NCBI GenBank assembly: GCA_024278215.1
Contig: JAJRTR010000135.1
Coordinates: 13,435-77,434 of the forward strand
Length of the DNA stretch: 64,000 bases
Source: a bacterium
GTDB taxonomy: Bacteria; UBP15; UBA6099; JAJRTR01
Direction of reading: 5' to 3'
Shown here: piece by piece, positions 1 through 64,000 of the stretch
Numbering within the stretch: the stretch's first letter is position 1
How the letters are laid out: each line of letters begins with the position of its first letter
Position numbers and translations under genes: made by a program
Notes under the pieces: model-generated
The model's input: only the letters and a program-made list of their open reading frames with translations
Database searches by the model: none
Told to the model about the DNA's origin: nothing

Positions 1-864
1 GGACCGCACAACATCTTCGACAGGTTGTTTGTATTTTCGTGGGACAGGTTGTACATTGAGCCGATGCTCGATTTGGGCTGCCGCTTCGCGCGTTATCTCC
101 CGCTTGCGACCAACCCGTCGTCTTTCAGACGATTGCCTCCCGACAGGCCGGAATGCGAACCTTTTCGTTGTGATATTTCTTTTGTGGGCAGTTCACTCGC
201 CGACATCTCTATCCAGCCGGAACTTGAGAAAGTTGCCGATCCGCTGGTGAAAAAGGTGCTGATTGAGGTCATCGAAGCGCACAGCCGTATGCCGCACCCG
301 CCGGTGGGCGGGCTTCGCACAGAGGCTGAAAAGAGACACGGCGTCAGGATTACGTATCATGATATGCGTGTGCTGGACTACAATCTTCAGGTGGAAGGCA
401 CATTTAAATATCGCGTCCGTGCCGTGAACCGGCTCGCGCGGCGCGGCATACATGTCTATGGCGATGACGGCTGGAAACAGATTATCGGCGACGGGGTGAA
501 ATTCCGAGGACGCATCGATTATGAGAAAGACCTGAACAAGATGTACAGCGCGTCGCGGATAAATCTCAACCTTAGCAAAACGCAGCTTCAGACGGCGGTG
601 AACCAGCGAGTGTTCGACGCGCCCGCGTGTGGCGGTTTCGTGCTTACAGATTATCGCGAAGACGCCGAACGACTGTTCGACGTCGAAAAAGAAATCGCCG
701 TTTTCAGGTCGATGGATGAAATGGATGAGCTTGTGGAGAGGTTTCTGAAGGATGACAGCGACCGTGAAGCGAGGGCGCGCAACGCCCGGCGCAATGTGCT
801 GGCGCATCACACTTATGCCATACGTATGCGTGAGATGCTCGCCGCCCTGGAAGAAGTTATATGA
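1..864 (+). CDS. CgeB-like glycosyltransferase, 5'-truncated by window edge
   Basis: The frame is open from the first base, so the true start lies outside the window; the TTG at 25 is not needed as a start. The visible part, about 287 residues, has the C-terminal half of a GT-B glycosyltransferase of the CgeB / Glyco_trans_1_2 kind. Typical features are the segment around SASRINLNLSK, the downstream RVFDAPACGGFVLTDY (nucleotide-sugar-binding region) and a final helix reading NARRNVLAHHTY. Family members transfer sugars in cell-surface or spore polysaccharide synthesis; the substrate cannot be read here. Nothing downstream is clearly co-transcribed. The family call is from motif recognition only. 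Confidence 0.75.
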   Translation, partial: GPHNIFDRLFVFSWDRLYIEPMLDLGCRFARYLPLATNPSSFRRLPPDRPECEPFRCDISFVGSSLADISIQPELEKVADPLVKKVLIEVIEAHSRMPHPPVGGLRTEAEKRHGVRITYHDMRVLDYNLQVEGTFKYRVRAVNRLARRGIHVYGDDGWKQIIGDGVKFRGRIDYEKDLNKMYSASRINLNLSKTQLQTAVNQRVFDAPACGGFVLTDYREDAERLFDVEKEIAVFRSMDEMDELVERFLKDDSDREARARNARRNVLAHHTYAIRMREMLAALEEVI

Positions 865-1020
865 GCTTCGCGACGTTTTTCTTTTTTTCCCATCAAACAA
901 GTTCGAGGGTTTTTTCAGGGACTATAATAAGTGAATGTACTGTAAGGTTCTTATCGCGCTTCGAGTGCGAACATCCTGTCGCTTACGAAGCGATACAACA
1001 ATATTTCCGGGGAGATGCTC

Positions 1021-2751
1021 ATGCCTGACGTAATTATAAAAAACGGAACAGTGATCGACGGAACGGGCGCACCGCGCGTGAAGGCGGATGTGGGAATCAA
1101 GGGCGACCGCATCGAGTTTGTTGGCCGGGTGCCGGCGGGCGCCGATGGATGCAAGGTGATCGACGCGACAGGCAAGTATGTGTGTCCCGGCATAATCGAC
1201 CCACACTCGCACGCCGACCTGACGATCTTCCGCGAGGAGCATCCGCGGTTGCTCGAACCGCTGGTGAGGCAGGGTATCACGACTTTCGTAGGCGGCAACT
1301 GCGGCATGTCTATGGCGCCCATCGGAGACAAATATAAAAAGCCGACCAGCGACTACCTTGAAATTTTCACCGCTATGGATGTCGAGAAGGAGATCGACTG
1401 GCGCACGACTTCCGGATTTTTCGATGTCATCGAGAAAAACGGGCTCATCATGAACGCCGCCATGCTTGCTCCCCACGGTCTTATCCGTATCCACGAGATG
1501 GGGCTCGAACAGAGATACGCGACAGACGGCGAGATCGATTCGATGAAGAATGTGCTCGACGAGTGTATGGAGGCCGGCTGCATCGGCATGTCCACGGGGC
1601 TCCAGTATTTTCCGGGCTCGCAGAGCGACACGCGCGAGCTGATCGAGCTGGGAAAGATCATAAAAAAACATGATGGAATATACACGAGTCACCTGCGCAG
1701 CTACTCGAACACGCTCGGACTCGCTATCGACGAGATAATAGATATTTGCAGAACCAACGAGATAAACGGGCAGGTGTCGCATATATTTTCCATACCCGAT
1801 TTCGGCAGGTTCGGGCGTCCGGTCAGGGCGGTTATCAGGGCGATGGCGAAGCTCGCGGATTACTGGGTGCCGTCGCTGCCGCTGGATATCGACACCAGAA
1901 AGCAACTCGACAAACTCGACGCGCTCCGCGAAAACGGCACAAATGTCGGCATGGACATAATGCCCACGACAACGGGTTTCACACACTTGCTCGCGTTCTT
2001 CCCGCCCTGGGTACTCACCGGAGACAAGAAGGCAATACTCAAGCGGATCGCCGACCCGGAAATGCGCAAGAAGATATATCACGATATTGTAAACGGACAC
2101 TTGATATGGCCGCATGTCGAGGGCAACACATGGTCGCTGAACCTCTTTAAACTCATGGGCTGGGAGTGTGTGCGAATAATGTCAGTAGTCTCCGAAAAAA
2201 ATAAAAAATACGAGGGTGCCCACCTGCCTGCGATAGCAAAAGAGCGAGGCCGCCACCCGTTCGATGCCGCCTGTGACCTGCTGGTAGAAGAGGATGGAAA
2301 GGTGCTCATCTTCGAGTCCATCGCGAGGCCTGAAGACAACTTCACCGAGACTTCGACTTTCGCGGGCATCAAGCACCCGGAAGTTTCCATCAGCACAGAC
2401 ACGATTCTCATGGGGTTCGGCAAGCCGTCATATCTCTTCTACGGCACATATCCGAAATTTATCAGGCGCTATGTGCTGGACAAGAAGCTTCTGACGCTGG
2501 AAACTGCTATCAGGAAATTATCGGGGTTGCAGGCGGAGTTGTTCAGGATCAGGGACAGGGGCAATATCAAAAAAGGCTGGTTCGCCGATGTGCTTGTGTT
2601 CGATCCGGAGACTATCGCGCCCAACTGCACATTCACGGAACCTGTCGGCACGCCGTCGGGGATCGACCACGTATTTATAAACGGCCGGCATATATTGGAC
2701 GAGGGAAAGCTTAATGCAGATCCGCTCCCGGGGCGGCTGCTGAGAGCGTAG
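1021..2751 (+). CDS. N-acyl-D-amino-acid deacylase (D-aminoacylase), amidohydrolase family
   Basis: Predicted zinc hydrolase that removes the acyl group from N-acyl-D-amino acids, releasing the D-amino acid and a carboxylate. The opening IKNGTVIDGTGAPR is typical of the family. Metal-site residues follow in order: HSHADL, the Cys of GGNCGMS, the His of YTSHLRS, the His of GQVSHIF, and the Asp of STDTILMG. An ATG at 1015 directly abuts the Shine-Dalgarno GGGGAG, so the ATG at 1021 with normal spacing is preferred (576 residues). It is longer than the usual 480-500 residues because of insertions in the middle. A second, shorter paralogue lies at 16799. Substrate specificity (D-amino acid versus related N-acyl compounds) is inferred from family only. 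Confidence 0.85.
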   Translation: MPDVIIKNGTVIDGTGAPRVKADVGIKGDRIEFVGRVPAGADGCKVIDATGKYVCPGIIDPHSHADLTIFREEHPRLLEPLVRQGITTFVGGNCGMSMAPIGDKYKKPTSDYLEIFTAMDVEKEIDWRTTSGFFDVIEKNGLIMNAAMLAPHGLIRIHEMGLEQRYATDGEIDSMKNVLDECMEAGCIGMSTGLQYFPGSQSDTRELIELGKIIKKHDGIYTSHLRSYSNTLGLAIDEIIDICRTNEINGQVSHIFSIPDFGRFGRPVRAVIRAMAKLADYWVPSLPLDIDTRKQLDKLDALRENGTNVGMDIMPTTTGFTHLLAFFPPWVLTGDKKAILKRIADPEMRKKIYHDIVNGHLIWPHVEGNTWSLNLFKLMGWECVRIMSVVSEKNKKYEGAHLPAIAKERGRHPFDAACDLLVEEDGKVLIFESIARPEDNFTETSTFAGIKHPEVSISTDTILMGFGKPSYLFYGTYPKFIRRYVLDKKLLTLETAIRKLSGLQAELFRIRDRGNIKKGWFADVLVFDPETIAPNCTFTEPVGTPSGIDHVFINGRHILDEGKLNADPLPGRLLRA

Positions 2752-2835
2752 TAAAGCGAAGCGGAGCGAAAACGGCATCTGTGCAGTAATTTCGGGCGGG
2801 AACAGAGCAGGCGGCATACAGGGAAAGAAGGAGCT

Positions 2836-3105
2836 ATGGCGGGAAAAGAACAATATGATGAATTGAAACATTACAGGTGTCCGCCGCTTGGCGGGCCGGT
2901 AGACTTCAGACATTGCCGTACAGTCAATGAAGGATTGCCATGTACGAAAATGCCGGTCTGCTGGAGCAGGAAGATGGATGTGCCGGAATTTCTGCGGGAG
3001 AACTACACGGAATATGAGATATGGCAAACGCTTGCTGTAGGACGAAAGACCAGGCTGGAGACAGTCTTCGAAGCGATAGAAAAGGCAAAAAACAATGCTG
3101 GTTGA
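2836..3105 (+). CDS. Small Cys-rich protein, conserved hypothetical
   Basis: Protein of 89 residues starting MAGKEQYDEL, preceded by GAAGGAGCT, a good ribosome-binding site. It has a compact cysteine cluster: RCPPLGG, FRHCR, LPCTK and PVCW, i.e. four cysteines in about 35 residues, followed by a helical C-terminal part. Small proteins with a similar 'RCPxLG...CR...PC...CW' pattern occur in anaerobic deltaproteobacteria, usually without a name (recalled, not searched). The four cysteines could bind zinc or an Fe-S cluster, but this is inference. It begins 84 bases after the deacylase and may share its transcript. Confidence 0.65.
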   Translation: MAGKEQYDELKHYRCPPLGGPVDFRHCRTVNEGLPCTKMPVCWSRKMDVPEFLRENYTEYEIWQTLAVGRKTRLETVFEAIEKAKNNAG

Positions 3106-3237
3106 CAGTTCGTTATGTTTTCAGAACGGAAACTCAATCTTTGCGGATCAGGGAAAATCCCGGAAACAACATGTAGCAACGCAAGTTGATTTTACTTGTT
3201 ATTTTTCGGATTTTGTACTATCATTTGTCAGTAAATA

Positions 3238-3279
3238 TACCCCGTCGGGCCGAGGAAAATATCCTCTGTAGGCGGGGTA
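3238..3279 (+). terminator. Two-armed hairpin between 3105 and 3310: terminator or 5' leader structure
   Basis: Outer stem TACCCCG (3238-3244) pairs with CGGGGTA (3273-3279); an inner stem GAGGA / TCCTC (3252-3256 and 3261-3265) closes a five-base loop. A short T-rich run follows (TATTTTAT). This could end the upstream transcript or form a structured leader about 30 bases before the GTG start of the PilZ gene. It does not match a riboswitch I can name. A possible -10 TACTAT lies at 3216-3221 with a weak -35 TTTACT at 3191, which would place the hairpin in the 5' UTR. Confidence 0.45.
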
Positions 3280-3309
3280 TTTTATAGAAGAGTAAAGGGT
3301 ATCTGCCGG

Positions 3310-4506
3310 GTGAGCGACGAAAGAACAATTTTATTGATAGAAGCAGACGAGTCGATTTGCGACGAGATAAAAAATGCACTTGCGGACAAGCCTATCCGCT
3401 ATGTCGAAGTCGATCAGGCGACAGACGCCGTGATGCAACTGGCTATCGAGGGCCCCGATGCCGCCATAGTAGCCATGGAACTGCCCGACGGCGGCGGTGT
3501 CGAGTTGCTTCAGAATATCCGTGATTTCGACAAAAAAATCCCGATCGTTGTTATTATGGGCGAACCGACGAAGGAAAAGATCATCGCCGCAAAACGCGCT
3601 CGTGCCGTCGACATACTCCTCAAACCACCCAATTACGAGCGTCTCGCCCAGAAACTTTCAAACGCACTGTGGCTCGATCCGTCATTGATAAAAACTGCGG
3701 GCGAAGAAGAGCTTGATTTTGAAACGGAAATGAAGAAACGCAAGGCCGAAATGGCAAAGGAAGAAGCCGAGCGTCCGACCGAAGAAGCTATCCCCAAAGG
3801 GGCCGAGGTGCTGAATGTCAACGACCTGATGCCCGGCATGAAAATCGCCAAAACTCTTATGTACAATGATGTTGTATACGGTGATAAAGGACAGGTTCTT
3901 TCTGAGAAGGAAATCAAGCGATTCTCGCGCATGGGCGTACCCGAGGCATGTGTCTATGTGGATGAGCAACTCAAGAAAAAACTCGAGTTGAAGAAGAAAC
4001 AGCAGGCACAGGCAAGCTCCATAAGAACTGATTCGTCCGGGGTTGCTGTCGGCGCGGGAAGCGCGCCCGGCCGCCCTCAGGAATTCGCGAAAGTCAAGCG
4101 GTCGTCCGTCAGGGTCGATGTAGAATTACCGGTGGTGATCAAAAGAAAAAGAGAAGACGGCATCGAAGAAACCATAGATGGCCTGACCGCCGATTGCAGC
4201 GCCGGCGGATGCGCCCTGCTCACGGCGATTCCACTTAGAAAAGGCGAAGAAATCGAGCTCAACTTCGAACTCGACGAAGGGCGCTTCAAAATGCACAACA
4301 TCAAGGGCCTTGTGCGCCATTCTATGCGACGCTTCGGCACAGACGACTTCCCGCATAGAAACGGCATTTTCTTCACGAGCATCACCGAGCGTTTCCGCGA
4401 AAATCTCATCACTGTTCTTTTCAAACTCGAGCGCGAGAACAAAAAGATGGAAGACGAACGCCGGGCTCGCTACGGCTACGGCCCGAAACGACGCTACCGG
4501 AGATAA
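3310..4506 (+). CDS. Pseudo-receiver / PilZ domain protein (probable c-di-GMP effector)
   Basis: Protein of 398 residues. Residues 5-120 form a response-regulator receiver fold, but the phosphoacceptor aspartate is replaced by Ala55 (IVAMELPDG) and the conserved Thr/Ser by Met83; Lys105 and an acidic pair near residues 11-14 remain. Residues about 165-215 resemble the segment found before HD-GYP domains (LMPGMKIAKTL...GQVLSEKEIKRF). Residues about 258-380 are a PilZ domain with the c-di-GMP motif RSSVR and DCSAGG. The C-terminus is basic (YGPKRRYRR). Translation starts at GTG with AAGGG ten bases upstream. It likely reads c-di-GMP rather than phosphorylation; the output partner is unknown. 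Confidence 0.8.
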   Translation: MSDERTILLIEADESICDEIKNALADKPIRYVEVDQATDAVMQLAIEGPDAAIVAMELPDGGGVELLQNIRDFDKKIPIVVIMGEPTKEKIIAAKRARAVDILLKPPNYERLAQKLSNALWLDPSLIKTAGEEELDFETEMKKRKAEMAKEEAERPTEEAIPKGAEVLNVNDLMPGMKIAKTLMYNDVVYGDKGQVLSEKEIKRFSRMGVPEACVYVDEQLKKKLELKKKQQAQASSIRTDSSGVAVGAGSAPGRPQEFAKVKRSSVRVDVELPVVIKRKREDGIEETIDGLTADCSAGGCALLTAIPLRKGEEIELNFELDEGRFKMHNIKGLVRHSMRRFGTDDFPHRNGIFFTSITERFRENLITVLFKLERENKKMEDERRARYGYGPKRRYRR

Positions 4507-4514
4507 GTAAACGA

Positions 4515-4581
4515 CCACCGACCTTGTCGGTGGCTTTGATAAGGTTCGTTTAATTCTTGAAAGCCACCAACTTTGTTGGTG
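4515..4581. repeat. Two short tandem hairpins downstream of the PilZ gene
   Basis: Hairpin CCACCGAC-CTT-GTCGGTGG at 4515-4533 (8-bp stem) is followed by CACCAAC-TTT-GTTGGTG at 4565-4581 (7-bp stem). A degraded third unit (CCACCAGCTTTGCC) follows near 4617. They begin 8 bases after the PilZ stop codon. They look like a diverged tandem palindrome array and may act as a terminator or RNA stabiliser; there is no U-tail. Confidence 0.6.
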
Positions 4582-4651
4582 TTATATGGTCTTACGCGCT
4601 TTCGGCTCGTTTCATCCACCAGCTTTGCCAATGGGTTTCAAAGTACTAATC

Positions 4652-4744
4652 CCAATACCGTTTACTTTAGCAACAATGATGCGCAAAAAAGCCTGTATTT
4701 TCGCGAATATTGATACCCATACCCTCTTAAGTAAACGGTATTGG
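4652..4744. mobile_element. 93-bp MITE-like element with 16-bp TIRs and 8-bp target duplication
   Basis: The ends CCAATACCGTTTACTT (4652-4667) and AAGTAAACGGTATTGG (4729-4744) are perfect 16-bp inverted repeats. Immediately outside both ends lies the same octamer TACTAATC (4644-4651 and 4745-4752), as expected for a target-site duplication. The 61-bp interior has no coding capacity. It inserted exactly beside a family-1 type palindrome (4752-4772). The transposase family that moved it is not in the window. Confidence 0.85.
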
Positions 4745-4751
4745 TACTAAT

Positions 4752-4772
4752 CCGCATATTTCACAAATGCGG
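4752..4772. repeat. Solo family-1 end palindrome
   Basis: CCGCAT and ATGCGG arms around TATTTCACAA form the left-end palindrome of the family-1 repeat; the following bases GGTGAAA also match the copy at 11314. The rest of the element is missing, so this is a truncated or solo end. Its left edge is the right-hand target duplication of the 93-bp element. Confidence 0.6.
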
Positions 4773-5003
4773 GTGAAACGGATATTACCCTGTGGCCGGT
4801 TTCAACATTTCGTTACCGAAAAGTTGAGTCGGCAATTTCAAGTTGTTAAACTAAGACTGTTAACCAGTTTAGTGGGGAAAGAATAATTTGTCGCCTGTTT
4901 GCTGGGGCTACAGATTCGTCGTTTCCCGGGTTTGCCATGTGAAAGCCATAACTGAAAGCGGAGGCTTTCATAAAAATCTATCGAAATAATAAAGGACAGG
5001 ATA
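4773..5003 (+). other. Leader region of the GldAFG-like operon with one hairpin
   Basis: No gene is seen. An inverted repeat TGAAAGCC (4940-4947) / GGCTTTCA (4963-4970) lies 33 bases before the ATG at 5004, with AAAGGA as the ribosome-binding site after it. It could be a leader hairpin affecting translation; no known riboswitch is recognised. Confidence 0.35.
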
Positions 5004-5954
5004 ATGATCGAAGTTCATTCAGTGAAAAAGTATTACGGCTCATTCCTTGCTGTGGATGATGTGAGCTTCGATGTGCGGCCCGGCGAGATCGTGGCGTTTG
5101 TCGGCCCGAACGGGGCGGGGAAAAGTACGGTGTTGAAAATGATCGCCACTTACCTTATGCCGGATGCGGGCAGTATAACGGTAAATGGTCGCGATGTGGT
5201 GAAGAACTCGCTCGATGTGCGCGGCTCGATAGGATATATGCCGGAGAAAAGTATCAGCTACGAAGGGATGCGCGTCGACAGGTTCCTGAAGTTTGTCGGG
5301 GAGGCGCGCGGACTGGCCGGCTCAACTTTGAAAAAGAATTTCGACTGGGTGGTGAACAGTTGCGGGATAGAGGAGGTACTGCACAAGCGGGTGGGCCAGT
5401 GTTCCAAGGGATACCAGAGGCGCGTGTCGCTTGCTATGTCGCTGATACATGATCCGGGTGTGATCCTTATGGACGAACCGACGCATGGGCTGGACCCGCT
5501 CCAGGTTCTCGCTCTGAGGGACTTCCTTAAGAGTCTCAAACGGGACAGGGCGATTCTCTTCAGCAGCCATATCTTCCAGGAGGTGGTGGCGATATGCGAC
5601 CGGGTGCTGATAATAAATAATGCGCGGCTGCTGGCGGACGGCACAGTCGTCGAGATTGCGGGCAAGGCCGGGATACCGCAGGTGGTGAACTGCGTGATCG
5701 AGGCGCCGCCCGACGAATTGCGCGGTGCGCTCGATAGGCTGACGTCGGGCTGTGTCGGGAACTTCGTCGAGGCCGGCGCGGGGGTCGCACATGTCGAAAT
5801 TGAAAAAAAGAACGGCGGACTGCGGGGCGATGTCGAGAAGATGTGTTCGGTTGCCGGCTGGTCGATAAGGTCTTTTATCGAGCAGCCGCTCGATCTTGAA
5901 ATAGTGTTTGCCGAGATTGTCAGGAAATCAAATGAGGAAGCTACTGTGCAATGA
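5004..5954 (+). CDS. ABC transporter ATP-binding protein, GldA/CcmA type
   Basis: Cytoplasmic ATPase subunit of an ABC-2 type exporter, 316 residues. Walker A is GPNGAGKST (residues 34-42), the signature is the variant CSKGYQRR instead of LSGGQ (common in the gliding/NatA/CcmA group), and Walker B is VILMDEPTHGLDP, followed by the switch histidine in ILFSSHIFQE. A C-terminal extension of about 100 residues follows the ABC domain. The stop codon overlaps the permease start by four bases (ATGA), implying coupled translation. With the permease, the GldG-like protein and DUF4340 it resembles GldAFG-type loci; the exported substrate is unknown. Confidence 0.88.
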   Translation: MIEVHSVKKYYGSFLAVDDVSFDVRPGEIVAFVGPNGAGKSTVLKMIATYLMPDAGSITVNGRDVVKNSLDVRGSIGYMPEKSISYEGMRVDRFLKFVGEARGLAGSTLKKNFDWVVNSCGIEEVLHKRVGQCSKGYQRRVSLAMSLIHDPGVILMDEPTHGLDPLQVLALRDFLKSLKRDRAILFSSHIFQEVVAICDRVLIINNARLLADGTVVEIAGKAGIPQVVNCVIEAPPDELRGALDRLTSGCVGNFVEAGAGVAHVEIEKKNGGLRGDVEKMCSVAGWSIRSFIEQPLDLEIVFAEIVRKSNEEATVQ

Positions 5955-6739
5955 ATATCGAAGCTAAAGCGGCGGTCGGTGCGTGCGTCGGTGGCGCGCC
6001 GGGCACGATAAGGGCGATAAAGATTATTTTCTCACGTGAACTCGGGGCCATTTTCGACTCTTCTGTCGCGTATATTTATTTTATCGCTTTCACCCTTCTG
6101 ACCGTCGGTATTTTCATGAACGAATTCTTTGTCGTTTCCGTAATCGACATGACGCCATATTTCAAACTCCTGCCGATGCTCCTTATCGTTTTCATGCCCG
6201 CCCTCACTATGCGGATATGGGCCGAGGAAAAACGTGTCGAGACTTTCGAACTTCTCATGACTATGCCGCTGACACCGGCGCAGATTGTTATCGGAAAGTT
6301 CAAAGCGGTTTTTGTTTTCTATCTTCTGACCCTGTGCGGTTCGCTGCCCATCGTGATCATGCTGAAATCGCTCGGCTCGCCCGATCTCGGGCTGATCCTT
6401 TCGGGATATATCGGCGCGGCGCTGCTGGGCGCGCTCTTTATTTCTTTCGGGCTTTTCACATCCGGCGTCACGGCGAACCAGATAGTAGCGTTCGTGCTCG
6501 CTGTTTTTATCGGTTTCCTTTTCGTCTTCAGCGGCGACGACAGGGTGGTGTCCATTCTCGACGGCCTGACGCCACATCTTCAGGCAGGCACTTTTCTCTA
6601 TGAATCCTTCTCCGCTATCCCGCACTACCAGGCCATGACCGGCGGCCTGTTATGCGCGTCGGACGTATTCTTTTTCGTTTCCATGACTGCCGTGTTCCTG
6701 TGGTTGAACGCTATCTCGGTGAACAGGAGCCGCATTTGA
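5951..6739 (+). CDS. ABC-2 type permease, GldF-like
   Basis: Integral membrane subunit of 262 residues with about six transmembrane helices. A soluble N-terminus (IRAIKIIFSRELGAIF) typical of GldF/NosY permeases leads into the first helix. The segment MPALTMRIWAEEKRVETFELLMTMPLT is the characteristic cytoplasmic loop of this family, which contacts the ATPase. It overlaps the ATPase gene by four bases and is followed after one base by the GldG-like gene, so the three are one transcription unit. Confidence 0.87.
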   Translation: MNIEAKAAVGACVGGAPGTIRAIKIIFSRELGAIFDSSVAYIYFIAFTLLTVGIFMNEFFVVSVIDMTPYFKLLPMLLIVFMPALTMRIWAEEKRVETFELLMTMPLTPAQIVIGKFKAVFVFYLLTLCGSLPIVIMLKSLGSPDLGLILSGYIGAALLGALFISFGLFTSGVTANQIVAFVLAVFIGFLFVFSGDDRVVSILDGLTPHLQAGTFLYESFSAIPHYQAMTGGLLCASDVFFFVSMTAVFLWLNAISVNRSRI

Positions 6740-6740
6740 A

Positions 6741-9700
6741 TTGAGACGCCCGGCACCTGTCCAACTCGCAATAATCTTTCTGCTTATGCTGTGCATCGCA
6801 GTTGTCGGCGCGCGTTGCGTAAGTTTATTGTGGCCGGGCGCATACGACATTAGCCGCAGCCGGTCGCACATGGTCGATCCGGGCACTATAGAATATTTGA
6901 AGTCACTCGATGAGCCCGTTTTTGTCACTTATGCTGTTTCCGCGCGTTGCGAGATGCCTTCACAGCTCAAGCGTGTCGAAAGAGGTGTCGTCGCAATATT
7001 GAAATCACTGCGGGACGCCGCGCCCGACAAATTCGACTATATCGTTGTCGATCCTTCCGGCAATAAAAACATGGTCGGTATCGTGGCGTCGAAAAAAATA
7101 TCTCCTTTCCATTCCGAGAGCATTCTGGACGACAAGAAAACAGAAAAAGTTGTCTGGTCCTCGATAGTCGTTTCGATGGGAGCCCGTCGCGACGTCGTTC
7201 TGCATCGCATAACGGAAGCATACCTGCCGCATCTCGAGTCGCTGATTGTCGGGCATCTCAAAAACATGAAAACGCCGATAAAGCCCGTGATAGGTGTGGT
7301 CACGCCCGAGTCGGGTTTTGCCTCGCTGCGCGCTGTTCTGGAAAACTCGGGCCGTGTCGAAAACATATCAATCAACAGTGAATCCGGTATACCGGCGGAC
7401 ATCGACATGCTCTACTGGATGGACCCCGCCGATGTGCGCGACAGGACGATTATGGAACTGAGGCGTTTCGTCGAATCGGGCCGGAATGTCGTTCTCGCGG
7501 GTTCCCTCTATAAAATCTCCATGATGCGCGGCAGGGACGGCGGCCTGCTGTACAATGTTTCTCTCGAAGACCCTTCAATAAATAAGATTATCAAAAAGTT
7601 CGGTCTGGAAATGAAAAAGAGTATCGTGCTGGACGAAAGAAGTGAAACGATAAATGTTCCCGGTGAAAAAGGCGGTTCGAGGCAGGTGAGCATTCCGTTT
7701 GCCATCCGCACGACGCCTGTCACACACAACCTGAAAAGTTTTGCGGGACCTAACACCGGTGCTCTCGGATTCTATGCTTCGGTTCCGATAAATATGAACG
7801 AGAGCAGGCTTCGCGCATTCGGATATGAAGCGCAGACAGTCGTGACATCCTCGGAAAACGTATGGACCGTGCCGCTCGACGAAGCGCGTTTTTCGGAGGA
7901 ACAGTTCGCGCCCACCATTATGAAAACCAAGCAGCCGCTCGCCGTCATGCTGAGCAAGCCCGGAGACCCGTTCCACGGCAAACTGCTGGTTCTTTCGTCG
8001 TCGTCGATGTTCACGGATCAGGGACTTGCCAAACAGGGGTTCGGCCACAGGGCGTTTCTGAGGCTGCTGGGCAGGACATTCCTGTCGGCGCAGGAACTTG
8101 TGAAGATGAGAGTCGAGCGGCGGCTGCCCGATCTGCTGCCCGATATGACGCCTGCCGGAATTATATACTGGCGTGTTTTCGCAATGGTGTTTATCCCGGC
8201 GTTTGTGCTGTTGGTCATGCTGATAAGGACCGGTCTGCCGCGTGTAAGTTTCGGGCCGTGGCTGAGGATCGCGACCGAAGCGGGCGCTGTCGCGATAATC
8301 GCGCTCGTCGTTGCCCGGCTCATTTCGGGAGCGCTCGGCGCGGCGCGTGTGGATATGACTGCGAACAGGGTCAACAGCATGGCGGAATTCACACGCGAAA
8401 CGGTCGGGGACCTTGCCGTGGAAACTACTGCCACGCTCTACACAACACGGCGCGCACTCATGCCGGTCGGGTTGAAAAAGGCGCAGGAGGAGACGATAGT
8501 CCTCGCACGCACGCTGTGCCGGATGAGCGGCGGCAAACTTAAATTCACAATCGTCTATCCCGACGATCTGGAGAAACTCGACCGGGATATCCTTATCAAA
8601 AAAGGCATCAAGCCGACCGGCATGGAAGTGACGGAATATGACCGCGCCGTAACAAGGAATATATGGAACGATCTCGTGTTCGAAAGCGGCGGGCGCATGT
8701 ACAGGTTGCCGTTTATAAGGGAAAACAGCGCGTCGCAGATCGAATTTATGATCGACACAACTTTAAAAGCCATCGAGCGCGGGAAAGAATTTCACGTGGC
8801 CGTGGCGTCGGATCTTCCGCGCCTGTCGCCCGCCGAGGCGTTCGAGGATTATTATAAAAAACAGCTCACCGCGCCTGTCGGCTCGGACGTTTACAGTGAA
8901 GCAAAAGATATGTTGCGCGCGAACAATTACAGGGTGACGGACGTGAATCCGCGCAAACCGGAAGTACCGCCGGATACGGATGTGCTGATATGGTTGCAAC
9001 CGCGCCGGCCGGTCGAGAAGATGGCCGTCGAACTGCTGAACTATCTCGACGGCGGCGGCATGGCGATGATCGCCGCGCAGCATTATAACATCCAGCAGCG
9101 ACAGTACCGCGGGCGCGGGTTCCGGACTGTTTACTGGCCGCAGCCGCAGTACATCGACATGAACGACTGGCTCGACCTGATCGGAATAACGATTGAAAAA
9201 GAAGTGTTTATGGACGAAGTGCAGACGCAACTCGAACTCGAGATGCAGATAAACAGGCTCGCTGTGCGCGAATACGAAGACCAGGCTGTCGCGAAACCGT
9301 TTCTGATCCGCGCGATCAATCCCAACTTCTCGCACGAGTCGCCCATTACCGCGAATCTCGGCGACCTGCTTTTTATCTGGGGCAACAGGTTTACTGTCGA
9401 CAGGCAGAAACTCGAGGCGGCGGGGCTTCGCTACAACCCGCTGGTTTCCTCCAGTCCGCATTCGTGGAAATATGACTGGAAAGGTGGTTTTCTCGGCGAA
9501 GATGTGTTTAATAAGCGCGACTACCTCGAGGGCGGGCAATTGCTGAGCCTGCTCGTGAGCGGCGACTTCCCGCATGTGCGTCTCTACAAACCTGAACCGA
9601 TAACAAACGAAGACGGCGAGCAGGTAATGCCCTATGCAGGCGCATCGGGCGCGGGGCTGATACAGGTCGACAAAAGAGGTGGCGGCAGCACTTCGCGCGG

Positions 9701-9995
9701 CGAACTGATTCTCACGGGCAGTTCCCAGATGTTCACAAACGCGCACCTGCGCCAGGAGGGGTTCGACCACGCGCAGTTCCTCCTCAACTCCATCGCATAC
9801 CTCGCGCTCGGCCCCGGCGCGGCCCGGTTGCAGGCGAAGAACCTCACCCCCGAAGGATTCGAACAGCCGGACGAACGCATTATGCTTCTCATGAGAATCC
9901 TGACAATGGGATTTCTCCCGTTTGTGTTTTTGATTTACGGCGCGGCGCGCTTTACGCTGGAAAGGCGGAAGAAAAACCTGGCTTTCAGGGATTAG
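6741..9995 (+). CDS. Tandem GldG-like auxiliary protein of the ABC transporter (1084 residues)
   Basis: Starts at TTG one base after the permease. An N-terminal transmembrane helix (about residues 8-30) is followed by a periplasmic GldG-like domain; then two central helices (about residues 470-540), a second GldG-like periplasmic domain, and a C-terminal helix (about residues 1050-1070). The two halves show the same order of landmarks: a strand reading VTYAVSAR or TATLYTTRR, a long mixed region with a DxLxWxxP-like stretch (DMLYWMDP; DVLIWLQP), then an ending with STSRGELILTGSSQMFT or the equivalent LVLSSSSMFTDQGL. Standard GldG is about half this length. I read this as a fused duplication; the role is to assist the exporter on the periplasmic side. 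Confidence 0.8.
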   Translation: MRRPAPVQLAIIFLLMLCIAVVGARCVSLLWPGAYDISRSRSHMVDPGTIEYLKSLDEPVFVTYAVSARCEMPSQLKRVERGVVAILKSLRDAAPDKFDYIVVDPSGNKNMVGIVASKKISPFHSESILDDKKTEKVVWSSIVVSMGARRDVVLHRITEAYLPHLESLIVGHLKNMKTPIKPVIGVVTPESGFASLRAVLENSGRVENISINSESGIPADIDMLYWMDPADVRDRTIMELRRFVESGRNVVLAGSLYKISMMRGRDGGLLYNVSLEDPSINKIIKKFGLEMKKSIVLDERSETINVPGEKGGSRQVSIPFAIRTTPVTHNLKSFAGPNTGALGFYASVPINMNESRLRAFGYEAQTVVTSSENVWTVPLDEARFSEEQFAPTIMKTKQPLAVMLSKPGDPFHGKLLVLSSSSMFTDQGLAKQGFGHRAFLRLLGRTFLSAQELVKMRVERRLPDLLPDMTPAGIIYWRVFAMVFIPAFVLLVMLIRTGLPRVSFGPWLRIATEAGAVAIIALVVARLISGALGAARVDMTANRVNSMAEFTRETVGDLAVETTATLYTTRRALMPVGLKKAQEETIVLARTLCRMSGGKLKFTIVYPDDLEKLDRDILIKKGIKPTGMEVTEYDRAVTRNIWNDLVFESGGRMYRLPFIRENSASQIEFMIDTTLKAIERGKEFHVAVASDLPRLSPAEAFEDYYKKQLTAPVGSDVYSEAKDMLRANNYRVTDVNPRKPEVPPDTDVLIWLQPRRPVEKMAVELLNYLDGGGMAMIAAQHYNIQQRQYRGRGFRTVYWPQPQYIDMNDWLDLIGITIEKEVFMDEVQTQLELEMQINRLAVREYEDQAVAKPFLIRAINPNFSHESPITANLGDLLFIWGNRFTVDRQKLEAAGLRYNPLVSSSPHSWKYDWKGGFLGEDVFNKRDYLEGGQLLSLLVSGDFPHVRLYKPEPITNEDGEQVMPYAGASGAGLIQVDKRGGGSTSRGELILTGSSQMFTNAHLRQEGFDHAQFLLNSIAYLALGPGAARLQAKNLTPEGFEQPDERIMLLMRILTMGFLPFVFLIYGAARFTLERRKKNLAFRD

Positions 9996-9999
9996 ACGA

Positions 10000-11190
10000 A
10001 TGACAAGGTCAATCGTAATATTCGCGCTGATACTCGCGCTGCTGCTGGCGGCGAATAATCTGCTTGTGAAAAAAGACGCCGAAATCAACAGGCGCTACAC
10101 GAACCTCTACTCACTTGTGGACAGGGATAAAGTGTCGAAGGATGAAGTGAGGGCGTTGGGTATCGTATTTCCGGGCAGTAAGCTGGAACTACGCTACATG
10201 AAAGTGGACGACGCATGGCGGATGCCGCAGTACAGGGGGGCTTACGCGCGCGGCGACCTCGTGGATTCCATTGTCAGGGACATCACCGATACCTGGGGCA
10301 TAAAGATAGACACGCGAGACAGACCGGCTTCCGACTTCGGTTTTTCATCGGAAAGCATAATGATAAAAATATATGCCACCGCCACAGAGCCGATAGGCGG
10401 TATTGTGTGCGGCAGAGTGGTGCCGGGCTTCCAGAGCACGGACTCCTATGTGAAGATTATCGGCGAGAACGCCATATACCAGATAAACGGCAATCCGCTG
10501 GGCAAGCTTGGTTCTCCGGGCGGGCTACCCCCGCTTGTGGACTCGCAGATCATCCCCGATTCCCTGGGTGCGAAAGGTGAACTGGGAAAAATATTTTTCG
10601 AGCCGCACTCTGATAGTAGTGAAATGCTGTGGATCGAACGGCGCGAAAAACCCGAGTCCGAGATGAAAGAAAGCCCCATGCGCCGCATGATGCCCGATTA
10701 CAAGGAATACGATTGGTTCGCGATTCTACCGGACGGCACGGATGTGAAGCTGAACGAACGCAGTGCCGTCGAATATACCGGTTTTGTCAGGCGGCTGTCG
10801 TTCGACAGGCTGCCGCGGATCAGCGAACTCGACGAACACGCCCTGCGGCCTTCGGAAAAAAAGCTTGTCCTGGAATTCGAGCCGCGCGAAAAACCCAAAC
10901 CCCCACCCGTGAAAGGTGTGGACCCGACCGGCACCGCCTCACAGGTTGAAAAAGACGTGTCCTCGATGCCGTTTAAGGAATCCATTGAAATAAGAGAATC
11001 CGACAGGAACGCGAACAGTTATATCTATTACACGGGTACAAACCTTATAGCATCAGTCGATCAGAAAAAGATCAAATTGTTTTTTCCATCTCTGCATACG
11101 CTCGAGAGCGCACCGAAGAAACCTTCGATATACAGTAGTGTGCCGCCCGCGCCGCCCGGCGGCGCACCCGCGCTTTTCTCGCCCCGGTGA
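10000..11190 (+). CDS. DUF4340 domain membrane-anchored protein
   Basis: 396 residues. The N-terminal anchor is SIVIFALILALLLAANNLL, and the periplasmic part has the DUF4340 style: ELRYMKVDDAWRM, IYATATEPIGGIVCG and YVKIIGENAIYQING. The C-terminus is Pro/Ala-rich and low-complexity. It begins four bases after the GldG-like gene and closes the operon. DUF4340 proteins commonly follow GldG-like genes; their biochemical function is not established. The downstream 120 bases hold no gene. Confidence 0.82.
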   Translation: MTRSIVIFALILALLLAANNLLVKKDAEINRRYTNLYSLVDRDKVSKDEVRALGIVFPGSKLELRYMKVDDAWRMPQYRGAYARGDLVDSIVRDITDTWGIKIDTRDRPASDFGFSSESIMIKIYATATEPIGGIVCGRVVPGFQSTDSYVKIIGENAIYQINGNPLGKLGSPGGLPPLVDSQIIPDSLGAKGELGKIFFEPHSDSSEMLWIERREKPESEMKESPMRRMMPDYKEYDWFAILPDGTDVKLNERSAVEYTGFVRRLSFDRLPRISELDEHALRPSEKKLVLEFEPREKPKPPPVKGVDPTGTASQVEKDVSSMPFKESIEIRESDRNANSYIYYTGTNLIASVDQKKIKLFFPSLHTLESAPKKPSIYSSVPPAPPGGAPALFSPR

Positions 11191-11313
11191 TGTTTCCATC
11201 GCCTGCGGCGACACAGCGTTTTATTCAGAACCCGTTTCCATGTTGCACATATACGAAAGCATCCCGAATTGCACCGATATGTAACTTCACATAGAATATC
11301 AAAAACATATTAT

Positions 11314-11487
11314 CCCGCATATTTCACAAATGCGGGTGAAAAACCGGAAGAATGCCCATAATACAAGGCGCGGCAAGTGAGGGTGAGGAAGCATCCTGCA
11401 GGTATGTGACCGATCCCGAATCGCCGCCGCAACGTAGTAGAATGGGGGGTCTCACGGTTTTCCGGATCTCTTTGTGAGAAATCCGGG
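11314..11487. mobile_element. Family-1 repeat, copy A (MITE-like, 174 bp)
   Basis: The left end is a palindrome (CCCGCAT ... ATGCGGG, 11314-11336). The right end is another palindrome ending in ATCCGGG (11461-11487). Exact 4-bp direct repeats TTAT flank it (11310-11313 and 11488-11491). The core contains ACAAGGCGCGGCAAGTGAG, CTGCAGGTATGTGACC and CGCCGCCGCAACG, shared with copies at 26436 and 57437. It ends 27 bases before the ATG of the alpha/beta hydrolase and so forms most of that gene's upstream region. The stretch 11191-11313 before it holds no gene. Confidence 0.85.
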
Positions 11488-11513
11488 TTATCCTGGTTGA
11501 AGGAGAAACCCGC

Positions 11514-12446
11514 ATGTTGAGCGCAATAAAAAAGGCTGTCCTCTTTTTCTTTATTGTCGTCGTTTCCTTAATCCTGTTTATTTTAATCTTTCCCCTGGTA
11601 TACAAACCCGACATGATTGATCCCGCCCAACTGGATATCACGGGGAAATTCCTGCAACTGGACGACGGGATAAAAGTTCACTATATGGAACAGGGCAAGG
11701 GCGATGTGCTGCTGCTGATTCACGGCTATACGTCCAATCTCTATTCGTGGAACGAGGTGATGCCGGAGCTTTCGAAAAAATATCGCGTAATAGCGGTCGA
11801 CCTGCTGGGATACGGTTTCACGGACAAGCCGAAGGATGCGACATACAACTACCGTTCTTTTTCGGATGTCATCAAGAAATTTCTCGACAAAAAAGGGATA
11901 AGAAAACTTTCGATTGCCGGCAATTCGATGGGTGGCGGCACGGCCATACGTTTCGCGCTCGATCACCCGGCGATGGTGAATAAACTAATACTTGTGGACA
12001 GCTCGGGAGTGAAGTTCGCGCATGACCCGATGCTGCTCATCATGTTCGGAACCCCCGGACTGAACAATTTTATTTTCAGTATCATCAACAAGAGCATCAT
12101 GAAAAAATCACTGGAGTTCTGCTGCTACTACAACAACGATGCCGTGACCGACGAACGGGCATACCTGTATACATTTTCTTTCCGAACGAAGGGGTCGTTC
12201 AATTCCGTGACAAAAACCGTGATGCAGAACGACTTCGACGGGCTGGAGGATAAACTGGGAACCCTGAAAGCGCCGACGCTTATAATATGGGGCGAAAAAG
12301 ATATGCTGATACCCGCCACGACAGCGGGCAAGTTCCATCGGCTGATACCGAATTCGAAGCTTACGATTATCGAAAAATGCGGACACATGCCCCAGGAGGA
12401 AAAACCGGCGGTGACGATAGCGGCGATTGAAGGTTTTCTTAAATAA
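11514..12446 (+). CDS. Alpha/beta hydrolase, membrane-anchored
   Basis: 310 residues beginning after AAGGAG with eight-base spacing. An N-terminal hydrophobic segment (residues about 6-27, VLFFFIVVVSLILFIL) suggests a signal anchor, so the enzyme probably faces the periplasm. The fold is clear: oxyanion motif IHGYTSNLYSW, nucleophile elbow GNSMGGG (Ser), acid in IWGEKDML and catalytic His in EKCGHMPQEE. Substrate unknown; closest in style to haloalkane dehalogenase/epoxide hydrolase/lipase-like esterases. It stands alone between two repeat elements. Confidence 0.85.
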   Translation: MLSAIKKAVLFFFIVVVSLILFILIFPLVYKPDMIDPAQLDITGKFLQLDDGIKVHYMEQGKGDVLLLIHGYTSNLYSWNEVMPELSKKYRVIAVDLLGYGFTDKPKDATYNYRSFSDVIKKFLDKKGIRKLSIAGNSMGGGTAIRFALDHPAMVNKLILVDSSGVKFAHDPMLLIMFGTPGLNNFIFSIINKSIMKKSLEFCCYYNNDAVTDERAYLYTFSFRTKGSFNSVTKTVMQNDFDGLEDKLGTLKAPTLIIWGEKDMLIPATTAGKFHRLIPNSKLTIIEKCGHMPQEEKPAVTIAAIEGFLK

Positions 12447-12550
12447 AAATATTCGGGAGCGATCAGGGGCGCTCCGGGTTGTGCCGAAATTGCATTATTA
12501 TTGATACACGAGCGAGGGAACGGATATAATTGACAAATGTAAATCAACAT

Positions 12551-12730
12551 GAGTCGATTGAAAAATTATGTTCGAAAGCGAGGTCGAACGAAATTGGTCA
12601 GAAGCAAGGCGGAGGTGCAAAATCCCCGCAGGCGTACTTGTAGAGTACGTCGAGGACGATTTCGCGCCGACAACGCAGCTGTTGACAATTGCAGCTGACC
12701 GTAGCCGAATCAGAATTTTGCAATTGGCTC
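12551..12730 (+). mobile_element. Family-2 repeat, copy A (MITE-like, 180 bp)
   Basis: The left end GAGTCGATTGAAAAATTATG and right end AATTTTGCAATTGGCTC match the ends of the copy at 63806-63984 in inverse orientation. The interior shares GCAAGGCGGAGGTG, a small palindrome GTACTTGTAGAGTAC and GCCGACAACGCAGC. The pentamer AACAT flanks both sides (12546-12550 and 12731-12735). It carries an open frame that reads on into the K+ channel gene and makes a spurious N-terminal extension. It ends 39 bases before the channel start. The 104 bases between the hydrolase stop and the repeat hold no gene. Confidence 0.85.
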
Positions 12731-12769
12731 AACATGTATATCCATTTTGTTCGGAGCGAAAAAACGGGA

Positions 12770-13978
12770 ATGAAAGAGAAATTCCGGAAGATAATAAATA
12801 AGTTCTCGGACTTCATACTCGAAAAGTATGCCGCGATGCGCAGGTCGGACGTGCCGGTTATTGTCGGCATACTGACGGCGATTATTGTAATGGGCGCGTT
12901 GGGGATACTGCTGCTCGAAAGAGGATCGAATCCCGATATTTCCCGTTTTTACCAGTCGCTGTGGTTCATAATCGTTACACTGACGACAGTCGGCTACGGC
13001 GACCGCTCGCCGATAACGCCGGGCGGCCAGGCGCTCGACATGATACTCATGATGGTAGGCGTGGCCATTATGGGTGTGGTTACGGGCCGCATCGCTTCGT
13101 TTCTTGTGGAACAACAAATGAAAGCCGGACGAGGATTGGTAGGGATGTCAAAGATGGAAAAACATTTTATTATCTGCGGCTGGAAAAAAGACTTGCCCAA
13201 GATTCTCGAAGATGTTATGAAGGTCAATGTCGGTCTCAAGGCGGAGAATATCGTGCTGATTAACCGGCAGGACCATTCTGTGATCGACGACCTGAAGACC
13301 AACCCGGATTTCGCGAACATCAAATTTATCGCAGGCGACCACAGCGATGAAAATGTCCTCCAGCGCGCTAATATAAGAAGAGCGAAAACTATACTGATAC
13401 TCGCCGACACTTCGGGCAACGCCACTCCTCTCGAGATAGACTCGCGCACGGTCATGGCCGCGCTCACGGCTGAATCTCTAAACAAAAAACTTTACATCTG
13501 CGCGGAACTCCTCAACTCGAAATTTGAAAGGCATCTCGAACTGGGCAACGTCGACGAAGTCATTCTCAGCCAGGACTACAGCCGCACGCTCATCGCTAAC
13601 GCATCCAGCGCGTCCGGTGTGGGTCACGTGATCAACCAACTTATCAGCGTCGATTCGAACACGCCTCTTATCGTCAAGCAATTCCCTGACAAGTATATCG
13701 GTAAAACTTATAAGGAAATGTCGAGATATTTCTGGGATAAAGAGTTGTCGATCGTGATAGGCGTACTCGAGAACACCGGGAATCTGTTCCAGCGCAAGCA
13801 GGACGCGCTCAAAGAAGCGCAGAAAACACCGGACATTTCAAAACTTGTGGACAACCTCAAGAGCGTCAAAGAGATGAAGGCGAACGATCCGGTATTGAAT
13901 CCACCTGCCGACTATGAATTGAAGAAGAATTCCATGGCGGTAATGATCGGGAGGCACGCCCGCTATGAAACAAACTAG
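12770..13978 (+). CDS. MthK-like two-helix potassium channel with RCK domain
   Basis: 402 residues from the ATG at 12770; upstream in-frame starts lie in the repeat element or its edge and are rejected. Two transmembrane helices (VIVGILTAIIVMGALGILLL and the helix after the pore) enclose the selectivity filter TVGYGD. A cytoplasmic RCK/TrkA-N domain follows, starting KHFIICGWKKD, with the MthK-like ICGW in place of a classical GxGxxG. A C-terminal RCK-C-like part and a helical tail (DALKEAQKTPDISKL) end the protein. It overlaps the next gene, a cyclic-nucleotide-binding protein, by 14 bases. Role: ligand-gated K+ flux at the inner membrane. Confidence 0.88.
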   Translation: MKEKFRKIINKFSDFILEKYAAMRRSDVPVIVGILTAIIVMGALGILLLERGSNPDISRFYQSLWFIIVTLTTVGYGDRSPITPGGQALDMILMMVGVAIMGVVTGRIASFLVEQQMKAGRGLVGMSKMEKHFIICGWKKDLPKILEDVMKVNVGLKAENIVLINRQDHSVIDDLKTNPDFANIKFIAGDHSDENVLQRANIRRAKTILILADTSGNATPLEIDSRTVMAALTAESLNKKLYICAELLNSKFERHLELGNVDEVILSQDYSRTLIANASSASGVGHVINQLISVDSNTPLIVKQFPDKYIGKTYKEMSRYFWDKELSIVIGVLENTGNLFQRKQDALKEAQKTPDISKLVDNLKSVKEMKANDPVLNPPADYELKKNSMAVMIGRHARYETN

Positions 13979-14489
13979 AGAACAACTCGATGAGATAATC
14001 AAAACGCTGAAAGGTGTTTCGATCTTTAAGACTTTCGCCGAAAAGCCCGAAGAACTCGAGAAGATCGCGAGCATCCTGAAAATGGTCTCCATGAAATCGG
14101 GTGAAACCGTCATCAGGGAAGGTGACGACGGCGATACGCTTTTCATCATGAAGTCGGGCTCTGTAGACATCCTGAAAAACACGCTCCAGGACGAGCAATA
14201 CACTGTCGTAAATCTTTCGAGCAGCGAAAATATGATAATCTTTTTCGGAGAGCTTGCGTTGCTCGACAGCGACAAAAGGTCGGCGACTGTCCGGACGACG
14301 AAGGACTGCGATTTTCTGGTGCTGAAAAGGGACGACTTCATTCAACTCGGCGACCAGCACCCGAACCTGTGCCTGCCCATCACACGCGAAATATCAAAAA
14401 TGCTCGCTTCCCGCCTCCGCAAAGCAAACCAGGATATCATCACACTTTTCGAGGCGCTCGTTTCCGAACTTTCCGACGAAGACGCGTGA
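13965..14489 (+). CDS. Cyclic nucleotide-binding domain protein (stand-alone)
   Basis: 174 residues. Residues about 18-140 form a CAP-type cNMP-binding beta-roll: MKSGETVIREGDDGDTLFIM, then the phosphate-binding cassette FFGELALLDSDKRSATVRT with the Glu and Arg that contact cyclic phosphate in the family. There is no DNA-binding domain: the tail is a single helix. The gene overlaps the channel gene by 14 bases, so the two are co-translated. The likely role is a soluble cAMP/cGMP sensor subunit for the K+ channel; this is inference from overlap and domain pairing. Confidence 0.85.
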   Translation: MKQTREQLDEIIKTLKGVSIFKTFAEKPEELEKIASILKMVSMKSGETVIREGDDGDTLFIMKSGSVDILKNTLQDEQYTVVNLSSSENMIIFFGELALLDSDKRSATVRTTKDCDFLVLKRDDFIQLGDQHPNLCLPITREISKMLASRLRKANQDIITLFEALVSELSDEDA

Positions 14490-14577
14490 ATCTCCGACTT
14501 TATAGTGTCGTGTCATGCTTGTAACTGCGCAAGAGGTGTAGGGCGGGATCACCGTACCCAGCCTGACCATATTTCTC

Positions 14578-14616
14578 GCGATTTTACGGCTTTCTTTGTA
14601 AGAAAAACGGGCTAAT
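14578..14616. repeat. Degenerate family-1 right end
   Basis: GCGATTTTACGGCTTTCTTT followed by a degraded palindrome ending ACGGGCTAAT resembles the right end of family-1 copies. No left half is visible. It lies 20 bases before the ATG of the CoA ligase. Confidence 0.5.
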
Positions 14617-14636
14617 ATCAATTTCGGAGCGGATCA

Positions 14637-16742
14637 ATGGACAAACTTTTCTATCCTGAATCTATCGCTGTAGCGGGTGTTTCGGACAAACCGTCGAACA
14701 TGGCACGCATGATCATGTTCAATCTCGAACAGTGGAAATACAGCGGTAAGATATACGGAATCAACCCGGCCGGCGGAGAAGTGTTCGGCCACAAGATATA
14801 TCCGAAACTGACGGATATAAAAGGAAAGGTAGACGTGGTCGCGGTGCTCGCGCCCGCGAGAACCGTGCCCGACTTGCTCGATCAGGCCCACGAAAAGGGC
14901 GTCGAATATATGGTTATCGAGACCGCCGGGTTCTCCGAGTTCAGCGAGGAAGGCGCGAAGCTGGGTGAACTCGTCAAACAGAAAGCGGCCGACTACGGCA
15001 TAAAGTTTGTCGGCCCCAACGGACTCGGCACCATGTGCTCGCACAGCGGCGCGGTGCTGCCTTTCTCCTATATCCTGCCGCACGAGCCCGGCTGCGTGTC
15101 GATCATGTCGCAGAGCGGCGGCATCGGCATTTCCATCATCACCGGCCTGCACGAGCACAACCTGGCGACCAGCAAGTTCGTCTCTCTCGGCAATAAATAT
15201 TCGCTCGACGAGGTCGACTTCCTCGAATACTTTATAAATGATAAGGAAACAAAGATCATACTGTGCTATCTCGAAAGCATCAACCGCGGGCGCGAGTTCA
15301 CGGAAGTCGCCGCTTCGTCGCAAAAACCTATACTGCTCTGCAAGGCCAGCACGACGGAGGTCGGCGCGCGACAGGCTATCTCGCACACCGCCGCGCTCGT
15401 CAATGACGACCACGTGCTCGACGCCGCAATGAAACAGGCGGGCATCACAAGGGTCGAACGCCTCGATCAGCTCTATCACTTCGCGCGCACCTTCTTGCAG
15501 CCGCCGATAAAGAGCAACAGGATTTCGCTGGCCACGCCCGCCGGCGGCTTTGCCGTGCTCTCGGCGGACACCTGCGCCAGATACGGTTTCGAGTTTCCCG
15601 ATCTCGCGCCGGCCACCGTCAGAGCGCTCCAGGCGAAGCTCCGCGCGGGTGTCATCAATATCGGCAATCCCATCGATCTGGGCGACGCGCTCGGCACGGA
15701 CACGCTGCTGCTCGCAATGGATAAAACACTCGCGCAGGACGACATAGACGCCTGCATACATGTATCGTCACGGCGGCCCGCTAATCAGTATAAAGGCCCC
15801 TTCAAGATCATGATGCGCAACCCGATCCCCGAGATACCGGCCATAATAAAAAAACATAATAAGCCGGCTGTCGTCGCCTTCATCGGCGCACCGGAACTGG
15901 TCCGGGAATACCGTGCGGATTCCGAGATACCCGTCTACCATTCCGTGGACCTCGCCATAGAGGCGCTCGCAGCCTACCGCGATTTCTGCACACGCCCGAA
16001 ACCCCAGGCTCCCAGCCGCCGCCGACCACGCATACCTGCCGCGGCACGCAAAAGGCTCGATGCTCTCGAACCTGGCATCGTCACGGGTGCCGCGGCTTTC
16101 CGCGTGCTGCGCGACGCGAAGATTCCCGTCTGCGAATTCCGGGAAGTCGCAACACCCGAACAGGCCGTCGACGCCGCCGTCCGCCTCGGCTATCCTGTCG
16201 CGATGAAAATAGATTCGCCTCACATCATCCACAAAACCGAGTTCAGGGCGCTCCACCTGAAACTGCGCTCCGACCGCGAAGTACTCTACGCCTACGGCGA
16301 ACTCGAAAAAGTGCTGCAAGAGCACAATGTCGAAGGCAAGATACTTGTCCAGGAAATGGCGGGTCCCGGCATGGAAGTTATTATCGGCTCGAAACACGAC
16401 CCGCAGTTCGGCCCCGTGCTCATGTTCGGGCTTGGCGGGGTCTTTGTCGAAGTGCTGCACGATGTCGTGTTCCATCTCGCGCCGATCAAGAGATACGAAG
16501 CGCTCAACATGATAGATTCCATCCACTCCGCGCCGTTGCTCAAAGGCACACGCGGACTACCGCCCGCAGACATAAAAGCACTCGCCGATTCGCTCATCGC
16601 CGTAAGCCACCTCATCGCCGCGCGGCCAGTAATCGCCGAGCTGGACATCAACCCGATGATCGTCAAAGAGAAAGGGCAGGGTTGCGTCGCTGTCGACGCC
16701 CGCTTCGTCCTATCCGAAAAGCGGCCCCGAAAAAAGAAATGA
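14637..16742 (+). CDS. ADP(NDP)-forming acyl-CoA synthetase, fused alpha-beta type
   Basis: 701 residues starting after CGGAGCGG. Order: CoA-binding domain (residues 1-130, SIAVAGVSDKPSN), succinyl-CoA-ligase-like domain with VGPNGLGTM and SQSGGIG, the phosphohistidine loop ISHTAAL near residue 260, then a linker and an ATP-grasp domain (residues about 480-695, with AMKIDSPHIIHKTE and LFGLGG-like stretch MFGLGGVFVEVL). The enzyme interconverts acyl-CoA + ADP + Pi and acid + ATP + CoA; anaerobes use it for acetate or branched-acid formation with ATP gain. It lies 56 bases before a D-aminoacylase gene, suggesting that the acid released there is its substrate. Confidence 0.9.
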   Translation: MDKLFYPESIAVAGVSDKPSNMARMIMFNLEQWKYSGKIYGINPAGGEVFGHKIYPKLTDIKGKVDVVAVLAPARTVPDLLDQAHEKGVEYMVIETAGFSEFSEEGAKLGELVKQKAADYGIKFVGPNGLGTMCSHSGAVLPFSYILPHEPGCVSIMSQSGGIGISIITGLHEHNLATSKFVSLGNKYSLDEVDFLEYFINDKETKIILCYLESINRGREFTEVAASSQKPILLCKASTTEVGARQAISHTAALVNDDHVLDAAMKQAGITRVERLDQLYHFARTFLQPPIKSNRISLATPAGGFAVLSADTCARYGFEFPDLAPATVRALQAKLRAGVINIGNPIDLGDALGTDTLLLAMDKTLAQDDIDACIHVSSRRPANQYKGPFKIMMRNPIPEIPAIIKKHNKPAVVAFIGAPELVREYRADSEIPVYHSVDLAIEALAAYRDFCTRPKPQAPSRRRPRIPAAARKRLDALEPGIVTGAAAFRVLRDAKIPVCEFREVATPEQAVDAAVRLGYPVAMKIDSPHIIHKTEFRALHLKLRSDREVLYAYGELEKVLQEHNVEGKILVQEMAGPGMEVIIGSKHDPQFGPVLMFGLGGVFVEVLHDVVFHLAPIKRYEALNMIDSIHSAPLLKGTRGLPPADIKALADSLIAVSHLIAARPVIAELDINPMIVKEKGQGCVAVDARFVLSEKRPRKKK

Positions 16743-16798
16743 TCTTGCGCCACACGCAGAACTGATGTCATGGACGCGCTCGAGCCGGAGGAACACAG

Positions 16799-18283
16799 AT
16801 GGCGGGAATACTGATAAAAAACGGAACGGTGATAGACGGCACGGGCAGTCCCGGCAGGCAGGCCGACGTACTCGTTGAAGGTGAAAGAATAAAAGAGATC
16901 GGCGAAATATCCGAAGAAAATGATAAAAAAGCCGACCCGGAAATCCGTGTCGTCGACGCCGCCGGCAAAGTCGTCTGCCCCGGTTTCATCGACATACACG
17001 GCCACAGCGACTTCTCCGCGCCGGTGCGCGGAGAGATGGAAGAGAAGATCAGACAGGGCGTAACGACCGTCGTCACAGGCAGTTGCGGCTTCTCGGGCGC
17101 GCCCTCCAACCCGCGCTTCGTCAACTATTTCAATCGCTACACCGGCGGCATGTTCGGCAGGGAATGTCCGTTCGAGTGGCAGAGTATGCGCGAGTATCTC
17201 GAATATCTTGTGGACAAAGGCATCGCCGCCAACATCGTGCCGCAAGTGGGGTTCGGCAACCTGAGGGTGATGGCCAGGGGGCTCGCGCCCGGCGCGGCCA
17301 ACAAATCGCAGATAGACGAAATGAAAAATATGCTCGCGCAGGCGCTCGACGAAGGCGCGCGCGGGTTCACTACAGGTCTGGTGTACCCGCCGCAGAGCAT
17401 GGCCGGCGCGGACGAAATAATGGAATTGGTCAAAGTGCTGTCGGGGCGCGACGCGGTCTACGCCACGCACGTTCGCAACGAGATGGACGAACTGGAAAAT
17501 GCCGTGCGGGAAGCCGTCGACACTGCCCGCGCGGCGGATGTTTCACTCCAGATATCGCACCATAAGGCGATCCTCCAGCGCAACTGGGGCAAAGTCCGCA
17601 ACACAATCGCCATGATCGAAAAGGCACGCGCGGAAGGGCTCGATGTCGAAACAGACGTCTATCCCTACACTGCTTTCTCGAACGTCATCATGCCGTTCTT
17701 CTTCAAATACGAACCCGGCATGGAAGACAACATCCTTTTTCTTCACATGAAGCACTACAAGGAATGCGAGGGCAAAACACTCGCCGAAGTCATGCGCATG
17801 AAACACATGGGCATCAAGCGCCTGATACTTACGATGGCGCTCAAAGAAGGCCTTACCGGGATGCCCATCGCAGGCTTCATGATCGGCGAAGAAGACCTGA
17901 ATTTCCTGCTCGCGCACCCCATCGTATCCATCGGCTCCGACGGCGTCGAATCATTCGGTGAAAAGGCTCATCCCCGGCTCTGGGGCACTTTCCCTCGAAT
18001 GCTCGAAAAATATTGCCGACAGGACAAACTTGTCTCCATCGAGGAAGCAATCCGGAAAATGACGACTATGGCCGCACGGAAATATCACCTGAAAATGCGC
18101 GGCGAACTTAAAGAACAATACTTCGCGGACATCGCAGTGTTCGACCCGGCGAATATAGCAGAAAACACCACATATCGCGACCCCCTGCAACTGCCCACAG
18201 GCTTCGAGGCGGTAATTGTCAATGGAAAAATCGCAGTCTACAAAGACGTCCGCACCGGCGAGCGCGCGGGCCTCCCGCTCTGA
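16799..18283 (+). CDS. N-acyl-D-amino-acid deacylase (second copy)
   Basis: 494 residues, the standard family length, with GGAGGA six bases before the ATG. Metal-site landmarks: DIHGHSDF, the Cys of GSCGFS, the His of YATHVRNE, the His of LQISHHKA, the Asp of SIGSDGVES. The C-terminus has the usual FADIAVFDPANI and VIVNGKIAVYKD ending. It follows the ADP-forming CoA ligase closely and probably shares its transcript. It is clearly paralogous to the protein at 1021 but shorter and diverged, so the two may take different N-acyl substrates. Confidence 0.87.
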   Translation: MAGILIKNGTVIDGTGSPGRQADVLVEGERIKEIGEISEENDKKADPEIRVVDAAGKVVCPGFIDIHGHSDFSAPVRGEMEEKIRQGVTTVVTGSCGFSGAPSNPRFVNYFNRYTGGMFGRECPFEWQSMREYLEYLVDKGIAANIVPQVGFGNLRVMARGLAPGAANKSQIDEMKNMLAQALDEGARGFTTGLVYPPQSMAGADEIMELVKVLSGRDAVYATHVRNEMDELENAVREAVDTARAADVSLQISHHKAILQRNWGKVRNTIAMIEKARAEGLDVETDVYPYTAFSNVIMPFFFKYEPGMEDNILFLHMKHYKECEGKTLAEVMRMKHMGIKRLILTMALKEGLTGMPIAGFMIGEEDLNFLLAHPIVSIGSDGVESFGEKAHPRLWGTFPRMLEKYCRQDKLVSIEEAIRKMTTMAARKYHLKMRGELKEQYFADIAVFDPANIAENTTYRDPLQLPTGFEAVIVNGKIAVYKDVRTGERAGLPL

Positions 18284-18324
18284 CAGCCGATGCGCCGAAA
18301 GGAAATAAGCAATAGTGCATAATC

Positions 18325-19623
18325 TTATTCCAGCAGCTTTCGCCATGCGCCTGTTGCGTCGTATATCTTTTCCCTGTTGGCGGCGATTATCCGCGGGTCG
18401 GCTTCCCTGAAACAGGCGTGTGCAACCAGCAGGGCGGTCACGTCGGATTTCGCGACAGCTTCCTCGAAACTCTTTTCAACTTTAATATTTTTTCTGCCCA
18501 CGAGCGCAGGCGGCAATCTTTCGGCATAGGGCTCGACCACTATAACGCGCATCCCCTCTATGTCTGAAAGCAGTGCGGCGACTTCAACGGCCGGCGACTC
18601 GCGGAAGTCGTTTGTGTCCGGCTTGTACGCGAGCCCGAGCACGGCGACAACGGGATTCTTTTTGCCGCCGCACATTTTTTCTATCTCCCGCACTGTGTAT
18701 GTCGGCATGCCATCGTTCACTTTCCGGGCGGTCTTTATCAGTCGCGCCTCACTCTTCGCCCCGTGATAGAGAAACCACGGATCGATCGGAATGCAGTGTC
18801 CGCCCACCCCGCAGCCGGGCGAAAGAATATTCACTCTCGGGTGCTGATTGGCAAGTGAAATCAGTTCGTCGATATTCACGCCCAGCTTCTTTGCGATCAG
18901 CGACAGTTCGTTCGCCAACGCAATGTTCACGTCGCGGAAAGTATTCTCGGAAAGCTTCGCCATCTCGGCGGTCCGGCAGTCGCTGATGAAAATGTCGCCT
19001 TTAACGATTGTGCGATAGAAAGACCGCGCCCCCGCCGCCGAACGTTTGTCTATTCCACCCACGATGCGGCTGTTGTTCTCGAGTTCGAACATAATGTTGC
19101 CGGGCAGCACACGCTCCGGGCAATAGCACATATAGAGAAGTCCTTCTTCACAATCCCGCCACTCTTCGGCATCGGAATATTCGGGAACTTTCAGTTCGGG
19201 CCGCCTGCTCTTTATTCTCCGGGCCATCAGTTCAGTCGTTCCGACCGGGCAGGTGGATTCAATGATGATCATGTTGCCGGGCTCGATGACCGGAACTATC
19301 GTATCGACCGCTTTTTCCACGAAAGAAATATCCGCAGTCGTATCTTCATTGATAGGGGTCGGCACGGCGATAATAAAGACATCCGCCGGTGCCGGGGTCG
19401 TCGATGCCGTCAGGCGTCCGGACCCGACACCTTTTCTAACCATCTCATCGAGCTGTTTCTCGTGAATATGTATCCGCCCCCTGCTGAGCTTTTCCACGAT
19501 ATCTTCCAAAATATCCACGCCGTGTACCCGGAAGCCTTTGTCGGCGAGAAGCGCGGCCGCGGGCAGGCCTATATACCCCAGCCCGACCACGCATATCCGG
19601 TTGTCAAGCATTTTTTCCTTCAT
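18325..19623 (-). CDS. Nucleotide-sugar dehydrogenase, WecC/UDP-ManNAc dehydrogenase type
   Basis: 432 residues. The NAD-binding motif GLGYIG is at residues 14-19; STCPVGTTE is in the first domain; the catalytic cysteine sits in CGVGGHCIPIDPWF; the UDP-binding C-terminal domain has LGLAYKPDTNDFRESPA. The enzyme oxidises UDP-N-acetylmannosamine (or a similar UDP-hexose) to its uronate for surface polysaccharide. CGVGGHCIPIDPWF favours WecC over UDP-glucose dehydrogenase, which usually has GGxCFPKD. A start at residue 5 (MLDNR) is also possible, since AAGGA precedes it. No other glycan gene is adjacent. Confidence 0.82.
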   Translation of the reverse strand: MKEKMLDNRICVVGLGYIGLPAAALLADKGFRVHGVDILEDIVEKLSRGRIHIHEKQLDEMVRKGVGSGRLTASTTPAPADVFIIAVPTPINEDTTADISFVEKAVDTIVPVIEPGNMIIIESTCPVGTTELMARRIKSRRPELKVPEYSDAEEWRDCEEGLLYMCYCPERVLPGNIMFELENNSRIVGGIDKRSAAGARSFYRTIVKGDIFISDCRTAEMAKLSENTFRDVNIALANELSLIAKKLGVNIDELISLANQHPRVNILSPGCGVGGHCIPIDPWFLYHGAKSEARLIKTARKVNDGMPTYTVREIEKMCGGKKNPVVAVLGLAYKPDTNDFRESPAVEVAALLSDIEGMRVIVVEPYAERLPPALVGRKNIKVEKSFEEAVAKSDVTALLVAHACFREADPRIIAANREKIYDATGAWRKLLE

Positions 19624-20097
19624 ATAATGCCTCTCATCTTTTTATGAGAACAGATTCGCAATATTTAAGCAAATTATTCAATTTCACTCTGCCGGAGCAT
19701 CATTTAGAAACAGGCATAAATTATAATACAGCAAGAGCTAATTGCAAAATATTGTTTGTAAGGAGGCCCAATCTGATGTAGCAGCCCCAATTCTGCTCAT
19801 GACCTTCAAGTGAAAGGTATTGGGGCAACCGTATTGGTGAAATATGTGGGATAAGCGTAAACCGTACGGCACAATGATATCACTTAGTGGTTGAACGAAA
19901 ACCTGCACCTGCCGGAGCAGTTTTTCGCTCGACCACTTTTCAACATTTTATCACGAAGATCACGGTCTTTTTATTGCCATAGTTATTATTCATGCGATTT
20001 ATTACAGCTTTCTTTGCATTTGAATTGCCGATCTTCGTTTGCGCTTTTCGTGAATTTTTCCTTTAATACAGGCCTTTTCAGGGTTTTTGTTCAGCCC
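19624..20097. other. Intergenic region with repeat scraps and a long hairpin
   Basis: No gene is supported. At 19734-19754 there is a family-2 end fragment (AGAGCTAATTGCAAAAT, one base off the 17-bp end). At 19831-19850 a degraded family-1 palindrome (GTATTGGTGAAATATGTGGG) is present. At 19886-19937 a large imperfect hairpin occurs, listed separately. The pilQ transcript ends on the right of this region and the dehydrogenase gene begins on the left, both on the minus strand. Confidence 0.5.
19886..19937. repeat. Imperfect 17-bp-stem hairpin, third repeat type
   Basis: AGTGGTTGAACGAAAA at the left pairs with TTTTTCGCTCGACCACT at the right with about three mismatches; an inner CTGC/GCAG stem lies between. 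The left arm and following bases (GAACGAAAACCTGC, CCT, CCGGA) recur at 59107 downstream of the CPBP-like gene, showing a dispersed repeat. It may also end the pilQ transcript. Confidence 0.55.
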
Positions 20098-22998
20098 CTA
20101 CTTAACTTTGATAACGGTCGGTGTGATAACGATAACAACTTCGTATTCTTTCACAGTACGGCGTTTTTTTCTGAACAGGGAGCCGACGAGCGGCAGGTCG
20201 GAGATGATCGGGAAGGAGACGCGTGTGAGGCTGTCCTGGGTCTTGATCATGCCGCCGATGATGAAGGGAATCTCATTTTCCATCTTGATCTCGCTGACAA
20301 TGTTGCGGACATTTTCGATGGGGTAGCCCTGGCTGGTAGTACCGGTAACTTCAGATATTTTCAGGTCCATATCGAGAAGGATGTACTCGTTTCTGAAGTG
20401 GGGAGTGGCTTTCAGGACGAGGCCGTCGTTGGCATATCGGATTTCGATCTGGTCGAAAGCCACGACGGTATACGGTTGTCTTTCAGAGAAGTCGAATGTG
20501 ACTGCTGTTGATTCTGAAACCATGACGGAAGGATTTGCGATGATTCTGGAGTTGATCTTCTCGACGAGTACGTCGAGCGAGGAGGCGAACCCTGCGACGC
20601 GTTGAGCGAGAGTATCGTACACGAAGAAGCCGTTGGATGCTTTGACGTCGTCTGCTTTTACATCGTGGGGCATACCGTCGAAATAGGATTCGGTGCCGTT
20701 GAAGATCGTGTCTCCTTCGATGAGGCCGCCAAGACTTACCCTGCCGTCCTGGTAGGCGTAGCCGAGTTTGTAATTTGACTGGTCGTTGCGCAGGAGTTCG
20801 ACAAGCTGCACGTCGAGTTTGACCTGATCGTAGGGCTGATCGAAGCTCTTGACTATCTCGCGCATCATGTCCATTTCAGGTTTTCTTGCGATGGCATATA
20901 CGGAGGAATCTACAGTGCTGGGGAAGAGTGCCCACTTGTCGCTCTGGAGGTATCCGTCGCTCTTGTCTCCATTGATTTCGCTGACGTCAGAGAGTTTAAC
21001 ACTCACGAAGAAGTCGCCTTCCGGACCTACGTCCAGTTTAGTGGACCCCTGGGACCGCATAAGTGTTGTCAGCAAAAGAACCGCGCGTGTCGGCGGATAG
21101 TATGTAAGTTTGAAAACTTCGAATTCGAGGTTATCAAATATGTTTCTGTCCATAGCCTCGATCAATTTTTTAATTTTGGGCATGTACTGGCGCTGTGTGG
21201 AAATGACTATCGAGTTGGTTTGCTTATCGACGTTAATGTCTGTGACACCGTAGTCGTCATCCACATCGCCTTTCAACCCGAATCCGGGCAGGTTGGAGAT
21301 TCTGTCGAGGATTTTACTTTTTTCCATGTCGCTTACAGATATATTCTTGAGATTGTAAACTTCCGTGATATATTCGCGTTCTTTTACATCTAGACTGCGA
21401 ACGATCTTAAGAACTCGTTCGTAGTCATCCTGTGTGCCGATATAAGTGATGGAATTTGTTGTGTCGTTGAAAGCCAGTTTGGGTTTGCCGGCGCCTCCCC
21501 GTGCTGTGCCGAGCAGGTCCGTCTTAAGTTCTTCCAGTTTTCGCAGGTCGGAAACCATTGCATACTTTAGCGGAATGACCTTGGCCACTGTGACACGGGA
21601 GGGGATGTCGAGTTCCTTGACGACGTTATAGAAGCGCTCGTAAATGTAGTCGTCGCCGACGAAGACCATGGAATTTGAATCGTAATCGATGGTAAGGGTG
21701 TTGATGCTCGAAGCTGTCTGAGTTCCAGAGGCTACGACCGTATCGGCAGTGATCTTTAGTCCGCCGAAGTATGAGTTTGTTACGAGTTCCCGCAATTCAT
21801 CCAGAAATGCACTGTTCAGTTCGACGTATTTCAGCCTGACGATTCTAGTGACCTGGGTGGCGCGTTTGGTGACCTTCTGCTGGGGTACATCGAGAGTGGC
21901 GAGCAACTCGCGAGCGCGGTTCAGGTCCCTGTCGATGCCGCGCATGAAAATGAGGTTCTTGCTGTTGTCACATCCGAGGTCCGGAATAACTGTGCTGAGT
22001 TGAACGATGATATTGCAGGCATACGAGTATTCAGGCTGGATGACGACAAGTTTCATTTGTGAGCCTGAATCTTCATAGACTGTTCCTGCTTCGACGGTTT
22101 TGACACCTGTAAGAGCGGTGTCTTTGCTCATTATGGCGTAGTAATCGCCGTACTTGCGCCATGTCCAGTTGTTGGAAGCGGCGATTATGTCGAGAGCGTC
22201 TTCGAGCGTGATGTGGGAAAGAGTGACAGTGATGCCGCCGCCGACAGCGCCGGAGGCGTTCATGGTGGCGCCACTGCTGACCAGTGATGATTCGACGACG
22301 ATGTTGGCGCCGCCTGCTGCTTCAGACAGCAGGCGCACTGTCTGGGAAATATCCGCATCCTGGAGTATAACCGGTCCGACAATGTATGGAGATGTGTCGT
22401 ATTCTTTTACGCGGTATGGTATTTCCGCCGAGTTGGGCGCGAGGCCCGTCTGGGTATAAGGAATCTGGGTTGTGCCCTGACGTTCGCCCGGCACGTGAAT
22501 CACCGGCGGGATTTCAAAGGAAGTTGTGGTCTGGGCCTGGTCTGCGCCCTGGGGTTGTCCCTGGGCTGTGGATTGCGTGGTCGCGGGCACGGCCGCGGGC
22601 CGTGTAGTAAGTTGGAAAGTCCGGCCATTATCGATCAGGTCGAAGTCGTAGTCGAGTTTCTGTTGTGAATGTACGGAAACGAAAGTAGCGGTTTCGCCGT
22701 TGACCTGGAGTTCACGCACAGAGATGTTGCTGACGCCGGCCTTGCCGATTTTCAGGTCATTGTACGGCAGGCCGAGAGTGGTGTTGTAGAGTTGTATGAG
22801 CAGATGAGGTGGCGAATCGAATTCTTTGACTCTGTAGCGGAATCTCTGGCTGCCTTTAAGCTCGATGACCAGTTGTCCGTCCTGCATCTCCCTGTAGTTA
22901 AGTCTCGCCAGCCTGCCGGTTTCAGCGGATAACCCGATGCTGCAAAGCAACGCCAGGACAGCGGCTATTATAACGCTTTTTTTCTTGTTAGTTGCCAT
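20098..22998 (-). CDS. pilQ: Type IV pilus secretin PilQ
   Basis: 966 residues, at the long end for PilQ. A signal peptide (residues 1-25, VIIAAVLALLCSIGLSA) leads into an AMIN domain (about 30-130), an STN/secretin short domain (about 215-290, DISQTVRLLSEAAGG), several secretin-N modules, and the C-terminal secretin channel (about 730-966) with FIIGGMIKTQD and SDLPLVGSLFRKK. It forms the outer-membrane pore for the pilus. It is the last gene of pilMNOPQ on the minus strand. Extra secretin-N modules with predicted loops rich in Gly/Ser/Thr (SGTQTASS) explain the length. Confidence 0.93.
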   Translation of the reverse strand: MATNKKKSVIIAAVLALLCSIGLSAETGRLARLNYREMQDGQLVIELKGSQRFRYRVKEFDSPPHLLIQLYNTTLGLPYNDLKIGKAGVSNISVRELQVNGETATFVSVHSQQKLDYDFDLIDNGRTFQLTTRPAAVPATTQSTAQGQPQGADQAQTTTSFEIPPVIHVPGERQGTTQIPYTQTGLAPNSAEIPYRVKEYDTSPYIVGPVILQDADISQTVRLLSEAAGGANIVVESSLVSSGATMNASGAVGGGITVTLSHITLEDALDIIAASNNWTWRKYGDYYAIMSKDTALTGVKTVEAGTVYEDSGSQMKLVVIQPEYSYACNIIVQLSTVIPDLGCDNSKNLIFMRGIDRDLNRARELLATLDVPQQKVTKRATQVTRIVRLKYVELNSAFLDELRELVTNSYFGGLKITADTVVASGTQTASSINTLTIDYDSNSMVFVGDDYIYERFYNVVKELDIPSRVTVAKVIPLKYAMVSDLRKLEELKTDLLGTARGGAGKPKLAFNDTTNSITYIGTQDDYERVLKIVRSLDVKEREYITEVYNLKNISVSDMEKSKILDRISNLPGFGLKGDVDDDYGVTDINVDKQTNSIVISTQRQYMPKIKKLIEAMDRNIFDNLEFEVFKLTYYPPTRAVLLLTTLMRSQGSTKLDVGPEGDFFVSVKLSDVSEINGDKSDGYLQSDKWALFPSTVDSSVYAIARKPEMDMMREIVKSFDQPYDQVKLDVQLVELLRNDQSNYKLGYAYQDGRVSLGGLIEGDTIFNGTESYFDGMPHDVKADDVKASNGFFVYDTLAQRVAGFASSLDVLVEKINSRIIANPSVMVSESTAVTFDFSERQPYTVVAFDQIEIRYANDGLVLKATPHFRNEYILLDMDLKISEVTGTTSQGYPIENVRNIVSEIKMENEIPFIIGGMIKTQDSLTRVSFPIISDLPLVGSLFRKKRRTVKEYEVVIVITPTVIKVK

Positions 22999-23020
22999 AG
23001 ACCAACCTGTTCTCCGGATT

Positions 23021-23773
23021 TTAAAACATCCTTTTCGACGGACCTTCTTTCTTGCGGTTGCTGTTTCCCTCTACATAGTCGTTAAACGTCGGTGGCCTGG
23101 TGGTTTCACCCTCCTGGCCTGCATATTCTTCTCCGTACTTATCTTCCAGGTACTTTTTATAAAGGTCGTTTATGTTGTCCATTTCTTTTATCTTCAGTTG
23201 TGTTTCCTCTGGTTCAATCCTGGCTATTCTCTTTCGGGTAAACATTGTGAGGCGAAGTTCCCGCTTATTTCTTTCGAGTGTCACGTCATATTCGGAAATA
23301 GCCTTTACGATGGAGCCGTTTTCAAGGACGTCGCCTTCGCGAACTATTTTGGTTTGCTCGCCGACCTCGATCATGGCGATCTGGCCGGAGGGCGTCATCG
23401 CGGTGCCGATTACTCTGAATTTTTCACCTGCCAGTCTTTTCAGAGTATCCCAGTCGCTTTCCATGATACTAACGGGAACAAAGGGATCTCTGCGACCGGT
23501 TTTTCTGTTGAAATTCGGGTAAATCATATCAAAACCGGCTTCTTTGATCAAGTCTGGTTTTTCTTCTTCGACATTTGTGGTTTTCGCGGCAGTCGCGGCG
23601 GCTTTTTTAGCCGCGGCAGCCGGTGGTTTGCGCCTGGTGGCAGCCGGCCCCTGCATCTGCGGACGAGCGGGCGGCGCGCCGGCTTTTTTCCCGCAGCCTC
23701 CAATAGTAATCGCCGCAACGCAGATTACTAATGAAAACAAAAAGGTGCAGATGTGTTTGGCTGTTTGATTCAC
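23021..23773 (-). CDS. pilP: Type IV pilus lipoprotein PilP
   Basis: 250 residues. A signal peptide ends in a lipobox (ITIGGC), so it is an anchored lipoprotein. A Pro/Ala/Lys-rich linker (AAAKKAAATAAKTT) precedes the PilP core: RRDPFVPV, VIGTAMTPSGQIAMIEV, VREGDVLENGSIVKAI. PilP joins the inner-membrane PilNO complex to PilQ. The start overlaps the end of pilO by four bases. The C-terminal tail is charged (KKYLEDKYGEEYAGQEG), which is unusual for PilP but harmless to the call. Confidence 0.88.
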   Translation of the reverse strand: MNQTAKHICTFLFSLVICVAAITIGGCGKKAGAPPARPQMQGPAATRRKPPAAAAKKAAATAAKTTNVEEEKPDLIKEAGFDMIYPNFNRKTGRRDPFVPVSIMESDWDTLKRLAGEKFRVIGTAMTPSGQIAMIEVGEQTKIVREGDVLENGSIVKAISEYDVTLERNKRELRLTMFTRKRIARIEPEETQLKIKEMDNINDLYKKYLEDKYGEEYAGQEGETTRPPTFNDYVEGNSNRKKEGPSKRMF

Positions 23774-24549
23774 GGTCGTCGGATCGGTTCCTTCTGTTGA
23801 TTATTCAGGCTCAGTTTTTTCGATGTGTCCTGCTTCTGGATGTAAAAAGTCAGGGGCATATTGGCGCTTATTTTCACATAACCCCCAACCTCGATTTCCC
23901 GGCCTGTTTCAGCGCTTCCTCCGGTTTCTGATTCACTCTCGGATTTTTCTTTGCTTTGTTGCGGTGTCAACGACAGGTGATCCACCACCACGAGTTTCGG
24001 GAATGTGGACAGTTCATTCATGAAATTGTATATGTTCTGGAAAGAGCCGTCGATTTTAAAATCGACATTTGATTGTGCGTATTCCTTGTTGCTGTCGAAT
24101 TTTGTAGCCTGGTTCTTCTGGTTCCCGGCGGCGGGCACGGGTGCTGCTCTTCGCGCGCCCGCTGTTGCTTTGCTGTTGGCATTGGGTTTCGGCGCCCGTC
24201 GCGAGGAGGGTTTTATGTAGTTTATATCGACATGTGTGGCAAGCGCAAGGTTTTCGATCAGCACGAGCACACGGGGTATGAAAACTTCCTGTGGGAAGAA
24301 CTTCTCGAGCCGGGCAATATCTGCTTTCAGCCGAACGATCTCTTCGCGGGTTTCGGTGAGGAGTCTTTTTGTCAGTTCTATTTCCCTTACGTCACGTTTT
24401 TTTTCTTCCACGATCTTTTCTTTTTCCTTGATGGCATCTTCCATAGGTACATATTTATAGAAATAGAAAAGAGGAATACATGCGAGTTCGAGCACAAGCA
24501 GAACTATGATGATCAGGTTTCTGTTTGCTGATAGCGAACCGACTTCCAT
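23770..24549 (-). CDS. pilO: Type IV pilus inner-membrane protein PilO
   Basis: 259 residues with one N-terminal transmembrane helix (LIIIVLLVLELACIPLFYFY), a coiled coil (about residues 38-90, KEKEKIVEEKKRDVREIE) and a ferredoxin-like C-terminal half with FKIDGSFQNIYNFMNELS, the PilO hallmark. An Ala/Pro/Lys insert (SKATAGARRAAPVPAAG) interrupts the core. It pairs with PilN as the periplasmic alignment complex. It lies 11 bases downstream of pilN and overlaps pilP. Confidence 0.88.
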   Translation of the reverse strand: MEVGSLSANRNLIIIVLLVLELACIPLFYFYKYVPMEDAIKEKEKIVEEKKRDVREIELTKRLLTETREEIVRLKADIARLEKFFPQEVFIPRVLVLIENLALATHVDINYIKPSSRRAPKPNANSKATAGARRAAPVPAAGNQKNQATKFDSNKEYAQSNVDFKIDGSFQNIYNFMNELSTFPKLVVVDHLSLTPQQSKEKSESESETGGSAETGREIEVGGYVKISANMPLTFYIQKQDTSKKLSLNNQQKEPIRRP

Positions 24550-24560
24550 CTAAAAGAGCC

Positions 24561-25178
24561 TCACTGTCCCGGTTTTCTGCGCTGAGCGTTACCGGTGTTG
24601 TCGGATTTCTCCGCTTTGGGCGCCAGGCTCATCGAGCCTGAAATTTTAAACTTTTTTACAACCGCGTCGAAATCGGATTTGCCGCTCGAGTTGGATGCCG
24701 CGGCCTGGTCCAGAGTTACGGACCCGATATGGGATATTGAATTGAATTGCAGCATGAAAAAGCCTATGGACGCGAATGTGAAAGTTCTGCCCTCAATACT
24801 GTATGACCCGGAACGCCTGCCGTCGAATCTTGTAAGCCAGACGTCTTTTGGTATCCTGTCGCGCATCTGGTCGAAGAAATCGATCCATTGTTCCTGGTTC
24901 TTGGATATGCCGTTGACAAAATCGCGTTTCCCCTGTAGATACTCCTTGTCGCCTGTCGCGGTCTTGTATTCGGTGATAATCTGCTCGAAATCTTTTAAAG
25001 CGAAGTTAAGTTTCTTGATGTCTGCGTCGAGCTCAAGGTTTTTCGTATCGTTTATGGCAATAACAGTCCCGATTCCGGCAGCGATAAGGATGCCGATAAC
25101 AAACAGCGGCCACAGGGGCATCCTGAACCCTTCGCGGATTTCGAGTGATATTTTCGGTTGAAGATTTATTCTTATCAT
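24561..25178 (-). CDS. pilN: Type IV pilus inner-membrane protein PilN
   Basis: 205 residues. The cytoplasmic start MIRINLQPK carries the INL(L/Q)P motif that binds PilM. One transmembrane helix (LWPLFVIGILIAAGIGTVIA) is followed by a coiled coil and a PilN fold with WIDFFDQMRDRIPKDVWLTRF and SIEGRTFTFASIGFFM. It sits six bases after pilM and 11 before pilO. Role: inner-membrane scaffold for pilus assembly. Confidence 0.9.
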   Translation of the reverse strand: MIRINLQPKISLEIREGFRMPLWPLFVIGILIAAGIGTVIAINDTKNLELDADIKKLNFALKDFEQIITEYKTATGDKEYLQGKRDFVNGISKNQEQWIDFFDQMRDRIPKDVWLTRFDGRRSGSYSIEGRTFTFASIGFFMLQFNSISHIGSVTLDQAAASNSSGKSDFDAVVKKFKISGSMSLAPKAEKSDNTGNAQRRKPGQ

Positions 25179-25184
25179 AAGCTT

Positions 25185-26390
25185 TTACGCGCTGAGGTTT
25201 CCTGCCTGTGTTGTACTGCCGAATTCATAGTTCGGCTCGATGGAGACTCGCAGGCAATGCCGGCCGATAATCTTGGGCGGTGCCTGCCTCAGCGAAAGTC
25301 CGGCCGCCACGCTCATATACGGCACGAGAGCAGCGACTCTTTCAGGCGATTCGTTTCCTATGTACACCATGTTTTTCAGCGGATTGGCATGAACCGCCGG
25401 GATGCCCAGATCGTCTTCGAAATATCTGGCTATTCCCTTCAAATATGATCCGCCGCCGGTGATGATTATTTTCGTTACATTTTCTCCACGGTATTTCGAT
25501 GTATAGTATGCGAGCGACCTTCTTATCTCGAGAGCCAGATTCTCAATGTGAGGCCGTATAAGCTCATACACATCGCGCGTCTCGTCGTCTATCTCGATGA
25601 ACTCCGATTCCTCGTCTATAAAAGCGAGTCCTTTTTCCTTTTTCAATCTTTCCGAATCGAGGTATTCGGCTCCGAAGCCCGATTCAATAGCGTGTGTCAG
25701 CGTGTCGCCGCCTGTGCCGAATATCCTTGTGAAGCGCAGGATGCCGTTTTTGAGAATGCTGACACTTGACGCGCTTGCGCCAAGGTCCAGAAGCAGAAAT
25801 GTTTGTGTAAAAGTATCCTGATCGTCGAAAAGTGAAGCCTCGACTACCGAACGCAGCATGACAAAAGGGTCCACGTCGATTTCGACAGACTCGACACCGC
25901 CTATATGTGCCGCTTCGACTCGCCTCTGTACCGCTTCTCGATGGGCCGCGACGAAAAGCACACTCGTCTGTTTCACATCTCCCTGCTTTATTTCTCCCAG
26001 CACCTCGTAGTCGTATTCCATTTCATCCAGCGGGAACGGAAGAAAACGCTCGACTTCGCCTATCGCCGCGACTTTCAGTTCTTTATCGCTGAGGCCGACC
26101 GGCAGTGAAACCTGCCTGATGACAACCGCGCGGCCCGGAAGAGAACACACAACTCGTTTCTCTTTAAAGTTGTAAACTTTCAGTATCTGGTATATCGCTT
26201 CGCCTATGGCGTCCGCATTGTTGATCACGCCGTCGGTGATCGAGCCGATGGGCGTGGCTGCGAAACCGACATTCGCCAGTTGCAAACGAGCAGAAGTCGG
26301 CACGATATGCACCATCTTGATGTATCTCGTCCCTATATCAAGGCCGACTTTTGCCGAGTGGCCGCCTGATCCCAATCCGAAAATCGCCAA
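25185..26390 (-). CDS. pilM: Type IV pilus assembly ATPase-like protein PilM
   Basis: 401 residues, actin-like fold: VGLDIGTRYIK (phosphate 1), a central LLDLGASASSV, and IIITGGGSYLKG (adenosine region). It is cytoplasmic and binds the PilN N-terminus. Translation begins at TTG with AAGGTG eight bases upstream. The start is 45 bases from a family-1 repeat, so the pilMNOPQ promoter must lie in or just before that repeat. The first gene of the pil operon. Confidence 0.92.
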   Translation of the reverse strand: MAIFGLGSGGHSAKVGLDIGTRYIKMVHIVPTSARLQLANVGFAATPIGSITDGVINNADAIGEAIYQILKVYNFKEKRVVCSLPGRAVVIRQVSLPVGLSDKELKVAAIGEVERFLPFPLDEMEYDYEVLGEIKQGDVKQTSVLFVAAHREAVQRRVEAAHIGGVESVEIDVDPFVMLRSVVEASLFDDQDTFTQTFLLLDLGASASSVSILKNGILRFTRIFGTGGDTLTHAIESGFGAEYLDSERLKKEKGLAFIDEESEFIEIDDETRDVYELIRPHIENLALEIRRSLAYYTSKYRGENVTKIIITGGGSYLKGIARYFEDDLGIPAVHANPLKNMVYIGNESPERVAALVPYMSVAAGLSLRQAPPKIIGRHCLRVSIEPNYEFGSTTQAGNLSA

Positions 26391-26435
26391 TTTAATTGCA
26401 CCTTAATCTTAGTAATTTGCCTTTCGCACTGCTAA

Positions 26436-26610
26436 CCCGCATATTTCACCAATGCGGGCCAAAAATCGGGAGAATGCCTGTAATACAAGGCGCGGCAAGT
26501 GAGTGGTGCGGGAGCATACTGCAGGTATGTGACCAATCCCGAATCGCCGCCGCAACGCAGTAGAACAGGCGTTATAGCGATTTTCCGGATTTCTTTGCGA
26601 GAAATCCGGG
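26436..26610. mobile_element. Family-1 repeat, copy B (MITE-like, 175 bp)
   Basis: Left palindrome at 26436-26458 and right palindrome ending ATCCGGG at 26610. The core is nearly identical to copies A and C (ACAAGGCGCGGCAAGTGAG, then CGCCGCCGCAACGCAGTAG). Flanking tetramers are CTAA and CCAA, one base from an exact duplication. It lies directly upstream of pilM. ORFs drawn through it are in inconsistent frames between copies and are not genes. Confidence 0.85.
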
Positions 26611-26819
26611 CCAATAATTAAGTGAAGTATATTATATATACTACTATACAGCAAGACAAAAAAATTTTTCCTGATTCTGAATAATCTGAATTTTCTCGGG
26701 GTTAAAATATCGGCAACGCCGGCATATAAGCCGAATAATGTCGAGATTTACTCGGTCTCCGTATCGACCGAATATTGAATATCGCCGCCGAAAACCCGTT
26801 CGGCTTCTTTTCTTCTGTC

Positions 26820-26866
26820 GAGCCGATTGCTAAACTCTGATTCTGCTGCGGTCGGCTCTATTATTC
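26820..26866. repeat. Family-2 end fragment
   Basis: GAGCCGATTGCTAAACTCTG followed by ATTCTGCTGCGGTCGGC matches the first 40 bases of the family-2 copy at 63806. The remaining 130 bases of the element are absent. The stretch 26611-26819 to its left has no gene or clear structure. Confidence 0.65.
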
Positions 26867-26917
26867 TTCCGGCTCTCTCATGCTTTCCGAGGAGCCGGAT
26901 ACATTAAATATATTAAG

Positions 26918-26991
26918 TAGCCAGGGGCGGACTCGAACCGCCGACGCCACGGGTATGAGCCGTGTGCTCTAACCAGCTGAGCTACCTGGCC
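26918..26991 (-). tRNA. tRNA-Met (anticodon CAT)
   Basis: Read on the minus strand it begins GGCCAGGTAGCTCAGCTGGT and ends CCCCTGGCT plus discriminator A. The acceptor stem GGCCAGG/CCTGGCT has one G-U pair. The anticodon stem-loop is CACGG-CTCATAC-CCGTG with anticodon CAT; the T-arm has GGTTCGAGTCC. CCA is not encoded. D-arm and stem features match an elongator Met tRNA; a tRNA-Ile2 with lysidine modification cannot be fully excluded from sequence alone. Confidence 0.93.
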
Positions 26992-27104
26992 GTTATCTTT
27001 TCCGGGCTCTGTCAAAACTCTGTGGATGAACCCGTTTTGCAGCCTAAAAAAAGATGGGACCCACTCCCATCCGGGGAACATTATAGGGGGCGCTTTTTGG
27101 ATAG

Positions 27105-27806
27105 TCAACTGAAAGTTTCAAAATCAAGGCGTCCGTCGCGGATTACGATGCTTCTCGCGGCGGAAGCGCCCACATCGGGATCGTGTGTGACGAGGATGAG
27201 CGTCTGGCCCCGGTCTCTGTTCAGTGTTTTGAAGCAGTCCATGATGAGGGCGGCTGTTTTCGAGTCAAGATTGCCGGTGGGTTCGTCGGCGAGTATCACA
27301 CCCGGGTTGTTGGCGAGTGAGCGGGCGATGCCGATGCGTTGTTGTTCGCCCGCGCTGAGTTGTCCGGGCCTGTGATGCGCACGCCGGCTCATGCCGAGTG
27401 TATCGAGCAGTTCTCCGGCGCGCCGGTGCCTCTGCGCCGCGCCGACTCCGGCCAGTTCCATAGGCAGCTCGACATTCTCCTGCGCGCTCAGTATCGGTAT
27501 CAGGTTTATTCGCTGAAACACGAAGCCGATGTTGTGCAGTCTGATGCGGTCGATGTCCGAGGCGTTCATTTCCGTTGTGTCGCGACCGGCCACAAGCACC
27601 CGGCCCGCGGTGGGTCTGTCGATGCAGCCGAGCAGGTTCAGCAGTGTAGTCTTGCCCGAGCCGGAAGGCCCCATGATCGAAATAAAATCGCCCTCTTCCA
27701 CTGTCATGTCGATCCCGGCAACGGCATAGACGGTCTGCCCGCCGAGCGTGTATTTCTTTTCGATTTTTCGCGCTTCAAGTATAGTTGCCATGTTCGACCT
27801 ACTCAT
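27105..27806 (-). CDS. ABC transporter ATP-binding protein, LolD/MacB type
   Basis: 233 residues. Walker A GPSGSGKTT, Q-loop FVFQRINLIP, signature variant LSAGEQQR, Walker B VILADEPTGNLDS, switch His in LVTHDPDV. The NLIP/TVxEN-type segment is that of LolD/MacB/FtsE-like ATPases, which power extraction of lipoproteins or export of small molecules. The ATG at 27806 overlaps the permease stop by eight bases. A second ATG (MATILEARK) is five codons in. The partner permease is directly upstream in the operon. Confidence 0.88.
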   Translation of the reverse strand: MSRSNMATILEARKIEKKYTLGGQTVYAVAGIDMTVEEGDFISIMGPSGSGKTTLLNLLGCIDRPTAGRVLVAGRDTTEMNASDIDRIRLHNIGFVFQRINLIPILSAQENVELPMELAGVGAAQRHRRAGELLDTLGMSRRAHHRPGQLSAGEQQRIGIARSLANNPGVILADEPTGNLDSKTAALIMDCFKTLNRDRGQTLILVTHDPDVGASAARSIVIRDGRLDFETFS

Positions 27807-28965
27807 ACCTCAGGCTGTCCGCCAGGTTCCGCTTCATGATCATGTATGCGGGGAAAAGACCGGCGAACGCGCCGATTATTACCGCGATTACTATGCCTGT
27901 AATAAATATCCGGGGGGACACGTATGTGCTGAAAAATGTCTCCCCGAAAAAATGGTGTATTAGCTGGTTGATTGCTTTCGACAGGATGTATCCGAACAGG
28001 CATCCGAACAGGCCGCCGATTGCACTCAGGGTGATGGATTCGGAGATAATCAGTTTCACCACATAGGCACGCGAAGCGCCGATCACCATCAGTGTGGCAA
28101 ACTCGCGCACCCGCTCCGCCACGCTCATGATCATCGTGCAGGCGACGAAAAGCACCCCGATTATCAGGGCGAAACACGACACGCCGAAGTGGATTCCACG
28201 CGCTATGCCGAGCATTTTCTTCGCCTGCTGCATGATGTCGTTCATCGTCTGCACATCCTGCTTCGGGAAAGCCGCCTTGAGCCTGGCGGCTACCTCCTTC
28301 GTTTCCACACCGTCCGCGGATTTTATCAGGAAATAGCTGGCACGGCCCGAACCTCCAAACATCTTCTGGACCGCTTTTATCGGCGCATAAGCGAACATAT
28401 CGTATGCTTCATTGTTTTTCTTCAACCTGCCGATGATCTCGAGTTTCTGGCCGGTGATCAGTTCGAGTTTGTCGCCCAGTCCTTTATCCATATTCTCGGC
28501 GACCATGCCGCCGAGCACCACAACCGGGCCGTCGTCGTCCTTGAGCCAGCGCCCTTTTTCCAGCGTCGCCGTCGGGCGCATCTTGAAAAAGTCCTTCTCC
28601 GGAATGCCCGACACCATTGTCATAGCGTAGCCGAAACCCGCGCCGCCGCCCTCGGGTGAAAACGCCAGGTACACCGGCTCCACTATCGCCACGCCCGGTA
28701 CCGCGCGGATCGCCTCCGCCTGTTTCTCTTTCAATGTCGCCGTACCCTGGAAGCCGAACGGCATCTTTGAAACATTCTTGGGAACCACAAAGAGGTCGGG
28801 GCCGCTGCTGCGGAACATCTCGTCGATCGAGCGCATCACTCCCTCGCTGATCGAGAGCAGCCCTACGGTGAAACCTATCGCGAGCACGATACCGAGCACG
28901 GTCAGCAGCGACCGGCTCCGGCGCCTCGACAGATTCCTGTAGCCAAGGGTAACGTAGCTTTTCAT
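27799..28965 (-). CDS. ABC transporter permease, MacB/FtsX family
   Basis: 388 residues with the MacB architecture: one N-terminal helix (RSRSLLTVLGIVLAIGFTVGLL), a periplasmic MacB-PCD domain (residues about 40-230), then three C-terminal helices of the FtsX domain (VSCFALIIGVLFVACTMIMS, and two more ending with MIMKRNLADSLRYE). This four-helix topology matches LolC/MacB-type mechanotransmission exporters. It is first in a two-gene operon with the ATPase. No periplasmic fusion (MacA) gene is adjacent, so the transported cargo is unknown. Confidence 0.87.
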   Translation of the reverse strand: MKSYVTLGYRNLSRRRSRSLLTVLGIVLAIGFTVGLLSISEGVMRSIDEMFRSSGPDLFVVPKNVSKMPFGFQGTATLKEKQAEAIRAVPGVAIVEPVYLAFSPEGGGAGFGYAMTMVSGIPEKDFFKMRPTATLEKGRWLKDDDGPVVVLGGMVAENMDKGLGDKLELITGQKLEIIGRLKKNNEAYDMFAYAPIKAVQKMFGGSGRASYFLIKSADGVETKEVAARLKAAFPKQDVQTMNDIMQQAKKMLGIARGIHFGVSCFALIIGVLFVACTMIMSVAERVREFATLMVIGASRAYVVKLIISESITLSAIGGLFGCLFGYILSKAINQLIHHFFGETFFSTYVSPRIFITGIVIAVIIGAFAGLFPAYMIMKRNLADSLRYE

Positions 28966-29137
28966 ATACTTAATTATTTATACCGTCACATTTTTTGCAA
29001 GGGCACGCGAATTCTTGATTTATGAATTTAGCCGCCACCGCTTTAAAAAACTGTGCATTCGGGGCATAATAGATATGGAATATAATCACTTTTCAGCATT
29101 GCATTCAGATGATTCAACACACGCGGGAGGACGGCCT

Positions 29138-30025
29138 ATGAGAGTCTTGATCACAGGAGCATCGGGATATTTCGGCAAGTTGCTGGTACATGCGCTCAGA
29201 TCGGACACGGGGGATAAGATAGATGTCATCGGCGTCGATGTGCGTGAGACACACACGCGCGGCGACGACACGATGAAATTCGTCTCGGGCGACACGCGCA
29301 AGAAAAGAATCGAGGACCTTTTCAAGACCGAGGGGAAGATCGATGTCGTGATCCATCTGGCCCGCGACTCGTCTCCCGACCTCAGCAGCGACCAGTCGAT
29401 GATGACGAATGTCTACGGCACCTTCCACATGCTCGAACTCGCCGAAAAGTATGGTGTGAAGAAATTCATCTTCCCCAGTTCTTCCATTGTATACGGTGCG
29501 CACATGGATAATCCCGCGTTGATAAAAGAAGACCATCCGCTGCTGGGCAACCGTGATGTGAAAACTATTCGCGACCGGATCGAGGCGGACCTGATATGCC
29601 AGACATATTCGCCCGGCGCGGATAAAATGAATATCGTTATCCTGCGCACTGTACCGATATGGCGCACGGCGGGCGGCGGCACTCTGGCGCGCTACATGAA
29701 GGGCGAACTGGTACCGGTCTTCCTCGGCTTCGATCCCATGTTCCAGATTATCTATGACGACGAGGTCATCGAGGCGTTCAGACTGGCGACCCGGATCGAA
29801 GACGCGCGGGGCGCGTACAATATTCCGGGGCGCATCTTCATGCCGCTTTCAAAAGTGATAAAGCACCTGGGCAAGAAACCGCTGCCGCTGCCCGAGTTCC
29901 TCGTCCACAAAAAGGGACAGTACCGCTGGTCGTCGCAACTGAGATTCGATTTCAATTACCTTAAATACCCTTTCTGCGTCGACGGCACAAAGGCGAAGGA
30001 AGAGCTCGGCTACAATCCGAGTTGA
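29138..30025 (+). CDS. NAD-dependent epimerase/dehydratase (SDR family)
   Basis: 295 residues from the ATG at 29138, chosen because GGGAGG lies seven bases before it and because MRVLITGASGYFGK is the usual family start; the frame is open further upstream but that part is not protein-like. Glycine motif GASGYFG; the catalytic tyrosine is in SSSIVYGAH, but the usual YxxxK lysine is not apparent in the following residues (PALIKEDHP region). The substrate-binding half has LRTVPIWRTAGGG. Family role: redox modification of nucleotide sugars or lipid-linked sugars. It precedes two acyltransferases, suggesting a lipid or surface role. Confidence 0.8.
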   Translation: MRVLITGASGYFGKLLVHALRSDTGDKIDVIGVDVRETHTRGDDTMKFVSGDTRKKRIEDLFKTEGKIDVVIHLARDSSPDLSSDQSMMTNVYGTFHMLELAEKYGVKKFIFPSSSIVYGAHMDNPALIKEDHPLLGNRDVKTIRDRIEADLICQTYSPGADKMNIVILRTVPIWRTAGGGTLARYMKGELVPVFLGFDPMFQIIYDDEVIEAFRLATRIEDARGAYNIPGRIFMPLSKVIKHLGKKPLPLPEFLVHKKGQYRWSSQLRFDFNYLKYPFCVDGTKAKEELGYNPS

Positions 30026-30074
30026 CAATCGGCAACAATCTTCAGCGTCAAAATATTTTTATTGGAGTTATGCA

Positions 30075-30932
30075 ATGGGAGACATGCCGGATTTCAAAAT
30101 TAAAGATTTCATGAATGGAACCGTCAAGGAGTTCATAGCCGACAGAATCCGGAATTCCGATGTGGTGTTCACGGACAACGGGGAATACGACGAGTTCGGC
30201 ACGGAGGTTGAAGGCGCGGCGGATTTTTTCACTTTTCTCACGTTCATGTACAAGAAATATTTCAGGGTGGACCTGCACGGACTCGGTAATCTGCCGGTGG
30301 AGGGGCCCGGACTACTGGTGTCGAACCATGCGCCCATTCTACCTATCGACGGGATGATGATAGGCACGGGGATACTCATAGAGATGGAAAAACCGCGCCT
30401 CATCAGGGCCATCGTCAATCGCAGCATCTCCGACATACCGTTCTTTTCGACGCTGATGTACAGGACCGGCCAGGTCATCGGCTGCGACGAAAACGTCAGG
30501 CGCGTATTCGAGAACGGCAACCTGGTGCTCGTGTTCCCCACAGGCGCGGAAGGACGCCCACATTCGATTTTCAACAAATATCACCTCGACAAGTTTACGC
30601 TCGGTTTCATGGAATATGCGCTGCGGCACAGGACTCCGATCATACCGACATGCGTCACCGGCTCCGAGGAAGCCGCGATGACGCTCGTGGGGATAGACCT
30701 GCCGCTTGCAGGCTTCAAACACCTGCCGCTCACACCCATATTCCCGTGGCTCGGACCGCTGGGCCTCGTGCCGTTCCCCTCCAAGTTCGACATCTATTTC
30801 GGCGAGCCGATCCACTACTACAAGGACCACGCGGGCGATGCGGACAACCCGGAGAAAGTGCGCGAGATCGTCGACGATCTCCACGACAGGATAAAGTCCA
30901 TGCTCGACAAGGCGCTGGGCAGAGAATCTTAA
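30075..30932 (+). CDS. PlsC-like acyltransferase, first copy
   Basis: 285 residues, ATG preceded by GGAG at seven bases. Motif I reads NHAPILPIDG, an H-x6-D variant rather than the common H-x4-D. The glycerol-phosphate motif FPEGTR is changed to FPTGAEG, so the normal Glu is replaced by Thr. The fold continues with FMEYALRHRTPIIPTCVTG and FDIYFGEPIHY. No clear transmembrane helix is seen apart from weak hydrophobic patches. Probably a lipid acyltransferase of the lysophospholipid or diacylglycerol group; the altered motif leaves activity open. A paralogue lies at 31469. Confidence 0.8.
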   Translation: MGDMPDFKIKDFMNGTVKEFIADRIRNSDVVFTDNGEYDEFGTEVEGAADFFTFLTFMYKKYFRVDLHGLGNLPVEGPGLLVSNHAPILPIDGMMIGTGILIEMEKPRLIRAIVNRSISDIPFFSTLMYRTGQVIGCDENVRRVFENGNLVLVFPTGAEGRPHSIFNKYHLDKFTLGFMEYALRHRTPIIPTCVTGSEEAAMTLVGIDLPLAGFKHLPLTPIFPWLGPLGLVPFPSKFDIYFGEPIHYYKDHAGDADNPEKVREIVDDLHDRIKSMLDKALGRES

Positions 30933-30975
30933 AGCGCGGATTTCGAGTTATAATATTGTTGAGAGGTGTGTCTAC

Positions 30976-31191
30976 ATGAAATTCAATATAATCCTGCAAC
31001 AGTCGGAAGAGTGTGGCTTCGATGTAATTGTTCCGGCCCTGGACGGCTGTTATACGCAGGGAGAAACAGAGCAGGAAGCGATCATCAATGCGAGGGAAGC
31101 GATTATCTGCTATCTTGAGGGCCTTCAAAAATTGAATCAGATAAAATCAACACCAAAAGTTATTTTAAAGGAAATTGAGGTTGCTCTTTGA
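30976..31191 (+). CDS. hicB: HicB-like antitoxin
   Basis: 71 residues with the HicB partial RNase-H-like fold: [30 protein letters not shown]. No C-terminal DNA-binding domain is present, the minimal form of the family. GAGAGG precedes the start. The stop overlaps the toxin start by four bases (TTGA). Antitoxin precedes toxin here, the reverse of the E. coli order. HicB blocks HicA by direct binding. Confidence 0.88.
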
Positions 31192-31403
31192 GCAGAACAT
31201 TTTCTGGCGAGGAACTCGTGAAAGCACTCCGAAGATCAGGATTTGTTGTCGATCATCAGAGAGGCAGCCATATTTTCATGCATAATCTGGAGAAAAATAT
31301 ATCCGTTATTATCCCATTGCATAAAGAGGTTAAAAAAGGCACCTTGAATAACATCATCAAGAAAGCAGGCTTAACATTGAACGAGTTGCAGGAGCTTGTT
31401 TAA
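31188..31403 (+). CDS. hicA: HicA-like mRNA interferase toxin
   Basis: 71 residues with a dsRBD-like fold: [14 protein letters not shown], then RGSHIFM with the catalytic His28, then [21 protein letters not shown]. It begins at TTG within the hicB stop, giving coupled and probably weak translation. HicA cleaves mRNA when HicB is lost. A family-1 palindrome follows the stop and may serve as terminator. Confidence 0.88.
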
Positions 31404-31433
31404 CCCGGATTTCTCACAAAGAAATCCGGGTTA
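31401..31433. repeat. Solo family-1 right-end palindrome after hicA
   Basis: A near-perfect palindrome with arms TAACCCGGATTTCT and AGAAATCCGGGTTA-like sequence around CACAA. It is identical in type to the right end of the full family-1 copies but stands alone. The hicA stop codon TAA (31401-31403) is contributed by the repeat itself. It may act as a hairpin terminator. Confidence 0.75.
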
Positions 31434-31468
31434 AACAGGAAATTTGTGGGATATGATGTGGCAGATAA

Positions 31469-32335
31469 ATGATAGAACACTTCAGAAAATATCTTAAAGA
31501 ATTCGGTTCAAAAGAACTTGCCGGAAAACTCGATCGCGTCATGGCCGGGAAAAAAGACTCCGGCGAATCGGGCGATGTCGACAAATTCGGTTTCGACCCC
31601 GCTTATCTCAAAGACTACTTCCCCGCGATGCACGCAGTCTACAGGAACTGGTTCCGCACCGGCACGCACGGGCTGGAGAATCTGCCCGCCGACGGCCCGG
31701 CGCTGATAATCGCCAACCACAGCGGACAGGTGCCCATCGACGGCCTGCTGCTCACCACCGCCGCCATCCTCGAAACCGACACTCCGCGCCTGCTTCGCTC
31801 GATGATCGACTACTGGGTGCCGGGGCTCCCGTTTTTCAGCGTGCTGTTCGCGCGCATGGGGCAGGTTGTGGGCGTTTGGGAGAACGCTGTCGAACTGCTC
31901 GCCGACGGAGAAATGCTGCTAATATTCCCCGAAGGCACACGCGGGCTGGGCAAAACATGGGACAAGCGCTACCGGCTGCAGGACTTCACAGTCGGTTTCA
32001 TGGAACTCGCCGTCATGTACGACGCGCCCATTATCCCCACAGCCGTCATAGGCGGCGAAGAGCAGATGCCCAGCCTCTTCGACGCACAGCCTATCGCGAA
32101 ACTACTAAACGCGCCTTACTTCCCCATCACACCGACCTTTCCGCTGTTCGGACTCAAGGGCGCGGTGCCCTATCCCGTGAAATACGACATATACTTCGGC
32201 GAGCCGCTGGACTACTCACAGTACAAAGACGACTTGCCCCACCCCGAGCGCATCAGGCACCATGTTGAAGAAGTCAGGACGATACTCCAGGAAATGATCG
32301 ACGAAAAGCTCAAAGACCGCACATTCCCATTCTGA
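31469..32335 (+). CDS. PlsC-like acyltransferase, second copy
   Basis: 288 residues. Motif I NHSGQVPIDG (again H-x6-D), motif III intact FPEGTRGLG, then FMELAVMYDAPIIPTAVIGG and YDIYFGEPLDY. Compared with the gene at 30075 the order of segments is the same and many phrases are shared, so the two are paralogues separated by the HicBA insertion. This copy keeps the FPEGTR motif and is the more clearly active. No strong Shine-Dalgarno precedes the ATG. Confidence 0.84.
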   Translation: MIEHFRKYLKEFGSKELAGKLDRVMAGKKDSGESGDVDKFGFDPAYLKDYFPAMHAVYRNWFRTGTHGLENLPADGPALIIANHSGQVPIDGLLLTTAAILETDTPRLLRSMIDYWVPGLPFFSVLFARMGQVVGVWENAVELLADGEMLLIFPEGTRGLGKTWDKRYRLQDFTVGFMELAVMYDAPIIPTAVIGGEEQMPSLFDAQPIAKLLNAPYFPITPTFPLFGLKGAVPYPVKYDIYFGEPLDYSQYKDDLPHPERIRHHVEEVRTILQEMIDEKLKDRTFPF

Positions 32336-32364
32336 CTCATATTATTGTTCAACCACCAGTTCAT

Positions 32365-35300
32365 TCAGAGCCGCGATTTGAGACCCGCGGTGAAGCTGGT
32401 CTCTTCAAGGGGTTTGGTGGTTGCGCTTTTGGATTTTGCGAGTATTTTTTTGAAATCAAGATTGAAATTTGTTCTGGAACTGACGGAATAAGTGAAGCCG
32501 AATCCATAGTTTATGGAATTGACGCCGGTTGTGCCGCCCTGGTCTTTACTGGAGTAATTTGTTTTGATTCTGAATCCCGGTTTGTATTTGTAGGCATACT
32601 TGATGTCGAACTCCGTTGTTGGATAATTGACCATTTTTTTCACACCGTAGCCTCCTGACAGGACAGCTTTGGCGGAAGCGTTATAATTATAGGTCAACTT
32701 GTAATATTTGTACGGCTGCGTGGAGCCGTTCTGGTCTTCGTAGAAAGACGTTGTCCTGATCTTTTTTGTCGGCGTGAGATTGACGGTGAATTTGTTGCGG
32801 TCATCAGGATTGGTGTCGACACTTGCGGAATCGGGGATAACGAGGTTTTGTGTCGTCTTATCCTTGAAAGTTCTGTCCCAGGAGATGTTCAATTTCATTT
32901 TGCTTTTCCTGGGGGTATATTTAAGAGTCCACTTTCTTTCCTTTTCTTTTGTCCAGGCAGCAGTAGTCTGGTTGACCTTTCTGGTGAAAGTGGGTGTCCA
33001 CTTTAAGTTTTTTCTGATATTCCAGGTAAAGTTGAAGGTGTTGGTGTCGGTCTTGGTGGGAGCAACCTGCTGGCTGGTTTTGTTGCGAATGAACGAAAGT
33101 TTGATGCCTGTGAAGTTATACATGTTCGCAAGGTTGACGGTGTAGGTGTTTTTTTCATCTATCTTTGTTTCCGCGAGATCATTGTCACGAGAAGTGTTCT
33201 TATCGAATTTCAACTTGAGGCTTATATATCTGATTGGTTTGTATGACAGGTTGTAGACGTTCTTGCGCGTCCTTGAGCCGGTCTGCTTGACGTTGGACCT
33301 GCTGAAGGCCGAGGTGAGACTGAATCCGCGCCTTGATTTCGGAGAGAAAGCGAGATTGAGGTTTTTCAGAACGGTAGTAGTGTCGGCAGACACTTGCTGG
33401 GCTTTTTCGATGTCGGTGACCTTGTAGCCGCCGTCGACGGCGAGAGCGAGTTTTCTAAGGTCCATTTTTATGCCGTAGTCCCTGTTGGTTGTAAGGTTAT
33501 TTATAAGCTTGGTGTTTGCGGACGTGATGCCGGATATGCCGCTGTCGCCTTTCACATCGTGCACGAGCGAAAGAGATTTTATGCCCCAGACAGGTCTGCC
33601 TGTCGAATATGAAATGTTATGCTTTTTGTGATATGTCTCGATGAGAGAATCTGTTTTTCCGGCCGAGAAGCTCTTTTTTGTTGAATTATCCGTCAGGTAT
33701 CCGATCGTCCAGTTTTTAAGGAATTTGAGAGAGAAGTCACCTTTGATATAGCCGGTTTCCTTGCTGTTGCCTTTGACTTTGCCCGACATGCTTGTATCGA
33801 AGTATGGATCGATGACGCGTTTTTCCAGGTTCATCTTGAAGCCCTTATACTTGTAGCTGTTTTTCAAAACGACGGCGTCGCCGTCTACTACTTCGCTCAG
33901 CACTTCGTCGTAGATATAGCTGACTGATATTCTGTCGCCTTCGGACGGGAAAGCTTCCCCGAATTTCACAAGAAACATATCTTTGCCGCCGATTTCTCCT
34001 TCGTCGAACTCCCTGTAGATAACCAGGTTCCCCTGCTCGCGGTCGACACCGATAAACTCCGGATCCGTTTTAGTATTCAAATTATGCGTTATCGATTTGT
34101 AAATATAGTTACCGGTTGACGGATCGGTAATACAGGGAAACGTATACCAGTCACTCTCTCTATTGTCTGCGTTGTAGATTTCATAGCTCACAGCTTTATC
34201 CTTGTCGTCGCATTTGTAATCATTACCATCTTCGTCTTTGCAGATATACTGGCCGCGCTCACAGAACTGCATGGAGACAAGGACTTTTCCCTGGCCGCTG
34301 ATGTTGTCGTTATTGAGTTTGCAGACGAGTTTTCGGCCTGTTGCGTTTTCGATGTCGCCCGTGGGAACAACATATTCGCATATTTCGCCTTTGCTTTCAT
34401 AATTTCGGTATCTTGTATCAGTGTCGACAATCATAGTTTCTTCGGCCGAGGTGAACTCGGAGGCGAGGTCGGAATTCGTGCGTGTGTACTGGACGTCGAA
34501 GGAAAGGTTGTCGGATACATTGACGTGTGTGTCGATGCCGAGGGCTGTTTTTGTGAATTTCGAGCCCGAGTCGAGTTCGGGCGGAGCGATATAGTAGGAC
34601 ATCAGGACATATTTTGTTTCTGTCGTTGGATTGCCGTAATAATTGCTTTCAACATCTTTGCTGAATTTGATATAATCGGTGTCTCCGGAAGTTTCTATAT
34701 AATATGTGATCCCCTCCTGCTGGTCGAGGTCCGGCCGTATTCCCGGACAAAGCCCCGCATCATCCTTATCACCTGTTTTGCCTTCGAAGCAGACAAGCGG
34801 CAGGTTGTCGAGTTCCGCCGTTTCGTCCTGGGTGTCCGAAAGATAAACGAGTTCGCTGCCCGGCAGCATGTCGGACGGCAAGCCGCCTTCGGTGGTATCG
34901 GCATCGACAAATTTTAAAACCTGCACAACATCTTCGACGATTATATTCGGGTTGTAATAAGAGAACTCGATAGTGACACTTCCTTTGAGTCCTATGTTTT
35001 TCACATCTTCATCGCCGTTGTCGTAAAGAATGTATATCTGGCCGCTGAACAGGCTCCTGTGGCCGAGAATCACTGTCTCGGGATTCGACGTGGGTGTGTA
35101 TCTTGTCGCACCGCTGATAACCTTGACGGAGCCTTCTAATATATACGGATTGCCGAGATTTACACGGACGCAGGTGTTCGTAGCGGTATAGCCGGGGCAG
35201 TCCGCAGGTTCGACATTTACCTGGGTATCCAGATTGAAAACTTTCGAGTCGCTGAATATGGACCTTGTGGAGCCGGACGGCGCCATGCTCAACATGTAGG

Positions 35301-37347
35301 CCGTGTTGATTTTATACTTGTCCTTCCCCTTTTTAGTTCGACCGCTTTTGTAGGAAAGGCCGAATGCGTTTTTGCTGCCGGTCGAGATAGAGTATGTGCT
35401 CTGTTCGTAGCGGACATTGAATTTCCTGTCCTGGCGGATGGGTGTCTTGAAGTAGATATCCCCGGTCTCGTAAAGAACAGAGTATTCGCCGGGCGGGATG
35501 ATCTCACCGGTGTCGGGGTAATATATCTGGACCGAGCCGGGCGCCATGAAAGCATTAGCGCGGTAAGGGCCGATGTCGCCGTCGCCGTCGAGCTGCACTT
35601 CACCGGTCTGTGAGCGGGACTCCGCCATGAGAGCCTGGAAAGTGAAATGTCCGAAGTCATAACCGAACTCGAGTCCGTTGATTTCCTTCTTGAGGTTGAT
35701 CCTGCTCGTGCCGGTGAAAGTCGTTGTGAAATCGCCGAAGTGGACCCGCCCGTCGCTGCCCAGCATCTCGATGTCCAGGTGTTGCGAGGCGCCCGGTGAT
35801 TTCCTCATTGTCCCGTCGACTCTGATGCCGTTCTTGAAGCTACCGTCGAGAAACACGTTCCAGTTCTGTTGCAGCTTGTATTTCGCGATGGAAACGTCTT
35901 CCTGCTTGTTGAGGCTGCTGAGAAAAGCTTTTCGCACCTCGCGCTCGCGGATGATCTGGAAAGCGATGCTGCCGGTCATCCTGAAGTCGCCGGCGCAAAG
36001 CTGCGGCGGTAGCGACTGGTCGCAGCCGTTGTGTTTGGGCTCGATTGTCACAAGCGCGTTCTTTATCAACTGCTTCGAACTCGAGTCGACGGGCAGATAT
36101 GCTTCTTCAAGTGTTACCGGGATGTTCGCACCGGTTTTTATTCCCTTGAAAATCAGCGGAACCACTGTGAGGGGATACTTAAGGCCGGAGAGGTCTTTGG
36201 TAAAGTCGCCCAGCAGGCTCAGCCGTATCTCGCCCTTGCGGTTGTCGACTATATTTGAACCTTCACCGAACGAGTCGTTGTATAAAACAGAGGTCGTCTG
36301 TATGCCCCGCGCCGCACGGACGGCTTCGCGGTATTCCGCGAGCAGCTTTTCCGCCTCTTTCTTTTTCCCATCCATTTCCACTTCGGTAATTTCAACATTC
36401 AGGTTCTTCGCAAGCTTTTTCAGTTCTCCAAGAGACATGTCGTCGACGCTTTTGACTATATTGACACTGTTGGACGGTATTCCCAGGTTGTTGGTATACA
36501 CGAGATGCGCCGGATCATATTTGATCCGCACGTCGATGCCGTCGAGCGAACGGTATTCCGGGAACTTGTAGATAACAAGATCGAGCCGCACCCACTGGTT
36601 GAGGCCGATGACGGCATTCTGTTTCGAGAATCCTACGATGACGTCGGCGTCTTCTTCTTTTTCGGCTGTTTCCATCTTTGTGAAACCCAGCGACATCGCC
36701 ATGGCGTCGGTGTCCTGTTTGCGGGCCTTCTGTATTTTGTATTTGTTTTCGAGCGAGCCGGTGGTAAGCAAAGTGTTTTCGCCGGCGACCGCTGCCATCA
36801 GCAGGGGGTCCATCTCGAGGCCGTCGTAGCCCACTACCTTGAAATAGCCGGGGTTCGACGGAGAAGTCTTCCCGTCGGCGTTCCGGGCGAACGAGGTGAA
36901 ACTGATATATGTGGAACCGGTTTTCTTCATCCTGAACGGAACTTTGATGAAAATCTGCTTCTCCGTAATCGGCTGTCTTGCAAACGCTTTGAATGTGACG
37001 ATCCCTTTATCGGTATCGACTCTGAAGCGCTCGACCAACTCGAAAACCGGGTCGGCGGCGTAGTAGCTCCTGTCTTTGAAAAGCTCGATGTACGCGGGAT
37101 CGACTGTCAGTGTACACTGTCCGCCGGTGAGTTTGTCGCCCTCCTGCGGCATGATATATATATCGAAGTACGACGTTTCATCGACAGGAACGGCAGCACC
37201 GTTTTCGGAAGTGATCCGGAACTGTGCGGCCTGCACGCAGACAATGCAGCCTGCCGCCATGATAAAAGCGAAAAATAATATGCGGAAGCACAGACCGACA
37301 GCCGGTGACGGGACGCCCGTTATGGTTCTGTACGTTCTTTCAGACAT
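32365..37347 (-). CDS. Very large surface protein: cohesin-like N-terminus, outer-membrane-barrel-like C-terminus
   Basis: 1660 residues. A signal peptide (residues about 18-41, FRILFFAFIMAAGCIVCVQA) precedes two cohesin/immunoglobulin-like domains (about 42-165 and 230-450; both contain strings such as IDVRIKYDPAHLVYTNN and CTLTVDPAYIEL). The central part has beta-rich motifs of the type VLYETGDIYFKTPI and VQIYYPDTGEI, as seen in SprA-like and some porin-linked proteins. Roughly residues 1150-1660 alternate polar and hydrophobic residues with many aromatic ends (NLSYKPIRYISLKLKFDK, FKMNLEKRV), resembling a large outer-membrane beta-barrel. Its start overlaps the end of rsmI by 28 bases. Function unknown; perhaps adhesion or export. 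Confidence 0.72.
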   Translation of the reverse strand: MSERTYRTITGVPSPAVGLCFRILFFAFIMAAGCIVCVQAAQFRITSENGAAVPVDETSYFDIYIMPQEGDKLTGGQCTLTVDPAYIELFKDRSYYAADPVFELVERFRVDTDKGIVTFKAFARQPITEKQIFIKVPFRMKKTGSTYISFTSFARNADGKTSPSNPGYFKVVGYDGLEMDPLLMAAVAGENTLLTTGSLENKYKIQKARKQDTDAMAMSLGFTKMETAEKEEDADVIVGFSKQNAVIGLNQWVRLDLVIYKFPEYRSLDGIDVRIKYDPAHLVYTNNLGIPSNSVNIVKSVDDMSLGELKKLAKNLNVEITEVEMDGKKKEAEKLLAEYREAVRAARGIQTTSVLYNDSFGEGSNIVDNRKGEIRLSLLGDFTKDLSGLKYPLTVVPLIFKGIKTGANIPVTLEEAYLPVDSSSKQLIKNALVTIEPKHNGCDQSLPPQLCAGDFRMTGSIAFQIIREREVRKAFLSSLNKQEDVSIAKYKLQQNWNVFLDGSFKNGIRVDGTMRKSPGASQHLDIEMLGSDGRVHFGDFTTTFTGTSRINLKKEINGLEFGYDFGHFTFQALMAESRSQTGEVQLDGDGDIGPYRANAFMAPGSVQIYYPDTGEIIPPGEYSVLYETGDIYFKTPIRQDRKFNVRYEQSTYSISTGSKNAFGLSYKSGRTKKGKDKYKINTAYMLSMAPSGSTRSIFSDSKVFNLDTQVNVEPADCPGYTATNTCVRVNLGNPYILEGSVKVISGATRYTPTSNPETVILGHRSLFSGQIYILYDNGDEDVKNIGLKGSVTIEFSYYNPNIIVEDVVQVLKFVDADTTEGGLPSDMLPGSELVYLSDTQDETAELDNLPLVCFEGKTGDKDDAGLCPGIRPDLDQQEGITYYIETSGDTDYIKFSKDVESNYYGNPTTETKYVLMSYYIAPPELDSGSKFTKTALGIDTHVNVSDNLSFDVQYTRTNSDLASEFTSAEETMIVDTDTRYRNYESKGEICEYVVPTGDIENATGRKLVCKLNNDNISGQGKVLVSMQFCERGQYICKDEDGNDYKCDDKDKAVSYEIYNADNRESDWYTFPCITDPSTGNYIYKSITHNLNTKTDPEFIGVDREQGNLVIYREFDEGEIGGKDMFLVKFGEAFPSEGDRISVSYIYDEVLSEVVDGDAVVLKNSYKYKGFKMNLEKRVIDPYFDTSMSGKVKGNSKETGYIKGDFSLKFLKNWTIGYLTDNSTKKSFSAGKTDSLIETYHKKHNISYSTGRPVWGIKSLSLVHDVKGDSGISGITSANTKLINNLTTNRDYGIKMDLRKLALAVDGGYKVTDIEKAQQVSADTTTVLKNLNLAFSPKSRRGFSLTSAFSRSNVKQTGSRTRKNVYNLSYKPIRYISLKLKFDKNTSRDNDLAETKIDEKNTYTVNLANMYNFTGIKLSFIRNKTSQQVAPTKTDTNTFNFTWNIRKNLKWTPTFTRKVNQTTAAWTKEKERKWTLKYTPRKSKMKLNISWDRTFKDKTTQNLVIPDSASVDTNPDDRNKFTVNLTPTKKIRTTSFYEDQNGSTQPYKYYKLTYNYNASAKAVLSGGYGVKKMVNYPTTEFDIKYAYKYKPGFRIKTNYSSKDQGGTTGVNSINYGFGFTYSVSSRTNFNLDFKKILAKSKSATTKPLEETSFTAGLKSRL

Positions 37348-38210
37348 TGTAAAATTCTGTAGGCTTTGTTCTTGGAAATATCCGCGATTTCCGCCAGTGC
37401 CGCGGCAGTATTACCCGGCGTCGCTTCGAGCCGGGCCAGCACACGGGCGGTTTTCTCAATATCTATCAGGGTCTCACCGGCGGCGACCGGCGGCTCCCCT
37501 CTTCCCTCTAATAATATAGTATATTCCCCTTTTTCTTTCAGATTAAGTCCTTTTTCTTCAATTTCTTTAAATGTAGTTCTCGTGATCTCTTCGTTTATTT
37601 TTGTGAGTTCCCTGAAAAACACAACGCGGCGGTCGCCCAGCACGGCGTACAGGTCGCTTATTGTTCGGCGCACTCTTTTCGCGGACTCGAACAGTATGAC
37701 CGCCCTCTCTTCACGAGCCAGCGCGGCGACAGCTTCCGTCCTTCTCCCCCCGGTACGGGGCAGAAACCCCTCGAACACAAACCGCGACGAAGCAACACCG
37801 GACACGGAAAACGCCGCGGCGATGGCCGACGCGCCCGGCACCGGCACAACCTTCAGCCCACGCGCCGCCGCCGCCGCCACAAGTCCGCCGCCGGGATCGC
37901 TCGCTCCGGGCGTGCCCGCGTCCGACACCAGCGCGCCACTCGCGCCCGCCTCGAGTTCGTCCAGCAGCGCCGGCGTTTTCTTCGCCTCCATATCGCCGGA
38001 AAAACTGCGCAGGCGGGTGCCGATCTCGTAACGGCTAAGCAGCTTCCGCGTTCGCCGTGTGTCCTCCGCCGCTATCCAGTCGACACCGCCCAGTATCTTC
38101 AACGCCCTGAGCGTGATGTCCTCGAGATTGCCTATCGGCGTCGCGACGACATAAAGGACTCCGCCCCCGGGTTCGGTTTTCTTTCCAGAATCTGTCGCAG
38201 ACATATCCAT
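37320..38210 (-). CDS. rsmI: 16S rRNA (cytidine1402-2'-O)-methyltransferase RsmI
   Basis: 296 residues, normal length. Characteristic pieces: VLYVVATPIGNLEDIT, AAEDTRRTRKLL, LVSDAGTPGASDPG, VVPVPGASAIAAAFSVSG, RFVFEGFLPRTGG, VILFESAKRVRRTI and FFRELTKINEEI. It methylates the ribose of C1402 in the decoding site using SAM. The C-terminal region ends in a KNKAYRILQ helix as in other members. The gene is encoded between the large surface protein and the UbiB-like kinase, without functional links to either. Confidence 0.95.
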   Translation of the reverse strand: MDMSATDSGKKTEPGGGVLYVVATPIGNLEDITLRALKILGGVDWIAAEDTRRTRKLLSRYEIGTRLRSFSGDMEAKKTPALLDELEAGASGALVSDAGTPGASDPGGGLVAAAAARGLKVVPVPGASAIAAAFSVSGVASSRFVFEGFLPRTGGRRTEAVAALAREERAVILFESAKRVRRTISDLYAVLGDRRVVFFRELTKINEEITRTTFKEIEEKGLNLKEKGEYTILLEGRGEPPVAAGETLIDIEKTARVLARLEATPGNTAAALAEIADISKNKAYRILQCLKERTEP

Positions 38211-38264
38211 TATTATTTTATTATTTGCTCGATGTGTCCATAGGAAACGGGGATCGGGGTGCCG

Positions 38265-39971
38265 CTACTTGTTTCCGAAGCGTCCCGAGCGGAAAATGGC
38301 GGCGATCCAGACGACCGCCATAATAAGCAGCGTAATGATAAGGATGTCCGGCAACGACTTGCCGAATACGGTTACATCGTCGTATCGCGGAAGGATCGTG
38401 GAAGCGGAAATGAGAAGCGCCGCGAGAATGATGGCAAGCGACAGCCTGTTGACGCTCTGTCCGGCGCGGTCTACGGTGCCCTTTATCGTGTCGACATAAT
38501 TCTCGAGTTCGATCTTCACCTTGAGTTGCCCCTCTTCGAGGCCGCGGGAAATGCGGTCGAGGCGTTTGGGCATGGCGATGACGAGGTCGCGGATGTCGAT
38601 GGCGGTTTTTATGAAGTCTTTGCCCATATTCCGGGGGTCCATTTCGCGCCTTAGCAACATGTGCGCGGCCGGCTCCGCGGCGGCGATCAGATCGAATGTC
38701 GGGTCGAGATGTCGGCCCAGCCCTTCGAGTGTCACCAGCGTTTTGTCCATCAGGGTGAACTCGCCGGGCAGCTTGATCCTGTACTTGAGTCCAATGTTGA
38801 AAAGCTCGACGACGATTTCCTCGATTTTTATCTGGCCGATAGTGATGTCGGCATATTCCTGAAGCAGGCGGCCCGCCTCGCGCACCAGCGCCTTTTTGTC
38901 TGTCGACGGGTCGATCTCCGCGATTTCTTCGAGCACTTCCACCAGCCCCTCGGGGTCGCGCTGCACTATCGAGATGAAATACTTCGCCATGTTGCGCTTC
39001 ATTATCGGGTCCACTATGCCCACCATGCCGAAATCTATCAGCGCCACCACCTGGTTTTCCATTACAAAGATGTTGCCGAAATGCGGGTCCCCGTGAAAAA
39101 TGCCGTCGATAAGTATCATCTTTATAAAGGCATTTGCGATAACTTCGGTCAGATACGTCATATCGTATCCGGCTGCCAGCAGACGTTCTTTCTCTTTTAT
39201 CTTTATGCCGTGGATATACTCCATCGTCAGCACACGTTTGGTGGTGTACTCCCAATAAATCATCGGGATGCAGATAGTTTCGTCGTCTTCAAAGTTCGCC
39301 GCCAGCCTGTCCGCATTCTGTCCCTCGTGCGTATAGTCCAGCTCCTGGTGCATTGTCCTGGTGAATTCTTCGACCCGCTCCATAATGTTATAGAGCCGAG
39401 CCCACTCGAATCGCTTTTCCGCCTGCCGCGCAAGGTCCATCATGATGCTCGTGTCGATGTTCACCATCTGTTCCATGTCGGGCCGCTGCACCTTCACAAC
39501 CACCTCGCGACCGTCGAGCAACACCGCCTCGTGCACCTGGCCGATGGAGGCCGACGCGATGGGCACACGGGCGAACGATCTGAACACCTGGTCCATAGGA
39601 TGCAGCAGGTCGTTTTCTATGATGTCCTGAACCTTCTCGAATGGGAAGGGAGGCACTTCGTCCTGCAACTTCGAGAGTTCTTGGATAATGTCCTGCGGTA
39701 TCATGTCCGGGCGGCTGCTGAGAATCTGGCCGGCCTTCACATAAGTCGGGCCCAGTTCCTCGATCACCCGGCGCATGCGCACGGCGAGCGGCAACTGGTA
39801 GTCGTCCGTGGCGGTTACTTTTTCGCGTAGTGAACGCGGGAAGAATCGCGTGACCTCGAGCGCCTCGGCCACCCAGAAAAAGCCGTGCTTGAAGAACACC
39901 GACGCAACTTCCTTCACGCGGACGCCTTTTTTATAAAATCTCGGTACGAATTGTTCCGGTATAGCAACCAT
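38265..39971 (-). CDS. UbiB/ABC1 family kinase-like protein
   Basis: 568 residues. The KxGQ region is YVKAGQILSSRPD, the Ala-rich nucleotide loop is IASASIGQVHEA with the lysine in VVVKVQRP, the HxxN catalytic segment is FHGDPHFGNIFV, and the DFG-like motif is ALIDFGMVG. Two C-terminal transmembrane helices (about residues 495-515 and 535-560) anchor it. UbiB proteins support ubiquinone or other isoprenoid-lipid synthesis; whether this one acts on quinones or lipids is unknown. Confidence 0.92.
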   Translation of the reverse strand: MVAIPEQFVPRFYKKGVRVKEVASVFFKHGFFWVAEALEVTRFFPRSLREKVTATDDYQLPLAVRMRRVIEELGPTYVKAGQILSSRPDMIPQDIIQELSKLQDEVPPFPFEKVQDIIENDLLHPMDQVFRSFARVPIASASIGQVHEAVLLDGREVVVKVQRPDMEQMVNIDTSIMMDLARQAEKRFEWARLYNIMERVEEFTRTMHQELDYTHEGQNADRLAANFEDDETICIPMIYWEYTTKRVLTMEYIHGIKIKEKERLLAAGYDMTYLTEVIANAFIKMILIDGIFHGDPHFGNIFVMENQVVALIDFGMVGIVDPIMKRNMAKYFISIVQRDPEGLVEVLEEIAEIDPSTDKKALVREAGRLLQEYADITIGQIKIEEIVVELFNIGLKYRIKLPGEFTLMDKTLVTLEGLGRHLDPTFDLIAAAEPAAHMLLRREMDPRNMGKDFIKTAIDIRDLVIAMPKRLDRISRGLEEGQLKVKIELENYVDTIKGTVDRAGQSVNRLSLAIILAALLISASTILPRYDDVTVFGKSLPDILIITLLIMAVVWIAAIFRSGRFGNK

Positions 39972-40322
39972 AATTCAAACCAGACATGTTATGAGTTCAA
40001 AACCTGAATATTTCATTGATGCGTGCTATGTGCGGCTAAAGTGCAGTTCCCGCAACGCGTTGCAGCCGATCCGGGCAAAAACGCTACAGATCGGATTGTA
40101 TTACCCGCATTGGTGAAATATGCGGGTTAATATTTCGCGCAGGCACGCCTCCTCACCGCCCTGTTTCAAACTCTGTAAATACTCTCCTGAAATAATACCA
40201 CAACATGAACATGATGACAAAAACTTCGGCATATCCCCATATCTGTATTCGAGACCTGCGCAAAAACAAGTTGGCACGACGATAGCCTGATATTTTGGCC
40301 CTCGGTGGTGAAATATGCGATG
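39972..40322. other. Intergenic region with family-1 palindrome scraps
   Basis: No gene is supported. A solo left-end palindrome with arms CCCGCAT and ATGCGGG lies at 40104-40126 (centre TGGTGAAAT). A further scrap GGTGAAATATGCGA at 40307-40320 touches the end of the STAS gene. No promoter is clear. Confidence 0.6.
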
Positions 40323-40688
40323 TTAGTGGAGGGTGGAGCCCTCGGAGTGGAAACTGCCTATGGCAGCCTCTTCCGAGCCGAGTATGGGCAGAACTCTGTC
40401 GAGTTCGAGTACGGAAAACACGTTGAAGTTGCGCGGAGAAAGCCCCGTGACTTTCAAGCCGCCGTTGACCGGATTGATGAGTTTGAGGCCGTACATGAGC
40501 GAGCCGACACCGGTGCTGTCGATAAAATCTGTGTCCGCGAGGTTTACGACGATCTTCTGGTGGCCGAACCGGATCAGTGATTCGAGCTTCACTTTCAGAG
40601 AAGGAGCGGACTTAACGTCCAGGTCTCCGGACACGTCGAGCACCACGACATTGCCGATATTTCGTTCATTTATTTTAAATTCCGACAT
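40323..40688 (-). CDS. STAS domain protein (anti-sigma factor antagonist-like)
   Basis: 121 residues. The core shows VVVLDVSGDLDVKSAP, then VVNLADTDFIDSTGVGSL with the Ser of DST as the site normally phosphorylated in SpoIIAA/RsbV proteins, and a C-terminal helix (FSVLELDRVLPIL). It would act as partner switch with an anti-sigma kinase; no kinase or sigma factor gene is adjacent. The stop codon lies next to a repeat scrap, so the last residues (GSFHSEGSTLH) may have come from it. A second STAS gene is divergently transcribed 114 bases away. Confidence 0.88.
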   Translation of the reverse strand: MSEFKINERNIGNVVVLDVSGDLDVKSAPSLKVKLESLIRFGHQKIVVNLADTDFIDSTGVGSLMYGLKLINPVNGGLKVTGLSPRNFNVFSVLELDRVLPILGSEEAAIGSFHSEGSTLH

Positions 40689-40802
40689 AAGAATATCTCA
40701 CAAGATGATTTTATACTGTGATTAGTATAAAGCTCTTCAGATTTTCTTGCAACAGTGGTAGACTAAAAATGATGTGAACGAAGAGATTCCAGGCGGTGAT
40801 AT

Positions 40803-41219
40803 ATGGAATGCGGCGGCTGCGGAGCAAGAGTAAAAAATAATGGTGAAGAATGCAGCTCGTGCGGTTGCTATGTCACTACAAGTTTTTTCGGCAGGCGTCT
40901 GGATAAGTATTATTGGGTAAAGGCCGTCATGGATACTGTTGACTACCTGAACAGGCAGGAGCCCGCGATTCTTTTGAATCTCCATAAGAAGAGCAAGCGG
41001 GTTTTGATTGATTTGAGCGGAGTGAAGTTTATCGACAGCATGGGTATCGGAGAACTTGTGGCGTTGAGCGACAGGCAGGGTTATATGAACCAGGATATTC
41101 GCTTCGTGGTAGACAACGAAAGCGTGTACCGTTCGCTTGAATCTCTAGGGCTGCTGCATGTGCTCGATGTTCATAAATCGGTGGAAGAAGTGCTCGGGGT
41201 ATGGGATATTGGCAAATAG
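40803..41219 (+). CDS. Zinc-ribbon/STAS fusion protein
   Basis: 138 residues. Residues 3-20 contain two CxxC pairs (Cys3, Cys6, Cys17, Cys20), a zinc-ribbon-like knuckle. Residues about 55-135 are a STAS domain with VLIDLSGVKFIDSMGIGEL; the phospho-acceptor Ser is in IDSMG. A stand-alone zinc ribbon on a STAS domain is uncommon. It could add a metal- or nucleic-acid-binding function to partner switching. It ends inside the beginning of the lnt gene. Confidence 0.8.
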   Translation: MECGGCGARVKNNGEECSSCGCYVTTSFFGRRLDKYYWVKAVMDTVDYLNRQEPAILLNLHKKSKRVLIDLSGVKFIDSMGIGELVALSDRQGYMNQDIRFVVDNESVYRSLESLGLLHVLDVHKSVEEVLGVWDIGK

Positions 41220-42780
41220 CGCGCCCGCCTGGAAAAAGTTGTTGTATCTTGCGGCGGCGCCGTTTTCGGGCATGTTGTTGACTTTTTGTTTTTCCCCTTA
41301 CGACCACTATTGTATAGCATGGGCGGCGCTTGTGCCGCTGCTGCTGTCGCTTCGGGGGGCGAGCCCGGCGGGTGCTGCGCTCAGGGGCTATCTGTTCGGT
41401 GCGGCGTATCTGGGCTCCCTTTTCTGGTGGTTTTCTGTTTGCAGGTATCCCGCCGTGCTGGGTTTTTTCGCGTTCACGGCACTGATTCCGATAATATTCA
41501 TACCGTGGGCGTGGCTTACGAACAGGTTGCTGCGCGGCAGGCGCGGGTGGCTGTGGATATGGTTGCCCGTGTGTTTCTGGGTGGCAATCGAGTGGTTCAT
41601 GTCGCAGGGTACATTCGCGTTTCCATGGTGGTCGCTGGGCAACACGCAGGCGCGGAATCTCGTTGTGGCGCAGGCGGCATCGCTCGGCGGTTCATATCTC
41701 ATTTCTTTTATGATTCTGTTGTTCAACTTTTTCCTCTATGCGTGTCTCGCCGGGCGTGTGAAAGAGAACCGTGCGACATGGGTGGCGGCGGGTATCATTA
41801 TCGCTGTTCTCGTGGTCAGAGGCGCTGTTATACTCGGCGGAAGCGGCAGTGGAGCGGGAAAAAGCACGTCGGAGAAACCTGTTTCCGTGGCGCTCATACA
41901 ACCAAGCTACGAGCAGGATGAAAAGGAAGACGGCAGCACGATGCCCGATATATACCGGACGCATATCGAGATGACGGACGAGGCGGTCGAAAAGTACGAA
42001 CCGGACATTGTCGTGTGGTCCGAATCCGTAACATATCTTAACTGGCTTACCGACGGCTACAACTACAAAAATACAATGGATTATCTGCGCAACAGAGACA
42101 TCATGCTGCTGACGGGCGCTTATGAATTCGCCGGCGACGCGATGTACAACGCGGTAGTCGCTATCGATCCCGAGAAAGGCGTTATCAATAAATACCGGAA
42201 GATGCAGCTTGTGCCCTTCGGCGAGATGGTGCCGTACAGAAAACAGATCGAGAGGCTGAGCCCGGCGCTGGGCAGGTGGGTGAATAAGACGATATACGAG
42301 CATGATGTGGGCGCGGGCAAAGAGTACACGATATTTAAAAGCAGATATGGAGATTTCGCAGTGATTGTGTGCTTCGAGTCGGTGATCCCCGCGATACCGC
42401 GCAGGATGGTGCAGCTTGGCGCGCAGTATATATTCATTGTTACAAATGATGCATGGTTTCTGAAGACGCCCGGCGCATATCAGCACGCGCAACTGGCGGC
42501 GATGCGTGCTGTCGAGACCCGGCGCTATGTCGTGCAGGCGGCGAACAGCGGCGTGTCGGTTTTCATCGACCCCTACGGTCGCGTGATCTCGGAAACGCCG
42601 GTGTTCGAGAAGATGATACTCTATGGTAAAGTGCGTCCGATGAGCGTTATCACGTTCTATACACGCTATGGCGATGTATTTGCGGTCGGATGCCTGATTT
42701 TCTGCGCGTTTTGCTTCTGTTTTTTCGGCTGTCGCAGGGTTTTGAGCAGGAGAAGACCACTACCCGGAATATCTCGATAA
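41158..42780 (+). CDS. lnt: Apolipoprotein N-acyltransferase
   Basis: 540 residues if started at the ATG at 41158; a TTG at 41209 (start MANSAPAWKK) gives a smaller overlap with the STAS gene and is equally plausible. Several N-terminal helices (LLYLAAAPFSGMLLTFCFSP onward) precede a nitrilase-like domain with the triad Glu (VVWSESVTYL), Lys (YRKMQLVPFGEMVPYR) and Cys (VIVCFESVIP). The final transmembrane helix is VFAVGCLIFCAFCFCFF. The enzyme N-acylates lipoproteins at the inner membrane; PilP in this window is a probable client. Confidence 0.93.
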   Translation: MCSMFINRWKKCSGYGILANSAPAWKKLLYLAAAPFSGMLLTFCFSPYDHYCIAWAALVPLLLSLRGASPAGAALRGYLFGAAYLGSLFWWFSVCRYPAVLGFFAFTALIPIIFIPWAWLTNRLLRGRRGWLWIWLPVCFWVAIEWFMSQGTFAFPWWSLGNTQARNLVVAQAASLGGSYLISFMILLFNFFLYACLAGRVKENRATWVAAGIIIAVLVVRGAVILGGSGSGAGKSTSEKPVSVALIQPSYEQDEKEDGSTMPDIYRTHIEMTDEAVEKYEPDIVVWSESVTYLNWLTDGYNYKNTMDYLRNRDIMLLTGAYEFAGDAMYNAVVAIDPEKGVINKYRKMQLVPFGEMVPYRKQIERLSPALGRWVNKTIYEHDVGAGKEYTIFKSRYGDFAVIVCFESVIPAIPRRMVQLGAQYIFIVTNDAWFLKTPGAYQHAQLAAMRAVETRRYVVQAANSGVSVFIDPYGRVISETPVFEKMILYGKVRPMSVITFYTRYGDVFAVGCLIFCAFCFCFFGCRRVLSRRRPLPGISR

Positions 42781-42787
42781 TACGTTC

Positions 42788-43075
42788 TCACAAAGTGCCG
42801 TCTGTTGCGCGTTGTTCGAGCCGGTATATGAAAGCGAGCACTTCGGCGACTGCCTGGTAAAGTTCATAGGGAACGGCGTCGCCGAGGTCGAGCCTGACGA
42901 GCATCTCGACCAGATTGCGGTCTTCGTAGAGCGGGACGTCGTGTTCCTGCGCCAGCTCGATGATGCGTTCGGCGATCATCCCTTTGCCGCTTGCCACTAC
43001 GTGCGGGGCGACGTCCTGCTCCATGTCGTATTCGAGGGCCGCGGCTTTTTTATGTTTGTATTGTTCGTCTGCCAT
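42788..43075 (-). CDS. FlhB C-terminal-like protein (YlqH type)
   Basis: 95 residues equivalent only to the cytoplasmic C-terminal domain of FlhB/EscU: AAALEYDMEQDVAPHVVASGKG, then IAERIIELAQEHDVPLYED and PYELYQAVAEVLAFIYRL. The NPTH autocleavage motif is absent. Stand-alone versions (YlqH) accompany FliK-like genes in some bacteria. It begins one base after the stop of the FliK-like gene, so the two are coupled. The rest of the flagellum is not in this window. Confidence 0.85.
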   Translation of the reverse strand: MADEQYKHKKAAALEYDMEQDVAPHVVASGKGMIAERIIELAQEHDVPLYEDRNLVEMLVRLDLGDAVPYELYQAVAEVLAFIYRLEQRATDGTL

Positions 43076-43076
43076 A

Positions 43077-45167
43077 TCAGATTCTCAAGTCGACCGATGC
43101 GAGGGTTTTCGCCGCCCGCACGACCGGCTTCGCTCCGGATGCGGATTTCCTGCGCCTCACTTTCACCCCGACTTTGTTCTGTTCATAAGCTGTTCTTGAA
43201 AGAGCTGCGCGCAACTCGTCGAGATGTTTCTGAATGAACTCTTTCCGGCGCACGTCCTGCACCTCGATATTGAGTTCGATACCCTTGTTTTTATATGTCT
43301 GGAAAGTGAACATGGAAAGGCCGAGAAAATCCGTGTCCAGAACAAGCACGAGGCGGGCGTCGAAGGGATCGAGCGGTTTCGCGTTTTTATTCTTCCTCTG
43401 GTTGTCGTCTTCCCTGCGGTAGATGTTGAGTTTGCCGATGTGGAGCTTGTCGCCGATTTTGTAAGGGAAGAAGGTGACCATCGACTCGATGGGGGTGGCG
43501 GCTGTGTGCTGGACGACATTGGCGAAGTTGGCGAACTGAAGACCGCGGGCGAGAGTGTGTGCCGACTGTGTGGCCTGATCGCTGCCCGCGTGCGAAGTCA
43601 GCATACGGCCAAGCGCGGCGCGAAGGTCCTGCGTTTCCGTGAAGTTTTTCAGCATGGCGCTCAGGTCCTGCTGGAACTGTGAGTTCCGGAATATTGTTCT
43701 GATGCGATCGAGGAGCGCGCTGCTGTCGGGGTCGGCGGCGAGTTTTTGGAGTCCGTCATCGCCCTGCGCGAGTGCCTCGAGCGCCATTTTCGCCCACTGG
43801 TTCGACGCTTCGGAGAAGTCCTTCATCGGCCGGCTGCCGGCCTTGTTGAACTCGAAGGCGTCGAGCGCAGCGAGACTGGAAAGCAGCGCGAATATTTCCG
43901 CTTTCAATGCCGCCGGGTTCTGTGTCGCCGCGCTGTCGCCGGCAAGTTGGATAATATTGTTGAAACTATCGACGGCGGCGGCGATGTTTTTCGGCAAGGC
44001 CGAAAGCGGCGGGTCGTTTAACGTGGGAACGGCAGATTGTCCGGTCGGCAGAATTGCGGACTCGACCGGCGGGGGCAGCACAGTGACAGGGGGCGGAGGC
44101 GCCTGCCTGCCTGTGTCGGGGGCTGTATCCACCCTTGCAGAATCCGCCGGCGCTTCGCCGCCCATCATATTACGGAGAGTAAGAAGGACCGCCGAGCGCA
44201 GGTTCCGGAACCTGGCGGACGCGCCGGTGCTATCGAGTGCCTGCCGCGCGGCCTGAAGGAAATCCGCGCGCTGCCTGTCGAGAGTGCCGGACTGAAGCTG
44301 CATGTCTTCAATCTGCTGGAGCATGGTGTTGATTTCAGACCCAATGCCTGCGGCCTGCGCCTGGGGCGGCGTGGTGTCGGGGATTATTTTCAAGAGCGAC
44401 AGGAGTTGATCCATTAAGCCGCTTTTTGTCTGGCCACCTTCCGATTCTGCGATTCCGAGCGTTATTATCGCCTCGAAACGTGCTTCGGTCGAATGTGTGA
44501 ATGCGTTGACAAAAGCGGGCAGTTTTTCGATGATGTCCGTCACGCTGGAAATATCAGGCGGCGGCACACCTGCCTTTGCAGCTACATCCGCACCCTGTTT
44601 GATATTCTGCGGCAGTGCGTCGAGTTCCTGCTTCATCTGCGGGATCAGGCTGATAATCTCTCGCGAGAGAGGCAGTTCCTCTTTGACCATGGCGGCGGCG
44701 AAATCTATTGTCTGTTGCGATGCGTTTGCAGGAAGCGCGTCGATCATCACCGCAATGTTGCCGCGAGTGACCGGCACACCGATATTCAGCAGCGAGCGCG
44801 CCATAGCGATCTGCTGCGGATGCTCGGGCAGATCGAATCCTATGAGGCGCGAGGAAATCATCCCGTCTGTCAGAGGCCTGACGGTCTGTGTGCTGATCTC
44901 GCGCGAGCTTATGATCTGGAGTTGCAGTTTGCCGTTCTGCTCGTGGCCTTTTACGGTCAGCGAGAGTTCGGAATTTCGCTTGAGGGGTACTTCTGATTCG
45001 GCAGTGACGATGCGACCGTCGATCTCGAGAAGCGCTTTGCCGCCGGAGAAGTCGATCACCTTTGCATTATACGTATGGTGCATCTGGTCTCCGCCGCCCT
45101 TGACCGTCGGAAACTCGGCGGCGTTTGCGGAGAGACTCACTGCTGAATAATCACTGAAAGCTATCAT
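43077..45167 (-). CDS. FliK-like flagellar hook-length-control family protein (YlqG-like)
   Basis: 696 residues beginning after CAGGAT. The bulk is a low-complexity helical region rich in Ala/Gln/Pro (residues about 200-480, with PPPVTVLPPPVESA). The C-terminal domain (about 540-690) has IESMVTFFPYKIGDKLHIGKL and DARLVLVLDTDFLGLSMFTF, then LNIEVQDVRRKEFIQKHL, as in Flg_hook / FliK-C proteins. Paired with the FlhB-tail protein this forms an orphan pair of substrate-specificity-switch components. Function without a flagellum is unknown. Confidence 0.72.
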   Translation of the reverse strand: MIAFSDYSAVSLSANAAEFPTVKGGGDQMHHTYNAKVIDFSGGKALLEIDGRIVTAESEVPLKRNSELSLTVKGHEQNGKLQLQIISSREISTQTVRPLTDGMISSRLIGFDLPEHPQQIAMARSLLNIGVPVTRGNIAVMIDALPANASQQTIDFAAAMVKEELPLSREIISLIPQMKQELDALPQNIKQGADVAAKAGVPPPDISSVTDIIEKLPAFVNAFTHSTEARFEAIITLGIAESEGGQTKSGLMDQLLSLLKIIPDTTPPQAQAAGIGSEINTMLQQIEDMQLQSGTLDRQRADFLQAARQALDSTGASARFRNLRSAVLLTLRNMMGGEAPADSARVDTAPDTGRQAPPPPVTVLPPPVESAILPTGQSAVPTLNDPPLSALPKNIAAAVDSFNNIIQLAGDSAATQNPAALKAEIFALLSSLAALDAFEFNKAGSRPMKDFSEASNQWAKMALEALAQGDDGLQKLAADPDSSALLDRIRTIFRNSQFQQDLSAMLKNFTETQDLRAALGRMLTSHAGSDQATQSAHTLARGLQFANFANVVQHTAATPIESMVTFFPYKIGDKLHIGKLNIYRREDDNQRKNKNAKPLDPFDARLVLVLDTDFLGLSMFTFQTYKNKGIELNIEVQDVRRKEFIQKHLDELRAALSRTAYEQNKVGVKVRRRKSASGAKPVVRAAKTLASVDLRI

Positions 45168-45685
45168 TTTACTTATCCTGAATCGAAGTTGATTGTTAAG
45201 TATTGGTCAAGACCTTATCACGCTGTAAGCGTCGACATGTTGGCACCGAAAATATCATTCAACAGAAGGGTGTCTCCGGCATTCTCTTCTAAATTCCCAG
45301 TATGGAAAACAACTTCATTGCTGCAAAAAAACTTGTGAACTCATTGATCGTAATACCACAACTTTGAATTTCATATCAACATCCCTGACGCATATTTCAC
45401 CATTGCGTGTGAGAAACCAATCCTGTATAAATTATAACTTAACTTGTGCGTTTTTGAATTTTCAATCAGATTTTCCGGTGCATTACCGGAATTTTCCATT
45501 GAATTCCGAATCGTGTTTTTACGGTAAGAAAACCGGTCGGACGTGTTGCACATCCCCTATACATATATAACGGCAAATATCGAAGGATACTTAATTTAAA
45601 TGGAATAAAGGCCCCGGGGGGGTGTGGCAGGGTCTCTATAGTGTGACCCTGCATGTGAATTGTCCGGGTGTTGCTGGAGGCGTCA
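45168..45685. other. Intergenic region with one family-1 type palindrome
   Basis: No gene is supported in 518 bases. A solo palindrome ACGCATATTTCACCATTGCGT lies at 45388-45408 (arms ACGCA/TGCGT). GC-poor stretches flank it. The right end adjoins the stop of the rrf1-like gene. Confidence 0.5.
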
Positions 45686-46066
45686 TCAGTCCAGTGTGCT
45701 GCCGATGATTTCCCTGACCTTTGCGATGAGTTCGTCGGGTTCGATGGGTTTGTCGAATACGGCGACCGCGCCGCTGACGGCGAGGTCGCGACCCGCGAGA
45801 CCACTGATGATGATGACCGGCGTATTCTTGAAATCTTTATTCTTCATAAGCGCTCGAAAAAAACGTGTGCCGGTCTCGTTGGGCATCTCGAGGTCGAGCG
45901 TTATCAGGTCGGGCTTGCAGTCGTCGAGCAATCGTTGCGCTATTTCGCCGTCCGCGGCGACACACGTGTCATAATCGTGGTTCTCGAAAAGCGTCTGGAG
46001 GAAAATCCTTACATCCTCTTCGTCGTCAACAATCAATATCGTTTTTTTTCTGTCTTCATCCGTCAT
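45686..46066 (-). CDS. rrf1: Response regulator, single receiver domain (Rrf1-like)
   Basis: 126 residues from the ATG at 46066, which has AAGGAG at seven bases; the longer frame upstream is not needed. The receiver is intact: TILIVDDEEDVR (acidic pair), LITLDLEMPN (phospho-Asp), IIISGLAG, and FDKPIEP (Lys). There is no output domain. It is last in the hmc gene row, where Desulfovibrio also has rrf1 behind hmcF, so it is named by position and domain. The cognate kinase is not here. Confidence 0.85.
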   Translation of the reverse strand: MTDEDRKKTILIVDDEEDVRIFLQTLFENHDYDTCVAADGEIAQRLLDDCKPDLITLDLEMPNETGTRFFRALMKNKDFKNTPVIIISGLAGRDLAVSGAVAVFDKPIEPDELIAKVREIIGSTLD

Positions 46067-46132
46067 GACATCTTCTCCTTGTCGAATGTATCCTGTAGCG
46101 CAAACCGGGCGCAGGGACATGGCGCGCGTCTT

Positions 46133-46264
46133 CTAATGTTCGAGTGTCGTATCGTCATTATCGAACAGAAACCTGAAAAAATACACGAAAGAGATCAGAA
46201 ATATCACTCCGAGCAGGTATTCTATTCCCTTTGTGTGATAGAAAAACTCCTGTAGCGTATACAT
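46133..46264 (-). CDS. hmcD: HmcD-like small membrane protein
   Basis: A 43-residue frame too short for automatic listing. It begins ATG at 46264, ten bases after GGAAGGA, right behind hmcC (26-base gap), and stops TAG at 46133-46135. It reads MYTLQEFFYHTKGIEYLLGV and goes on with a single transmembrane helix (IFLISFVYFFRFLF) and an acidic tail (DNDDTTLEH). The FYxTKGxEYLxxV phrase before one helix is typical of HmcD, a tiny subunit of Hmc-type complexes (family memory, not searched). Confidence 0.82.
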   Translation of the reverse strand: MYTLQEFFYHTKGIEYLLGVIFLISFVYFFRFLFDNDDTTLEH

Positions 46265-46289
46265 TTATCGAATGTCCTTCCGGTTGATG

Positions 46290-47486
46290 TTAGTTCGCCT
46301 GCGCCGGAGCTGTATGCGTGTCGGCGCGGGCGCGATGCGCGGCTTCCAGGTCGTCTGTGAGGATGGGCATCCGGTTGACGATCCACCTGAAGGCGAGTAT
46401 GCCGATTGTGACGAGCATCATAGAGATCATGATCTCGCCGAAACTCGGGAAATAGCGTTCCGCCGCGGGCAGTTTCCAGTTGAATGCTATTATACTGATA
46501 TTGAAGCGGTTCAGGACGATGCCGAGAATAGCGATAACACTCGTGACTTTGACCAGCGTCGCGTTTTCGGTCCGCGCGCCCACGGCGTAAAGGATGCAGG
46601 GCAGCAGGATGAAGCCGAGCATCTCGACGAGGAACCAGTAGCCGTAGGGCGTGTCGAGCAGGTCCCAGTGGTTGCCGTGCGCCACGCCGAGTACTTTTAT
46701 GCCGAAGTATCCGAACATCATGAGTGAGGCGGCCTTTGCCAGCCCGACGACGATCCTGTCGTGGTTGAAGTGTTCGCCCCTGCTGATAATATTCTTAAAA
46801 ACATTGTGAGACAGCGTCGACTCGAAAATCACCATCGAAAGCCCCGCGATTATGCTCGATATGAAGAAGTAAACAGGGATATAGGGCGAGTACCAGAGCG
46901 GGTGAATCTTGTCCGGGGCGATAAGAAACATGGAGCCGAGCGACGACTGGTGCAGTGTGGAAAGCACGACACCGAGAATGGTCAGCGCGAGTGTCATCTT
47001 TATGAACAGCCTGTGCAGCGCGGTCCATTTCAGCCAGGCGAACACGCTGGGCACGAATTCGAGGAACAGCACTGTCAGGTACAGCCCCACGCAGGCCGCC
47101 ACTTCGAACATAACGGATGTGTAGCCGTGCGAAACGAGGAACGGATAAGGCATTCGCCAGGGTCGCCCGACATCGAAGACGAGCCCGACGGCCACAAGGA
47201 AATAGCCGAGGAAACCGGTGAGTATCGCTGGCCTGACTACGGGATGATATTCCTTCATGCCGAAGATGTATACAATGGTGGAGATCGTGTAGCCGCCCGC
47301 CGCGAGCGCGACACCGCACAATACGTCGAACCCGATCCATATACCGAACGGATTGTTATCTGTAAGGTTGGTCACAGCGCCGAGGCCGCCGGTGAAGCGC
47401 ATGATGGTGAAATAGCCGCCTATCGCGAGTATTACGCCCGCGATTATATTGAACGGTGTGAATATCGGTGCTTTTGTTTCGTTCAT
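46290..47486 (-). CDS. hmcC: HmcC-like NrfD-family membrane subunit
   Basis: 398 residues from the ATG at 47486 (AAGGAG five bases upstream; a GTG two codons earlier overlaps that site). Some ten transmembrane helices of the NrfD/PsrC fold with GPFGIWIGFDV-like DNNPFGIWIGFDVLCGV, FLGYFLVAVGLVFDVGRPWR, TLHQSSLGSMFLIAP and VEMLGFILLPCIL. It is the quinol-site membrane subunit of Hmc/Dsr/Psr-type complexes and follows the Fe-S protein HmcB by 80 bases. Confidence 0.92.
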   Translation of the reverse strand: MNETKAPIFTPFNIIAGVILAIGGYFTIMRFTGGLGAVTNLTDNNPFGIWIGFDVLCGVALAAGGYTISTIVYIFGMKEYHPVVRPAILTGFLGYFLVAVGLVFDVGRPWRMPYPFLVSHGYTSVMFEVAACVGLYLTVLFLEFVPSVFAWLKWTALHRLFIKMTLALTILGVVLSTLHQSSLGSMFLIAPDKIHPLWYSPYIPVYFFISSIIAGLSMVIFESTLSHNVFKNIISRGEHFNHDRIVVGLAKAASLMMFGYFGIKVLGVAHGNHWDLLDTPYGYWFLVEMLGFILLPCILYAVGARTENATLVKVTSVIAILGIVLNRFNISIIAFNWKLPAAERYFPSFGEIMISMMLVTIGILAFRWIVNRMPILTDDLEAAHRARADTHTAPAQAN

Positions 47487-47565
47487 TTCCACTCCTTCTC
47501 AGGTGAGCCGGCGACCGGGTTATGTTCTGCCGCGTCCGTCCGCGACCGGCCCGGTCGATCTCATG

Positions 47566-48639
47566 TTATTCGCCGCCCTTTTCATCGCCGGTATCCGCCG
47601 CCTTTTCAAGGGCTTCCTTCACTGCCGCCTGTATAGCTCTCTTCTGGTCTCTTTCGGCCTTTTTCTGTGCTTTCTTAAGCGCGACGGCCTGCGCCTTATC
47701 GGCCCTGGCCTGCACATCGGTCGTCGTCTCGGCAATCGCGGTCGATACAGCGTTCCGGCGCTCTTCCTCGGCTATCTGCCTGCGGCGGTTCGACATGTAA
47801 TATATGCCGCCAAGCAACACCGGCCACAGCATCACGATTACCGGAACGGACGCGAGCGCGCCTTTCGTATACTTCGGATACGGCGTTCGCGCGTAATCCG
47901 TCGACATATCCACCTGGTCGAACGGCACGGGCGACAGGTACATCCAGCTTGTGCCGCCCACTTCGAATTCTCCGTATACGTGGTCGATATATTTATCCGG
48001 GTTATCCATGATTCGTTTCTTCGCGATCTTCAGCAGGTCCGACCGTTTGCCGAAGGTGATAGCTTCCATCGGGCAGGCCTCGGCGCAGGCGGGCGCGCCG
48101 CCCTCTCCCATTATCTTGTCGTAGCACATCGTGCATTTCATGACACGCGGTGTCAGCGGTTCGTCATATTCGTAGGCCGGTATGTAAAACGGGCAGGACA
48201 CGATGCAGTAGCGGCAGCCGACACACAGGCTTGCGTCGTACACGACCGGTCCCTCTTTCGTCTTCTTGAGCGCCATTACAAAACAGGCCGACACGCAGGC
48301 AGGCTCGTTGCAATGGTTGCACTGTATCTTCCTGAACACCGGCTTCCCGTTTTCAGTAGCGTATTTGTTGACGACAGTGTACGCCTTCGCGGTCGTCCTG
48401 CGTTTCGTTTCGAGGACGGACAGATCGTTGAACGGAACATCCGGCGCGGGCAGCTTGTTCTGCTTGTTGCACGCCGCTTCGCAGGTGCGGCAGCCGACGC
48501 AGCGGCTGAGGTCTGTCAGCATACCATAGCGGTCCGGGTATCCGTCGAAGTTTTCTGCGGCAAGCAGCTTGTCGGCGCCGGCAACTGTGCCCGCGCCCGC
48601 CGTCAGCGCCCCGAGGAAATTTCTGCGTGAGATACTCAT
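47566..48639 (-). CDS. hmcB: HmcB-like periplasmic Fe-S protein with C-terminal anchor
   Basis: 357 residues. A Tat signal (SISRRNFLGALTAGAG) precedes four [4Fe-4S] motifs: CVGCRTCEAAC, CNHCNEPACVSAC, CVGCRYCIVSC and CTMCYDK...CAEAC. A C-terminal helix (SVPVIVMLWPVLLGGIYYM, about residues 265-285) anchors it, and a long charged Ala/Lys coiled coil ends the protein. It links the cytochrome HmcA to HmcC. GGAGGAG precedes the start. Confidence 0.92.
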   Translation of the reverse strand: MSISRRNFLGALTAGAGTVAGADKLLAAENFDGYPDRYGMLTDLSRCVGCRTCEAACNKQNKLPAPDVPFNDLSVLETKRRTTAKAYTVVNKYATENGKPVFRKIQCNHCNEPACVSACFVMALKKTKEGPVVYDASLCVGCRYCIVSCPFYIPAYEYDEPLTPRVMKCTMCYDKIMGEGGAPACAEACPMEAITFGKRSDLLKIAKKRIMDNPDKYIDHVYGEFEVGGTSWMYLSPVPFDQVDMSTDYARTPYPKYTKGALASVPVIVMLWPVLLGGIYYMSNRRRQIAEEERRNAVSTAIAETTTDVQARADKAQAVALKKAQKKAERDQKRAIQAAVKEALEKAADTGDEKGGE

Positions 48640-48797
48640 TTATTCTCCTCCACCGGTTTCCCTTGTACTCCCGGTTACTCTCTTGAGCCGATTGCATTAT
48701 TCCGTCCATCATCGGTCGGCTGCAATCAGCCATCCTGCGTATTCCTGCTGTATATTCGACTCCACATTCGAGTCGGCCTGCTTATTCATTCGACCGT

Positions 48798-50309
48798 TCA
48801 TTTCGGCAAAGGCGAATCTTTATCTTTGTGACATTCGCCGCAATCGCTCTTGTCGCTGATACCCATCTCCTCATGGCAACCTATGCACTTGAGATGGAAC
48901 GCGCCCCGCAGGCCCGGCCTGTCGGCGGGCAGGGCGTCAAACGGTCCCGAGTGGCATTTCGCGCATGTCGGCGTCGTATCACCCGGCGGGCTGTTGTGGT
49001 GGCACGATTGGCATATCACCGGCCTGTCGCCGTGGAACACGTTCGACATTTTATCGTCGCGCGCTATTTCGCTGAGTTTCCGCACTACCTGCAAGTGCGG
49101 GAACGACACCGGCTGCAACTGGTCGGCGGCCGAATCTATCATTATTGTTTCAGGCAGATCGTCAGGAATCCGCGCCACCGGATTGTGCAGGGGCCGCGCG
49201 ACAAGCTGGTTGTCGACCGGCCCTGTATGGCAGACGTCGCACGACAATTCCGCGGGACCCGCGGGCAACGTGTCGTGGCAGCCTGCGCACTTTTCCTGTT
49301 TCTTCACCTTTTCGTGGCAACCCACGCAACTGCGCGGCGAGGCGGAGTCGTGGTATGCGTCCGTAAGGATGACACCGCCGCCCTCTTCGCTCGGTTTGGA
49401 CGTATGGCACTCGTCGCAGGCTTCCAGCTTTTCATGGTGACACGCCCGGCAGTTGACCGCCACCTGTTCGTGTGCCTTATGATTGAACGGCACCGCCGGA
49501 AATGTCTTGTCCGCGACTTCGATCAGCGGCATATCCTTCTGGCCCCTGTCGAGACGCGGTACATCGCTCATGTCGGCCAGCAGAGAAGTGAAAGACGGCA
49601 TGTCGTGGCAGCCCGCGCAATCGGTCGGCCCGGCGGGTTTGCCCTTTTCGCTCTCGTTCACGTGGCACGTCACACATTTCTCATGCGCCGCGGTCCTAAG
49701 CGAGACGATCTCCTTCGAGCCGTCGCGATCGTGACAGTCGCGACACGAAGACTCGGCGCCCTTTATATACACCAGCTCTTTAGTGGCGGGGTCCTGCTTG
49801 TGGTGACATACGCTGCAATCTTTGTCGAAAGCCTCGACATGCTTGTTGTGCTGCCTCATGTCGAGTTCTATGGGATTAAACTTTTTTTGCGTGTAGCGGC
49901 CCGGCCTCAAGTGACATTCGCCGCACTGGTCGACCGGCCCACTGCCTTTCTCTTCGGGGCAGCCGATGCACTTATCGTGATACTCTTTTTCATATTCCGC
50001 CTTATCGCCGCCTTCCGCCGGAGTGTATACCTTTAATATCAGGTATCCGTTTTCCCCGGTCGCGTGGCAGGTGGCGCAGCCGTCTTCCTTCGCCGCCCGT
50101 TCGCGGTGCGCGGGGTGGTCGAATGCCACAGGAGCGCGTTCGGCCACGCCCATGCCGGCGGGCATCTCGATTGTCAGCAAACGCTTCGCTTCCTCGCCGG
50201 CGGTCCCGCGCTCCCCGCCCCGGACGTTCACGATCAGGCCGGTCAGAACAAGCGCCGTAAACGCAATTAAGAGAATCACACCCGCTGCATCTGATATTTT
50301 GTTTCCCAT
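48798..50309 (-). CDS. hmcA: HmcA-like multihaem cytochrome c, membrane-anchored
   Basis: 503 residues with an uncleaved-looking N-terminal helix (AGVILLIAFTALVLTGLIVN). I count 15 CxxCH haem motifs (CATCH, CGECH, CSVCH, CRDCH, CVTCH, CAGCH, CRACH, CDECH, CVGCH, CAGCH, CDVCH, CQSCH, CAKCH, CIGCH, CGECH). A 16th site reads CIGCP, missing the haem-ligating histidine. HmcA of Desulfovibrio has 16 haems. The cytochrome takes electrons from periplasmic hydrogenase/cytochrome c3 partners. AGGGA precedes the ATG. Confidence 0.92.
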   Translation of the reverse strand: MGNKISDAAGVILLIAFTALVLTGLIVNVRGGERGTAGEEAKRLLTIEMPAGMGVAERAPVAFDHPAHRERAAKEDGCATCHATGENGYLILKVYTPAEGGDKAEYEKEYHDKCIGCPEEKGSGPVDQCGECHLRPGRYTQKKFNPIELDMRQHNKHVEAFDKDCSVCHHKQDPATKELVYIKGAESSCRDCHDRDGSKEIVSLRTAAHEKCVTCHVNESEKGKPAGPTDCAGCHDMPSFTSLLADMSDVPRLDRGQKDMPLIEVADKTFPAVPFNHKAHEQVAVNCRACHHEKLEACDECHTSKPSEEGGGVILTDAYHDSASPRSCVGCHEKVKKQEKCAGCHDTLPAGPAELSCDVCHTGPVDNQLVARPLHNPVARIPDDLPETIMIDSAADQLQPVSFPHLQVVRKLSEIARDDKMSNVFHGDRPVICQSCHHNSPPGDTTPTCAKCHSGPFDALPADRPGLRGAFHLKCIGCHEEMGISDKSDCGECHKDKDSPLPK

Positions 50310-50364
50310 ATTCAGTTCCCTTGGTTTCCGTTAAATGTTCTCAATCCTTCTCCGGCACCTGTTT

Positions 50365-51708
50365 TCAATCGCCGCCCGGTCTCAGGTGTTCCGGTATCTC
50401 CATGCACCCCTCGTCTACAAGCAGTTCGCTGATGAACTTCACATGTGTGCCGGGCGCGTATTCCTTAATAATGTCTTCGATGCCGCTGTGGCAGTTGTGG
50501 CAGGGGGTCACGACCACCTCGGCCCCGGTCGCGTTTATCTGGTCGCCTTTGGTCCTGTTGGCGACTACCCTGTTTCTCGTCCAGGGCGGGCCGCAGTTGA
50601 TGACCCCGCCGCCCGCGCCGCAACAGTAGTTATGCTCGAATCTCGGGTTCATGTCCCTGAAATCCTCGCACAGCCAGTTCATCAGGTCGCGCAGCTTGCC
50701 GCCCAGCCCCCGGCCGCGCACCGTGTTGCAGGGGTCCTGCACTGTGACGGGCTTTTTGAACTTTTTAACGATCTTGATCTTTCCGCTTGTTATCAGGTCG
50801 TGGTAGAACTCGATCGCGTGAATCACCGGCACAGCCGGATACGCCTGACCGATATGCCTTGGGCCGTCGTACACCGCGCCGCGGAATGCGTGCCCGCACT
50901 CGCCCATGACGATCTTTTTGACTTTCAGGCGCATCGCCGTCTCGTGGTGCAGCCGCTCGAGGCGACCGCTCGACTCGAAGTCGCCCGAGTACATCGCCAT
51001 GTTGCTGTTGTCCCAGCCGTCGGTGGCGGGCATCGTCCAGTCCAGGCCGGCCACGGCGAATATCACCGCCGCGTTCGCCAGCAACTGCGCCAGTATCTTC
51101 GGCTCCGGCGCAATGACCGAGTACATTATGTCCGCGCCTTCCTTCTCCAGTGGTATCCGCGCCGTCTTCACCACTTTCTGCGCGTCTTCCTCCTGCCACT
51201 GAAGCGTGTCGATCCACTCGTCCTGCTGCACCCACATCTGGTTATAGGTGACCGAGTGGCTGTTTGTCGTATCCTGAAGGTACATCGGCACCACGCCCAG
51301 CATGCTGCATATCCGCCGCACGACCATCAACAGGTATGCTATGTCAATGCCGAACGGACAGTACATGCTGCACCTGCGGCAGCCGCCACACTCGATATAC
51401 GCTATGCGCGCGGCCAGCTTCATGAACTCCGGCGACACTTTGCAGTCTTTCTTGAATATCTCCACAAGCGTGTCTTTCACCTTGGCGACCGGAGCATACT
51501 TCGGGTCCATATCGTGCGAGATGCACTGGTGGCACGCTGTCGCGCACAGGCCGCAATGCACGCACGTGTCCATGTAGACCTTGAGGCGCGCGCCGCATTC
51601 CTTGTCCAGCGCAAACCGAATCGTCTCCTTGATCTTCTCCGGAGTAAGTTTCTTTATCGATTCATCAAGACCATCGTCTTTAACTTCGGGCCTCGGTTCG
51701 TATTTCAT
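50365..51708 (-). CDS. hmcF: HmcF/TmcB-like Fe-S oxidoreductase (HdrD/DsrK-type)
   Basis: 447 residues. Two ferredoxin motifs (CVHCGLCATACHQC and CGGCRRCSMYC) near residues 55-130 are followed by two CCG domains: NYCCGAGGGV near residue 370 and TPCHNCHSG near 410, the first with VTVQDPCN. This is the catalytic-like cytoplasmic subunit, related to HdrD and DsrK, carrying the special cysteine-rich cluster. It starts ten bases after a AAGGAG and follows hmcE by 33 bases. Confidence 0.92.
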   Translation of the reverse strand: MKYEPRPEVKDDGLDESIKKLTPEKIKETIRFALDKECGARLKVYMDTCVHCGLCATACHQCISHDMDPKYAPVAKVKDTLVEIFKKDCKVSPEFMKLAARIAYIECGGCRRCSMYCPFGIDIAYLLMVVRRICSMLGVVPMYLQDTTNSHSVTYNQMWVQQDEWIDTLQWQEEDAQKVVKTARIPLEKEGADIMYSVIAPEPKILAQLLANAAVIFAVAGLDWTMPATDGWDNSNMAMYSGDFESSGRLERLHHETAMRLKVKKIVMGECGHAFRGAVYDGPRHIGQAYPAVPVIHAIEFYHDLITSGKIKIVKKFKKPVTVQDPCNTVRGRGLGGKLRDLMNWLCEDFRDMNPRFEHNYCCGAGGGVINCGPPWTRNRVVANRTKGDQINATGAEVVVTPCHNCHSGIEDIIKEYAPGTHVKFISELLVDEGCMEIPEHLRPGGD

Positions 51709-51741
51709 TGTGTTTTCTCCTTATTGTCGCTCCTGAATTTG

Positions 51742-52377
51742 TCACCAGTCTCTCGCGTTCCGGACGAAACCGAATTCGCAGGCCATATATGCACGGGTGA
51801 ACACGAAATAGAGCATGTGCGCAATTCGCGTGAAGGGGATCATCATCAGCATCAGGCAGCCCGACAGCATGTGTATTGTGATTACCGTGCCGTAGTCGAA
51901 CCACTGGTGATAGGCCAGAAACCCGGTGATATAAGGAAGCGTGACAAACAGCAACAGCGCGTAGTCGGCCGCCGATGTGACATTCTTCACATAAGGCACA
52001 AGTATCCGCCGCTGGAGAAAATATACACCGCCGACGATTACTATTACCGTCATCAGGTCCGCAAGCCGGCCGGGCAGCGTTGGGAACTGTATGCCCCATA
52101 TCTTCCAGTGAGCCGCCAGCAGCAGCGGCGTCGCTATCAGGCATATATGGAACAGAAACGCATACGCCGTCATAACCGGGTTGATCCTCATACCCCTGGT
52201 GCCGTAAGGCAGCAGCCAGTGTTTGAGCGACCGCAGACTGAAGCTCAGCCGCATATACGGCATTATCACTTTTTCCTGTTTCGCCGCCTTTATCATCGCT
52301 GTTATTTTGTAGACGCTGCCCGCGATCATCACGAAGAAGGCTATCCAGACTAAAGGCCCGCTGATAAAATCCTGCAT
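51742..52377 (-). CDS. hmcE: HmcE/TmcC-like cytochrome b membrane subunit
   Basis: 211 residues, five or so transmembrane helices with the NarI/DsrM-like fold: MTAYAFLFHICLIATPLLL, VYFLQRRILVPYVKN, TGFLAYHQWFDYGTVITIH and MLMMIPFTRIAHMLYFVF. The histidines in FHIC, YHQW, TIHM and IAHM are candidate haem b ligands. It carries electrons between quinones/HmcA and HmcF. The gene follows tmcD by 149 bases. Confidence 0.9.
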   Translation of the reverse strand: MQDFISGPLVWIAFFVMIAGSVYKITAMIKAAKQEKVIMPYMRLSFSLRSLKHWLLPYGTRGMRINPVMTAYAFLFHICLIATPLLLAAHWKIWGIQFPTLPGRLADLMTVIVIVGGVYFLQRRILVPYVKNVTSAADYALLLFVTLPYITGFLAYHQWFDYGTVITIHMLSGCLMLMMIPFTRIAHMLYFVFTRAYMACEFGFVRNARDW

Positions 52378-52526
52378 TTGGTTTCCCTCGACTCCTTTTC
52401 CGGTCCTGTCACAACCCGGATCCGGATTATTTTTCTTATCCAGTGCATTACAAGTGAACGCCGGGCATTCGACCGGTGAGTACGGGCCGGAGAACCCCGG
52501 ATCGACAAAAAACGCACAAACTTCAG

Positions 52527-53789
52527 TTATTTTATTTCATTAAGCGGCATCACACGCCGACAATACTTTCCGCCTTCGACATACCTGAGCAGAACCTTCG
52601 CGCCGTCCGGGCTCATTATCGGCTCCCATAGCATTTCAAACGGCTGGTTCCAGACCCTGCCGTCTACCGCGACAAAGTATTTGCCGTCCTGCTCGCCCTT
52701 GGCGACGACCGACGAACCGTCATGGCTAAACGCCGGTTTCCAGACCATATCGAAATCCACCGGCCACGGCTTGCCGTCCACACATATCGACCACCTGTTG
52801 TTGTCCTTCGTGATCGCCGCCACCCTCGCGCTGTCCGGCGAAAACACCTGATCGCGCACAACGTCCGCAAACGTGATGTCCCACGCCCTGTCGTCCACGG
52901 CGACCGTCGTCCTGCCGAACTCCGGGCACACAACCGCGCAGACCCTATTCGCGTCCGGGCTGAAAACAAGTTTCCATATCTGCATGAACCGGCTGTCCCA
53001 GATCGGCGAACCGTCCTCGTAGAGCGCGAACCCGCCCGCTGTCTTCACAGGCGCCAACAGCGACCCCGTGCCCGGCCTGAACCCGGGCTCCCACACATGC
53101 GCGAAAATCTCCGGCCATAATTTTCCGTCCGCCACTATCCCGTACTTCATGTTGTCGACGCGCACCTGAAGCCCGACATGCCTGCCGTCGTCGCTCAGTG
53201 TCACTCCCCACGTGTTCATATACTTGTCGTCCCAAGGCTTGTCGTCCACTACCACGCCCCACGTGCCATCGAGAAAAGTGAATACATCGGCTTCCGACAG
53301 TTCCTCAAGCTGCGCTAGAACAGCGACCGTCGCGCCGTCCCTGCTCATCTGAAATTCCCTTATTGACAGATACGTGTTTTCCCAGGGCTTACCGTCGATA
53401 CATACCGAATACTGAAAGTTCTTCTTCGTCTGCACACCGATGCGACCGCCGTCCGCGCTGAATTGCGTGTTCCAGACATACTCGAACTTCTCGTCCCATA
53501 CGCTGCCGTCCACCCCCACTGTCCACTCGTCGTCGCTCATTACCAGCGCCGCAAGCCGCGCGTCCGGCCCGAATCGCGGATACCACAGCCTCTCAAAACG
53601 CGCATCCCACAATTCACCATTCACACATGCCGTGAATTCGCCGTCTCCCGTTTTCACAGGGACAGCTATCTTCTCGCCGTCGCCGCTGACGACAAATTCA
53701 TGGACCTCGGAATATTTATTCCCGATATCAGCGACATCAGCGATAATCTTTTTGTCCGGTTCCCAATTCCAGTCTTTATAATCCGGCAT
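52527..53789 (-). CDS. tmcD: TmcD-like tryptophan-rich beta-propeller protein
   Basis: 420 residues from the ATG at 53789 (AAAGGAG six bases upstream), beginning MPDYKDWNWEPD. About eight repeats of roughly 50 residues each carry V-DGKPW or VNGELWD-type turns and a W-F-S-DG strand (e.g. VWNTQFSADGGRIGVQT, IWKLVFSPDANRVCAVV). The Trp-rich repeats match TmcD of Tmc complexes (TmcD is reported as tryptophan-rich). No signal peptide is seen, so it is probably cytoplasmic. It sits first among the structural genes, directly behind rrf2. Confidence 0.82.
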   Translation of the reverse strand: MPDYKDWNWEPDKKIIADVADIGNKYSEVHEFVVSGDGEKIAVPVKTGDGEFTACVNGELWDARFERLWYPRFGPDARLAALVMSDDEWTVGVDGSVWDEKFEYVWNTQFSADGGRIGVQTKKNFQYSVCIDGKPWENTYLSIREFQMSRDGATVAVLAQLEELSEADVFTFLDGTWGVVVDDKPWDDKYMNTWGVTLSDDGRHVGLQVRVDNMKYGIVADGKLWPEIFAHVWEPGFRPGTGSLLAPVKTAGGFALYEDGSPIWDSRFMQIWKLVFSPDANRVCAVVCPEFGRTTVAVDDRAWDITFADVVRDQVFSPDSARVAAITKDNNRWSICVDGKPWPVDFDMVWKPAFSHDGSSVVAKGEQDGKYFVAVDGRVWNQPFEMLWEPIMSPDGAKVLLRYVEGGKYCRRVMPLNEIK

Positions 53790-53899
53790 CTGCTTCTCCT
53801 TTGTTGCACAGCCTCTCGACATCGTCGCCGCATGACCGCGAAATACTTTTCGCGCGCATCACACTGTCTCCATTGTTTTTGCTCCGCGCCGACACGGCG

Positions 53900-54379
53900 T
53901 CACATCTTCTTGTCGCATTTCACAGTGACCGGCGGCTCGGCCTCACCGGTACGCTCTTTATATCTTTCCAGCATCTTCGTTTCCGAAAGGTCGTTCAGCG
54001 AATATTCCGCCAGTACATCCGTTATCTGCGCCTTGATCAGCCCCCACATCTTTCGCGACGTGCATACATCCTCGAACTTGCAGTTCCCCTCGTAAGTTAC
54101 ACAGTCGAGCAGGTCGATGCCGCCCATGCTCGCGTCGATCACATCCAGCGCTTTTATCCGGTCGCCGGGTTTCGCCAGCGTGTAGCCTCCCAGCTTTCCC
54201 TGCACACTCCTGATGAGGCCCTGGTTTTTCAGCGCCATCACGAGCTGTTCGAGATACTTAAAAGGGAGCCCCTGTTCTTTAGCGATTTCCTTGAGTTTGA
54301 TAGGTTCGCCACGATCATAATTATCGGAGAGATAGACCATCAATCTAAGTGAATATATAGCGCGAGTAGATAATCTCAT
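53900..54379 (-). CDS. rrf2: Rrf2-family transcriptional regulator
   Basis: 159 residues from the MRLSTRAIYS start at 54379. Winged helix: TRAIYSLRLMVYLS, LKEIAKEQGLPFKYLEQLV, RSVQGKLGGYTLA. Three cysteines in CVTYEGNCKFEDVC (spacing C-x6-C-x5-C) match the Fe-S ligands of IscR-type members, implying redox or Fe-S sensing. Rrf2 takes its name from the hmc operon regulator. It is the promoter-proximal gene of the hmc/tmc row and has an IscR-like site in its own promoter. Confidence 0.92.
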   Translation of the reverse strand: MRLSTRAIYSLRLMVYLSDNYDRGEPIKLKEIAKEQGLPFKYLEQLVMALKNQGLIRSVQGKLGGYTLAKPGDRIKALDVIDASMGGIDLLDCVTYEGNCKFEDVCTSRKMWGLIKAQITDVLAEYSLNDLSETKMLERYKERTGEAEPPVTVKCDKKM

Positions 54380-54520
54380 AATAAAACCGCCCAAAAAGCC
54401 GACTTACGCCCTACTTATCCTGTCGAACTGGTAGGGTTACGCGGCGAAAAAATATATTGCTCCTGAAACATGAGCAATATCCCCTTCCGCAACAACCTTT
54501 TTTCGGGTTTACCCTCCGTT

Positions 54521-54568
54521 TATCCTATTAGTCAGATATGATTATAACGGTTACCGCAGAAAATGCAA
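54521..54568 (-). promoter_or_regulatory. Predicted hmc/rrf2 promoter with IscR/Rrf2-like operator
   Basis: On the minus strand TTGCAT (54568-54563) and TATAAT (54546-54541) are spaced by 16 bases, a strong sigma-70-like promoter. Just downstream is ATATCTGACTAATAGGATA (54539-54521), whose left half resembles the IscR type-1 consensus (ATAxxTGACTAAA). The operator would be between the -10 and the transcript, fitting repression by the Rrf2-type product. The gene starts 141 bases further on. Other parts of 54380-54740 show nothing I can assign. Confidence 0.6.
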
Positions 54569-54740
54569 TACCCTTATAGATTTTTTTTCAGGTGACCTGC
54601 TAACCTGCGCTGTTTTTTACTCTTATTTGCTAAATTCGTGTGCTCTTTCGATATTATGTGAGAGTTCCGGGCACATGGCTGTCCCGCTCCCGGGGTAGCC
54701 TCTGGGAACAATGAAATACCTGTATGGGGGTGAGCATTTT

Positions 54741-55802
54741 TTATCTGTTATATTTATAGAGGTCTTCCTGGGTCATGTCGGGGGGAAGGTTCTTTATTCC
54801 CCAGTCTCTGCCGTCGTCGAAGTTCTCGATCACTCTTTTCCAGTTGGATTTTCCGTGACTGTCAAGCGTCATCTTATATCTGCGGCTCTTCATCGTCGAG
54901 TTCACCAGCTTATAGAATGCCATATCTTCCATGGAAATATCGTTTGCACTTAGTGAACTCGACTTCTTCATCCACTTTTTGAGAGCGTTGTACTCTTCTT
55001 CGGTGCAACCGTAGAGACAGTCCTTTTTGTCCATCGCACTCGCTATTTCAGGGTTTGCTTTCTTCCATCTCGTCATCTTTGTTTCCATCGCCACCGCATC
55101 CGTCACCTTCAACTCTGTGAGGATATCGATCCCCTTGTATCTGACCTCGATTTTCCTGACCAGCACAGGTGACAACTGCACCATTTTATATAGAGCGTCC
55201 TCGAGGAACCTGTTGAACTGGTCCTGGTAGTCGGACATGAAGATCGGGATGGGCACCGGCATTACGCCGATGTAGAACCTGTCGAGATAGAGGTATGGTC
55301 TTTGTTCTTTGTCGATCCAGTAGGCGTTGAGGACAAAGGTGAAAGAAACGGTTCCCGCGTCTTTGTCGGCGGGTGTGAGCCGGTCGATATTTTCTTTCAG
55401 TTCGTAGCCCGCGAATTTGTTGCTGATCATCTTCAGGGCCGTTGCAAAAGGCACGTCCACGCGAAAAACAAGATTCCCCTTGTTGACGAAAAGATACGGA
55501 TATTTGAAGAGAGGCGCGCCCCCTACCGTCAGGTTGTCTACCAGCAACTTGTTTATCCAGGCGTTGATCTCGATTTCACTTATGCTGAATATGCCGACAT
55601 TCACTGTTTTTCGCGTGTCTTCGACGAAACGGTTGAACTTCTCTTTCAGGTGCTCGCGGGCGACGGGGTATACTTCTTCCCTTATCTCGGCTCTCACGAT
55701 GTACGGCGGCGGCATTGTGCTCATGGCGATATATATGCCCGCGAATCCGAAGAATAAGAGTACGGACAGGCAGCCGAACATTTTGAAGCTGAGTTTGATC
55801 AT
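54741..55802 (-). CDS. Membrane-anchored protein of unknown function
   Basis: 353 residues. One N-terminal helix (KMFGCLSVLLFFGFAGIYIAM) anchors a periplasmic part that is mixed alpha/beta: EEVYPVAREHLKEKFNRFV, FSISEIEINAWINKLL, LVFRVDVPFAT, YLYLDRFYIGVMPVPIPIFM. It has two cysteines near residue 265 (DCLYGC). I do not recognise the family. The pattern of alternating strands around PYLYLDRFYIGVMP recalls lipid-binding or BON/AsmA-like tube domains, a guess only. The next gene upstream (pmbA-like) lies 15 bases away on the same strand, so the two are probably co-transcribed. Confidence 0.65.
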   Translation of the reverse strand: MIKLSFKMFGCLSVLLFFGFAGIYIAMSTMPPPYIVRAEIREEVYPVAREHLKEKFNRFVEDTRKTVNVGIFSISEIEINAWINKLLVDNLTVGGAPLFKYPYLFVNKGNLVFRVDVPFATALKMISNKFAGYELKENIDRLTPADKDAGTVSFTFVLNAYWIDKEQRPYLYLDRFYIGVMPVPIPIFMSDYQDQFNRFLEDALYKMVQLSPVLVRKIEVRYKGIDILTELKVTDAVAMETKMTRWKKANPEIASAMDKKDCLYGCTEEEYNALKKWMKKSSSLSANDISMEDMAFYKLVNSTMKSRRYKMTLDSHGKSNWKRVIENFDDGRDWGIKNLPPDMTQEDLYKYNR

Positions 55803-55817
55803 AACCTGACTCCGCTA

Positions 55818-57173
55818 TCAGTCTCCGCTCGCCACATTCATTCCCCCGAGCAGTATCGAAGGCATGATATTGCCTGCTTCCTCGCGGTAGTCGGAGGAGA
55901 CGGCCTCGATGCTTTTCAGTGTATCGAAGACTTCGCCGCCGACCATCACGTTCTCGACGGGATACGCAAGTTCGCCGCCGATGATCCTGAAACCGTAATC
56001 GACAGTGCCGGAAACCTGGCCTGTGATGCTGTGCGGCGTGATCGAGCCCATGAAAACATAGAGCCCGTCGTCGATTCTGCCAATAATATCTTTTTCCGTT
56101 TCTGCGCCCGGCCTGATGACGAGATTTGAGATGCCGATGCCGACACTCGAACTGTAGCTGCCGCGCGAGGCGTGGCCGTTGTTCTTTTCACCGGCCTTGT
56201 TTGCCGTGTAAGAATTGTGCAAATAGTTGCTGAGCACACCGTTTTCAATAATACTGAACTGTGATTTCGGGAATCCCTCGCCGTCCGCATTCGTCGAGCG
56301 CAGACCGGCCGCCACGAGCGGGTCTTCCCTGATATCGATGAGTTCCGACGCGATTTTTTCGCCCCTTTTGCCCGCGAGATACGATCTGCCGCGCTGTATT
56401 TCTTCCGCGCTTGCCGCACCTGCTACACTGCGCAGGAAACCTGTTGCGGCCAGCGGGCCGAGCACTATGGGGAATTTCCCGGAATCCATCCTTCTGCTGT
56501 CGACGAAAGATACCGCTTTTTCAGTGGCGATCCGGGCGATTTCTTCGGGCGATTTCAGGTCCGCTATACGCCTCGCATGTGAATACTCGTAATACGAACC
56601 GACTTTCCCATTCCTGCTGACGACGGAAAATACATACATAGAAATCGATGATTTACTACAACAGAGGGAAATGCCGTTGGAGTTGACGAGTGCGCTTGCT
56701 ACGGCCCCCGCGCCTACTCCGCCTTTTACGATTACGTCCGGCTCGATATCCCTTGCGACCTCGATGAATGTGTTGCCCCATTCGATAGCTTTCGAAGGCG
56801 TGAAATCGCTTATCGCCAGGTCGAAAAGCGCGTCGACTTCGGGGTATTCGCCCGGTTCGGGCAGCGCGTCGAAATCCGGGTCCGGTTCGCTTTCCTTCGC
56901 CAGTTCCGCGCCTGTCCGGCCGGCGCTTTTCGCGTCCTCGATTGCGAATCCGCGACCGCGGCTGTAGCCCGAGCCACCTTCATAAAACGCCCTGGCACAG
57001 TATCCGGCATCGTATTCGACATCTGAAGTACGCACGCTGTTTTTCTCTATTTCGAGGCCGACGCTGCGACCGTCCTGCACAATAACATCCACATGCTGCG
57101 CCCCGCTCTTAACCGCCGCTTCGCACGCGACTTTTCCGAATTCAACAATTCTGTAATCTTCCATATTCTGCAT
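55818..57173 (-). CDS. pmbA: TldD/PmbA family protein (PmbA/TldE-like)
   Basis: 451 residues of the typical PmbA length. Conserved stretches: CEAAVKSGAQHVDVIVQDGRS, GLEIEKNSVRTSD, the C-terminal FRIIGGELAYPVENVMVGG and the SASAEEIQRGRSYLAGKRGEKIAS region. TldD's zinc motif HExxxH is absent (EEIQRGRSYL instead), so this is the PmbA/TldE-type non-metal subunit. It normally pairs with TldD to cleave peptides such as microcin B17 precursors; no tldD gene is in this window. The downstream partner at 54741 is an unknown anchored protein. Confidence 0.85.
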   Translation of the reverse strand: MQNMEDYRIVEFGKVACEAAVKSGAQHVDVIVQDGRSVGLEIEKNSVRTSDVEYDAGYCARAFYEGGSGYSRGRGFAIEDAKSAGRTGAELAKESEPDPDFDALPEPGEYPEVDALFDLAISDFTPSKAIEWGNTFIEVARDIEPDVIVKGGVGAGAVASALVNSNGISLCCSKSSISMYVFSVVSRNGKVGSYYEYSHARRIADLKSPEEIARIATEKAVSFVDSRRMDSGKFPIVLGPLAATGFLRSVAGAASAEEIQRGRSYLAGKRGEKIASELIDIREDPLVAAGLRSTNADGEGFPKSQFSIIENGVLSNYLHNSYTANKAGEKNNGHASRGSYSSSVGIGISNLVIRPGAETEKDIIGRIDDGLYVFMGSITPHSITGQVSGTVDYGFRIIGGELAYPVENVMVGGEVFDTLKSIEAVSSDYREEAGNIMPSILLGGMNVASGD

Positions 57174-57400
57174 ATTCCCATCTGTGGTCTGTTTTACACA
57201 GCTATCGTTATTATTATAGTATAGTATACTCCAGTAGTGTCCAAAATATTACCTGATTACCCCTGAAACTCAGGTAGTGGTGATTTTAAAAAACAACCAT
57301 CCGGTTTTGTGTAGTGCGGGGTCACCGCCCTTGTCTACATCTTCCACCGAATTTATTGCGTATGCGTCCCTCTTCTCGCTTTTGAACCAAATGCAGCCGG

Positions 57401-57432
57401 ACGCAGCCGGATCAGAATATTGCAATCGGCTC
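57401..57432. repeat. Family-2 right-end fragment abutting family-1 copy C
   Basis: The stretch CAGCCGGATCAGAAT plus ATTGCAATCGGCTCT resembles the right end of family-2 (CAGAATCAGAATTTTGCAATTGGCTC). It lies immediately before the family-1 element at 57437, a nested or adjacent arrangement. The bases 57174-57400 have no gene. Confidence 0.6.
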
Positions 57433-57436
57433 TTAC

Positions 57437-57627
57437 CCCGCATATTTCACCAATGCGGGCCGAAAATCGGGAGAATGCCTGTAATACAAGGCGCGGCAAG
57501 TGAGTGGTGAGGGAGCAGCCGGCCTCTTGCGCAAAATGCTGGTATGTGACCGATCCCGAATCGCCGCCGCAACGCAGTAGAACAGGCGTTATAGCGATTT
57601 TCCGGATTTCTTTGTGAGAAATCCGGG
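57437..57627. mobile_element. Family-1 repeat, copy C (MITE-like, 191 bp)
   Basis: Left palindrome 57437-57459 (arms CCCGCAT/ATGCGGG); right palindrome 57601-57627 ending ATCCGGG. Exact flanking tetramers TTAC at 57433-57436 and 57628-57631. The core matches copies A and B but has an extra 16-base or so insert (CCGGCCTCTTGCGCAAAATG) making it longer. It lies 22 bases from the 3' end of the PAP2 gene. Confidence 0.85.
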
Positions 57628-57649
57628 TTACATCTTTTCATCGTTGACA

Positions 57650-58300
57650 CTACACGGGAAGCACCGGCATCATGAGCCGCGTTACGACAATGCCTGCCGC
57701 GATGCCGATGAGGATACCGGCGGCGACATCGGTAGGGAAGTGGACACCGTTGTAGATGCGCGAATAAGAGCCAAGCAGTCCGACAGCTATAAGATATGGG
57801 GAGAGCGCGGGATAATAGATGGAAAGAGATAGCGCCATCGCCATGAAACCTGCGGAATGGCCCGATGGAAACGACGCCCGGCCGGACAATCTTTCCGCAT
57901 TGACTATTGCAGCGACATCATCGAAAACCATAAACGGCCGCCGGCGTTTCCACACTTTTTTAACGGTGAATTCCGCGATAACACCTGCTGACGCCGACGC
58001 TGCCAGCATGCAGTATGCCGCATTCCTTAATTTCGCTATATCGTATCTGAAACCCACTATGATCATTGCGGTTCCGAGCACAATCTGGAGAATGCCCCTG
58101 TTCGCTACTATCGAAAGAAACGGCATCAGCACGTCGAATACCGGATTGCGGAGCCGCCCGTAGAGGAAATGAAACACACTGTGGTCGAGCCTTTCGATCC
58201 GGCCCAGCATGTTGTCGCCGTATGTCGATTCGTTATCTTTGTTCATAGCATACTGTATATTATCCTCTTTAATGTCGCTTAATTGTGTTGAAAGCAGCAT
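57650..58300 (-). CDS. PAP2-family membrane phosphatase
   Basis: 216 residues, possibly starting later at MNKDNESTYG (58246). The three PAP2 motifs are seen: KKVWKRRRPF, SFPSGHSAGFM and YSRIYNGVHFPTDVAAG (SRx5HxxxD form). Helices SIVANRGILQIVLGTAMII and VGLLGS are consistent with a five- to six-helix topology. Substrates in this family are undecaprenyl diphosphate or phosphatidic acid. The gene is alone on the minus strand, next to a repeat. No known regulation can be read. Confidence 0.88.
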   Translation of the reverse strand: MLLSTQLSDIKEDNIQYAMNKDNESTYGDNMLGRIERLDHSVFHFLYGRLRNPVFDVLMPFLSIVANRGILQIVLGTAMIIVGFRYDIAKLRNAAYCMLAASASAGVIAEFTVKKVWKRRRPFMVFDDVAAIVNAERLSGRASFPSGHSAGFMAMALSLSIYYPALSPYLIAVGLLGSYSRIYNGVHFPTDVAAGILIGIAAGIVVTRLMMPVLPV

Positions 58301-58371
58301 GATTTTTCAACCATGTTGGACGCATACCGCGCAGATGATAGAATTATGAAGTGAATGGAGAATAGCAACCG

Positions 58372-59103
58372 ATGATCAGCACAGACGTTCTGGCGATATA
58401 TCTCGCGGGCTCGATATTCTTCTGCTGGGCGGCGGTGTCTCTGGCGATGCCGGGCCGTACCGCTGAAGCGCCGGAAGTTGTCGCTCCGTCCGCGCAGGCA
58501 AACACTGCGCTTGGCGTCTTCGCAGTATTTCTTCTCCTGTCGGTCGCCGTCAGGATGCTCGCGCCGTCTTTGCCTGCAATCGCCCCCGGCAGACTCGACA
58601 CAGCTTTCTCGGCAATCATCATATTCGCGGTATTCGCCGTGTCGTCGTGGTATGGCGACTCACCCGCGCAAACGGGCCTTTCACTCCGGAACATAAGCAC
58701 AGTTGTGTTCTTCCTTGTGCCTCCCGTCGGCATAGTGCTGTTGCCTGGCGGAAGGGTGAATATGGCCCTCCTGCTCGGCGGCATCGTGCCTTCGATAGCC
58801 ATCGCCGGAGCCGCGGAGGAGATTCTTTTCAAGGGCTATATGCAGACACGGCTTCAGGCGGCGTGGGGTTCGACAGCCGGGTTGCTTGCCGCGGCGCTGG
58901 CCGCGTCGGTTTTCAGGATACCGATGTTCATACAGTCGGGAAGCGCGGTGATCGTAGCGACGCAATTAGTGTTTCATTTCTTATTATGGGGCTGCGTCGG
59001 CGGCCTGATTTTCAACAGGACGCGAAATGTCTACGGACTCATATTGCTCAGAGTTTTTCTCGACACCGCGCCGCTCGTTTTTGCGGGTATCGTCGTCAAT
59101 TAG
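58372..59103 (+). CDS. CPBP-family-like membrane protein with altered active-site residues
   Basis: 243 residues and about eight hydrophobic helices. The region GAAEEILFKGYMQTRLQAAW corresponds to the EExxxR motif of CPBP (Abi) intramembrane proteases, but the Arg is Lys. The second and third motifs, where the family has Phe-x3-His and His-x3-Asn/Asp, read VFRIPMFIQ and LLRVFLDT, so both histidines are missing. I read this as a divergent, possibly inactive paralogue. It ends in a helix ILLRVFLDTAPLVFAGIVV. A hairpin-containing repeat follows the stop. Confidence 0.7.
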   Translation: MISTDVLAIYLAGSIFFCWAAVSLAMPGRTAEAPEVVAPSAQANTALGVFAVFLLLSVAVRMLAPSLPAIAPGRLDTAFSAIIIFAVFAVSSWYGDSPAQTGLSLRNISTVVFFLVPPVGIVLLPGGRVNMALLLGGIVPSIAIAGAAEEILFKGYMQTRLQAAWGSTAGLLAAALAASVFRIPMFIQSGSAVIVATQLVFHFLLWGCVGGLIFNRTRNVYGLILLRVFLDTAPLVFAGIVVN

Positions 59104-59319
59104 CGGCTGAACGAAAACCTGCTCCTACCGGAATGTGCACAAAGTGCCCGCTATCTTCGTTATCCTCAGTCAACAATGCGCTGCATTGCTTCTTTCGTCC
59201 GCTACGTATATATATTGCCAACCCTGCACTATAAATATTTATAGTATGGCAATTATTTTTTCTTTCGTCCGGGTATATTAGGACAATAATCAGTATCTGA
59301 AAGAAGGTGCGGCGGCGCG
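59104..59319. other. Repeat-related hairpin region after the CPBP-like gene
   Basis: Right after the stop codon, CGGCTGAACGAAAACCTGC with CCTACCGGA closely matches the third repeat type at 19886. Far ends TAGCGG ... and TTTCGTCCGCTA near 59201 form a long imperfect stem around 110 bases apart. No gene is seen. It may serve as a terminator between the convergent genes at 58372 and 59320. Confidence 0.45.
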
Positions 59320-60042
59320 TTACAGAAGATAGCGGATGATGAAGAATATGCCGGTGCCGAGGGCGTTGCCGGCAACGGCGATTTTGAGGGAGTTCCTGCT
59401 GCGCGCCATGGAATTGAAAAGCATAACAGAAAAGAACTGGAAGGCGCAGAATGTGATGAGGTCGTCGGCGAAGATCGTAAGCAGTGTCAGCGAGAAAGCG
59501 GCGGCGGCGGCGCATATCAGGAGGAAGAGGCCGGGCATGAATTCGATGGCGCGAATGAGCCAGAAGACGAGTACCGAGCCGATGATGACGGCGAGGGCGG
59601 TGAGTTCGCGCTGGTGGTTTACGAGCCATTCGACGCGGAAGGCGTTCGCGAAGAAAGGCGGGATCAGCAGGTAGCCGGCGGCCATGACCGAGCCGATGGA
59701 GGCGGAAAGCACGGCGGCGGCGGCGGTGTCTTTCGCTATTTTCGCGAATTTATTATATTCCGGGCTGAGCAGGTCCACCAGCGCTTCTATGCAGGTGTTG
59801 AGCACTTCGAGCGAGATGATTACAGTGATGATGAAAAAGAAGAAAGCCTTCTGGAGGACCGACACGTCGAAGATTATGGCGAACGACATTACCCAGAGCG
59901 CGATGCTGAAGTGGAAACGCATGTTGCGCTGTGTGAGAAGCACGTGAAAGAGGCCTTCGAACGCGGCCTTGAAGCTGTAAACCACCTGCAGGACAACGCC
60001 TGAGGGCTTGCTGTTATATATCGGTTTATTGTCTTGAGACAT
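59320..60042 (-). CDS. dgkA: DgkA-like diacylglycerol/undecaprenol kinase with extra C-terminal helices
   Basis: 240 residues, about twice the family length. The N-terminal 120 residues match DgkA: RNMRFHFSIALWVM, ITVIISLEVLNTCIEALVDLL (catalytic Glu, Asn), KIAKDTAAAAVLSASIG. The second half adds about four transmembrane helices (ELTALAVIIGSVLVFWLI, LFLLICAAAAAFSLTLLTIF, and so on) of unknown role, possibly a fused PAP2-like domain or simple extension. It starts at ATG overlapping the ybeY stop by one base (TAATG). The cluster phoH-pgpH-ybeY-dgkA is a common order. Confidence 0.85.
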   Translation of the reverse strand: MSQDNKPIYNSKPSGVVLQVVYSFKAAFEGLFHVLLTQRNMRFHFSIALWVMSFAIIFDVSVLQKAFFFFIITVIISLEVLNTCIEALVDLLSPEYNKFAKIAKDTAAAAVLSASIGSVMAAGYLLIPPFFANAFRVEWLVNHQRELTALAVIIGSVLVFWLIRAIEFMPGLFLLICAAAAAFSLTLLTIFADDLITFCAFQFFSVMLFNSMARSRNSLKIAVAGNALGTGIFFIIRYLL

Positions 60043-60509
60043 TACGTTTCACTTTCGGATCGCGTTACAGTGTGTTCACAGCGCAATTTTTTCAGAATCC
60101 GTTTGCGGCGATTTTCCATGCGCCGGGCATCTTCGGGGCCTGTTTCGTGGTCGAAGCCCATGAGATGGAGAAGGCTGTGCAGGATGAGTTCGCGCAGTTT
60201 ATCGTCGAGCGGCACGCCCTCTTCGCGCGCGTCGGAGAGCGCCTGGCGCGCACCGACGACGATGTCGCCCAGCAGGAAAGGACCGGGGTCGCCGGGGCTG
60301 TCGATGGGAAAACTCAGAACATCCGTGGGTGTACGTTTTCCGCGCCATTTCTCATTAAGCGACTGTATCTTTTTGTCCCCCACAAGTGAGATGGAGACCT
60401 CGGAGTCTTTGTAGTCGCGGGTGGACTCGAGCACGCGGCGCGCGAAGTTTCCGACTGCCTCGAGGTCGATCCCGACTTTCGTTGTGTTGTATATTTCAAC
60501 GCTTGCCAT
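60042..60509 (-). CDS. ybeY: Endoribonuclease YbeY
   Basis: 155 residues from the ATG at 60509 (MASVEIYNTT); the 316-codon frame above it belongs to another frame of pgpH and is not real. The zinc motif HSLLHLMGFDHE carries H-x3-H-x5-H. TPTDVLSFPIDSP and FLLGDIVVGARQA are family markers. The enzyme processes the 16S rRNA 3' end and participates in ribosome quality control. Its start overlaps pgpH by 14 bases, and its stop overlaps dgkA. Confidence 0.94.
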   Translation of the reverse strand: MASVEIYNTTKVGIDLEAVGNFARRVLESTRDYKDSEVSISLVGDKKIQSLNEKWRGKRTPTDVLSFPIDSPGDPGPFLLGDIVVGARQALSDAREEGVPLDDKLRELILHSLLHLMGFDHETGPEDARRMENRRKRILKKLRCEHTVTRSESET

Positions 60510-62688
60510 TGGCAGCCTGCACCTTCGCTGTCGTTTTTGCCTGTTCCTTTTTTCTCTGGTCTTTGAAGTCTTCGAGATCGGGATATTCCATCCTGGAGTG
60601 ATAGACATTCGCGAGCGTTTTCGTGAGCGTGAGCCGCAGAGTGTCGATCTGCTTGAGCGTGATATTGCATTCGTCGAACTGTCTGTCGAAGAGCCTGTCC
60701 TCGACGATGGAATTGACAGTGGTTTCGATAAGTTTTGGTGTCGGCTTATTGATGGAGCGTATGGCGGCCTCGCAGGAGTCGGCGAGCATGACGATGGCGG
60801 CCTCGACGGTCTGCGGTTTCGGGCCGGGATAGCGGAAGCTTTCCTCGGGGACGTCGCCACCGTCGGCGGCCGCGACGGCTTTATTGTGGAAATAAGAGAT
60901 TTTCGTCGTGCCGTGGTGTTGCTGAATGATGTCACGTATCTCGTCGGGCAGATTATAATCAAGGGCCATTTCGACGCCGTCCTTAACATGCGAACTTATC
61001 ACGAGCGCGCTGAGAGTGGGCGAGATTTCATCGAGCTGGCTGTGTCCTTCCATGCGGTTCTCGGCAAAGAAATATGGACGTTTGATCTTACCTATATCGT
61101 GGTAGTAGCAGGCTATGCGCACGAGCAGGGCGTTTACGCCCAGGGTTTCGGCGACATTCTCCGCCAGGTTGCCCACGAAGAAAGAGTGATAATATGTGCC
61201 GGGCGCGTTTATCAGCATTTGTTTCAGGAAAGGCTCTTCGGGGTTCGACAATTCCAGAAGGCGGTGCGAAGTCGTAATGTTGAACAGCCGCTCGAACGCG
61301 GGCAGCGAGCCTGTGGAAACGACGAAAGCCACGATGCCGTTGAGTGCGCCGAAAACAAAAATGTCGAGAACGGCCTGTTGCCAGGTAGTGAATTTTATCA
61401 GAGTCAGGATAAAGATTGCGGCCATATTCGAGAGCGAAACGGCCGCGCCGGCCTTGAGCATACTGTCCTTGTCCTGCGGTTTGATGGAATAGAAATGCGC
61501 GGCCAGGCCGGCGATGAGCGCCACGAGGAAATGCTCGAGTTGCAGGTTCAGCGTCAATGTGATGACAAGCGCGAGCACCGGCACTGCGACAAGGGACAGC
61601 ACGGGCCTCAGCAGCACGCAAACAAGGATTGTGAATATTGCGATGGGAGCGCCCTGGAGATATCCCGCACCCTGAAAAGTCGCGAACGAGCAGATTACAA
61701 CGGATGTCGCCGCGGTAAAGAACATCAGTATACAGAAAATAATGAATCTCTTTTCGTCGCCGTAAATATCGGGCGTTATGGTCCTCATGCACAGGCCGAT
61801 GACGAGGAATCCGAACCCGATGAGGAAAGCGAAACCGACGATTTTCATCCAGGAAGTGCTTCTCGACAACATACCGAGCGTCTTGAGCGCTTTTATGTGG
61901 TGCGGAAGTATCCTGTCGCCTTTGCGCACGATGATCTCGCCTTTGCGCAGGGTTTTCATGACCGGCATGACATCTTCGAGCGCTTTACTTTTTCTCGCGA
62001 GGGTAGCTTCCGGGTCCTCGACGAGGTTTTTCTTTATCGCCGAAAGGATTATCTCGCGAATCGCCGGAACGAGGCCGGTGGATACGCCTTCCTCCCTGGC
62101 GAGTTCTTCGATCTTCGTGCCGATATTCTCCAGTTCATTATCATCAATGACAACATTCGTATCGAGCCTCTTGAGAATTGTGTATGTCTGCAATCTGAGC
62201 TGAACCGGCTGGTCTTTTTCAAGCGAATACAGGAGGATGATCATCTCCTCGCTGAGCCCGAATTCGCGAAGTTTGCCGATGTAATATTTGCGGGTCACAT
62301 CCCCGGGGGCGAGGCTGTCCGCTTCGAGAATGTTTTTGAAAACAGCTTCCACATCCTGTTTGAAAGCCGGGTCTATCTTATAAGCGGCGGAAACATTGTC
62401 CGTGATGCGTTTTTTCATGGCGCTGGTCGCGGAAGTGTCCTCGTACTGGATGTTGCGCGGTGAAACGATATCGTAGTCGGCGATAGTGTCGGCCCTGTAG
62501 GTGACACCGCCGATGTGTGTAATGAGCAGAACGGCGCATACAGATATGTAAAGCAGGACAGTAGCGATAAAACGTTTGTCCGCGACAATATTCATCAGCC
62601 TGTCGAGACTGCCGGTTTCGCCCGTGTCAGCTTTTTTCTTTGCGGCTTCGCTCTTATTCCTTTTTCTTTTGCCGTCGGTTTTTACCAA
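60496..62688 (-). CDS. pgpH: PgpH/YqfF-type 7TM-HD domain phosphodiesterase
   Basis: 730 residues. One N-terminal helix, an extracytoplasmic 7TMR-HDED domain (residues about 65-280), seven transmembrane helices (about 290-470) and a cytoplasmic HD domain with YYHSFFV, CYYHDIGKIKRP (HD), ISSHVKDG and QQHHGT (paired His). Characterised relatives hydrolyse c-di-AMP. Its 3' end overlaps ybeY. The C-terminus is basic (DFKDQRKKEQAKTTAKV). Control of c-di-AMP would fit the K+ channel genes elsewhere in this window, though no link is proven. Confidence 0.92.
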   Translation of the reverse strand: MVKTDGKRKRNKSEAAKKKADTGETGSLDRLMNIVADKRFIATVLLYISVCAVLLITHIGGVTYRADTIADYDIVSPRNIQYEDTSATSAMKKRITDNVSAAYKIDPAFKQDVEAVFKNILEADSLAPGDVTRKYYIGKLREFGLSEEMIILLYSLEKDQPVQLRLQTYTILKRLDTNVVIDDNELENIGTKIEELAREEGVSTGLVPAIREIILSAIKKNLVEDPEATLARKSKALEDVMPVMKTLRKGEIIVRKGDRILPHHIKALKTLGMLSRSTSWMKIVGFAFLIGFGFLVIGLCMRTITPDIYGDEKRFIIFCILMFFTAATSVVICSFATFQGAGYLQGAPIAIFTILVCVLLRPVLSLVAVPVLALVITLTLNLQLEHFLVALIAGLAAHFYSIKPQDKDSMLKAGAAVSLSNMAAIFILTLIKFTTWQQAVLDIFVFGALNGIVAFVVSTGSLPAFERLFNITTSHRLLELSNPEEPFLKQMLINAPGTYYHSFFVGNLAENVAETLGVNALLVRIACYYHDIGKIKRPYFFAENRMEGHSQLDEISPTLSALVISSHVKDGVEMALDYNLPDEIRDIIQQHHGTTKISYFHNKAVAAADGGDVPEESFRYPGPKPQTVEAAIVMLADSCEAAIRSINKPTPKLIETTVNSIVEDRLFDRQFDECNITLKQIDTLRLTLTKTLANVYHSRMEYPDLEDFKDQRKKEQAKTTAKVQAANGKR

Positions 62689-62708
62689 TTGCTGCTCCGT
62701 AAACAGAA

Positions 62709-63665
62709 CTATCCTTTACTATCATCATCATCATAAGCCTCGATGATACGTGCCACGAGCTCGTGTCTGACCACATCTTTTTTTGTCAGGAATACAAAGT
62801 CGATACCCCTCAAACCCTCCAGCCTGCCTACAGCGTCTATCAGGCCTGAAGGTGTCTCCGGCGGAAGGTCCACCTGGGTTACATCGCCGGTAACCGCCGC
62901 CGAAGAGTTGCTGCCGAGTCGTGTCAGAAACATTTTCATCTGGTTGACCGTAGTGTTCTGCGCCTCGTCCATGAGCACGAAAGCATCGTCGAGCGTGCGA
63001 CCGCGCATGAATGCCAGCGGCGCCACCTCGATAATGCCGCGATCGAGGTAGCGAGCACATTTGTCTATACTCATCATGTTGAAAAGCGCATCGTATATCG
63101 GCCTCAGATACGGGTCTACTTTCTGCTGCAAATCGCCCGGCAGGAACCCAAGTTTTTCACCCGCTTCAACAGCCGGCCTGCAAATAATTATTCTCTTAAC
63201 ACTTTCCTCGATAAGTTTTTTTACAGCGACGGCAACAGCGAGATATGTCTTGCCCGTGCCGGCCGGCCCCACAGAAAACACCATATTCGATCTCGCGAGC
63301 GCGTTTATATATTCCCGCTGCTTCGGGGTTCTGGGCCTTATCGGACGCCCCAGCCCGTTTGTCAGCTTGATGTCGGCTTCGACTTTTTTGCCCGCCCCTT
63401 CTTCCTGCAGCAGCATCAGAGAATAGCGGATGTCCGACTTCTCGACCTGCATACCTTTTCGCACCTGCTCGAGCAGATTCCCGATCATTTCTCCGATACC
63501 TGCCGCGCCCTTGCCTGTGATCGTCAGCACACCGCTGCGGTGCGACACATGCACTCCTGTTTCCTTCTCGATGAACTTCACGTGTTCATCACTCTTGCCG
63601 AACAGGTTCATTGCTTCTTCCTGGTTGGCTACCGTTATTGTTGCTGTTTCGTTTATATTTGACAT
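62709..63665 (-). CDS. phoH: PhoH family ATPase
   Basis: 318 residues from the ATG at 63665 (MSNINETATI); the open frame continues upstream through a family-2 repeat and is rejected. Residues 15-70 form a KH-like RNA-binding fold; GPAGTGKT (Walker A), IICRPAVEAGEKLGFLPG, FVLMDEAQN (Walker B), TRLGSNSSAAVTGDVTQVDLP and ARIIEAYD complete the PhoH ATPase. A start at 63686 (MTALESDMS) is also possible. Role: RNA helicase/ATPase-like factor of the ybeY cluster. It is first in phoH-pgpH-ybeY-dgkA. Confidence 0.92.
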   Translation of the reverse strand: MSNINETATITVANQEEAMNLFGKSDEHVKFIEKETGVHVSHRSGVLTITGKGAAGIGEMIGNLLEQVRKGMQVEKSDIRYSLMLLQEEGAGKKVEADIKLTNGLGRPIRPRTPKQREYINALARSNMVFSVGPAGTGKTYLAVAVAVKKLIEESVKRIIICRPAVEAGEKLGFLPGDLQQKVDPYLRPIYDALFNMMSIDKCARYLDRGIIEVAPLAFMRGRTLDDAFVLMDEAQNTTVNQMKMFLTRLGSNSSAAVTGDVTQVDLPPETPSGLIDAVGRLEGLRGIDFVFLTKKDVVRHELVARIIEAYDDDDSKG

Positions 63666-63805
63666 GTCTGATTCCAGTGCAGTCATAGTGTTCGCTGTGT
63701 CGCGCAAACTCTGTATCGACGTGTTGGACGACGCATGGCGCGGTTGCCGACCCGCGCCCTGAAAAACGGGAGTGTTTTCATGCACAAAAATAAAATATTT
63801 CCTTA

Positions 63806-63984
63806 GAGCCAATTGCAAAATTCTGATTCTGCTGCGGTCGGCGGCTATTGTCCATAGCTGCGTTGTCGGCACAAAATCGTCCTCGACGTACTCTACAAAG
63901 TACGCCTGCGAGGATTTTACACCTCCGCCTTGCTCTGAACAATTTAGCTCGACCTCGCTACGAACATAATTTTGCAATTGGCTC
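63806..63984 (-). mobile_element. Family-2 repeat, copy B (MITE-like, 179 bp)
   Basis: Ends GAGCCAATTGCAAAATT (63806-63822) and AATTTTGCAATTGGCTC (63968-63984) are perfect 17-bp inverted repeats. The interior is the reverse complement of the copy at 12551 with about 85% identity by eye. Its long frame feeds a spurious extension of PhoH. The elements flank is CTTA on the left and TTTA on the right. The region 63666-63805 before it holds only the phoH leader and no gene. Confidence 0.88.
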
Positions 63985-64000
63985 TTTACATCTTTTCATC

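Follow-up and report, generated by a model that had tools for sequence, protein, structure and literature searches.

The DNA under study is a stretch of 64,000 nucleotides, below called the window, which carries three full copies of a short repeat (family 1) and, in addition, solo palindromes of the same family. These features are listed here together with the tetramers flanking them.

11314-11487, forward strand: full copy 1, with the target duplication TTAT (11310-11313) / TTAT (11488-11491)
26436-26610, forward strand: full copy 2, flanked by CTAA (26432-26435) / CCAA (26611-26614)
57437-57627, forward strand: full copy 3, with the target duplication TTAC (57433-57436) / TTAC (57628-57631)
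31404-31430, forward strand: solo right-end palindrome of 27 bp, CCCGGATTTCTCACAAAGAAATCCGGG, between TTAA (31400-31403) and TTAA (31431-31434)
40104-40126, reverse strand: solo left-end palindrome CCCGCATATTTCACCAATGCGGG, flanked by TTAA / TAAT
4751-4773, forward strand: solo left-end palindrome with one mismatch, flanked by CTAA / TGAA
19828-19850, reverse strand: decayed solo left-end palindrome with three mismatches, flanked by TTAT / TGCC

All three full copies sit between likely genes. Copy 1, composed of a left palindrome (11314-11336), a core and a right palindrome (11461-11487), stops 26 bp short of the ATG of the open reading frame (ORF) 11514-12446; copy 2 is intergenic, with the reverse-strand ORF 25185-26390 on one side and a reverse-strand tRNA (26918-26991) on the other; and intergenic copy 3 has the reverse-strand ORFs 55818-57173 and 57650-58300 on either side. 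The copies are alignable from end to end with a mean column identity of 87%, copy 3 differing chiefly by a 16-bp internal insertion and copy 2 being the nearest of them to the genome consensus. A preliminary description of this DNA had reported three full elements with palindromic ends, flanked by the tetramers TTAT/TTAT, TTAC/TTAC and CTAA/CCAA; its coordinates are all correct and the tetramers are exactly as described, and the solo palindromes at 4751, 19828, 31404 and 40104 had been overlooked. The layout of the element comprises a left palindrome of 23 bp, a structured core and a right palindrome of 26-27 bp, with terminal inverted repeats (TIRs; CCCGCATATTTCAC / CCCGGATTTCTCAC) and a flanking 4-bp duplication of an NTAN target, mostly YTAR. 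The element measures 174-200 bp and carries no gene; the main length class in the genome, 173-200 bp (below 500 bp), is too short for a transposase gene. In the search with Rfam at the gathering score only the tRNA was recognised in the window and the family-1 element was unmatched.

Other repeats lie nearby. A second family with inverted ends AGAGCCAATTGCAAAATT...AATTTTGCAATTGGCTCT is located at 12638-12730, 26813-26856 and 63799-63985 of the window, often adjoins family-1 palindromes and is likely another MITE. Segments 1031-1091 and 16809-16869, which are 75% identical, are placed close to where ORFs 1015-2751 and 16799-18283 begin, and these two ORFs are probably paralogous.

The genome to which the window belongs (4.55 Mb in 207 contigs) contains at least 40 scored matches to copy 2, with E values from 1e-86 to 1e-37, and a fragment; this is a lower bound, the best 40 of 375 candidate places having been scored. 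With up to three mismatches the genome has 280 occurrences of the left palindrome CCCGCATATTTCACMAATGCGGG and 144 of the right one, compared to none of the reversed control patterns of both. The scored matches at these E values, and the palindrome counts against zero for the reversed patterns, show that the repeats are not a product of chance. Within stretches covering about a quarter of this genome 55 full elements were readable, with an NTAN tetramer at the left flank in 46 and at the right flank in 43; the two flanking tetramers were identical in 19 of the 55, where re-pairing of the flanks gave an expectation of 4.4 (0 of 10,000 shuffles). The three repeats of the window are copies of a short gene-less mobile element, of which the genome has dozens in full form, along with palindromic ends numbering several hundred. 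Its ends are conserved genome-wide and its tetramer duplications exceed chance, and the recent mobility proposed earlier holds for many copies, in which the ends are near-identical and the duplications intact.

The element is present in five genomes of the same order (G001 and G003-G006), where its left palindrome is CCCGCATTTTTCACCAATGCGGG and its core has diverged, and in some copies of G005 both arms are altered (CCCACAT...ATGTGGG). The exact palindrome of the own genome was found in none of the other named genomes. Outside family 1, three more high-copy repeats, each in dozens of places, were noticed in G001, G003, G004 and G006. In a first search for empty sites, four sister genomes were queried with the joined flanks of elements, 12 of them full and 4 solo. 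G001 and G006 lack the element at the site of L262 (G003) and have a single CTAT there. The site of L270 (G006) is unoccupied in both G001 and G003, those of L260 and L254 (both G004) are empty in G006, and that of L253b (G004) in G003. Several full copies among the sister-genome homologues have an unoccupied counterpart in which the target tetramer stands once, which is direct evidence of insertion with a 4-bp duplication for the form of the element carried by those genomes.

The core of the element is a conserved, covarying palindromic fold. For copy 2 the fold has a z value of -6.6, and in 32 aligned sequences 93.7% of the pairs of the proposed fold are retained, compared to 83.6% when shuffled and 29-41% when slid. 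The covariation score of the same 32 sequences is 0.360, in comparison to 0.197 after shuffling and no more than 0.098 after sliding. The outer stem is left out of the covariation evidence, its region being misaligned by one column between two lineages. The covarying changes hit both helix sides in step, and since most of them separate two lineages they amount to few events. A strong fold with covariation across two bacterial families, as well as some solo palindromes kept at the same site in several genomes, could be expected of an element retained for a host function (as an RNA or a terminator) and not of a selfish one. Such a function is improbable, however, given that the copies are scattered and differ in presence between sister genomes, that no Rfam match exists and that the covariation comes mainly from one split between two lineages.

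The transposase was searched for by PF13701 and PF01609 in the own genome and six genomes of the same order, and all 20 loci obtained were scanned for the ends of the element. The preliminary description had placed the source elsewhere in the genome or considered it extinct, and the own genome yields just a decayed IS1380 remnant of 92 aa. A full-length transposase element with related ends was found in G006: among the 20 loci, only its intact IS1380 gene (L072, met again in the overlapping L080) has matching ends on both sides. This gene encodes an IS1380-family transposase of 484 aa (E = 1e-147) within an element of 1757 bp, whose left end reads CCCGGATATTTCACCA after TTAA and whose right end, in reverse complement, reads GGCGCATTTTTCACC; these ends are diverged from those of the window element, and the flanks TTAA / TATG are mismatched. 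End-like motifs on a single side were seen at L088. No intact autonomous IS1380 partner with these exact ends was found in the own genome, an absence which is weak evidence because that assembly consists of 207 contigs; insertion sequences are often missing from metagenome assemblies. Left-right pairs of ends at 300-2500 bp show no excess which would indicate long gene-bearing elements.

Relatives of the G006 protein were then compared at 80 loci of other genomes, 65 of them distinct and with both ends readable. These 65 loci come from many phyla. Their TIR is CCCGGATTTCTCACCA, the elements are 1640-1855 bp long, YTAR flanks occur on the left in 63 and on the right in 62, and 49 have exact duplications, in comparison to 29 by shuffling. 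The TIR search was seeded with the motif and the tetramers were not, so the latter constitute an independent test. The right end of the window element, CCCGGATTTCTCAC, is identical to the TIR of this clade over 14 bases, and the exact TIR is also borne by the solo right palindrome 31404-31430, located 38 bp before ORF 31469-32335. As judged by sequence comparison, both the ends and the duplications of the MITE agree with those of one clade of insertion sequences in the IS1380 family (PF13701). Movement by an unseen transposase, as originally suggested, is supported by the ends, the duplications, the empty sites and the IS1380 match, and the MITE interpretation, which was right, can now be specified to the IS1380 type.

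Two other enzymes have to be considered. Some IS5-type transposases also duplicate YTAR, and a MITE moved by an IS5-type enzyme would share this target pattern and might have its source in the DDE_Tnp_1 genes of the own genome; these genes were nevertheless rejected as the source, as no matching ends (CCCGSATTTCTCAC) stand beside any of them, and the 14-base end match is to the IS1380 clade, which makes such an origin highly improbable. Palindromes of 20-30 bp present in hundreds of copies, as singlets and doublets, also bring to mind REP/REPIN sequences moved by a Y1 tyrosine transposase (RAYT), and the own genome (G000) has six Y1_Tnp (IS200/RAYT-like) matches, at C56:24161, C6:35766, C115:55606, C201:4222, C59:2390 and C112:80568. 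This explanation is hardly credible and was rejected because target duplications are present: Y1 single-strand transposition makes neither 4-bp duplications nor one-tetramer empty sites. Moreover, the ends match IS1380 elements instead, and G001 and G003 carry the elements with no Y1_Tnp match.

In the own-genome sample solo palindromes are more numerous than full copies, and 85 of 158 left palindromes have no recognisable core. The lengths of left-palindrome forms fall into two classes, 23 bp and 173-244 bp, and few forms lie in between. Identical tetramers directly at the palindrome were noted in 15 of the 85 solo left copies, where 4.8 would be expected (P < 1e-4); this excess is restricted to offset 0. 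As a residual core can begin with CCAA, CTAA, TTAA or TGAA, these right tetramers were removed in a stricter test, where 5 exact duplications among 37 copies were still found against 1.4 expected (P = 0.006). The palindrome is exactly intact in 38 of 85 solo left and 26 of 55 full copies. A second search for empty sites in sister genomes, with 11 solo sites, revealed an exact difference of 27 bp (23 + 4) at three of them (L321 vs G001, L314 vs G006 and L312 vs G001). The presumed empty site of L264 in G001 and two for L307 are too diverged to count, and L328, empty in G006 by length, actually has a diverged palindrome there. Solo palindromes occupy the same site in two or three sister genomes in the sets L305/L332, L310/L320/L326, L308/L316/L329 and L306/L317/L327; some have a possible start codon a short distance downstream, and it is possible that these same-site palindromes are adopted regulatory hairpins.

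The exact duplications at solo left palindromes, in the first test as in the stricter one, the two length classes, the three 27-bp differences and the almost equal intactness of solo ends could all be explained if the bare palindromes of 23-27 bp were mobile themselves, their two arms serving as the two ends and the full element being composite or enlarged. This is unlikely, however: an element of 23 bp could scarcely accommodate a transposase dimer at both its ends, full insertion followed by precise internal deletion yields the same 27-bp difference, about one third of solo copies have a short A-rich, core-like start, and many sister-genome solo copies are old, being common to three or four genomes. 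That a DDE transposase moves a bare palindrome of 23-27 bp as a self-sufficient unit, which inserts alone with a 4-bp duplication, is regarded as quite unlikely. Separate subfamilies of solo copies were also considered and rejected, the sequence beyond the palindrome being mostly unrelated.

The solo left palindromes are most likely precise internal-deletion products of the MITE. Rare deletion forms of 45, 56 and 66 bp occur in the own genome, and short forms are present in G005 too. The 45-bp form at L099 9869 (C160:69869), built of the left palindrome, ten bases and the last 12 of the right end between an exact GTAG/GTAG, looks like a natural internal-deletion derivative. Against a deletion/decay route speaks the intactness of solo left palindromes, which is near that of full copies and is not predicted by a pure decay model; among the 12 full-element sites probed, no full element in one genome corresponded to a solo palindrome in another.

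On the whole, with a probability of roughly 90%, family 1 is a non-autonomous, cut-and-paste MITE family moved by an IS1380-family DDE transposase, with solo forms that most likely arise by internal deletion. The IS1380 transposase would bind the ends CCCGSATWTYTCAC and move the MITE into NTAN/YTAR sites, with the duplication of 4 bp that is seen in the flanks and empty sites. Each end of the MITE is itself a palindrome, with an inner arm that mirrors the end. The bases of the palindromes have short direct repeats, CGGG on the right side of both and CCG at the left end and, in the right palindrome, at the inner base. These repeats may allow precise internal deletion, which would leave one terminal palindrome between the target duplications. 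Solo right palindromes have an extra C at the left base, which agrees with this route because the joining of CCG to CCG predicts an extra C.

IS1380 transposases serve as the prokaryotic outgroup of piggyBac, which duplicates a 4-bp TTAA and has ends beginning mostly with CCC (PMC10813416). With IS1380 insertion sequences, distant piggyBac relatives, the MITE shares the ends CCCGSATTTCTCACC and the 4-bp YTAR duplication, but it lacks a transposase gene, has 174-200 bp in contrast to about 1750 bp, and possesses palindromic ends and a structured core. Bacterial MITEs such as Correia, ERIC, QMITE and Chunjie are likewise short, gene-less, intergenic and folded, with TIRs and direct repeats, and truncated copies of QMITE2 of Coxiella are REP-like, as are the solo forms described here (PMC10969869 and general knowledge). 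A review of prokaryotic MITEs from 2024 does not mention IS1380 (PMC10969869), and no IS1380-type MITE was found in the literature searched, that is in titles and partial abstracts, with ISfinder and most subscription papers outside this scope. REPINs consist of two palindromes around a spacer, and single ones are thought to be remnants formed partly by internal deletion (PMC3116915). Palindrome pairs and many singles are common to both systems; however, the enzyme chemistry of RAYTs is different, whereas the family-1 element makes target duplications, carries its palindromes at the outer ends and has solo palindromes that are almost as well preserved as the ones of full elements. The closest precedents for these solo forms are found in the singlets of REPINs and the truncated copies of QMITE2.

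The element is ordinary in kind, with a transposase pairing that is unreported in the literature searched and a minimal form of some interest. An abundant bacterial MITE is tied in this way to the IS1380/piggyBac line, a pairing not encountered in that literature, and a second, chemically different path to REP-like populations of short palindromes is indicated. Sites of presence and absence in sister genomes make the origin of solo palindromes directly testable. If solo mobility were true, these palindromes would be among the smallest transposable units known and would form a REP-like population without RAYT.

Follow-up and report, generated by a model that had tools for sequence, protein, structure and literature searches.

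A gene for an RCK-bearing K+ channel and a gene for a separate cyclic nucleotide-binding domain (CNBD) protein overlap in the window, the stretch of 64,000 nt of bacterial DNA that was analysed, and the pair is conserved well beyond it. We interpreted the two genes as probably encoding a two-subunit, cyclic-nucleotide-regulated K+ channel, with an RCK ring made with the help of an internal start and the CNBD protein docked on a hairpin of the RCK domain.

The gene pair and its products

Both open reading frames, their coordinates and their overlap (Table 1) were as first noted in an earlier reading made from the letters alone (the sequence-only reading). The channel start at ATG 12770, from which the 402 residues were counted, is not certain, and in-frame alternatives were present at ATG 12734 and TTG 12689. 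The GGAGG before the CNBD gene was spaced 10 nt from the start. This fits translational coupling to the channel gene, which is the probable arrangement.

Table 1. Features of the gene pair, with positions in the window
Feature	Position	Strand	Remarks
Sigma-70-like promoter candidate	12501..12530	+	11/12; consensus match only
Channel gene	12770..13978	+	402 aa, TM1-pore-TM2-RCK, MthK-type
Selectivity filter TVGYGD	12986..13003	+	From sequence
GAGGA Shine-Dalgarno-like site, 9 nt, ATG 13145 (M126)	13131..13147	+	Proposed start of a soluble 277-aa RCK
RCK C-lobe insert, residues 336-371	13775..13882	+	Predicted helical hairpin, proposed CNBD docking site
GGAGG Shine-Dalgarno-like site of CNBD gene	13950..13954	+	Within channel 3' end; from sequence
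Stand-alone CNBD gene	13965..14489	+	174 aa; 14-nt overlap with channel gene
Phosphate-binding cassette FGELALLDSDKRSA (E96, R105, S106)	14244..14285	+	
Family-specific CNBD C-helix end, NQDIITLFEALVSE	14427..14468	+	Relatives: N-x-D-[IV]-x-[KT]-L-x-x-A-[LF]

The channel matched the Pfam domains Ion_trans_2 and Slo-like_RCK/TrkA_N. Its best PDB match was MthK, both by sequence and by fold, and it had the two TM helices, the filter and the single C-terminal RCK of an MthK-type K+ channel. The filter was present in 170 of 205 relatives.

The CNBD protein matched cNMP_binding (PF00027) alone, and had the fold and the cassette Glu and Arg of that domain. The AF2 model (mean pLDDT 93.6) consisted of N-helices, a beta-roll, the phosphate-binding cassette and a single C-helix of 41 residues. 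No DNA-binding or catalytic domain appeared in it, which bore out the earlier view that the protein lacks an effector domain. The closest folds were CRP, PKG and stand-alone CNBDs. A CRP/FNR regulator was rejected, since the protein ends with the C-helix and has no C-terminal DNA-binding domain. CRP/FNR and stand-alone CNBD proteins (e.g. 3gyd) share the CNBD fold, whereas the protein of the pair lacks the helix-turn-helix and has a family-specific C-helix end and a channel partner.

Repeats were also present in the window. An inverted 93-nt repeat (90%), probably a dispersed intergenic element, had one copy upstream of the channel gene (12638-12730) and the other at 63806-63898. Two further repeat families were seen (11311-11487, 26433-26610 and 57434-57627).

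Conservation of the pair and linkage to an RCK insert

Searches with profiles and proteins, over genomes that included a named collection, yielded 297 distinct channel homologues. In 209 of them, counting the one in the window, the match reached the C-terminal end of the profile and a CNBD open reading frame lay directly downstream on the same strand; 82 had neither the full C-terminal end nor a downstream CNBD. The repetition of the gene order in 208 other distinct loci indicated that the pairing was beyond chance. The sequence-only reading had named a lack of conservation in relatives as refuting its idea, and the pair clearly withstood that test. When the start nearest the junction was taken, about half of the 209 pairs overlapped and most others were at most 30 nt apart, the commonest junction being a 4-nt overlap.

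The holders belonged to at least seven named phyla, and included Kryptoniota, Fidelibacterota (Marinimicrobia), Thermodesulfobacteriota, Myxococcota, Cloacimonadota, Deferribacterota and Spirochaetota. A Campylobacterota MAG had a degenerate pair. The channel profile was matched at E 1e-80 or better in 156 of 245, 26 of 40 and 74 of 247 genomes of three phyla, with a few of these matches being of the insert-free channel kind. Among plasmid records there were distant matches only, none over more than 80% of the query and the best at 32% identity. A scan of genome contigs with a single-protein query gave no match, and the full set of 19, once aligned, proved too diverse for use as a scan profile.

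No third gene was generally conserved around the pairs. A large gene followed the pair in only 5 of the 15 named loci; in L042 this gene encodes a class I tRNA synthetase. At L023:2-1447, a TPR protein with several CNBDs was encoded directly upstream of one pair.

No chain with a fused RCK and CNBD was found among the 297 homologues. The bacterial CNG K+ channels MloK1 and SthK share with the pair a K+-selective pore and a CNBD with an intact phosphate-binding cassette. In those channels, however, a single chain carries the 6TM channel followed by the CNBD, whereas here the CNBD has a gene of its own and the channel is of the 2TM-RCK type. A channel of the MloK1/SthK type was rejected on these grounds. 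The word 'split' used in the first reading, if taken to mean a broken MloK1-like ancestor, found no support, as no fused chain was seen among these homologues and the channel is MthK-like rather than MloK1-like.

Alignment with close CNBD-less relatives revealed an insert of about 36 residues in the RCK C-lobe. An alignment of 277 channels was used to measure the segment between residues 332 and 376. In the 209 CNBD-linked channels it was always 32-49 aa long; in 60 of the 64 CNBD-less relatives it measured 7-14 aa. Of the four exceptions, two were long SAR324 chains and two had a tandem RCK. This clade-specific insert thus tracked the CNBD, in support of the channel-CNBD association proposed earlier. 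In a genome with both kinds of channel (G221), the insert channel adjoined a CNBD and the insert-free paralogue was without one. The AF2 model of the channel (mean pLDDT 87.8, about 83-87 in the insert) showed a two-helix hairpin, residues 339-351 and 356-367, between two C-lobe strands.

When the insert columns were left out of the tree building, the CNBD-linked channels grouped as one clade (support 97), with L232 outside and the tandem-RCK channels L233 and L234 inside. Since these channels are essentially one clade, the link between insert and CNBD stands for few independent events. Contrasting C-helix and insert states on the tree gave one independent event only.

Two further observations concern the hairpin. 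SAR324 loci L074 and L083 encode channels of 570-600 aa without the hairpin, with about 250 residues in its place, probably a tandem RCK. At L367:10498-11400, in a genome of the same order as the window (G002), a soluble RCK had the same C-lobe hairpin. It adjoined a DUF1538 membrane protein and a 372-aa protein of PII-like appearance, with no CNBD there; the same RCK module may here serve another transporter.

Co-occurrence beyond synteny provided the strongest evidence for channel and CNBD being functional partners. Among 98 genomes, the CNBD profile gave 20 matches scoring 155 bits or more, and their genomes were precisely the 20 that have an insert channel. The next match was at 118 bits, a gap that is partly by construction as the profile was trained on adjacent pairs. 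Nineteen of the 20 top matches were the adjacent CNBDs used in the training; the twentieth genome, G086, was independent of it. In G086, G227 and G356 the insert channel had two RCK domains but no CNBD beside it, and in G227 its frame was broken. The family CNBD was nevertheless found on another contig, at 156-162 bits and matched to the profile end. Genomes without an insert channel (G004, G392, G393, G111, G247 and others) had generic CNBDs only, at 111 bits or less, nearly all of which stopped short of the C-terminal end of the profile. The part before which generic CNBDs mostly end is the family-specific C-helix end.

These results bear on whether the CNBD protein works elsewhere, as an independent cyclic nucleotide sensor, and has only its operon in common with the channel. 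CNBD proteins that stand alone are a general occurrence, and the window's own genome has others far from the channel. On the other hand, the channel-CNBD pairing was exclusive across 78 family groups, the family CNBD was retained when unlinked, and the channel has a matching insert. We considered an independent sensor very unlikely.

Mean-field DCA on 205 pairs (effective number about 160) gave scattered inter-protein couplings and no convincing interface. In the genomes of family f83 (L364-L366), the unlinked family CNBD followed genes for a Memo-like protein and a metallo-beta-lactamase-fold protein. One of these neighbours weakly matched the anti-Pycsar protein Apyc1.

Internal start signal in the channel gene

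An in-frame start with a Shine-Dalgarno match was present 40-60 codons past GYGD, in the TM2-RCK linker, in the window and in 167 of 198 paired channels. In other 20-codon windows the same signal was found in 4-22 of 198. At the GxGL site of the relatives, the Leu codon was TTG in 98 of 104 (14 expected), and the Glu four residues upstream was GAG in 87%, versus 34% elsewhere. This codon bias indicated selection beyond the amino acids.

The linker signal was also found in 35 of 58 CNBD-less relatives, and so belongs to the MthK-type heritage. The tandem-RCK variant L018, which would have no need of a soluble RCK, lacked the signal; L033-type channels are exceptions to this loss, and L233 retained a match. 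The signal suggests that the channel gene, like that of MthK, also yields a soluble RCK, here a predicted product. Most prokaryotic channels with a single RCK rely on a soluble RCK, translated from an internal start, to complete their octameric ring (PMC3510474).

MthK, the archaeal Ca2+-gated K+ channel, thus shares with the channel of the pair the 2TM pore, one RCK per chain and the internal start. It differs in that the paired channel lacks the Ca2+ triad and has the C-lobe hairpin and an obligate separate CNBD protein.

Ligands and proposed mechanism

The cassette Glu and Arg were intact in 200 of 205 CNBDs, and the protein is predicted to bind cAMP or cGMP. The residue following the Arg was Ser in 105 and Thr in 88 of the 205, a mix by which sequence does not distinguish the two nucleotides. 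The own genome contained eight strong and one marginal matches to class III nucleotide cyclases.

In the Spirochaetota loci L311 and L312, near a named Treponema MAG, the cassette Glu and Arg were lost (FGKAALLGEDFHGS) and the pair persisted; these CNBDs are possible ligand-independent derivatives. The CNBD of L066 had also lost cassette residues with the pair kept. Ligand binding is therefore not a universal requirement. The CNBD protein could then be a constitutive structural or assembly subunit, with cyclic nucleotide binding secondary or not the physiological signal, and the conservation of its C-helix end would agree with such a role. The near-universal cassette and the wealth of class III cyclase domains in the own genome argue against it, and we regard it as unlikely.

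The sequence-only reading had proposed a hetero-oligomeric channel that responds to both an RCK ligand and cAMP/cGMP. The heteromeric part was supported. For an RCK ligand such as Ca2+ or a nucleotide, neither the MthK Ca2+ triad D184/E210/E212 nor the GxGxxG nucleotide motif of KtrA and GsuK RCK2 was found in any of 205 RCKs; the window has Leu at the E212 position. The absence of the motifs removes support for two ligands; it is no proof that the CNBD has replaced the RCK ligand, because CNBD-less relatives may lack both motifs too. RCK domains are usually ligand-binding, GsuK is gated by multiple ligands (PMC3510474), and a non-canonical site is possible. Joint gating is doubtful but conceivable, and as a more specific version of our preferred interpretation its probability overlaps with that of the latter. 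GsuK is also a 2TM RCK-regulated K+ channel, with a tandem RCK like the family f83 variants. It differs from the pair in having GxGxxG in RCK2 and in activation by ADP/NAD+, with no CNBD partner mentioned (PMC3510474).

For the two-subunit, cyclic-nucleotide-regulated channel that we favor, the following mechanism is proposed. The channel gene would give full-length TM1-pore-TM2-RCK subunits and, from the internal start, soluble RCK. Four full-length and four soluble chains would assemble into a tetrameric pore with an octameric RCK ring, on the MthK pattern. The second gene would supply a protein that binds cAMP/cGMP and docks on the ring, the C-lobe hairpin being the most likely site and the family-specific C-helix end the hairpin's likely partner. 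Binding of cyclic nucleotide by this protein would change the conformation of the ring, and thereby the gate.

A precedent for docking of a soluble subunit on an RCK/KTN domain is KefC-KefF, in which such a subunit controls a K+ system by bracing this domain (PMC2920069). KefC, however, mediates efflux and has a different fold, and KefF is homologous to quinone reductases; neither is related to this pair, and no CNBD is involved.

No description of an RCK channel whose CNBD subunit is separate was found in the open-licence papers searched, in agreement with the earlier statement that no described system of exactly this form was known to that reader. Both components are of known kinds; to our knowledge, their combination and architecture are new. 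On balance, we lean towards a widespread and undescribed class of K+ channel, with an in-trans cyclic nucleotide sensor on a clade-specific hairpin and three polypeptides from two overlapping genes, independent of the CNG/HCN/MloK1 lineage.

If this is true, the pair would represent a second, independently evolved architecture for cyclic-nucleotide control of K+ channels, with a detachable sensor on the RCK gating ring. The hairpin makes this proposal directly testable, and the pair would be a tractable system for how a trans-acting sensor drives a gating ring. cAMP/cGMP signalling would gain a direct membrane target in Marinimicrobia, Spirochaetota and other phyla.
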